DNA of 64,000 nucleotides from Amphiura filiformis (Eukaryota; Echinodermata; Ophiuroidea; Amphilepidida; Amphiuridae): contig NC_092640.1 in assembly GCF_039555335.1 (NCBI RefSeq), positions 28,057,446 to 28,121,445 on the forward strand, written 5' to 3'. Made by a program: the position numbers and the translations under genes. Within the stretch, counting starts at the first letter, position 1. Each line of letters begins with the position of its first letter. The notes under the pieces were generated by a model that was given only the letters and a program-made list of their open reading frames with translations, was not told the DNA's origin and did no database searches. Shown here piece by piece: positions 1-64,000 of this stretch.

Positions 1-815
1 GAACGAGACAGATTTGGCCTAGAAAACCGGTGACGTCATGAAATGAGATGTGCCTGCTGTGAGAAAAGGGACTATAAACGCTCTCAATGGACAGAACGTA
101 TACTGTTGCTGTTCACAGAAAAAAAATCCAAATTAAGTATTACAAATGTCATGGTTTTTAAACATATGGATAAAATCAGCCGCTTTTTTATATATTAGAC
201 AATTGTGATATTACAATTCATATGTATATCAATATCATGAGAAATATTAGGCCTAAAAAATAAATACATAATTTGAGCTTAGAATTTCATCTGAGACTAG
301 CATATCAGATATAAACCATGTTAGTCCACAAACTCATGTAGGCCTATATGATTTCCCTGTATATTGCAATGCTATAGTTTCAGTTGGATGAAATAGGCCT
401 ATAACAAAGCAAACGCATAGCAACAATTACTGTGTGGGCTTTGTTCCCGAAAGAGAACAATAGCGTGCATAGTGTTATGCAGCATTGTTATGGTAAGTGA
501 TTGTACAACTCATTGTTGCTAATGTCAAACCTGAGACGAAAATTCGTCTCAGGTCAAACTTGTCAAAGTGATGGTGATTGTATGATGAGAGCACGATAAA
601 GTGTCCGCTTCATTTACCTACGTCATCAGTCAAACGGGGGAGAACACGTACGGTACGCTTCAAACGGGGGAAGAACACGTACGAGGCTGAACTTTACCCA
701 CACAATTTCAGGAGAAATACGCACAAAAAAATTGCAACAAGTGTCAACTTGTAATGTAATAATTATTCTCTTCGAATAGAGATAAACTTGTTTTTGCTAT
801 AGATCTGCCCTTTAA
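1..815. mobile_element. TTAA-type MITE, left end outside the window
   Basis: Reverse-complement relative of 13005-13669: shares the gaacgagacagattt block, the internal middle and the end gctatagatctgccct followed by TTAA at 812-815. By comparison about 145 bp are cut off by the window start. It has about 290 bp of internal sequence missing from the other copy. Confidence 0.7.
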
Positions 816-1666
816 GGTGAGCAACAATTTCAAACTGTTGCGATTTGGTAGTTCACAGCATCTTGCGAATGGCAGTGAGATTTGGCAAAAACTGCATTGC
901 TCATTTCATAGCGAGCGTGTAGAAGAATTAAAATATCACAGATATACTTTTGTAGGTCCGGTGGTTCTTGAGTTATGTTGTAAAGAGGGCTGAAACAACA
1001 ACACTTTTGTAAAACGTACATAACTCAATAACAATAATAAATTAAGCATGTTTGCAAAGTATAGTATTTGTAGAATGAACTTTTGCAAAACATGAAGGTG
1101 TTATTTGTCAATATACTTCTAGTGCCCGTTTCTATTCATCGTTATGTATTCTTCTCCGTGCATTATTTTCGCGAACTCCTTCGCGTGTAGGTTTATATAA
1201 ACCTGCACGCTAAACAATACATTATCTAAAATAAACAATAGATTTTAGATAATACGTGCACGCTCAAATACTAGAAATACTACTTTCACATTACTATATA
1301 ACTTATATAACTATGTTCGATATATACCACCAAAAAAGTACGAATATACATTCTGTGGTGTTAAAATAGTTATAGGGTATGGTATTTTTTTATTTTTTTT
1401 TTGAAAATCATAGGTTACAAACTGTTCTATTTTGCAACTATCATTGCCATATAAATTATGATTAATGAACTCAAATAAATCAAACATCAAATGAGAATAA
1501 TCGAGCTTCTATTAATTAAAAGGGCTAAAAACAGGTGGACCATAATTATACAAGATGACACATCAATACAAAATATTCAGCATTTTACAAATGAATTACA
1601 TGTAGGCCTATATCTAAGATAACATAAACGCGCCCGGGAAACACACACTAGCGCATAATATCATGA
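816..1666. repeat. Second TTAA-adjacent repeat (about 816-1090) and AT-rich flank
   Basis: 816-1090 matches the reverse complement of about 45495-45775 and part of 4290-4336 (ctgttgcgatttggtagttcacagca). It abuts the TTAA that ends the preceding MITE. From 1090 to 1666 I see only AT-rich sequence with no gene. Confidence 0.55.
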
Positions 1667-2238
1667 TCTTACTATAAATAGGGAAATGTTGTATGTATCT
1701 ATGTATCTATGTATGTATCTATGTATGTATCGCTATAAAGGCTCCGTCAGTTTCGATCCAAATGTCGCCAAATTCATACGGGAGATCGATGAATATACGG
1801 GAACGTGTTTAAACTTTATTTGGTTGAAAACGGTCAAGAATTGGCTGCAGAAACAGTGAAAATATGGGTAAAAACGGGTTTTTTGTTATGAAAATCGGTT
1901 GTCAGCCTACGCGTCACTGCAGCTGGCCGGCAGCGCGTCGGCGCCTCGTGCGTAATGCGCACTACGCCAATGGGCGCGTAAACGGCGCAGAGCCACGCGA
2001 CTGCGAGCCAGACACCAGTGGACATGATATTGATAATACGGAAAGAAGGAAAATAAAGGACAAAAAGGTACAATGACGGGTCACGGGATTATGATAACGG
2101 GTGAACACGTCCGCAGACACGCTATGAGAGGACGTAATAAATACGGGAAAAATGATTCTACCTGTTCAGTAATTATTCCTGTTATGGTGAACGCTCCCAT
2201 CTAGCGGGGACCCGCGCGAAGCGCGGGTATCCCGCTAG
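1667..2238 (+). mobile_element. Non-autonomous Helitron
   Basis: Begins A|TCTTACTATAAATAGG, has a TATC/TATG microsatellite near 1688-1730, and ends with a GC hairpin (acccgcgc-gaa-gcgcgggt, 2210-2228), six bases, CTAG, then T. This 5' TC, 3' hairpin plus CTRR and A/T insertion are Helitron hallmarks. It contains a CpG-rich core but no Rep/helicase gene. Confidence 0.7.
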
Positions 2239-2725
2239 TCATCTTCTGAATACTAATTATGGCGTGTCTGTCCTCTGTCCGCGCGCTATCGCGTGCGCGT
2301 GGTGCGTATATCGCGTGTGCGCGGTGCGCTATCGCGTAGTGCTGCGGAGTACCGACGGGCGCAGTGCGAGCATCGGAAAGCATTACAGTGACTAACAGGT
2401 GCATCTCATCGGACCAATAGGCCTATTTTAAAGACATGATTAACATACCCGTTTGCGTTCACATTTCTCCCGATTGAATTGACGGCCTACATCCAGACAC
2501 TACTAAAATTTCGGGGTATTTTTGGGTCCTCCGATGTGGTTGCAGGACAGGGTTTGGAAGAGGCGAACGATGGGTTTTCAGATTATAGGTTCCGAATAAA
2601 TGCTACCTGGTCAATGACCTGACGGTGTTTTTAAAATTTAAGATATTTTACCTGATATTCAAACTAATATAATGAATGCAGCAAGTAATATTGCTTATTG
2701 TTTTAATACACTCAAAGTATATGAC
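2239..2725. other. CpG-rich stretch then AT-rich sequence, no gene
   Basis: 2270-2380 is dense in CGCG/GCGC; the short open frames there look compositional. The rest shows nothing recognisable. Confidence 0.4.
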
Positions 2726-2883
2726 GGATAATGTACTCGTGCAAATGCATTCGTCAAGATAATCGCACTTGCCATGGAGTTATTGCATTTAGCTCTCGAG
2801 CCTATCGGCTCTCGAGCTAAATGCAACAACTCCACGGCGCTTGCGATTATCTTGACTAATGCATTGCACTCAGTTCATTATCC
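2726..2883. repeat. Near-perfect 158-bp hairpin
   Basis: Arms of about 77 bp centred on 2804/2805 (gagcc-tatc-ggctc). Outer arms are ggataatg / cattatcc. Could be a MITE or yield a hairpin RNA. Confidence 0.75.
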
Positions 2884-3340
2884 TTATCATAATATATTGA
2901 TCTAGATAATGAAAATCGATATTTTGGTTGCTTCGACCAACAACACCTCGTCTACCCTAAAAGCCACACTTTTGAAAAACAGATGTGGAAATGAGAGTGT
3001 AAATTGACCAGAATAGATACCAGCCTATAATGCATGGCCTAATTGGATGGCCTAGGTGAAAGTTAGACCATATTTTCAAGATTATCCATGCCTTCAAGAT
3101 GAAATAACCTACTCGTGTTATACTGTCTGGCCATGGTCTGGCCTGCTGTCTGCGGTTTTCCTGGGAAACGTTGTTTTCCAATGTTGGGCTTGAACTTTGC
3201 TTCTGTGTGTAGTTGCTATAGAAATTTAAAAAAAAATGTTACATGATATTTGAGCTGATGGAGTGTCCTCGTTTGAACTCTGGTCGCTTATTTTTCATTT
3301 ACTTCTCACGATGGTCTTTCATTGATCAAACATTTCTATC
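2884..3340. repeat. Interspersed repeat fragment and unannotated flank
   Basis: 2895-2960 (ggttgcttcgaccaacaacacctcgtctaccc) recurs inverted at 45403-45475. No gene seen in the rest. Confidence 0.45.
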
Positions 3341-3576
3341 CACAAACACTTGTTAGGGGGGTCTGATGCAAAAATATTTCATCGCGAAAATGTTTCGCCC
3401 CCCCCCCCTTTTTTTTTTGACATGAAAATTATGGATCAACCCCATAGAAAAGCATATAAACTTAATTTTCCCAGGAAAATTTGTGGTCAATTTTTTCAGG
3501 CCCTCCCTTATATAATAGAGGGTCAAAACTGTTAAGGGCCCCCATTTTGCATCAGACCCTCTAACAAGTGTTTGTG
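3341..3576. mobile_element. Foldback MITE
   Basis: Inverted ends of about 30 bp: cacaaacacttgttag...gggtctgatgcaaa and its complement at 3544-3576. Poly-C and poly-T runs lie inside. Confidence 0.7.
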
Positions 3577-3701
3577 AACGGTCCCTATGTATTATAATAA
3601 TGTATATAATTTTGTTTGCACCTGTTTTAAATCATTGGTAATGGCAATCATTGACCTTGTCTCAAAATTTACCAAAGGAACCGTTCAAATGTTAAATACT
3701 A

Positions 3702-3896
3702 GAGAACTACCTGCCGATTGGCTAAAAAGAAGTTTTCATTATCAATTGGACCAATCAGCAACATTGTTAGAATGATTTCACCACGCAAAAAAATTGGGGT
3801 GAATTATTTGCAAAGCTCCATTCTGATTGGTGATTAAATTGAAGATATCATGTAATCGACCAATCAGAAGCAATGCTAGATCGGCAGGTAGTGCTC
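3702..3896. mobile_element. Foldback MITE
   Basis: Inverted ends gagaactacctgccgat / atcggcaggtagtgctc; the arms carry repeated ccaatcag motifs. Confidence 0.65.
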
Positions 3897-4745
3897 ATGG
3901 GGTTAAATGACGTAAACATGGTAAATGAAGCAGAAACATTGTCACTTTATGTAATTGCTAAACTGTGAGACATTGAACTTGGTTTTAACATAATGCATTA
4001 TGTGAAAAAGAATATGGAGAAGAACAATACATATAAATTAGCCAGGAAAAAGAACAATACACATTAATTAGCCATCGACTCACAGGAAGACGGTTATTTC
4101 TAGCTCGGAGGGTCCTTAGTTGAAAGTTGCACGGGTATGTGGATGAACTAAAGATTCTAAAGTTGGCTCATTTTTGAAATCTAGGTGCGCTCATAGGTTT
4201 AACATGAAGGGTGTAAAATGTTAAACAAAAATGGTTTAAACATGAAGGGTGCTTTTTTCAAACTTATCTTCACTGGCAATTTTGACTTGCTGTGAACTAC
4301 CAAATCGCAACAGTTTAAAATAGTTGCTAACCTTAAGTTAAATGTATCTTGAATCCAAGGTTAGTGGCTCTCAACCGTGACGTATAATGACAAAACACAA
4401 AATTTAAGACTTTTATTTGGTAGGATGTTTGCAATTTCGGGTCATAGATTCTATTTATTCATGCATAACGATGCACGTCACATCTTTTGTGTGAATTTTA
4501 ATATCAGTGAGCAACGTGAGCAACGTGTTTATAGCTTACCAAGTTTCTCAGTTCTGGCTTTTATAGTTGTGGCAAGAAATCGTGCCTTATACAGAGTGGA
4601 ATAAGATTGGAGTTATTATTTCCAGGGAGAACTCTAGAGACGTATGTAGTCTTACCATAATTAACGCACTTTTATACAAGAGCGAAGCACACATGATAAG
4701 TGATTAGTTTTGGAAGTATAGATCTTGGAGATATCGTGTTCAAGA
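3897..4745. other. 5' flank of gene 1
   Basis: Upstream region of gene 1. It holds a fragment of the TTAA-associated repeat (4290-4340) and short AT-rich sequence. No clear promoter element beyond a TATA-like ttttatac at about 4671. Confidence 0.35.
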
Positions 4746-4884
4746 ATGGATGTATGTAGAAGGAGATGGCATTTCTTGGTACTACTTACTGCTTTTGTTG
4801 TTATTGTCGCACAATATGCTTCTGCACAGCGTATTGACATTTCCGAATCCCGTGAATCTCGTGAATCCGAATCCGAATATGTTG
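4746..4884 (+). CDS. Gene 1 exon 1: signal peptide
   Basis: Codes MDVCRRRWHF then a hydrophobic LVLLTAFVVIVA core and a likely cleavage site after ASA. A short Ser/Glu/Arg-rich stretch follows. The exon ends TAT-GTT-G before gtgagc, phase 1. A TATA-like ttttatac lies near 4671, too weak to call a promoter. Confidence 0.8.
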
Positions 4885-7800
4885 GTGAGCAAGACATTGA
4901 TCTTTACTTTACCTTATTGCTTAAATGTTGTAGGCCTATATTTAATTATACTACTAACAATAATTAATAGCAGGTTTTTAAATATCATTGTCCTTATAGG
5001 GCGATTTCACGAAAGGTCATTAGTTCAAATCTACCTCCAGAAGACATGATGCATGGAACAAGCACAAAGCAAATGAAAATTTAAAAAAAAAGAAGAAAGA
5101 TATTGTGCTCATCTCTTTCTTCCATGCTATAACATAGTTTAACTTTAACCCATTATATTTATATACATTTTTGTAACACATCATTTATATCTCAACCCTA
5201 TTCTTTCTGCAAACCATGCTTCTTGCTTTGACTAATCCATCCATCCATCCACCCAGCCAGCCTTTTGTCCAAGGACATGGTCAGGGACAATAATAATTTT
5301 TTATTTATCATAAATTTCTTAAGTTTTCGTTCCCTTTTGACTTAAATTGACGTACCAAGAAATTGCAGGTCGTATTTGGTCATGGTCATCTCTGTACATA
5401 AAACAATAGGTCGATTTGCTTCATACGTATAAAAAGAAGTGAAGAAATGGTATTCTTGTCTAATTTGCGTCACGTTTGTTACTTTGCAAACTTCTTGTTA
5501 TTTTAAAGCCACGCTTTTGAAAAAAGAAAAGAAAAAAGAAACAAGGACTTGGAAAGAGCAGTTTAGATGTGACATTATAAATAGTAGAATTTACGCTAAT
5601 TGTAATAGGGAAAATACCAATGCATAAGCCACACAGTCACAGTTTGGTGTTTTCGGAATGGGCAATCAGGAAGATTGTTATTTATAGCTCGGCATTCTTA
5701 GCGTAAAGTTACATGCACACAGAGAACATTTATTTTCTAATTAAAATTGTACATAATTAAGTAAATATTACATACTTATGTGATAAATGTTACTTAATTA
5801 TTATGAGGTTCTATACTCCATAACGTTATGTAAAATGTTTCTGTGTGTGGGTAGTCTATGTGGATGAGCGAGAGATTCTGAAGTTAACGAACTTTCGGAC
5901 CGTGGGCTCGAGTTTTTAGAAGGGTGCCGGAAGTTTCAAACTTATCTCCAAAAATCTGACAATTTTACCTCAGCAAGCGCACCTTAATTTTGAACAGAAA
6001 TAATCTCAAAGTCCAGAAAAATAGTACTAATTTTTGTGCAGAAAAGGGTAAAACCAAACAAAAACATTTTGACATTTTAAAAATGTATTTGATTTCACAC
6101 AAAACGTTTTAAAATGTTTTATGATCTTTATAAAACCCGGCATTTAATGTAAAAACCCAAAATTTGAGATTTCATACAAAACGTTTTAAAACGTATGACC
6201 TTTATAAAACCCGACATTTAACATTTTAATGTCAAAAACCCAGAGTCAAACCCACAATAACCTGCTTAAAACGTTTTAAAAACATTTAGTATTTGCTAGA
6301 TTCACTATCCATGCTATCCATGCTCAGATCATGCTCAGATATGCCCTGATGAAAAAAAAAAATGAAATTCTGGGGAAAAAATACATTCCAGTGCACAAGT
6401 TTGTTTCTTCTGGGTAAGAATTTTGTTCTTTCATGCAATAGATTGTTCTTGCAGGTTATAAAATTGATAAATAGGTCCATGCATGAAATTTGTATATGAT
6501 GACCTATTTATCAAATTTCTAACCTGCAAGAAAAAAGCTGATGCATGTAAGAAAAATTTCATTTTATTAGCACTAAAATAACAAAATTGATGAAACGAGG
6601 CAAAATAAAGTAATTAAAACGTTATTTACTTATTAACACATTCATGCATTAAAAATAGGTCCCATTTTCAAGGTGAAGTCAATTTCTCCCCTAATTCCCT
6701 CTTGGGGTAAGGGCCCGGGTAAGGGCAAGAGTGTTGGGTTAGGTTAAAGGTTAGTTGGGTGGGATGGGTTTGTATTGTTAACCCCTGGCGGTGATCCAGA
6801 GGGTCAATACTAACACCTCTCATGGTATCAAACATCGGTAGACATATAGGTGCTGGAACTGCTCGACCATTTTTCAAACCCCCTTGCTCCTAGACTACAT
6901 CGGTCTGCTTCAAGATCAAGAAAAGATAAACTCCCATCTGCTCACTTGTGTAGAGCCACAAAATGTTTGTTTTCTCCATTTGGATATTTATTTTTGGTCG
7001 CTGTTATGGGCCAATGGCCGTTTTAAACACTTTTGTATTTTCTTACATTTATAGGCATTTGTGAGACCAATCCTTGTGACAATTGGGGAACATGCATATC
7101 CGAGGGTACAGCGGGGGGTACAGCGGGAGACTGGTATTGTTTGTGCTCTCTGGGTTTCACGGGAGATTTCTGCCAATATGGTAAGCTTTAATTGTTGAGA
7201 AAAAGCGAAATATTAGAATCTTTGTAAAAACAAGTTTTTATACAATTCTTCCATCACGTCTTTACCAAAACGACCCATTCAGTGATCCCAGCACAAGTGT
7301 AAAAAAAATAGAATTGCTTAAAAGTGAAGGATAAGTCATTCAAATTGTCATTTGGTATTTTTGAAATAACAAATTTGGCAAAAAAAACAAAGAAAACAGC
7401 AGTACTGACGAAGTTGAAGCCCCATTCAAATACATGTAGCTAATTTACAATGTAGATACTGTCATCTAAATTACAGATTCGTGTAAAATGTCTTATTTTG
7501 CCTTAAATACACGGCTTTCGGCTGAACCACTCGTAGGCTATGTTAGCACATCTATGACAATGACAAATGTATCAAAATCTGAATTTTGATGATTTTTACG
7601 ATCATCCGGCTGAGCAAATAACTGAATGGGCCTTTAACCCATGAAGATAAATCAAAATCAGTCAATAAAAGTGGACTGATTTCATCATGTTCATTGGGTT
7701 AGGTAAATACTAGTACGTGATGGAAGTATAAGAGTTTGAAAGAGCAATCAGTGTGTGGAATTTAGAAATGGTTGAACCCGGGACCTCCGATTGCAGTTGC

Positions 7801-10800
7801 AAGTGTTTGTATTGACCGGCTATGCAGAAAGGGCGGGAGAAAGAGCAACTAAACTTAAATATTATGAAATAGGATATCTGAACTTTAATTAGCATTGGGT
7901 TTATACGCGGGCGGGGGGAACTCAACACAAATGACCATACGGGTATGTTCCCCAGGAAAGACCCCTCTCCCTTTGGATTCCACAGCTCCGAAAGACCCCC
8001 TATATTTGACCAATATAGAGCTCCGATAGACCCTTGATTTTGATAATTTCAGCTCTAAAAGACTCCAAAATTGCTCATTCCTCATATTTCTGTTTTTAGG
8101 CGATTTTCAACCAGAAAGCCAAGAAGGACCCTTGAAAGACCCCTCAGCTCCAAAAGTCCCCATTTTACTTGTTCGCAGCTCCAAAAGACCCCCTCTTTAC
8201 CGGTATGCCGTCCGCTCCCAAAGACCCACCACCTCAAAATTCCGGGGGAACATACCCACCAATATTTTTTGATGTGCTCGGGGGGTTATACTTCTATTAT
8301 TGTTTTTGACAATGTGGTTTATGGACAGAGCAGTTTTAAATGCAGCATATTTTGTTTGTTTGTTTCAGATGACCCATGCGAACCCAATCCATGTTATAAC
8401 GGTGGTGGATGCGAGAGTGACGTTAGTGATACCTTATCATATTTCTCTTGTACGTGTGAGCCAGGGTGGTCAGGGCGAAAATGTCAAACAGGTACGTTTA
8501 TAATTGAGTTAATTTCGGTCGTTAATTGAGCTAATTTTGGTCCTACAGCCATCTAAGGTGTCATTATTAATGTTCTCAGAATTTTCATTCCTATAATTTT
8601 GTACAGTCCAAGATAATCAACACTTGAACTCAACACTTGGACTGTGTTGGAAATGGGATATGCTCACTTTTTCCCCCAATATTAATTTCAACAATTTTTT
8701 GACCAATAATCATTTTTGATTAAAAGTTCCATTTTAAACCAGAACTCACATACTTGACACGTTTTTGACCCAAGCCATGTTATTGACCAAAAAGCACGTT
8801 TTTGTCCAAAATCGCGTTTTTTTACCCATGTTATTGACCCCCAATCACTATCTATCTTGCGGACGCATCCGAGAAAGAGTTTACGATTCTTTTCCAGGAA
8901 TCTCTATCAGCCATCAGATTTGGGAGGTCATTAATTTCTTGATTGACGTCCCTTGCCACACAGTCGATGTAGTTGAATGGTCTTCTTCCTCTACATGTTC
9001 GTGGAAGCCTCATACAGATGACATCTGAAATTATTTGGTCTTTTGCACGGTAGCAGTGGCCTGCAAATCTGGCTCGCCGTTGAGCAACGATGGAAGACAC
9101 CTGTGGAACACCATCATAGATCTCTGCTTTGGTTTTATGTTCACGCCAGGATATATTTCGAACCCTCATCAACAGCCGGGTGTAGGTACCATCAAGACGG
9201 TCCTGAAGATCTTTCTTCATTGTCCAGGTCTCACTTCCATATAAGAGGATACTCTCTATGCAGGCTCTAAAGAAGGCAAGCTTGGTATTTCTTGATATGT
9301 TGGACTGCCAGATGGTGTGCAGTTTGTTGCAAGCTTTCCATGCTTGAGCTTTGCGAGTCAGAAAGTCTTTCTTGCTGTCGGCAACAAATGAACCAAGATA
9401 TTTAAAGTCCGACACCTCCTTGAGTTGTGTGCCATCCCGAGAAAGGATTGGAGTTGGGTTCTTATCTCCATTAATACACATATATTCTGTCTTCTTGGAA
9501 TTGAGAAAGAGGCCAACTTTGGCGGAAGCATCTTCTAAAGATGACAGAAGATCTTGGGCATCTTGTGATAACGTAGCTGTTAAAGCGATGTCGTCTGCGT
9601 AGTCAAGATCGGTTAAATACTTGTTCTTCTCTCTGCTCGTCTTATTGGGCATGATGTCAATCCTTTGGACTTGTCAGTGTCTATCGACTGTCTGAGGAGA
9701 TAGTCTACCACTATCACAAAAAGGTAAGGGGCCAAGGTGTCGCCCTGCAGGATTCCAGCAGTAGAGAGAAACTCTTCAGTTGGTCCATCACCTGTTTGTA
9801 CAAAACTTGAAGGATTATCATACATTATTGCAATAGCATTCACAATCTCCTGAGGGATCCCATAATTACGAAGAATATGCAGCATGGCCTTCCGGTTAAC
9901 ACTGTCGAAAGCTTTTGAGAAGTCAACAAACACAATATATGCCTGCTTCTTTGAGATTTTAAGCTCTTCTATTATCCTTCTAAGGGCTAGAATCTGTGGT
10001 GTGGTTCATCTACCCTTGCGAAAACCATTTTGGTTACGTCTGAGAATAGGATCTAGATGAGGAGAAATCCTGTTGAGCAGCATAGTGTTATACAGCTTGG
10101 CAGCAAGTGCTGACAGTGTGATACCTCTATAATTTGATGGTTGTGAAAGATCCCTTTCTTCGGGAGAGGTATAATTGTGGATCTTGACAAGGCTTTTGGC
10201 TTATTTCCTTCATGGTTTCATTACAGAAATCAAGCAGTTGCTGATGGAAGAGTGGGTTTTTCCAAACAATGGCTGGTATGTTGTCAGGACCAGGTGTTTT
10301 TGACTTGTTGAGCTTGCTCAGACCTTTTGCAGTTCCTCCATAGTAAATGGACCAGTGTGTATTGGGAGATCGTCAGAGACATTGCTGTTAAAGAACGTAT
10401 CTTCAAGGTTTACGTCTTGCTCTGGTTTCCCTAGTAAGTTGGAAAAGTGTAGAAACCAGTTGTCACGACGCTCTTCAGATGTATTGCCTTTCACTCTAAC
10501 CACAGGAGCAGATTTGGTGTCAGTTATCTCCCGGAGGAGTTCCCAAGAAGCTGTATGTTTATATTCATGATGGAGGTTGTCAAGTTCCTCTGTCTTCTTT
10601 TGAATAGAGGACTCCAGAGTTTCTGTGTAGGCTTTATCAAGAGTAACTTTGGCCGATTCGAGGAGCTTTTGTGATGCTCGGGTGGATCTAGCATTGTGTT
10701 TCATAGATGCACTCTTTAAGACATCTCTTGCCTCAGTGACTTTGTCTGATGCAGCAATGTTGTAGGACTGCTTTGATTTTTTAGGGAGCATCTCCAGTGC

Positions 10801-13800
10801 AACTTCCTCATTAGCCGCAACTAAGGTATCATAAGTGGTGCTAATATTGGGTTCTTGTAGCTCATCGTGTAGAGAACTGAAGCGGTTATAGACTGCTACC
10901 ACAAACTGCTCACCCAGGATGGTGTCTCTGGTAACCTTCTTCCAGTCAATACGTTTCATTGGGTCTTTCATGGAAGTTCTGCATTTCCGGTAGCTGATTT
11001 GACATTTGCATGAAACAATCCTATGGTCCGAGTTCACACCCTCGAAGGAGCTGTATGCACGTGAATTCTTGATTGAGTTGATCCACTTCTTTCTTACCAG
11101 GACAAAGTCTAGTTGAACTAGTTGGCCATTAGGACGCCTATGTGTCCATAATCTGTTGATGCGGTTTTGAAACCTTGTGTTTGTGGCTATGAGGTTATGT
11201 TCCTGCAGGAAGTCTTTCATGTGGTTGCCATTTCTATTGGTTTCTTTAGCAGGTGTGAAGAGAGCATCCAATGGCCCAAGCTGAGCATTAAAGTCTCCTC
11301 CAATTATAAGTAAGTTATGAGCTGGGATGGCATTAACTGTAGAAGAGAGTTCTTGGTAGAAGGAGATAACAGCTTCTTCAGGTTGTTCGTTATGTGGACT
11401 GTAGCAGCAGAGAACTGTGGATGTTGGATTGCCCAGCAGAGAAATTTCCATAATCCGTTCATTATGACTAATAATGGACATGCAGGAATTGATGGCTCTT
11501 GGTGAGATTAAGAAGCCTACTCCACCAGTGGCAGCATTCCTTTGGTTCTTCCATGCTGAAGAGGTGACTAATCTGTATCCATTCAGATCTTCCTGCAAGA
11601 GGGAGTCATTGTGACAAATCCGGTGTTCCTGCAGACATATGATGTCAATGCCATAATGTGCGGCTTCATGAGCAAGTTCTTCTTTTTGGCTAGTGAGTTG
11701 AGAGTTCTGATGTTGAAAGTGCTGATGGTAAATGGTTTTTCCTTTGTACAAATTTGTCTTGACCATCCTTATCTGCATCAGGTTTGGTCCGTCCAGGGAT
11801 GGTATCAACTGGCTTTGAGATCAAACCGTCATTGATGTTAGCATAGTCTAACGGTGACTTAGATGGTCCAGACTTCATAGCAGGGGCTTTAACCCTGGTG
11901 CTTAAATGTAAACTCATATTTCTTGTCAATGGCTGAATAAGACAGAGGTCGCCACTCCTTCTGTCATAGAGGATATAAAGGAAAGGTTTCAGCATTTAGT
12001 CCAGTTGCCACCCATACTAAATCATATGGGGATACACCTGGTCGCCTGCCGAGGAGATCTGTTTTGTTACCAAAAAGCACATTTTTGACCAAAAATCACA
12101 CGTCACAATTTTGACCAAGACAAGATTCTGCAAATATAATAATAAATATAATAATAATAAAATTTGACGTTTTTTTTTTCACCAATACAAAATTTATTGG
12201 TCTCACTACGTCCAATATTTTAAAACTCGTATAGCTCGACCAATAAATTTGTGTATTGGGTTCAACCCATCTAATTTTATATCAAAATAACATTCGCATG
12301 ATTAGTTGTCAAATGTTGGTATCAGGTGTCATGCTGGACGCCCGGGCTGGACGCTTAGTTGAATAAGATATTATCCCCCCTTTTATCCTACTAGCTAAAA
12401 TGTTGGTAAAATATGACAAATTGTGTCAGTAATCTGTAACGTAAAAATGAAGTGCGAAATGTAGAACATGAAGACAGATCCATAGTATATCCATATCATC
12501 TAATTATATTACCTGGGCCTGCATTACATACTTCTGCAGAGTTTGAACCGCCATTCGACTTGAACTGGCGCGACACCGTTTTATCCTGTTGGCCCTATGT
12601 ATCTCTATGTATCTGGGCTACGTTATATTCAAATACTTTTCATAATAAGGCCAAGTTGTTACAGGCTTTGTTATAAGTAACATTATTGTAACGATCATTC
12701 TTTTTTAAATTCAACAGAGATATTGTCCTACGACCCATGTGATTGCAGCCCATGTTTACACGGTGGGACGTGTTTGAGTGATGCAGCATCTCCTGACCAA
12801 TATGTATGTTATTGTCCTGCCGATTTTTCAGGAACTCACTGCGAAACAGGTAAGACCATGGTGATGGTGATGATTGACGATGGTGATGATGATAAAGGAG
12901 ATGATGATGATGATGATGATGATGATGACCAATCATCCATTTAAAACACACATAACTTGTATCAGTTTTGAAAACTTGTTGCAAACTATTCTAACATAAT
13001 GTTATTAAAGGGCAGGTCTATAGCAAAAACAAGTTTATCTCTATTCGAAGAGAATAATTATTACATTACAAGTTGACACTTGTTGCAATTTTTTTTGCAA
13101 GCCCACACAGTAATTGTTAATATGCGTTTGCTTTGTAATATTTCATCCAACTGAAACTATAGCATTGCAATATACAGGGAAATCAGACACATGAGTTTGT
13201 GGACTAACACGGTTTATATGCTAGTCTCAGATGAAATTCTAAGCTCAAATTATGTATTTATTTTTTAGGCCTAATATTTCTCATGATATTGATATACATA
13301 TGAATTGTAATATCACAATTGTCTAATATATAAAAAAAGAAGCGGCTGATTTTATCCATGTGTTTAAAAACCATGAAATTTGTAATACTTAATTTGGAAT
13401 TTTTTTCTGTGAACAGCAACAATATACGTTCTGTCTATTGAGAGCGTTTATAGTCCCTTTTCTCACAGCGGGCACATCTCATTTCATGACGTCACCGGTT
13501 TTCTAGGCTAAATCTGTCTCGTTCGAAGGGACTCGCCGGTTAAGTTGTTTTTTGCGGAATATCAATTTTAAACGTCTTATTTTCTCAAAAAAGGAGTCAT
13601 TTTCATTGTCCTCATAATATTAGCTTGCCAATGATATGATGTTGTTTTCGCTATAGACCTGCCCTTTAAGTGTTGACAAAATTTTTGCCCCAAAATATAT
13701 TTTTTTAAAACATTTTGGCAAAGGTTGTATAGGGCTGTTTCCCCTATAAAACAAATATGAGGTTAATTTGGTCAGAAACCCATACAGGCGTCAACATTGT

Positions 13801-16800
13801 ATTGTATGGACCACCACCCCTTATCAAGATATTTGGGGGTACCCTCCCCCTCCATCCCACAATTTACGCCTATATGTCACTGACACGAGGAAAGTAAAAG
13901 CACTATTTATAATATAGTTATACGAATGTATATCCATATATCCAAGTATATCTCCGTTTAACAATGATATTGTGACATTTTGTTGACAGAGTTGTCGGAT
14001 CCATGTTCACCTGATCCGTGTGATTATGGAATCTGCTACTATGACAGCAGCAGAAAAGGGGGCTTTTGGTGTGAATGTTTCGAAGGCTTCAATGGAACCC
14101 ATTGCACCCATGGTTAGTGTGTAGGCCTATATAAGTAAAAGGCTCTATGTATTGAGATATAGCTCGTGAAAAGTTGAGAATCTACCAAGCATAATAAGAC
14201 ACCACGTTTGGTCCTATTCTGTCGGTCGGACATCCGGGCATGAACCGGCTGACAATAGCACTGGAGTGAAAACAACATTCGCATTCACTGAACTCTGGAG
14301 TGTATCACAAGATATATCACACTATTGTGCCAGGTTCGACTCTCTGCAAATAAAAATATGCGATAAGTTGTTTTCACGCATGAATGGATGTGACGTGGCC
14401 CCGACCGGTTGTTTGATGGGATCATTTATTAGTTTTTCAAACAAAACATCATGTATAACCAAGTTTTGGGCTTAAACAGCTAAAAGTGATATTGTGCTAA
14501 TGTATACAGATGCTTTTAAGTCGTTCTCAACTTTAATTTCCCCTCTTTTTCAAAATTATTCTCTTTTATAGTATTTTTTAAAGCTTTCTTGGATATAAAA
14601 TGTATCTATTAATGACCAAATTGGTGGCGCTATTTAGTTACTGGAAATTACGATTTCAAGCTTTTAATACAAATAATTCCTTTTATTTTTTGATACAATT
14701 TGTTTATAACATTTCCTTGTTGCTTGTTTCACCTATTCCAGCTGTTTTAATGGCGGTATTTATCACCTTACCCTTGCAAATAAAGAAATATGATTTAGGA
14801 CAAATAGCGCCATCTATAGTTTGCATTTAGTTAATAATGAAGCCAATTCTATATAAATCAAACAGCCGTGCACTATCAATAGAAAGCGCCACCATCGGCA
14901 CCTATTGGGGCACCGATATCTTTATCGGACAAAACTAAATGTGGCCCCTATAATTGTATGGAGAATATAGACCGTCTACATAATGGGGTTTGCATGTTGT
15001 TCCTTAAAAGCTTCTGTAGATGTTTTTATCCATAACATGGATGTAAATTCCTTTGCAACACGTTTTCTCTACAGATTATTTGAAACCAGAAATATACTGT
15101 GAAGCGGGCTTCAGCTATCAGATAGATATTTATGACGATAGCAGAGAGGTATATTGGGACTTGCCTGGGACGTACGACAACTCAGAAGAATATACTAATG
15201 GGGACGTTACTGTTTGGTGTAACCCGCCATCTGGAACGTCCTTTTCAGAGGGTACAAGAACAGTACTGTGCAAAGCAATTGACGAATCAGGCAACGATGC
15301 AAATTGCACTTTTGATGTGCTTATTACAAGTAAGATGTGTCTAACATTTTTTCTATTGACCCAACCTGACATAGCAATACAGCCTGATATAGTTTGCGGT
15401 TTTCCTCTGAAAATAATAAGTGTTGACTTATGCAGAATAGAAGGAATAGGGGGGTCCTGGTTAAAGGTATGCGGGACTCGTGCCACGGTTTGGGGAAATT
15501 TCAGTGGCGCCCAATTAAGACAAATTTGGATGCATTTTGGGTGTTTTTGTGAAACATTGGTATACTGTTGGGTAGCAAAAAGTATAGAGAAAGTCAGCAT
15601 CCAAAAGTCTGCGTGGCACATTCCCATACAAAGGTTTTCGAAGATCCTCTCCCGGTGGAGGGGGGCATTTCCACAATATAAAATTAGGAACAGCAAAAGT
15701 TAAAACAAAATAATATAATTGCTCTTTCCAAAGGTCCGTCCGTGAACGCCGAGAAAGGCCATCAAGTCTGGGTTTGGTATATGGCAGTGATGAAGCGCCC
15801 ATGACCATGATGACCATCGAAATCCTTTGTGAAGAAATCGACACTACGTCATCTTCAATGTGCACATTCGCTATTTGAGCATGCGCATTAAGGATGTGAT
15901 GATTGATGTATGTCTTGTTTCTTGCAAAATATATAGGGAATTACCAAATCTGTAGGCAGAACCTCAAAGTTCAGACCTTTACATTTTACCAATCACGTTA
16001 TAATATATCAATGTCTTACCTAATTCTAACTTTAACAGAGGATGAAGTTCCTGAAATCAACTGTATTGGAGACCTAACACGGTCAGCTGCTACCGGAGAG
16101 AGATTTGCTGTGGTGTCGTATCCGGAGCCCAATGTTTTCAATGCTAATTCATTTTCATGTTGGCCTGCATCAGGCTCAAACTTTAATATTGGTGATACGG
16201 TCGTGACGTGTCAAGCGTGGAAAAATTCAGTATCTGCACGGTGCCAGTTTAATGTCTATGTTCGAGGTATGTCATTTTGCATTTAACCTCTGTGGTGTTG
16301 CCAAAACAAAGAACTCGCTGACAGTTCCGATATTTTCAAGAGTAAAATACTTGATTGGGTGGAATTGAATTGTTATTATTTTCCATGCAGCAAACAAAAT
16401 AAAACCGAAACAAATCAAGGTGAGTGAAACACCCTGTGAAACACTTATCAACCTTGCATCATTACGAATTCTATAATGCCATAGCTAATTGCTGAAACTT
16501 TTACATATAGGCCAATGAATAAGCTGAATACCATATTATAAATTTAGCATTAGCTGACTATAAACTAAACACCATAAAACCTTTCAAAACAGTCATTTTG
16601 GTGTAAAGAATGGCCCTGTCAATTTTACCGCAACATGTGGAGTCTTACTCCATCTTTTTAACCATGATGTGGATCTCTAACACATTTCAGATTTAGAGAA
16701 ACCCACCATAATTTGCCCGGATTACTTCAGAATCGCTACCGCATATCAGGCATCGTATAACCAAGTTTGGTGGGGCCAACCAGACGCTACGGATAACTCC

Positions 16801-19800
16801 GGTATGGTCCGTCAGTGGTGCGATCCAGACCCAGGATCGATCCTTTATATAGGTGATCACATCATTGTGTGTTATGCCGAGGATAACCATGGCAACCAGG
16901 AATCGTGTTCTTTTGGCGTAGAAGTTTTAGGTAAGAAACTTAACCAAAAATAGTTGAAATTTTGGATGAAATTGTCCTCTTGTATGATTTTTAGGTTGAG
17001 TATTTTCAACCATTTTTGATGAAGATTTCTAAAAGTTGGTTAAAAATCCATAAAAATGGCATTCCTAGATATTTATGTGTGTGGTCAAAATCATGATTTT
17101 TTTATAATCTTCTCAAAACTAAGCATTTTTTACATTAATCTAACGTCACAATATGTCAATTTTTTTTAAACTTGTATACTTTTATATGGCTACTTTAGAC
17201 CAACAATTGTGCAGTTATGATGCCCAATTGTTTCAGAATTCTAGAATTAATACAAACCTTTCAGTCGTAGGCTATAGGGTATCAAATAGAATTTTTAATA
17301 TTGGGTCAAATTGAGAGGTCTTTTTTACGAAAAGAAATGTTAGTACTCTTAATCTACAAAAATATAAAACAACAAAAGCATGTCTACTGTACTCATTCGA
17401 AAAATACTGGCTTGTAACGCCATCATATAGGGCCATTGATAAAAAAGTTTTAAAAAAAGGCAAAAAAACAAAACAAAAAAAAACACAATTTCATTACCAT
17501 GTATAAAGCATGATGTATAAAACATAAACTGATCCCGCCTGCAATTTGCGGTCCAGGGCCACAGTGCTATATCGGACATCCAATAGTCTTTAATGGAAGT
17601 CAGCAGCCTCAGCCCTGCTGGGCTTGCGGCATTTATGTTTTAGCATCGTGGTCCTAGACCACAAATTGCGGACGAAATTAAATCATATTTGCGCCATGAT
17701 AACGTAGTGACCAAGGTCTTATGCGTTCCATGCATGTTAACATTGACTCTCTACCATTTTCAGATAATGAGCCTCCGTCAATCTCATGTCCCGGACGAAA
17801 AGTTCGATCAATGGATTGGGATCAAGATAACGCCCAAATTTGGTTTCTTGGAGAGGTACAGGCATGGGACAATTCTGAGTATCAACCGATAATAGAGTGC
17901 AACCCGCGTGAAGGGTATTTCTCTATGGGAGAGACTGAGGTTGAATGTACAGCCACAGACCAAGCCGGTAACGAACGTGGTTGCAAGTTTGGGGTTAACG
18001 TGTATGGTAAGTGACACACTTAAGAACATGCTCATCTGTATACACAGTTCTTTAAACCCATATGCATCAACATGCATAGAATGAACTTTGGGCGTGCTGG
18101 TTGCAAACACTCGTGCTCCACAACTTCAGGCTAACTTTTAAGCTATGCTTGTTGAATGGCGCAGTTATTGAGCCTTAGGGATGAGATCTTTTCTGAATAA
18201 TATTGACATTATGGTTTATTTGCAGTTAAGTTGAGATCTCGATTTTGGTACCAAGGTAAACAGAGAACTAGAATCATTCAAAATTAAGGTACGAGGACCC
18301 GTGCTAGTCACGTAAAACGTTTTGTTTATGCACAAGACACAGGGGCATGATCAAATGTAGACAAACATACATTTATAGAACGTACCAAAGTGACTTCGCA
18401 ATTGAGAGAGAGAATTGAAAATGTAGGACACGTGTAAATATCTGTTTTGTATGACAACACAAAGAGTGATGTTATTGTTGGCCTAATTTTATGGTGTTAC
18501 TTGAAGGGGCGACTCCATTTGAAATATACACTCCCTGTGTGTGAGATTAAGATCATATCATCCATATAGCGGGTGTATGGATTTCAACTGCAATAGTAAA
18601 TAGCCCAATGTTGGTGGAATGATTTACTGAGTAATGGAAATATCTTGAAATAGAAGTGGCAATATTATTCAACTATATATTCCCCATCCATGATAATGTT
18701 GATCTCATTTACCATTTACAGATAGCCAACAACCAACCATCGTGTGTCCATCCGATATCTACGCCAAACGTGACCCGGACGAAGCAGGCACAAATGTAGA
18801 TTGGGCAGTCCAGGGTGGGACAATGCTGACGACTCACCAGATGTAAACTGTAGACCTGACCAGCAACATGTATTCCTGTTTGGCACAACGACAGTAAGCT
18901 GTGTAGCCGCAGATGAGTCAAATAATCGTGGTTTTTGTCAATTCAACGTGGAAGTCACCGGTGAGTTGTTCTCTTCTCATCATTGAATATTCTCCTTCAC
19001 ACTTCGGTCCAATTTACATACTTAATACTCACGGAGATTGAAAACCAAGGCCGGGCGTAGCCGCTGCCTCGCCTGTTTTGCATCAACATTTCTTGATCGA
19101 TACAAATAAAAAATTGTATAACAAGGAGTGCAAGTATTGAGTGAATGTTCTTAGTCATTCAGTAGTTTCAAACAGAGTTTGGAATTAAATCTAATACTGG
19201 AACTTCCTTTTTGCAACTATTGCGATGTTGCGTCTGGAACCACCAGACTTCATCAGGCAACTGACCCGCAGAGCTGGTCACGTGATAGACGGCTAGGTAT
19301 CGTGACCAGCCCAGCGGGTTGAAGCCTGATGAAGCCTGGTGGTTCCAGGCGCAGCGTCGCAATAGTTGCAAAAAAGCAAGTTCCAGTATTAGATTTAATT
19401 CAAACTCTGAATGCAAGCATTATTGGAAGAAAGGAGAAGCATCCGGTTGAAAAGTACGTTTTGCTGCGGCATAAAAGCGAAAACGAAGTAGATAAGAAGA
19501 CGACTAACGATAGCAACGAATTTTAACAGAGATAAAAAAAATCCTACACATTTTAGTTTTAAATAACCACGCATAATGTGTCCATTTACCATGTTTTACC
19601 AAGTTTAGGCTAGAAGATAATCATAAAAACATTATACCTAAAAACTAGTGAATGGTCCGTCGTCAAACGTGTAATTTGTAATTTTTCGTGATCATCATTT
19701 ATCGTGTTATTGTTACCTTTCTTAACAGATCATGATGTTGCTACCATAACTTGTCCTGATGATATCGAAATAGAAACCATAGCAGGAGACAGTTATAACG

Positions 19801-22800
19801 TGGCTAAGTGGACAACACCAGTGTACACAGTAGACAATAATATACAAGGGACAGTATTTTGTAATTACGATTCGGGTAGCCAATTCAACATTGGCTCTCA
19901 GATGGTGGAATGCACTGTCACATTGGAGAATGGGATATCGTCTGGATGTTCATTCTTTGTTCGAGTAATTGGTAAGTTTATTCCGGAAGAATGTTTGGTA
20001 AACAAATCTTTGGAACAAAAGGTTTGAAAGTGCTTTGGCATGCCTGAAATGTACTGAACAAATTTGGCTTGGACTGCCCTCTTAAAGGTGTCAGGCATTT
20101 TTGGTATGGGTCAATTACGGTCAAACAGGGGGTCAAAATTGTAAATTATCCCAATTCCTTTTAAAAGTATACCAAATTACTTGCCTGATCAAAAAAGTTA
20201 TAGTTTGTCCTATATGCGACCTTTGGCGAGCTATGGTCAGAAACGTAAAATGACCACCAGGATGTACAGGACATACAGACTTAAGCGAGTGTGAGTTACA
20301 TGCTATAAATTAAAGTGATCTAACACTTGAAATGCTTCTGTGGTGCTTCTATACACAGATAACGAAGATCCAACAATACAGTGTCCGGCCAATCAAATCA
20401 TCTTAAGTGAGAACGGAGACCCAGTTACAGTTAACACTGACGGACCAACCTATGATGACAATTCCGGTGCTGTCACTATGTATTGCAGCCCTCACCTAAG
20501 CACAACAGCATTCGACATTGGGTTATGGGAGATTACTTGTGAAGCGGTGGATAGGAGCGTGAATAAAGCCGAATGTACTTTTGGCATCAATATTGTAGCT
20601 GCAGGTGAGATATGTTGTATTGTAAGCTAAGGACCGGAGTCTAAACATCGATTATCAGCTCACTGTTGTATAGCACCATCGATTCAGGAGGGGGATGTCC
20701 AAGTTTCAAGCTGAACCCCAACTAAAATTACTTTTGGATGGTGTTTGCTGTTCCTCTTATAGGCTATGAACTGTGAGAGAAGCACTAGTGTTACTTACGA
20801 ACTCATTAATTTTTTCATCTCATGTCTCTGGGATCGCTTTTAAGCGGTAAAACCACTTAGGTTGATAAATTATTGTTACAGGCCATTTATATATTTTTTT
20901 CTGTTTTTGTTTCTAGCATCAAGCGATCCCTGTGAGGGAGACACAAATCAATGCAACGGTAGAGGGGTCTGTTTAACAACAAGCACAGCAAGTAAACAGT
21001 ATACATGTTCCTGTTTTGAAGGTTGGACTGGACAATTCTGCCAAGGTAGCGTTTAATGCTTCTCTATCTTAATTTCTCTTCTTCGGTGCTTTCTCTTCAT
21101 AAATGGCATAGTGGCGCAGCGGCAACTTCAACTCACGGTCGCGGGGTAGCACGAGGTCGTGGGTTCGAAACAATGTAGCGCCAACCTGTTGTATGAGAGG
21201 AGCTGCGCTACGATCGGGCGAAATGATTTTGATGCATCGCAAAGACAGCGGAATAAATTGTTAATGTTATACCCGTTAAATAACAGAAATTAAGTTAAAA
21301 GTTATTTATTAAAAAAACTTTTTGCCACGACACAGGTCTTCATTTAGACTAACATCACTGCTAAGAATTGTGCTGACTTGGAACATTTAGAATCCTGAAT
21401 ATTTTGTGTAGGCCTACTTTATATAGAAACGTAAAAGCATTGCACTAATACCATTTACTTGCATGCTTTTGTGTTCTCGTCTAGACATTATCACAAGGTA
21501 TTATTTCAATTTCTCTGTTCAGATACTGACTATCAGGACCCATGTGAAGGTCCTGGTGCAGATGGCGACTACAACTGGCAGTGTAATCAGAAAGGCACTT
21601 GTATAACGACAGATATTACTCTTGGGGAGTATACGTGTGAATGCTATGACGGCTGGATTGGAGACCGCTGCGAAGGTAAACACACCAAACGGTATAGGCC
21701 TATATTGCATGTTGCAGAGTCATTGCATGCGTGATCGTGAACCATCCGATTGGGGTGGGGATTGTGGTATTCGGTTTGCTTGAGCAGGAATCAACCGTTT
21801 CACGGTAATGTCAATGGGATATTTCAAAATCGTTACTTCATTTAGGAGCACGTGCGCCCTGCTAATATTACGCTGTGACACTGGCATGTTTGATAGCACC
21901 CGCAAAGCATGGCATTAATTCTCGGATTAAAACCTTTCAGAGGTCTTAACTGATACAGGCCTATTATCTGCAATGTCTTGAGCTTTTTATTATTTAAAAC
22001 TAAAAACTGCCCTATAACCTTTTTTTTTATATTGAAGAACAAGTTGAAATAAAATTTCACATTTCTAGTAACTTGATTGCTTTCAATATCTTTGCTCGTC
22101 CATGTGCAGAAAGTGAAAACGAGAATAGTGAAAGCACTACTGCTGTTGCAGGAGATGGTAATGGAGGCGATGGAAACGGCGATATTGACCGAGAGAACAG
22201 TGCACAATCTGGACTCAACACAGGTAATATTAATATTTGCATCTCGATTACACATGCTGTTAGTATATATCTCTCAAGTATGTGGCTAAGGTTCTAATAA
22301 GCGCTATTTATGGGATTCTTTAAATAGTTCTGGTTTTAGTTTAGTGGTTTAAACCTTTGATCACAACACAAACATTTGCGTACCTGGGATTTTCAGTCGA
22401 CACTTCGACTTTCATCAACAGACTGGCAACCCAAATTAGAGGTCAGTGACCTTTCCGGCACTTGACCCCAAAACCGGGTCGTAGACTCTAGGTAGCTTGT
22501 ATCGGCCCGTCTCTGTTCAGGGATGGCTGGTTCACTCTGAATCAGCTCCTAAATCTATTCAAAGGCACAGCTGGTACATATAATATACTTTTCTATTCTC
22601 TATTTCAGACAATGGTATAAAGATATTTTTTAACATTTTCTGAAGGCACACAATGATTTTACATTTATTTATAGTGTTACTTCCTATGTATCGGTGTACA
22701 TTATTTGGAGATTATTATTTTTTTTGAAAGATGCGAGTCATTTTGTTAACGGAAACACCACACATTTATATTGGTTCTGAAGTAATATACCGAATGAGTT

Positions 22801-25065
22801 CTTGACACTTTCATGCTGACCAACTTTACATAAAAATATTAATGCATAATTCATTTTGTTTATTTATTTCAGCGATCGTAGCTGGAGGAGCATCAGGAGG
22901 ACTGCTAATTGTGATAATAATCTTAGTGGCTATCATAGCGTGTTTCGTTGTTAAAGGCCGAAGGTAAGGACATTTTAAAGAAAATTATTGATACATTTGT
23001 TTCACTGTTACTCGCCGATATAAGGAAATAAACATAGAAGACTGATAAACAGCACCACTGGAACTACACCCATTATGTAGTAGCATTTGGAAAAAGATTT
23101 TGGTATATCTTAGCTTATCTTGTATTTTGCGCCGTTAGCAAGCTGTAGGAAACATATCATAGAACCATTATATTTACATTCGAATTTTTATAATGATGTC
23201 ATTGTATTATGAGGTAGTTGATCTTGTAAGAAAACTAGGTTTGATATCGCTCCCCTTGGAGGTTGAGCTAGTATTTTAAAATTCACACTCATCCTGTGGA
23301 ACATGGCAAATATTTCTAACATCGTCATAGGGGTACTATGTGACCTCATCAAGAATAGTTGGAAAGTTTTTTCAATGTTCATATCGTGTTGCATATCAAT
23401 GTATAGCTAATTTATTCCCCTTTGCAATGACACCACATTTGAAACAATCAGCTGATTCACTGCTGAGTACACGTTATGAATGTAGCGGGCCTTAAACAGA
23501 ATGTGCCAAATTGACCATTATTCTGTGCACAAACAACACTAGTGACTAAAATCAATAGCGGGGGAAAACCATACGCAACCACAACAGTCAGGCACCTCCT
23601 CCTCATGCTGCACACCAGCCTGGTCACATGTTGCTGTGGGATGGCATTCCATTCTTCAACCAGAATTCGTCGCAGGTCATTCAATGTCATTGCATTGCAT
23701 GGCTACTCTGACACGCACATTACGACCAAGCGGGTCCCACAAGTGTTCAATCGGATTGAGGTCTGGGCTGATGGCAGGCTGAGGCTATTCCATTAGCTCT
23801 ACTCCCATATTCTGTAGGTAGTCGTTGACAACCCTGGCACTGTGTTGGCGACCGTTGTCATCTTGGAAGATTGCATTAGGTCACAGATTGTGAAGATACG
23901 GGCTTGCAGCTTGCTGCACAAAGTAGTGGCCAATTTGGCATATCTGTTTGAGACACCACTACTCAGCCGTGAAAAAAATGGTTGTTTCAAATGTGGTGCC
24001 ATTGTAAACGGGGTTAAGTAGCTATCTATTGATATGCAACACGATATCATGTCACAAATAATCTGAGATATAAATGTTTGAAAAAACTTTCCAAACTTTT
24101 GTTGAGGAGGTTATTTAAAATGAATTAGCCAAATACGGCTCTTTTTTAGGTTCGCAATGAACTCATAAGGCAGCTCCATTTGCATTTCATATACCGTCTG
24201 AGAAAGGTTCAACCAGAGATTTTGCCTCAACAAGTGCAATTAATTTCTTTGAGTAATTTTATGGTGTTTTCATGTATATCTTATATGTTTTTTATGTCTT
24301 TTAATGTAAACATTGCAAATGTAATATTTCATGTAATTTGGCCTACAGGCCACGAATTTGAAATAAATTTAATCTGAATCTGAATCTTCCACAGAGGGAT
24401 AGAGTTGGTTCCATTTGAAATTCATTCTCCCAAAATCTTCCACAGGTGGAATGTGGACGGAAAGAAAATGCAAGTACAAGCTCGTTTCTGTCTGGGTAAA
24501 AGTGAGATGGACCAGATGGTAGATTGTAAATGTTACAGAATGAAGACTCATGTGTAAATTATCTGTATTTTCTTATCATTACATAGGTCTAAACCATCAG
24601 AGAGAACACTGTCCACTCATCCCTTAGCTGCATCCAATGGTAGTCAACCTGAAAACGGCAAATCACCTTCAGTAAAGAAGGACGGACTTGAGAATCCAAG
24701 TTATTCCTCCCACATTGATAGCCGGTATTCCCGCACTTCCAACGATATCGCAACCCACAGCTCCTCCAAATATGCCACCGCCAGCGTATACTCCAATGGC
24801 GGCTACAACCGGCAAGAAAATCCCGCCAAGATTGCCAAGTACGAACCCGTCAGCACTATACCAAGGTGGATCTGTAATGTACAGCAGAGGTGGATCGGTA
24901 GCCACATATGGTGGATATGAACGGCCTGATATGAATGGTGGAAATCAGCCAAACCAATCGTATGATAACACTTTGTATGAAACCAATGTTTACGAGGAAC
25001 TTGACGAAGTCACGATAAACCCACCACAGTATGAAGAGCCTGACTATATGGATGTCGAAGGCTGA
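4746..25065 (+). CDS. Gene 1: EGF/HYR single-pass membrane receptor-like protein (17-exon model)
   Basis: Joining 17 exons gives a signal peptide, four EGF, seven HYR, two EGF, a polar linker, one transmembrane helix and a cytoplasmic tail, about 1101 aa if two small indels are read through. All introns are GT-AG and every ectodomain exon is phase 1-1, so domains are cassettes. The start at 4746 is the first in-frame ATG and begins a good signal peptide. Known of the families: EGF and HYR (hyalin repeat) modules mediate extracellular adhesion and binding; HYR proteins are common in echinoderms. The tail carries NPSY, YEEL, YDN and a proline-rich KKIPPRLP, suggesting PTB, SH2 and SH3 partners (inference). 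Odd points: the HYR5 exon is one base short (about 18813) and the tail exon two bases short (about 24732); both bases are present in the second copy, so I suspect sequence error. I do not recognise a named orthologue. Confidence 0.85.
4885..7054 (+). other. Gene 1 intron 1
   Basis: Holds an aaaacgttttaaaacg-rich repeat (6050-6290) of the type also seen at 55970-56587, and a 30-bp inverted repeat (6451-6534, cttgcaggtt ... aacctgcaag). No extra exon found. Confidence 0.5.
7055..7180 (+). CDS. Gene 1 exon 2: EGF 1
   Basis: 126 nt between atag and gtaagc, phase 1-1. Six cysteines in EGF spacing (CETNPC, GTC, YCLC, FTGDFC) with a repeated Gly-Gly-Thr-Ala-Gly insert between cysteines 3 and 4. Confidence 0.85.
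7930..8265. repeat. Foldback with tandem agctccaaaagacccc units, gene 1 intron 2
   Basis: Ends gggtatgttcccc and gggggaacataccc are inverted. Inside are several degenerate copies of an agctc(c/t)(g/a)aaagacccc unit. Confidence 0.6.
8369..8491 (+). CDS. Gene 1 exon 3: EGF 2
   Basis: 123 nt, phase 1-1, acceptor tttcag, donor gtacgt. Typical DPCEPNPCYNGGGC start and CTCEPGWSGRKC end; six cysteines. Confidence 0.88.
8850..12055 (-). mobile_element. Degenerate APE-type non-LTR retrotransposon (LINE), antisense in gene 1 intron 3
   Basis: Minus-strand frames give an endonuclease then a reverse transcriptase. The endonuclease frame (10318-11808) has ICLQEHR, GGDFNA, LDFVLV and SDHRIV. RT blocks include FVDFSKAFDSVN and GILQGDTLAPYLF (9613-9933) and YADDIAL plus LYGSETWT (8852-9652). 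A TGA interrupts NGFRKGR near 10010 and frames shift between blocks, so the copy is dead. RTE/RTEX-like versus CR1-like is unresolved. Confidence 0.85.
12718..12849 (+). CDS. Gene 1 exon 4: EGF 3 with an extra cysteine
   Basis: 132 nt, phase 1-1. EGF with DPCDCSPCLHGGTC start and CYCPADFSGTHC end. It has seven cysteines; the extra one lies between cysteines 1 and 2 and may be unpaired or make an intermolecular bond. A GAT-repeat microsatellite follows the donor. Confidence 0.85.
12860..12932. repeat. GAT-repeat microsatellite
   Basis: Imperfect gatggtgat then uninterrupted gatgatgat just after the EGF 3 donor. Confidence 0.8.
13005..13669. mobile_element. TTAA-flanked MITE in gene 1 intron 4
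   Basis: TTAA then AGGGCAGGTCTATAGC at the left; the exact inverted end (gctatagacctgccct then TTAA) at 13650-13669. A TTAA target duplication is typical of piggyBac-type elements. No transposase inside. Confidence 0.75.
13990..14112 (+). CDS. Gene 1 exon 5: EGF 4
   Basis: 123 nt, phase 1-1, acceptor gacag, donor gttagt. DPCSPDPC start, CECFEGFNGTHC end, six cysteines. It contains an NGT N-glycosylation sequon. Confidence 0.85.
14113..15074 (+). other. Gene 1 intron 5
   Basis: AT-rich with no element recognised. The right contig begins at the point equivalent to 14910. Confidence 0.4.
15075..15329 (+). CDS. Gene 1 exon 6: HYR 1
   Basis: 255 nt, phase 1-1. HYR fold signature: KPEIYC start, YDNS in the middle, then FSEGTRTVLCKAIDESGN and a terminal C-TFDV strand. 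Identical module at 27861-28115. Confidence 0.88.
15330..16038 (+). other. Gene 1 intron 6
   Basis: No exon or clear repeat. In the other copy the G runs here are longer (28236-28245 and 28457-28467), showing run-length differences between copies. Confidence 0.4.
16039..16266 (+). CDS. Gene 1 exon 7: HYR 2
   Basis: 228 nt, phase 1-1. EVPEINC start, FNIGDTVVTCQAW and CQFNVYV end. Shorter than its neighbours in the central loop, so a divergent HYR. Confidence 0.82.
16691..16930 (+). CDS. Gene 1 exon 8: HYR 3
   Basis: 240 nt, phase 1-1. KPTIICP start, WGQPDATDNSG, then YIGDHIIVCYAEDNHGNQ and CSFGVEVL end: classic HYR. The equivalent exon in the second copy is one base shorter. Confidence 0.88.
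16931..17763 (+). other. Gene 1 intron 8
   Basis: AT-rich with several A runs; nothing recognised. Confidence 0.4.
17764..18006 (+). CDS. Gene 1 exon 9: HYR 4
   Basis: 243 nt, phase 1-1. EPPSISCP start, FSMGETEVECTATDQAGNE, CKFGVNV end. Intact and the same length in both copies. Confidence 0.9.
18007..18721 (+). other. Gene 1 intron 9
   Basis: 18520-18600 is a fragment of a repeat (ccatatag-gtgtatggatttcaa) also seen at 50880-51050. Otherwise nothing recognised. Confidence 0.4.
18722..18960 (+). CDS. Gene 1 exon 10: HYR 5 (one base short)
   Basis: Splice sites are good, but the length is 239 rather than 240 nt because a G run at 18813-18815 has three G where the second copy has four. Reading on in the second frame gives VSCVAADESNNRGFCQFNV, the normal HYR end. 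A sequence error or a real frameshift; I favour error. Confidence 0.75.
19173..19409. mobile_element. Foldback MITE in gene 1 intron 10
   Basis: About 237 bp, arms of about 115 bp (cagagtttggaattaaatct ... agatttaattcaaactctg). Present at the same place in the other copy. Confidence 0.75.
19729..19971 (+). CDS. Gene 1 exon 11: HYR 6
   Basis: 243 nt, phase 1-1. DVATITCP start, FNIGSQMVECTV, CSFFVRVI end. Lacks the usual acidic D-x-S-G core, so a divergent HYR. Confidence 0.85.
20359..20604 (+). CDS. Gene 1 exon 12: HYR 7
   Basis: 246 nt, phase 1-1. EDPTIQCP start, DGPTYDDNSG core, FDIGLWEITCEAVDRS, CTFGINIV end. Last HYR before the membrane-proximal EGF pair. Confidence 0.88.
20917..21045 (+). 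CDS. Gene 1 exon 13: EGF 5
   Basis: 129 nt, phase 1-1, acceptor ttctag, weaker donor gtagcg. SSDPCEGDTNQCNGRGVC and CSCFEGWTGQFC; six cysteines. Confidence 0.86.
21105..21200 (+). repeat. tRNA-like SINE head in gene 1 intron 13
   Basis: Box A-like tagtggcgcagcggcaac and box B-like gggttcgaaa about 35 bp apart. Also at 33905-33995. Too degenerate for a working tRNA. Confidence 0.4.
21523..21675 (+). CDS. Gene 1 exon 14: EGF 6
   Basis: 153 nt, phase 1-1. Long EGF with a Gly/Asp/Trp-rich insert between cysteines 1 and 2, then CNQKGTC and CECYDGWIGDRC. Confidence 0.86.
22110..22223 (+). CDS. Gene 1 exon 15: juxtamembrane linker
   Basis: 114 nt, phase 1-1. No cysteines; rich in Ser, Asn, Gly, Asp and Glu (AVAGDGNGGDGNGD). 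Probably a flexible stalk. It resembles the 72-nt linker exon of gene 3 in position, phase and composition. Confidence 0.8.
22873..22963 (+). CDS. Gene 1 exon 16: transmembrane helix
   Basis: 91 nt, entering in phase 1 and leaving in phase 2. Gly/Ala start, then about 20 hydrophobic residues (LLIVIIILVAIIACFVV) and a basic KGR stop-transfer. The gene 3 transmembrane exon has the same length and phases. Confidence 0.88.
23341..24115 (-). mobile_element. Tc1/mariner remnant in gene 1 intron 16
   Basis: Minus-strand fragments read FQDDNGR, VNDYLQNMGVELME, ISPDLNPIEHLWD and EEWNAIPQQHVTRLV of Tc1-type transposase, including the second D and the E of the DDE triad. N-terminal DNA-binding part is missing and stops intervene. 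Inverted ends ttggaaag / ctttccaaac. Confidence 0.85.
24160..24586 (+). other. End of gene 1 intron 16
   Basis: 24340-24385 ends in taatctgaatctgaatc, like the short-repeat tail of a LINE. 24390-24520 is another fragment of the patchy repeat seen at 18520. Same in the second copy at 36945-37370. Confidence 0.35.
24587..25065 (+). CDS. Gene 1 exon 17: cytoplasmic tail, frameshifted in this copy
   Basis: Terminal exon ending in TGA at 25063. It starts R-S-K and runs to an NPSY motif, then two bases are missing at about 24732 relative to the second copy (CCCGC versus CCCACGC), which shifts the frame. The downstream frame still encodes KKIPPRLPS, YDNTLY, YEEL and a terminal YMDVEG. Without the two bases the protein would end early at an out-of-frame stop near 24920. 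Confidence 0.82.
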
Positions 25066-26425
25066 TTGTCCCTATCTTTTTACCAAAGCAACTACGTAAA
25101 ACAACTTTAATTCCTATATATACTTTGTACAACTTTTTACCAAATAAGGTCATCAATTGTAAGATGTAAATCGTGCTTCATAAATTTTATTTGTATTTAC
25201 TTTTACTTCTGGTCTTTTAATGATAATGTATATTAATGTTGTACTTCTTTAAACAGTATTTTTAAAAGCATTGCAGTACGCACTTTTTACTGCAGGGTGC
25301 AGTTGGGGTGTGTGTGTGTCGTGTGGAGGGGTGGGTGGGTGGGGTGCATGTGTGTGATGAGGGTGTGTGGTGTGTATGTATGAGAGGGAGGGATGTTTAA
25401 AGAGTTGTGTTTATCTGTGATTTGTGGGATTTAAAAATCATTAGATGTGGGATGGGGGTGCGTATGAGAAGGTGGGATGTGTCTGTGATGGGAGGGCGTG
25501 TCAGTGTGTATTTTTTTAATATTATTTACGAGCAGTATTTGCACGATTAAGAGTCTTTCAAACATTCAGGTATATTTCTAATTCATTTTAATTTCAAATA
25601 TTATAATCAAGGTAGAAACATGAGATAAAAGGCAGCAGTGAACGAGCTTAGTATCAATACCACTCTCTGTACAAAGTCAATGGGGTTTCTTCATGATAAA
25701 AACGCCGCAAGTCAAAAACGCATCTTTGGCAAAAATTAGAAATTGGCAGGCAAGTTTTTCTCACCCAACATTTTAAAGCAAATCTTTGCTTGATATGTAG
25801 CCGATGTTTCTATCTTGAGGCAAGTCGGAGCTTTAGGTCATATTTTTACCAGTTTGGGTAATTTTGCTTAAATAATACAGTTTATTTCTGCAGAGTAAAA
25901 GTCTACATTGATACAGGAAAAGAGTCAAGGAAGCCATTGGTTATTTTTATATTTTCATATGTATTGCAGTTTATATTGAGTTATAATAAATAATAGGGTC
26001 AAAACGAAAGTTTTCGCTATTTCCCTTCTCCCAGTGAAAATCATGCACATGGGGGAAAGATAATAATACGTATTACAATGAGCATTGGGATCTCATGTAT
26101 TGAACCCATACCTTTCCCTCTGAGTGTGGGCTTTTCTCAATATTTGAGCACAAACACTGCTATAGTTCAGGCACTTCTCCGACTACGCTTTCATTTATAT
26201 TTTGGTGCAATGTACAACGGGTAATTAACACGTTTACATAATAAACCATAATTCACATTATAAACCCATATAATTAAGTCAATAATTCTGGAAAATTGTG
26301 CCATTTTAATATAATAATTATTTTTTATTGTTTTTATATTTGTCAACTTATAAACTCACAGTCTTGTATAAATGTGGCTAGTTTGTTAAATTAAAAGCGT
26401 TGACTTGGATTGTTCTAACCAAAAC
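25066..26425 (+). other. 3' flank of gene 1, first copy
   Basis: Probable 3' UTR then flank. GT/GGGTG-rich low complexity at 25310-25510. AATAAA at about 25986 is a possible poly(A) signal, but it is not conserved in the other copy. Confidence 0.4.
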
Positions 26426-26571
26426 AATAAGCCTTTTTGAAATATGGCGGCAAAGGAGAGGGCGTACTTTGAAGTAAGTAATCTTTTGTCAGTTGAGAAG
26501 CATACAAAATATTACTCACTTTAAAGTACGCCCTCTCCTTTTGTGGCCGCCATATTTCAAAAAGGCTTATT
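26426..26571. mobile_element. Foldback MITE present only in the first copy
   Basis: Arms of about 60 bp (aataagcctttttgaaatat ... and complement) round a 26-bp loop, TA at both edges. The other copy has an uninterrupted caaaacaattata at 39186-39198. Confidence 0.8.
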
Positions 26572-26695
26572 ATTTTTATGAAAATTATACAACGAGTTGA
26601 TTGGCTCGCCAACTAAACTATTTAAAACTCATTTCGTCTGTCTTGATTTAAAACAACTTTAATGATATTCAAGTGGTCTGATTAAGAACGGTAAA

Positions 26696-26923
26696 ACGTC
26701 TATGGATCCTTGTTTCAAGATAGGGCACATTATACCCAGATATAAAGGGACGTAAACCTATATATATATAATAACGCAACCTAAACCAATGTTGACGTTC
26801 TTTATTTCAGGATAAGGTATATACTTTATCCAGGGTTTAGGTTGGTATTATTTTAGGTTTACGCCGCTTTATATCGGAATATAATGTGCCCTATCTTAAA
26901 ATAAGGCTCCATAAACGTATAAC
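26696..26923. mobile_element. Foldback element
   Basis: Inverted arms: caagatagggcacattata, gggacgtaaacct, caacctaaacc against their complements. Counterpart at 39342-39520. Confidence 0.65.
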
Positions 26924-27078
26924 CTGTCTTGATTAGACCAGTTGAATCTCTACACAGACTTGTTGGAGACTGCTTTCAGGAACGTCAGCTGGTAGTCAAC
27001 CATATGTATGAGGAGATTTTCATTATACTTTTACAGAACTGAGGTGGATTTTACTAACATTGAAAGTCCTTTTAAAGG

Positions 27079-27496
27079 CTCGGATAGCGACGTTTTCACG
27101 TATTTTTGTGGGCCCTGAGAGCACATCAGATTATCGAATTGCGTTTTAAATACGAGGAATGTCCTTCTGATATCAAATAATTTAGATTTTTTGAAATTCG
27201 AGATTTTTATGGCAAAGGATTAAAACTTAATATTTTTGAAATTTAACAGTCCTCGAAGTAAATTGTATAAAACTAATGATATGTACATAAAGTGTATTTT
27301 GCTGTAGATTGGATGAAAAGCCGTCCATCATAATTAAAATAATGAAAATCTTAACATTTCGTATTGAAGATATAGATCTTTCCCAAAAACACCAACAGAA
27401 TGTAGGTCTTTTCGGGACAAAATGTATATCTTCAATAAGAAATGTCAAAATCATCCCAGCTACATACACTTTAAGTACATGTTATTAGATTTATAA
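27079..27496. mobile_element. Large foldback element cut by the assembly gap
   Basis: Matches 39691-40138 and ends at N. The left arm and loop are present; most of the right arm is lost in the gap. Confidence 0.75.
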
Positions 27497-27696
27497 NNNN
27501 NNNNNNNNNNNNNNNNNNNNNNNNNNNNNNNNNNNNNNNNNNNNNNNNNNNNNNNNNNNNNNNNNNNNNNNNNNNNNNNNNNNNNNNNNNNNNNNNNNNN
27601 NNNNNNNNNNNNNNNNNNNNNNNNNNNNNNNNNNNNNNNNNNNNNNNNNNNNNNNNNNNNNNNNNNNNNNNNNNNNNNNNNNNNNNNNNNNNNNNN
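27497..27696. other. Assembly gap, exactly 200 N
   Basis: A round 200-N run, as used for gaps of unknown size. The sequence on its left matches 40138 and that on its right matches 14910. Confidence 0.98.
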
Positions 27697-27860
27697 GCAC
27701 CGATAGCTTTATCGGACAAAACTAAATGTGGCCCTATAATTGTATGGAGAATATGGACCGTCTACATAATGGGGTTTGCATGTTGTTCCTTAAAAGCTTC
27801 TGTAGATGTTTTTATCCATAACATGGATGTAAATTCCTTTGCAACACGTTTTCTCTACAG

Positions 27861-28115
27861 ATTATTTGAAACCAGAAATATACTGTGAAGCGGGCTTCAG
27901 CTATCAGATAGATATTTATGACGATAGCAGAGAGGTATATTGGGACTTGCCTGGGACGTACGACAACTCAGAAGAATATACTAATGGGGACGTTACTGTT
28001 TGGTGTAACCCGCCATCTGGAACGTCCTTTTCAGAGGGTACAAGAACAGTACTGTGCAAAGCAATTGACGAATCAGGCAACGATGCAAATTGCACTTTTG
28101 ATGTTCTTATTACAA
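27861..28115 (+). CDS. Second copy: HYR 1 exon
   Basis: 255 nt, intact, phase 1-1; same protein as 15075-15329. Confidence 0.85.
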
Positions 28116-31100
28116 GTAAGATGTGTTTAACATTTTTTCTATTGACCCAACCTGACATAGCAATACAGCCTGATATAGTTTGCGGTTTTCCTCTGAAAAT
28201 AATAAGTGTTGACTTATGCAGAATAGAAGGAATAGGGGGGGGGGGTCCTGGTTAAAGGTATGCGGGACTCGTGCCACGGTTTGGGGAAATTTCAGTGGCG
28301 ACCAAATCGCCCAATTAAGACAAATTTGGATGCATTTTGGGTGTTTTTGTGAAACATTGGTATACTGTTGGGTAGCAAAAAGTATAGAGAAAGTCAGCAT
28401 CCAAAAGTCTGCGTGGCACATTCCCATACAAAGGTTTTCGAAGATCCTCTCCCGGTGGGGGGGGGGAGCATTTCCACAATATAAAATTAGGAACAGCAAA
28501 AGTTAAAACAAAATAATATAATTGCTCTTTCCAAAGGTCCGTCCGTGAACGCCGAGAAAGGCCATCAAGTCTGGGTTTGGTATATGGCAGTGATGAAGCG
28601 CCCATGACCATGATGACCATCGAAATCCTTTGTGAAGAAATCGACACTACGTCATCTTCAATGTGCACATTCGCTATTTGAGCATGCGCATTAAGGATGT
28701 GATGATTGATGTATGTCTTGTTTCTTTGCAAAATATATAGGAATTACCAAATCTGTAGGCAGAACCTCAAAGTTCAGACCTTTACATTTTACCAATCACG
28801 TTATAATATATCAATGTCTTACCTAATTCTAACTTTAACAGAGGATGAAGTTCCTGAAATCAACTGTATTGGAGACCTAACACGGTCAGCTGCTACCGGA
28901 GAGAGATTTGCTGTGGTGTCGTATCCGGAGCCCAATGTTTTCAATGCTAATTCATTTTCATGTTGGCCTGCATCAGGCTCAAACTTTAATATTGGTGATA
29001 CGGTCGTGACGTGTCAAGCGTGGAAAAATTCAGTATCTGCACGGTGCCAGTTTAATGTCTATGTTCGAGGTATGTCATTTTGCATTTAACCTCTGTGGTG
29101 TTGCCAAAACAAAGAACTCGCTGACAGTTCCGATATTTTCAAGAGTAAAATACTTGATTGGGTGGAATTGAATTGTTATTATTTTCCATGCAGCAAACAA
29201 AATAAAACCGAAACAAATCAAGGTGAGTGAAACACCCTGTGAAACACTTATCAACCTTGCATCATTACGAATTCTATAATGCCATAGCTAATTGCTGAAA
29301 CTTTTACATATAGGCCAATGAATAAGCTGAATACCATATTATAAATTTAGCATTAGCTGACTATAAACTAAACACCATAAAACCTTTCAAAACAGTCATT
29401 TTGGTGTAAAGAATGGCCCTGTCAATTTTACCGCAACATGTGAGTCTTACTCCATCTTTTAACCATGATGTGGATCTCTAACACATTTCAGATTTAGAAA
29501 ACCCACCATAATTTGCCCGGATTACTTCAGAATCGCTACCGCATATCAGGCATCGTATAACCAAGTTTGGTGGGGCCAACCAGACGCTACGGATAACTCC
29601 GGTATGGTCCGTCAGTGGTGCGATCCAGACCCAGGATCGATCCTTTATATAGGTGATCACATCATTGTGTGTTATGCCGAGGATAACCATGGCAACCAGG
29701 AATCGTGTTCTTTTGGCGTAGAAGTTTTAGGTAAGAAACTTAACCAAAAATAGTTGAAATTTTGGATGAAATTGTCCTCTTGTATGATTTTTTAGGTTGA
29801 GTATTTTCAACCATTTTTGATGAAGATTTCTAAAAGTTGGTTAAAATCCATAAAAATGGCATTCCTAGATATTTATGTGTGTGGTCAAAATCATGATTTT
29901 TTTTTATAATCTTCTAAAAACTAAGCATTTTTTTACATTATTCTAACGTCACAATATGTCAATTTTTTTTTAAATTTGTATACTTTTATATGGCTACTTT
30001 AGACCAACAATTTTGCAGTTATGATGCCCAATTGTTTCCAGAATTCTAGAATTAATACAAACCTTTCAGTCGTAGGCTATAGGGTATCAAATAGAATTTT
30101 TAATATTGGGTCAAATTGAGAGGTCTTTTTTTACGAAAAGAAATGTTAGTACTCTTAATCTACAAAAATTTGAAACAACAAAAGCATGTCTACTGTACTC
30201 ATTCGAAAAATACTGGCTTGTAACGCCATCATATAGGGCCATTGATAAAAAAGTTTAAAAAAAAGGCAAAAAAACAAAACAAAAAAAACACAATTTCATT
30301 ACCATGTATAAAGCATGATGTATAAAACATAAACTGATCCCGCCTGCAATTTGCGGTCCAGGGCCACAGTGCTATATCGGACATCCAATAGTCTTTAATG
30401 GAAGTCAGCAGCCTCAGCCCTGCGGGGCTTGCGGCATTTATGTTTTAGCATCGTGGTCCTAGACCACAAATTGCGGACGAAATTAAATCATATTTGCGCC
30501 ATGATAACGTAGTGACCAAGGTCTTATGCGTTCCATGCATGTTAACATTGACTCTCTACCATTTTCAGATAATGAGCCTCCGTCAATCTCATGTCCCGGA
30601 CGAAAAGTTCGATCAATGGATTGGGATCAAGATAACGCCCAAATTTGGTTTCTTGGAGAGGTACAGGCATGGGACAATTCTGAGTATCAACCGATAATAG
30701 AGTGCAACCCGCGTGAAGGGTATTTCTCTATGGGAGAGACTGAGGTTGAATGTACAGCCACAGACCAAGCCGGTAACGAACGTGGTTGCAAGTTTGGGGT
30801 TAACGTGTATGGTAAGTGACACACTTAAGAACATGCTCATCTGTATACACAGTTCTTTAAACCCATATGCATCAACATGCATAGAATGAACTTTGGGCGT
30901 GCTGGTTGCAAACACTCGTGCTCCACAACTTCAGGCTAACTTTTAAGCTATGCTTGTTGAATGGCGCAGTTATTGAGCCTTAGGGATGAGATCTTTTCTG
31001 AATAATATTGACATTATGGTTTATTTGCAGTTAAGTTGAGATCTCGATTTTGGTACCAAGGTAAACAGAGAACTAGAATCATTCAAAATTAAGGTACGAG

Positions 31101-34100
31101 GACCCGTGCTAGTCACGTAAAACGTTTTGTTTATGCACAAGACACACAGGGCATGATCAAATGTGACAAACATACATTTATAGAACGTACCAAAGTGACT
31201 TCGCAATTGAGAGAGAGAATTGAAAATGTAGGACACGTGTAAATATCTGTTTTGTATGACAACACAAAGAGTGATGTTATTGTTGGCCTAATTTCATGGT
31301 GTTACTTGAAGGGGCGACTCCATTTGAAATATACACTCCCTGTGTGTGAGATTAAGATCATATCATCCATATAGCGGGTGTATGGATTTCAACTGCAATA
31401 GTAAATAGCCCAATGTTGGTGGAATGATTTACTGAGTAATGGAAATATCTTGAAATAGAAGTGGCAATATTATTCAACTATATATTCCCCATCCATGATA
31501 ATGTTGATCTCATTTACCATTTACAGATAGCCAACAACCAACCATCGTGTGTCCATCCGATATCTACGCCAAACGTGACCCGGACGAAGCAGGCACAAAT
31601 GTAGATTGGGCAGTCCAGGGGTGGGACAATGCTGACGACTCACCAGATGTAAACTGTAGACCTGACCAGCAACATGTATTCCTGTTTGGCACAACGACAG
31701 TAAGCTGTGTAGCCGCAGATGAGTCAAATAATCGTGGTTTTGTCAATTCAACGTGGAAGTCACCGGTGAGTTGTTCTCTTCTCATCATTGAATATTCTCC
31801 TTCACACTTCGGTCCAATTTACATACTTAATACTCACGGAGATTGAAAACCAAGGCCGGGCGTAGCCGCTGCCTCGCCTGTTTTGCATCAACATTTCTTG
31901 ATCGATACAAATAAAAAATTGTATAAAAAGGAGTGCAAGTATTGAGTGAATGTTCTTAGTCATTCAGTAGTTTCAAACAGAGTTTGGAATTAAATCTAAT
32001 ACTGGAACTTCCTTTTTGCAACTATTGCGATGTTGCGTCTGGAACCACCAGACTTCATCAGGCAACTGACCCGCAGAGCTGGTCACGTGATAGACGGCTG
32101 GGTATCGTGACCAGCCCAGCGGGTTGAAGCCTGATGAAGCCTGGTGGTTCCAGGCGCAGCGTCGCAATAGTTGCAAAAAGCAAGTTCCAGTATTAGATTT
32201 AATTCAAACTCTGAATGCAAGCATTATTGGAAGAAAGGAGAAGCATCCGGTTGAAAAGTACGTTTTGCTGCGGCATAAAAGCGAAAACGAAGTAGATAAG
32301 AAGACGACTAACGATAGCAACGAATTTTAACAGAGATAAAAAAATCCTACACATTTGAGTTTTAAATAACCACGCATAATGTGTCCATTTACCATGTTTT
32401 ACCAAGTTTAGGCTAGAAGATAATCATAAAAACATTATACCTAAAAACTAGTGAATGGTCCGTCGTCAAACGTGTAATTTGTAATTTTTCGTGATCATCA
32501 TTTATCGTGTTATTGTTACCTTTCTTAACAGATCATGATGTTGCTACCATAACTTGTCCTGATGATATCGAAATAGAAACCATCGCAGGAGACAATTATA
32601 ACGTGGCTAAGTGGACAACACCAGTGTACACAGTAGACAATAATATACAAGGACAGTATTTTGTAATTACGATTCGGGTAGCCAATTCAACATTGGCTCT
32701 CAGATGGTGGAATGCACTGTCACATTGGAGAATGGGATATCGTCTGGATGTTCATTCTTTGTTCGAGTAATTGGTAAGTTTATTCCGGAAGAATGTTTGG
32801 TAAACAAATCTTTGGAACAAAAGGTTTGAAAGTGTTTTGGCATGCCTGAAATGTACTGAACACATTTGGCTTGGACTGCCCTCTTAAAGGTGTCAGGCAT
32901 TTTTGGTATGGGTCAATTACGGTCAAACAGGGGGTCAAAATTGTAAATTATCCCAATTCCTTTTAAAAGTATACCAAATTACTTGCCTGATCAAAAAGTT
33001 ATAGTTTGTCCTATATGCGACCTTTGGCGAGCTATGGTCAGAAACGTAAAATGACCACCAGGATGTACAGGACATACAGACTTAAGCGAGTGTGAGTTAC
33101 ATGCTATAAATTAAAGTGATCTAACACTTGAAATGCTTCTGTGGTGCTTCTATACACAGATAACGAAGATCCAACAATACAGTGTCCGGCCAATCAAATC
33201 ATCTTAAGTGAGAACGGAGACCCAGTTACAGTTAACACTGACGGACCAACCTATGATGACAATTCCGGTGCTGTCACTATGTATTGCAGCCCTCACCTAA
33301 GCACAACAGCATTCGACATTGGGTTATGGGAGATTACTTGTGAAGCGGTGGATAGGAGCGGAATAAAGCCGAATGTACTTTTGGCATCAATATTGTAGCT
33401 GCAGGTGAGATATGTTGTATTGTAAGCTAAGGACCGGAGTCTAAACATCGATTATCAGCTCACTGTTGTATAGCACCATCGATTCAGGAGGGGGATGTCC
33501 AAGTTTCAAGCTGAACCCCAACTAAAATTACTTTTGGATGGTGTTTGCTGTTCCACTTATAGGCTATGAACTGTGAGAGAAGCACTAGTGTTACTTACGA
33601 ACTCATTAATTTTTTTTTCATCTCATGTCTCTGGGATCGCTTTTAAGCGGTAAAACCACTTAGGTTGATAAATTATTGTTACAGGCCATTTATATATTTT
33701 TTTCTGTTTTTGTTTCTAGCATCAAGCGATCCCTGTGAGGGAGACACAAATCAATGCAACGGTAGAGGGGTCTGTTTAACAACAAGCACAGCAAGTAAAC
33801 AGTATACATGTTCCTGTTTTGAAGGTTGGACTGGACAATTCTGCCAAGGTAGCGTTTAATGCTTCTCTATCTTAATTTCTCTTCTTCGGTGCTTTCTCTT
33901 CATAAATGGCATAGTGGCGCAGCGGCAACTTCAACTCACGGTCGCGGGGTAGCACGAGGTCGTGGGTTCGAAACAATGTAGCGCCAACCTGTTGTATGAG
34001 AGGAGCTGCGCTACGATCGGGCGAAATGATTTTGATGCATCGCAAAGACAGCGGAATAAATTGTTAATGTTATACCCGTTAAATAACAGAAATTAAGTTA

Positions 34101-37100
34101 AAAGTTATTTATTAAAAAAACTTTTTGCCACGACACAGGTCTTCATTTAGACTAACATCACTGCTAAGAATTGTGCTGACTTGGAACATTTAGAATCCTG
34201 AATATTTTGTGTACTTTATATAGAAACGTAAAAGCATTGCACTAATACCATTTACTTGCATGCTTTTGTGTTCTCGTCTAGACATTATCACAAGGTATTA
34301 TTTCAATTTCTCTGTTCAGATACTGACTATCAGGACCCATGTGAAGGTCCTGGTGCAGATGGCGACTACAACTGGCAGTGTAATCAGAAAGGCACTTGTA
34401 TAACGACAGATATTACTCTTGGGGAGTATACGTGTGAATGCTATGACGGCTGGATTGGAGACCGCTGCGAAGGTAAACACACCAAACGGTATAGGCCTAT
34501 ATTGCATGTTGCAGAGTCATTGCATGCGTGATCGTGAATCATCCGATTGGGGTGGGGATTGTGGTATTCGGTTTGCTTGAGCAGGAATCAACCGTTTCAC
34601 GGTAATGTCAATGGGATATTTCAAAATCGTTACTTCATTTAGGAGCACGTGCGCCCTGCTAATATTACGCTGTGATACTGGCATGTTTGATAGCACCCGC
34701 AAAGCATGGCATTAATTCTCGGATTAAAACCTTTCAGAGGTCTTAACTGATACAGGCCTATTATCTGCAATGTCTTGAGCTTTTTATTATTTAAAACTAA
34801 AACTGCCCTATAACCTTTTTTTTTATATTGAAGAACAAGTTGAAATAAAATTTCACATTTCTAGTAACTTGATTGCTTTCAATATCTTTGCTCGTCCATG
34901 TGCAGAAAGTGAAAACGAGAATAGTGAAAGCACTACTGCTGTTGCAGGAGATGGTAATGGAGGCGATGGAAACGGCGATATTGACCGAGAGAACAGTGCA
35001 CAATCTGGACTCAACACAGGTAATATTAATATTTGCATCTCGATTACACATGCTGTTAGTATATATCTCTCAAGTATGTGGCTAAGGTTCTAATAAGCGC
35101 TATTTATGGATTCTTTAAATAGTTCTGGTTTTAGTTTAGTGGTTTAAACCTTTGATCACAACACAAACATTTGCGTACCTGGGATTTTCAGTCGACACTT
35201 CGACTTTCATCAACAGACTGGCAACCCAAATTAGAGGTCAGTGACCTTTCCGGCACTTGACCCCAAAACCGGGTCGTAGACTCTAGGTAGCTTGTATCGG
35301 CCCGTCTCTGTTCAGGGATGGCTGGTTCACTCTGAATCAGCTCCTAAATCTATTCAAAGGCACAGCTGGTACATATAATATACTTTTCTATTCTCTATTT
35401 CAGACAATGGTATAAAGATATTTTTTAACATTTTCTGAAGGCACACAATGATTTTACATAGTGTTACTTCCTTTGTATCGGTGTACATTATTTGGAGATT
35501 ATTATTTTTTTTGAAAGATGCGAGTCATTTTGTTAACGGAAACACCACACATTTATATTGGTTCTGAAGTAATATACCGAATGAGTTCTTGACACTTTCA
35601 TGCTGACCAACTTTACATAAAAATATTAATGCATAATTCATTTTGTTTATTTATTTCAGCGATCGTAGCTGGAGGAGCATCAGGAGGACTGCTAATTGTG
35701 ATAATAATCTTAGTGGCTATCATAGCGTGTTTCGTTGTTAAAGGCCGAAGGTAAGGACATTTTAAAGAAAATTATTGATACATTTGTTTCACTGTTACTC
35801 GCCGATATAAGGAAATAAACATAGAAGACTGATAAACAGCACCACTTGAACTACACCCATTATGTAGTAGCATTTGGAAAAAGATTTTGGTATATCTTAG
35901 CTTATCTTGTATTTTGCGCCGTTAGCAAGCTGTAGGAAACATATCATAGAACCATTATATTTACATTCGAATTTTTATAATGATGTCATTGTATTATGAG
36001 GTAGTTGATCTTGTAAGAAAACTAGGTTTGATATCGCTCCCCTTGGAGGTTGAGCTAGTATTTTAAAATTCACACTCATCCTGTGGAACATGGCAAATAT
36101 TTCTAACATCGTCATAGGGGTACTATGTGACCTCATCAAGAATAGTTGGAAAGTTTTTCAATGTTCATATCGTGTTGCATATCAATGTATAGCTAATTTA
36201 TTCCCTTTGCAATGACACCACATTTGAAACAATCAGCTGATTCACTGCTGAGTACACGTTATGAATGTAGCGGGCCTTAAACAGAATGTGCCAAATTGAC
36301 CATTATTCTGTGCACAAACAACACTAGTGACTAAAATCAATAGCGGGGGAAAACCATACGCAACCACAACAGTCAGGCACCTCCTCCTCATGCTGCACAC
36401 CAGCCTGGTCACATGTTGCTGTGTGATGGCATTCCATTCTTCAACCAGAATTCGTCGCAGGTCATTCAATGTCATTGCATTGCATGGCTACTCTGACACG
36501 CACATTACGACCAAGCGGGTCCCACAAGTGTTCAATCGGATTGAGGTCTGGGCTGATGGCAGGCTGAGGCTATTCCATTAGCTCTACTCCCATATTCTGT
36601 AGGTAGTCGTTGACAACCCTGGCACTGTGTTGGCGACCGTTGTCATCTTGGAAGATTGCATTAGGTCACAGATTGTGAAGATACGGGCTTGCAGCTTGCT
36701 GCACAAAGTAATGGCCAATTTGGCATATCTGTTTGAGACACCACTACTCAGCCGTGAAAAAATGGTTGTTTCAAATGTGGTGCCATTGTAAACGGGGTTA
36801 AGTAGCTATCTATTGATATGCAACACGATATCATGTCACAAATAATCTGAGATATAAATGTTTGAAAAAACTTTCCAAACTTTTGTTGAGGAGGTTATTT
36901 AAAATGAATTAGCCAAATACGGCTCTTTTTTAGGTTCGCAATGAACTCATAAGGCAGCTCCATTTGCATTTCATATACCGTCTGAGAAAGGTTCAACCAG
37001 AGATTTTGCCTCAACAAGTGCAATTAATTTATTTGAGTAATTTTATGGTGTTTTCATGTATATCTTATATGTTTTTTATGTCTTTTAATGTAAACATTGC

Positions 37101-37851
37101 AAATGTAATATTTCATGTAATTTGGCCTACGGGCCACGAATTTGAAATAAATTTAATCTGAATCTGAATCTTCCACAGAGGGATAGAGTTGGTTCCATTT
37201 GAAATTCATTCTCCCAAAATCTTCCACAGGTGGAATGTGGACGGAAAGAAAATGCAAGTACAAGCTCGTTTCTGTCTGGGTAAAAGTGAGATGGACCAGA
37301 TGGTAGATTGTAAATGTTACAGAATGAAGACTCATGTATAAATTATATGTATTTTCTTATCATTACATAGGTCTAAACCATCAGAGAGAACACTGTCCAC
37401 TCATCCCTTAGCTGCATCCAATGGTAGTCAACCTGAAAACGGCAAATCACCTTCAGTAAAGAAGGACGGACTTGAGAATCCAAGTTATTCCTCCCACATT
37501 GATAGCCGGTATTCCCACGCACTTCCAACGATATCGCAACCCACAGCTCCTCCAAATATGCCACCGCCAGCGTATACTCCAATGGCGGCTACAACCGGCA
37601 AGAAAATCCCGCCAAGATTGCCAAGCACGAACCCGTCTGCTCTTTACCAAGGTGGATCTGTAATGTACAGCAGAGGTGGATCGGTAGCCACATATGGTGG
37701 ATATGAACGGCCTGATATTAATGGTGGAAATCAGCCAAACCAATCGTATGATAACACTTTGTATGAAACCAATGTTTACGAGGAACTTGACGAAGTCACG
37801 TTAAACCCACCACAGTATGAAGAGCCTGAATATATGGATGTCGAAGGCTAA
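27861..37851 (+). CDS. Second copy of gene 1, 3' part (12 exons, HYR1 to tail), broken by single-base indels
   Basis: Twelve exons in the same order, phase and spacing as gene 1 exons 6-17, with introns and intronic repeats also nearly identical. The signal peptide and first four EGF exons are absent; the copy begins right after the 200-N gap. Four HYR exons (3, 5, 6, 7) are each one base short, while EGF, linker, transmembrane and tail exons are intact. The tail here is the better reference: 481 nt, one frame, stop TAA at 37849. Few amino-acid differences from gene 1 (for example M to I, I to L, D to E in the tail). Most likely the other haplotype of the same locus; a real partial duplicate or pseudogene is the alternative. 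Confidence 0.8.
28842..29069 (+). CDS. Second copy: HYR 2 exon
   Basis: 228 nt, intact, same protein as 16039-16266. Confidence 0.85.
29492..29730 (+). CDS. Second copy: HYR 3 exon, one base short
   Basis: 239 nt instead of 240; an A/G run near 29496-29502 lost a base (tagaaaaccc against tagagaaaccc). Read literally, this brings a TAA within the first eight codons. Confidence 0.75.
30569..30811 (+). CDS. Second copy: HYR 4 exon
   Basis: 243 nt, intact, same protein as 17764-18006. Confidence 0.87.
31527..31765 (+). CDS. Second copy: HYR 5 exon, one base short at a different place
   Basis: 239 nt. The G run that is short in gene 1 is full length here (VQGWDNADDS reads through), but a T run at about 31738-31741 has four T where gene 1 has five, shifting the end of the exon. 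Confidence 0.75.
31978..32213. mobile_element. Foldback MITE, second copy
   Basis: Same element and position as 19173-19409. Confidence 0.75.
32532..32773 (+). CDS. Second copy: HYR 6 exon, one base short
   Basis: 242 nt instead of 243; GG at 32651-32652 where gene 1 has GGG. Otherwise the same module, with one Ser to Asn change. Confidence 0.75.
33160..33404 (+). CDS. Second copy: HYR 7 exon, one base short
   Basis: 245 nt instead of 246; a T is missing just after 33360 (agcggaat against agcgtgaat). Confidence 0.75.
33720..33848 (+). CDS. Second copy: EGF 5 exon
   Basis: 129 nt, intact, identical protein to 20917-21045. Confidence 0.85.
34320..34472 (+). CDS. Second copy: EGF 6 exon
   Basis: 153 nt, intact, identical protein to 21523-21675. 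Confidence 0.85.
34906..35019 (+). CDS. Second copy: linker exon
   Basis: 114 nt, intact, same Asn/Gly/acidic linker as 22110-22223. Confidence 0.8.
35660..35750 (+). CDS. Second copy: transmembrane exon
   Basis: 91 nt, intact, same helix as 22873-22963. Confidence 0.87.
36131..36894 (-). mobile_element. Tc1/mariner remnant, second copy
   Basis: Same insertion as 23341-24115, differing by a few bases. Confidence 0.85.
37371..37851 (+). CDS. Second copy: cytoplasmic tail exon, intact
   Basis: 481 nt in one frame, about 160 residues. In order: R-S-K start, basic/Ser-rich stretch, NPSY (37477-37488, NPxY type), PPNMPPPAY, KKIPPRLPS (37600-37626, fits the class I SH3 ligand K-x-x-P-x-x-P), Gly/Tyr-rich section, YDN, YEEL, YEEP and terminal YMDVEG. 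Confidence 0.87.
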
Positions 37852-39341
37852 TTGTCCCTATATTATTTTACCAAAGCAACTACGTAAAACAACTTAATTC
37901 CTATTATACTTTGTACAACTTTTTACCAAATAAGGTCATCAATTGTAAGATGTAAATCGTGCTTCATAAATTTTATTTGTATTTACTTTTTCTTCTGATC
38001 TTTTAATGATAATGTATATTGATTTTGTACTTCTTTAAACAGTATTTTTAAAAGCATTGCAGTACGCACTTTTTACTGTAGGGTGCAGTTGGGGTGTGTG
38101 TGTGTGTGGAGGTGGAGGGGGGGGTGAGTGTGTGTGATGAGGGGTGTGGTGTGCGCATGTATGAGAGGGAAGGAAGTTTAAAGAGTTGTGTGTTTGTCTG
38201 TGATTTGTGTGGTGTAAAATCATAGATGTGGGAGGTGTGTAAGGAGGTGTCAGTGTGTGTTTTATTATTATTTGAGCAGTATTTGCACGATTAAGAGTCT
38301 TTCCTGTCATAATTACGAGTATTTGTGTTCAATATGCATTTCACATTAATGTCTTTCAAACATTCAGGTATATTTCTAATTCATTTTAATTTCAAACATT
38401 ATAGTTTTAATTATAATTAAAAGGTAGAAACATCGGATAAAAGGCATATGCAGTAGTCAACGAGCTTGGTGTCAAAACCACTCTCTGTACAAATTCTTTA
38501 TGATAAAAACGCCAAGTGAAAAACGCATGTTTGGCAAAAATTGAAGTTTTTCTCACCCAACGTTTTAAACCAAATCTTTGCTTGATATCTCGGAGCCTTT
38601 AGGTCATACTTAACCAGATTTGTTAATTTTTTACCAGTCAAATAATACAGTTTATTTCTGCAGACTAATAGTCTGCATTGATCTTACAAGAAATGTGAAG
38701 CCACTAGTCATATTTATATTTACATATGTATTGCAATTATTAATTGAGTTATGATGAATAATAGGTCAAACAAAAGTTTTCGCTATAGCAATAGGTTAAA
38801 ACAATTTTTGAATATTATCGCACTTTACTAGTACCTTCACGCAATCTGTATACCTCTGTATTGAACCATATTATCATGCTGATCACTCGCTTTTGTAAGA
38901 TTAGTATGATAAGAGCGGTATAGTATTCAATCTTTGGTTGCAGACATTTACAGGTGAGTGCAACCTAGTGCAGGGCGATATATTCAAAAATAGCATTCAT
39001 TTATTTCTATGGTAGTTAATCCTGTTACATAATTAAGTCAATTATTCAGGAAAATTGTGCCATTTTAATATCAAAATAATTTTTATTGTTTTTTATTTTT
39101 GTCAACTTATAAACTCACAGTCTTGTATAAATGTAGCTAGTTTGTTAATGTTGAATTAAAAACGTTGAGTCGGATTGTTCTAACCAAAACAATTATATTT
39201 ATGAAGATTATACAACGAGTTGATTGGCTCGCCGATTAAACTTTTTAAAACTCATTTCGTCTGTCTTAATCAGTCTATATATTAAAACAACTTTAATAAT
39301 ATTCAACTGGTGTGATCAAGACAAGTAAAACGTCTATGGAT
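37852..39341 (+). other. 3' flank of gene 1, second copy
   Basis: GT-rich tract at 38090-38260; otherwise AT-rich. Has indels against 25066-26690, including lack of the 26426 foldback. No gene. Confidence 0.4.
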
Positions 39342-39520
39342 TCTTGTTTCAAGATAGGGCACTTTATACCCAGATATAAAGGACGTAAACCTAAAATAAC
39401 GCAGCCTAAACCATGTTGACGTTCCTTATTTCAGGATAAGGTATATACTTTAGCCAGGGTTAGGTTGTATTATTTTAGGTTTACGCCCTTTATATCTGAA
39501 TATAATGTGCCCTATCTTAA
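39342..39520. mobile_element. Foldback element, second copy
   Basis: Counterpart of 26696-26923, shorter by small deletions. Confidence 0.6.
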
Positions 39521-39690
39521 TATATAAACGTGTAACCTGTCTTGATTAGACCAGTTGAATCTCTACACAGACTTGTTGGAGGCTACTTTCAGGAACGTCA
39601 ACTGGTACGTCAACCATATGTATGAGGAGATTTTCATTATACTTTTACAGAACTGAGGTGGATTTTACTAACATTGAAAGTCCTTAAGGG

Positions 39691-40321
39691 CTCGGATAGC
39701 GACACTTTCATGTATATTTTTGTGGGCCGCGCCCTGAGAGCACATCAGACATACCGAATAGCATTTTGAATACGAGGAATGTCCTCATGATATCAAATAA
39801 TTTTGTTTTGTTTTTAAATTCGAGATAAAAATATTTTATGGCAAATGATTAGAAATTAATGTTTTTGAAATCTAACAGTCCTCGAAGTAAATTGTATAAA
39901 TCTAATGATATGTCCATAAAGTGTATTTAGCTGTAGCTGGGATGAAAAGCCGTCCATCATATAAAATCTTGAACTTTCGTATTGAAGATATAAATTTTTT
40001 CCCTCAAACACCAAAAAAATGAAGGTCTTTTTGGGAAAAACATGTATATCTTCAATAAGAAGAGTCAAAATTTCCAATTTATTGTCGGCTTTTCATCCCA
40101 GCTACATACACTGTGAGTATATGTCATTAGATTTATAAAGTTTACTTCGAAGACTGTTAAATATCAAAAATATAAAATTTGCCAAAAAAATTGTATTATA
40201 TCGCGAATTTCAAAAAATTATTTGATATCATCAGCACATTTCTTTTATCCATAATGCAATTCGACATGTCTGATGTGCTTTCAGGTCCCACAAAAGTACT
40301 GTGCAAATGTCGCTATCCGAG
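39691..40321. mobile_element. Complete large foldback element (631 bp)
   Basis: Ends ctcggatagcgac and gtcgctatccgag; arms of about 300 bp pair almost throughout (gatgaaaagccg / cggcttttcatc near the centre). No coding capacity. Confidence 0.8.
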
Positions 40322-40424
40322 TCGTTATTGACAGCGTAAGTTAATAGCCATCGTAATTTTTCCATGGGACTTATAATATATGTTCAGTAGAGTTACGACG
40401 GATTTGGCCTTACGATGAGTTTAA

Positions 40425-40640
40425 CCCTAAACAGTATATCTGGCTTTTGGCGAAGGGAAAGGAAATAATAAAGAAAGAAAGAAGATGAAGAGAAAAGTTG
40501 TTTTCTCCGGCCCGGTTTTGAACCACAGACCCCTTGTGTGCGGAACAGCAGCCTGGAGATAGCAAGCCACGATTGTGAACGTTGCCGGGTTAAACGTTTT
40601 CGTGTGTATGTGATTCGGATGATTACGCAATCGAATCACA
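40425..40640 (-). repeat. tRNA-derived SINE fragment
   Basis: Minus-strand box B-like ggttcaaaaccggg. Same family as the SINE at 47395-47860 (gttttctccgg...ggttttgaaccac). Confidence 0.5.
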
Positions 40641-40721
40641 TGGGATGTTTGGTGTTACAGTCGCTTTGTAGTGTAGTATTTTGTAGTAGACAGTACTGTT
40701 AGTGTTAAGTATAAACACTAT

Positions 40722-40943
40722 GACAAAAAAGAAACTTATTGTTCATATCTTAAAGGTCTTATCTTAAAACCCCGTGCTCCAAACGAACCAAAATTACACA
40801 AAGGATTACTTCAATATTCTACTCTAATCACATGTCAGTAACCAAGCAGTTGTAGAGTATTGAAGTAATCCTGTGTGTAATTTTGATGGACATGGTGTTA
40901 ATTTATGACCTTGTGAAAAATTATAAGTTTCTTTTTTTTTGTC
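40722..40943. mobile_element. Foldback MITE
   Basis: Inverted arms gacaaaaaagaaactta and aattacacaaaggattactt with complements at 40870-40943. Confidence 0.7.
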
Positions 40944-41045
40944 TTTGTGTACTTACGATGCGTCATAAAGTAGTGTTAGTGAAAGCATTATAATTTCCTT
41001 AAGACGTTAGAGTGATGTTAGTTTATGTTGACACGATACCTTATG

Positions 41046-41418
41046 TTTCTGTAGCGTTAATTTATGGCCCCACACAACTATTCTTTTATGCTCATTTGGG
41101 GTTTTTTTCTTGAAACTACCGAGGTTTTACAAACTATTATTGATTTGTACCTTGTGGATATAGCTAGGAAGTCGTGTTTTACCCCATGAGCTCAACATTT
41201 TCAATTTTAAATAATAGTTTTAAACTGTAAAACTTTTTGTCTTTGCATATTTTAAACTGTAAAACTTGCAAACTTAGTATAATTTATAGTAGCGACAGCT
41301 CAATTAAAACGTACGTATTTAATCTTAAGCGTTCTTTTCAAAGCCTGTAAATAATTTGTTTATAAAGAGAAATATCTATTTCAACACACAGCGTGTACAT
41401 TTTTGTTACTTTTGACAA
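41046..41418 (+). repeat. Direct repeat unit 1
   Basis: About 370 bp from ttctgtagcgttaat to cgtgtacatttttgttactt; repeated at 41597-41968. Confidence 0.85.
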
Positions 41419-41596
41419 TAAAACATGTAAAAACCCAACTCTAATTCTCTTAATGTGTTTTCTTAAATAATTTCAGGAGTCCCTATATCAATGCGGTATT
41501 ATTCAGATAATCCAATTGATCCCAAGCCTCCAATTATGATTTTTGTTTAATTTTAGTAGATATAATATAAGTAAAATTTAGTCTCAATGCGAATTT

Positions 41597-41968
41597 ATTT
41601 CTGTAGCGTTAATCATGTTAATTTATGGCCCCACGCAACTATTCTTTTATGCTCATTTGGGTTTTTTTCTTGAAACTACCGAGGTTTTACAAAATATTAT
41701 TGATTTGTACCTTGTGGATATAGCTAGGAAGTCGTGTTTTACCCCATGAGCTCAATATTTTCAATTTTAAATAATAGTTTTAAACTGTAAAACTTTTAAG
41801 TCTTTGCATATTTTAAACTGTAAAACTTGCAAACTTTATAGTAGCGACAGCTCAATTAAAACGTACGTATTTAATCTTTGAAAGCGTTCTTTTCAAAGCC
41901 TGTAAATAATTTGTTTATAAAGAGAAATATCTATTTCAACACACAGCGTGTACATTTTTGTTACTTTT
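41597..41968 (+). repeat. Direct repeat unit 2
   Basis: Second copy with small indels (a catgttaat insert near its start, a short deletion near 41836). Confidence 0.85.
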
Positions 41969-44090
41969 AAGCCTTTAAAATTTAGCCTCAATGCGAATTT
42001 ATTCAAAAGAGTACAAATGCGTGATTGCATGGCCAAGAGGCTCAAAAATTGCCTAAGATTATATACGCCACACCATGGACATCCAAGATGAAATCTTGAT
42101 CGTTCAAGATGCACCTGATGTCCCAATGTTAAACGAAAATCTTGTGTTTTACCATAATTATGTGGCCATCCACATGGTAGCGGCTTTTCAACAACATTAT
42201 CACACTGGTATGTGAACATCAAATTGCTGAAATAGTCAACTTTCTGATACTGCTGATGATGGGCTTCCTGTCAAAGATCATCTCTATGACCAGTAACAAG
42301 TTTTTGATGCGCCTTTGTCGCTGAAAGTCAATTTGAAATTGAACTGACCAATCATTTGATATTGATATGGGTGTGATGAAATAGTGTGCACCTAAATATT
42401 CATCCTTTCTAAAATCTGTCAATCACAGCGCAAAAGTGTGGTAAGGAATAATACTCCAAAGCCTTATTCAGTAATCGCTCCTTTGGCTGAATTTTGGTGA
42501 CAGAAAAGCGATTCGCACGCATGTTCAGTGACGTCGTTCTTGCATAGTGAGCGATCGCACTATCTTCTGCAAAAGCGACCAAGTACAAACTGAACCTTAT
42601 TTTGATCTCCTTTTGGGTTTTGGATAGATAATGGATAAGTTTGGTGGGTGATTTAAATACTCACAAGACTAACATAACAATGCAATAGCAATGCTTAACA
42701 TTAAGCTTGCATGCTATAGATGTAAACAAAACAGGCAGCACAATTATTTACATTTCAGTTTAGTAGTCAATTTTATTTACAACGTTAAATACATTATTTA
42801 AAATATTATTGTCTATTATTGCAAAATTTAAATATATATTTACAAATATTTATTTATAATGCATTTTCATCGTTTTCACATTTAAATATATCCTATAGCA
42901 TAGGACCTATGCTAAGCATTTAAACACAATCATGATATTTTGCTTCAGCAGGGTGTTAGTTTAACACAGGTATACGGTCAAGCCGGAATATGTAAACATA
43001 CATCGTTATTGTATACAATTACCTTTGTGCACAAGTATAACAGTCACATAAACTCACCCCCACTCCAGCCCTACATATCTCATGCTCCACATGCACACCC
43101 TGTCACATCCGTCATTCCCCTCACATTCCCCCTACTATGAACGGTCAAACCACGAAAACGAATACAGGAAGTGATTAAACCGTGTACCCAAACTGTTCTA
43201 ATCAGCCGTGGACGAACTCTAAACCTAACAGTAACAATAGGGATCTCACTTTTAAAATGCATTTTTACGCTATTTGCATCCTCTTGAGGCAACACGTTTA
43301 TTTTGGTTCTATAGTACTATCGGTGACCCGATAAATACCGATGGCTCTTTCCTGGAGATGTATTAACATGAGTATATCGAACAATATAATGATCATTTGC
43401 ATAGCGCTATTGTTTTTTTTTTTTACAATAGAACTATATATGTTTATGTTCGGGGTACGATGGAAAGAACCATGCAACGATACATAACATACCGGGGTGC
43501 CGATGAGGTCTAAAGGACCAAAATGAACGTGGTGCTTAGCTGAGATAACGTGGCGGTCTGTGGTTGGTTGTGTGGCCATGATTTATCAGTGTAACAGGAA
43601 GAAGACAGGCCCGTACCAACTCACCCCACACACTATGGAAGAGGTAATATAATGAATGTATTCTATATATTAGGCCTCTTCCTTATTAAGGTCATCAGAA
43701 GAAGTATTTTGCTTTTCACAGGGGGCTTGTATAAATTTCAAGATCCATGGTATTTCAGACGAAGTAATGGGCATATTAATTGCACACCAAAAACACAAAA
43801 ACGTATCCCATAAACAAACAAACAAGTAAGTAACCAAAGATTTAACAGAGACGTGCTTCCTTATTACAAACTGGGCAAAAAAGAACACTCCATTTAAACA
43901 AACCCTTGTTCTTCGGGCGGGTGGACTTACCAAGTAGGGTCGTTCGGTCGAGATTTGCATCTTTAGAAGACGATAAAATGAAACTAAAAAAGACCACAAG
44001 ATTGTAAAATCTGAACAAAATAAATGAAATTTGAAAAAGTAATGAAAAAATTTGGTCTGTCGGGCACGTTGGTTGGGTATTTTCTTCTAC
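41969..44090. other. Intergenic space between the convergent genes
   Basis: AT-rich, only short open frames and no recognised repeat or domain. Includes the 3' UTR of gene 3 at its right edge; no convincing poly(A) signal located. Confidence 0.4.
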
Positions 44091-61817
<17,727 letters not shown>

Positions 61818-61889
61818 TATATGGTCGTGACTGTCGCATACTGCATGGCGAATCTGTGATGATTATAAACTTTGTATTATAATGATTAA

Positions 61890-62365
61890 AACCCGGTTTT
61901 ATTTTTGCCACTTGCCATTCGCGATGTGCAAAAACACATATCTTCACCCTGCTACGATAATTGCCATTCGTGTCATTTTGAGAAAAAGTACAAAAGTACA
62001 ATGTATTCACTAATCTTTGGACAAGAACAAATGATAATGAGATGAATTACAAAGATTTATCAGAAACGATAAGGGTGATTCAATGACTGATGCATATGAC
62101 TTTCAATGACTTTCGCCTGTGACTTAGGCAAATATCAGACCAAAAGCGTCATACAAACAGCTGAGTTAGGCATAAATTATTGTGTTAAAATGCCTACCTC
62201 ACCATTTGTCACCTGTCAAAATAGCAAACTCACCCCAAAATCTCCTTTATGATTGGTCAATGTCAATGGCATTATTACAGCAGGTGCACATGATAATGAT
62301 AACAGACATAATTTAGGCCAAAAAAAAACCCCCAATTCGGCTGAAAATGAGTAATTATCGTAGCA
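61890..62365. repeat. Inverted repeat region upstream of gene 3
   Basis: caccctgctacgataatt (61946) is inverted at 62352-62370. The rest of the 5' flank shows no clear promoter. Confidence 0.45.
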
Positions 62366-62439
62366 GGGTGACGATAATGGCACAAGGACAATTAAAAACG
62401 AATAATGGTATTCGTTATAGTGCGGAACATACGACCCAT

Positions 62440-62627
62440 ACACCCCATCAGTCCGAAACCCCATCAGTCCGAACCACCGCTAGTCCGAATGTTAAGCTTA
62501 CCTAACGCTAACCCTAACCCTAACCCTAACCCTAAAGCTAACCCTAACCCTATCCCTAACCCTAAACCTAACCCTAACCCTATAACCCTAAAAGATTCGG
62601 ACTGACGGTGTTTCGGACTGACGGGGA
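62440..62627. repeat. Telomere-like CCCTAA array in inverted flanks
   Basis: About 13 CCCTAA-type units (62503-62590) between ccccatcagtccgaaacccc-type flank and its inverted partner gattcggactgacggtg. Confidence 0.8.
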
Positions 62628-62639
62628 GACACACGACCT

Positions 62640-63430
62640 ATATATATATATAATCGACAAAAATCAACTAGAATGGGACCGAAACTGGATACGAAAAATA
62701 TAGAAAATATGGTGTTCCAAAGCAAAATAATACACTAGACAAAACCATTGAATTAGGGGATGTGAATTGGGGGATGGCAAAGTTCTCAACACAATAAATA
62801 CATACAATGGGACTAATACACCAAAAAGAAGACATTACAATGAGAATGATCTTGGTAGAAACGTTGTTTACTTTCGGTTTGAAGGAAACAATAATTTGGC
62901 AACTGCCAAAGTAATGTTAGTATAGGTAAAAGGTATTGTTGGCTGAGAAGGAGGAAACGTAAAAGTAGGTCAAGAGCAGCACAAAACAAGAAGAGTGCCC
63001 AAGGAACAAAACACCGAAAAGAAGAATACAAAAATGCAGAAAATCCCGAAAACACGAAAGGACCAGACAAGTTAAAATAGACTAGCTACAAAAGATGTTA
63101 ACATTTGAAAATGCACTCAACAAGTAGGTAAGTGTGGGTACTGGGTGCATATCGAAGGCTCAGTGCAACGTTGCCTTACCTGTATTTTGGTTATTTTGAG
63201 AGAATTGTGTTAACGAATTCTTTTTTATAGTAAACTATTAGAGCTTGCATTGACTGTGTTTCACTGGTCTCTGGTTTGGTACTAAAATCTAATTTTCTCC
63301 CAAATTTGCAATAAAGCAGTGTTTTACTAAGCCCTCCACAATGGATGAAATGAATTATTGGTTGAGAACCTGAAAGGCGGTCAAGACCACAGTAATATGA
63401 TGCTGGCAGCACCGCAACACACACGATTGA
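62640..63430. other. No gene recognised
   Basis: AT- and purine-rich sequence; short open frames only. Confidence 0.35.
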
Positions 63431-63434
63431 TATT

Positions 63435-63830
63435 AAAAAAAAAAAAAAAAAAAAAGCGCAGTGATTTATAGTGCGCTTCACAGGCACAACGCCTAGACGT
63501 TGATCCACAAGCCTCAGCACACTTTACAGGTTGTCGCTGACCACTATGGCCCCACATCATTCCATAAACCATTAAACAACAATTCAGGGACTTTGCTGCT
63601 TCAAGAGCGCACACCCTAGACATTCCACAAATAACCATCGCAACCAGGATCAGCTCCCCGAGTTTCGTACGGGTTACAACGAGACAAATTAGCAGTGAGT
63701 TCCTTGTCCAAGGGAATTTCAAGCTAACTCAATTTTTCCACGAGAGCATACTAGGCACCACCAGGGTTCGAACTCGCAACCTCTCGCACCATAGTTGAAC
63801 GCCTTATCGATTGAGCTAACTTGACATATT
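63435..63830 (-). repeat. tRNA-derived SINE with A/T tail
   Basis: On minus: box A tagctcaatcgataagg, box B gagttcgaaccc, a 300-bp body, then cactataaatcactgcgc and a 20-base T run. Confidence 0.75.
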
Positions 63831-64000
63831 AGACTATGTCATAGTTGAATTTTGATAAATAAGGAAACCCAGGTTACATACGAATGGAATACACAAATGC
63901 ATCACATCATGGCTAATTTTAGTAGTCAAAAATCCAACAATCTCATCCATAGACAACCATGTTAAGTATGTTAACAGCAATCCAAAGTAAGTAGTCCACT

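Follow-up and report, generated by a model that had tools for sequence, protein, structure and literature searches.

An EGF/HYR receptor gene probably written twice across an assembly gap in Amphiura filiformis

Overlapping contigs that remain unmerged are a common artefact, by which false duplications inflate gene counts. The class has been described by Ko et al. 2022, and the main characteristics given in the available part of that paper are a depth that is halved or very low, gaps separating the pair, linked reads that are discordant or spanning, and 1-copy k-mers (PMC9516828). Heterotype duplications are recognized there by haploid-level depth and 1-copy k-mers at heterozygous multiplicity, homotype duplications by lower depth. 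In the same text, an excess of erroneous k-mers or sequence errors goes with false duplications as a correlate, and boundaries between homozygous and heterozygous sequence are described as prone to them (PMC9516828).

We analyzed a window of 64,000 nucleotides from the ophiuroid A. filiformis, in which two nearly identical copies of part of a cell-surface receptor gene lie on either side of a gap. As in the heterotype and homotype cases excerpted from Ko et al. 2022, the copies are adjacent across the gap, a partial gene is repeated and possible signs of consensus error are present; a boundary between near-identical and diverged sequence is found within the overlap as well (PMC9516828). Unlike either type alone, the locus seems to be mixed, with a homotype-like first 10 kb and a heterotype-like tail (PMC9516828). 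While the published class, in the text seen, is defined by depth, linked reads and k-mer multiplicity, this locus is placed in it from sequence alone (PMC9516828). The locus also resembles a true tandem duplication with gene conversion, being composed of adjacent copies in the same orientation with a homogenized gene body and a diverged 3' flank. It differs from such a duplication in that the second copy is without 5' exons, the junction is unseen and the frameshifts are private to each copy.

Geometry of the overlap at the gap

14910..27496, plus strand: left copy of the overlap, at the end of the left contig (self-comparison and alignment)
27497..27696: assembly gap of exactly 200 N, the only N run in the window (n = 1; N-run scan)
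27697..40138, plus strand: right copy of the overlap, at the start of the right contig (self-comparison and alignment)

The overlap is a collinear direct repeat, with a left copy of 12,587 bases and a right copy of 12,442 bases. It opens at the first base of the right contig (27697, partner 14910) and closes at the last base of the left contig (27496, partner 40138), and in this both self-BLAST and alignment agree with the original prediction. Self-BLAST matched 14910-26020 to 27697-38786 at 97.0%, 26270-26428 to 39029-39193 at 89% and 26569-27496 to 39192-40138 at 84%. Global alignment of the two copies contained 11,890 matches, 409 mismatches and 78 indels.

The sequence between the copies consists of Ns alone, so that a sequenced junction of unit 1 and unit 2, by which a true tandem would be recognized, is absent; a gap between the pair on one scaffold, here of 200 N, is among the signs of false duplication in Ko et al. 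2022. In one other assembly, scaffolded with YaHS, 54 gaps of 200 N are reported in the part of the paper available (PMC12134992), and the accessible portion of the YaHS paper itself gives no gap size.

The flush breakpoints had been put forward as an argument against a real tandem duplication. We find this argument not to be decisive, since a real junction hidden in a gap of unknown true size produces identical flush ends. In a simulation with random gap positions inside the pair and the visible overlap fixed at 12,587 bases, flush ends were obtained for 0.8% of the positions at a true gap of 200 bases, 17% at 5 kb, 24% at 7,855 bases and 28% at 10 kb (a further simulation used fixed unit lengths). 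The value of 7,855 bases is the least hidden gap able to hold the four EGF exons of a second gene. Flush ends favor an artefact only insofar as the true gap is thought to be short, and the run of 200 N could be a placeholder. The outer flanks (1-14909 versus 40139-64000) resemble each other in only eight short pieces, of which the longest has 296 aligned bases. This dissimilarity does not discriminate between the readings, because the ends of a longer unit would fall in the gap. Further, reads joining 14909 directly to 40139 had been proposed as a sign of collapse; this was misworded, as such reads would mean that the block is absent.

Gene content of the overlap

7055-7180, 8369-8491, 12718-12849 and 13990-14112 (span 7055..14112), plus strand: four EGF exons upstream of the block, left contig only (splice motifs)
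15075..25065, plus strand: exons of the left copy, namely HYR1-7, two EGF, stalk, TM and cytoplasmic tail (Pfam, profiles, reading frames)
27861..37851, plus strand: the same 12 exons in the right copy (profiles, copy comparison)

All five HYR exons tested against Pfam (four left, one right) matched PF02494 above the cut-off. Seven HYR exons per copy were found by a local HYR profile, made from five exons that it later recovered, and two EGF exons after the HYR exons in each copy by a local EGF profile made from two. A search of solved structures by phmmer with one HYR exon gave no match up to E = 1. The stalk, transmembrane and tyrosine-rich tail exons that come next were recognized by visual inspection of reading frames and splice motifs. 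AG acceptors are present on 12/12 exons and GT donors on 11/11 internal exons in both copies, the exon bounds being splice motifs read by eye rather than transcripts.

The first base of the right copy lies in the intron that precedes HYR1, and this copy is without the four EGF exons found upstream in the left contig, although a real second copy could carry them in the gap. Merged, the locus reads as one predicted type I membrane receptor, EGF4-HYR7-EGF2-stalk-TM-tail. If the duplication is an artefact, EGF/HYR gene and exon counts taken from the assembly include one partial gene too many, and private frameshifts may lead to an annotation of damage in both copies.

Divergence zones and private frameshifts

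14910..24839: near-identical zone in which mismatches amount to 0.33% and indels are roughly as common (alignment and change point)
24840..27496: diverged zone, divergence climbing from about 3% to 8%, some segments replaced (alignment and change point)
23375-24120 and 36161-36904: dispersed repeat common to both copies (self-BLAST; further copy at 46360-47054)
26427..26568: 142-base foldback insertion, left copy only (alignment; empty site near 39191)
26664-26950 and 39301-39560: inverted-repeat element common to both copies (inverted-repeat comparison)
39680..40332: nested inverted repeat in the right contig, one arm of which contains 40138

Between 14910 and 24877 the copies differ by 37 mismatches in 9,935 aligned bases and by 35 indels; 27 of these indels are one base long and 20 lie in homopolymers of four or more. 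Mismatches were then counted at 24/514 in 24878-25399, at 260/799 in 25400-26269, parts of which look non-homologous, and at 88/1051 (8.4%) in 26270-27496. A change point fitted to the whole overlap was placed at 25327 (from 0.45% to 18.8%), and a fit restricted to the sequence up to 25300 placed it at 24840 (from 0.33% to 3.1%), within the last exon. The kind of difference changes as well: the indel-to-mismatch ratio is 35:37 in the first zone versus 19:88 in 26270-27496 (P = 1.4e-5), and homopolymer indels make up 20/35 versus 2/19 (P = 0.001).

We read the first zone as probably almost the same sequence with consensus errors added, and the tail as a likely real haplotype difference. The tail contains copy-specific sequence, and the 142-base foldback of the left copy, for which the right copy has an empty site, speaks for a real difference there. 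Shared insertions had been claimed for the two copies, which holds for the inverted-repeat element and the dispersed repeat and fails for this foldback. Sequencing error as the source of all differences in the overlap was rejected, as the tail is dominated by substitutions and carries a private insertion with an empty site.

The 12 coding exons contain six frameshifting indels, each of which removes bases from the open frame. Two are private to the left copy (HYR5 and the tail exon) and four to the right copy (HYR3, HYR5, HYR6 and HYR7); none of the six is common to both, and at each site the bases are present in the other copy. Silent changes account for 7/11 coding substitutions overall, for 2/3 from HYR1 to TM and for 5/8 in the tail exon, where the count takes in a changed stop codon; the stop lies at the same position in both copies. 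Indel density is 2.4 per kb in coding and 3.9 per kb in non-coding sequence (P = 0.33); coding indels are thus not clearly rarer, as expected of errors. Judged from the sequence, the private losses together with the substitution pattern would be better explained by consensus error than by two genes decaying independently.

Unique coding sequence contained no frameshifts in about 3,006 bases, compared with six in the block, a difference in the direction expected of consensus error that is nevertheless not significant (P = 0.07 one-sided, 0.09 two-sided). For this count, seven of the 14 minus-strand EGF matches in the window were delimited, some incompletely. Six more, open in frame, were counted by domain length, and the last, at 56691-56780, was left out. 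The minus-strand tail frame 44094-45110 was counted whole (1,017 bases), of which the upstream part may be non-coding, and unique-sequence exons with frameshifts could have escaped the profiles.

A real tandem duplication would have to have lost its junction to the gap, together with the 5' portion of gene 2 and the flank downstream of gene 1, and conversion or recent exchange would have to maintain 99.7% identity over about 10 kb as the 3' flanks diverged to about 8%. We consider this unlikely. The gap geometry permits it, the switch to high divergence sits in the last exon (24840), and a related EGF gene adjoins, so duplications have occurred locally. Nevertheless, no fewer than 7,855 bases would need to be concealed in the gap if it is to contain the four EGF exons of gene 2, the tract of conversion would need to reach beyond 14910, and both copies carry private frameshifts (2 and 4) despite a majority of silent coding substitutions. 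Gene conversion between paralogs would likewise account for a near-identical gene body next to diverged 3' flanks. One specific form of it, a single conversion tract of at least 10 kb that ends inside the last exon of a real EGF/HYR receptor pair with 3' flanks at about 8%, appears slightly less probable again.

Alternatively, the end of the left contig could be chimeric, following this locus to about 24.8-25.3 kb and then continuing with related sequence from elsewhere. The switch is indeed abrupt (0.33% to 3-8%), and the terminal sequence of the left contig has its partner in a foldback. However, the tail is collinear with the right copy over about 2.6 kb. This collinearity, the shared stop position and the silent substitutions suit a second allele better than a chimera, which we regard as very improbable; even a chimeric end would leave the first 10 kb of the overlap a false duplication.

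We return to assembly false duplication, in which overlapping contigs were left unmerged and one gene was written twice, as the highly probable explanation. The original prediction of unmerged contigs across the 200-N gap is upheld as the best explanation by the overlap, the two zones and the private losses. The two-zone divergence and the private frameshifts, which it did not contain, say more than the flush ends; gap-flush ends are no proof of false duplication, and the divergence pattern and private frameshifts are informative without reads. Additional points in favor are the missing 5' exons of the right copy and the coherent merged gene. Against it stand a tail divergence that is high for alleles and the fact that only 2/6 coding losses fall within homopolymers at least four bases long. 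Single segments can exceed genome-mean heterozygosity. In amphioxus, the heterozygosity stated in the available part of one report is 3.2-4.2%, below the 8.4% of the overlap tail (PMC12862219), and highly divergent regions between haplotypes have been reported, according to the excerpt seen of another (PMC6461651). As a case, the locus is ordinary and a member of an already described artefact class.

We infer that the two copies represent alleles, or in part a single haplotype, rather than paralogs; errors would explain the differences of the first zone, and the assembly would have branched. Two contigs with an overlap of about 12.5 kb would have been placed in succession across a 200-N gap when they should have been merged. 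Both would represent almost the same sequence from 14910 to about 24840, differing largely by consensus errors; beyond about 24840 the two haplotypes would truly differ, and the assembly would have branched there. The first contig would have followed one haplotype until it ended within a foldback repeat, and the second would have begun upstream in the shared part and continued along the other haplotype. The position of 40138, the partner of the left contig's last base, inside an inverted-repeat arm places the stop of the left contig within a foldback. On this reading, a single plus-strand receptor gene of the merged architecture would be present in the animal at this locus.

The minus-strand EGF gene and other features of the window

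The claim of a single EGF/HYR gene holds for the plus-strand HYR gene, and has to be qualified by an EGF relative without detected HYR on the minus strand at about 44.1-57.7 kb. This EGF-rich gene (44091-57714) accounts for the 14 minus-strand EGF matches of the local profile, and the local HYR profile found no HYR domains in it. The string KKIPPRLPS was seen by eye in the tail frames of both the minus-strand and the plus-strand gene. The two genes look like paralogs arranged tail to tail. At 52142-54905, EGF exons of the minus-strand gene recur together with their flanks at 82-94% on a single gap-free contig, which looks like a real internal exon duplication, in contrast to the gap-flanking block. 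An EGF exon at 56691-56780 (minus strand) is degenerate-looking, with several conserved positions lost.

Within the intron between two plus-strand EGF exons, 8852-11995 contains non-LTR-retrotransposon-like frames on the minus strand. The endonuclease frame (10321-11820, minus) matches PF03372 and PF14529, and the reverse-transcriptase-like frames (8852-10005, minus) were recognized by eye only. Rfam (gathering thresholds) and tRNA scans across the window gave no match. A direct repeat of about 355 bases, 95% identical, lies in the right contig (41056-41413 versus 41617-41968), and an inverted dispersed repeat links 811-1106 with 45478-45773 (90.5% over 296 bases). Over-representation of the palindrome TAGGCCTA is known from echinoderm-like genomes and is not relied on here; in this window it occurs 14 times, versus about 0.5 expected from dinucleotide content.
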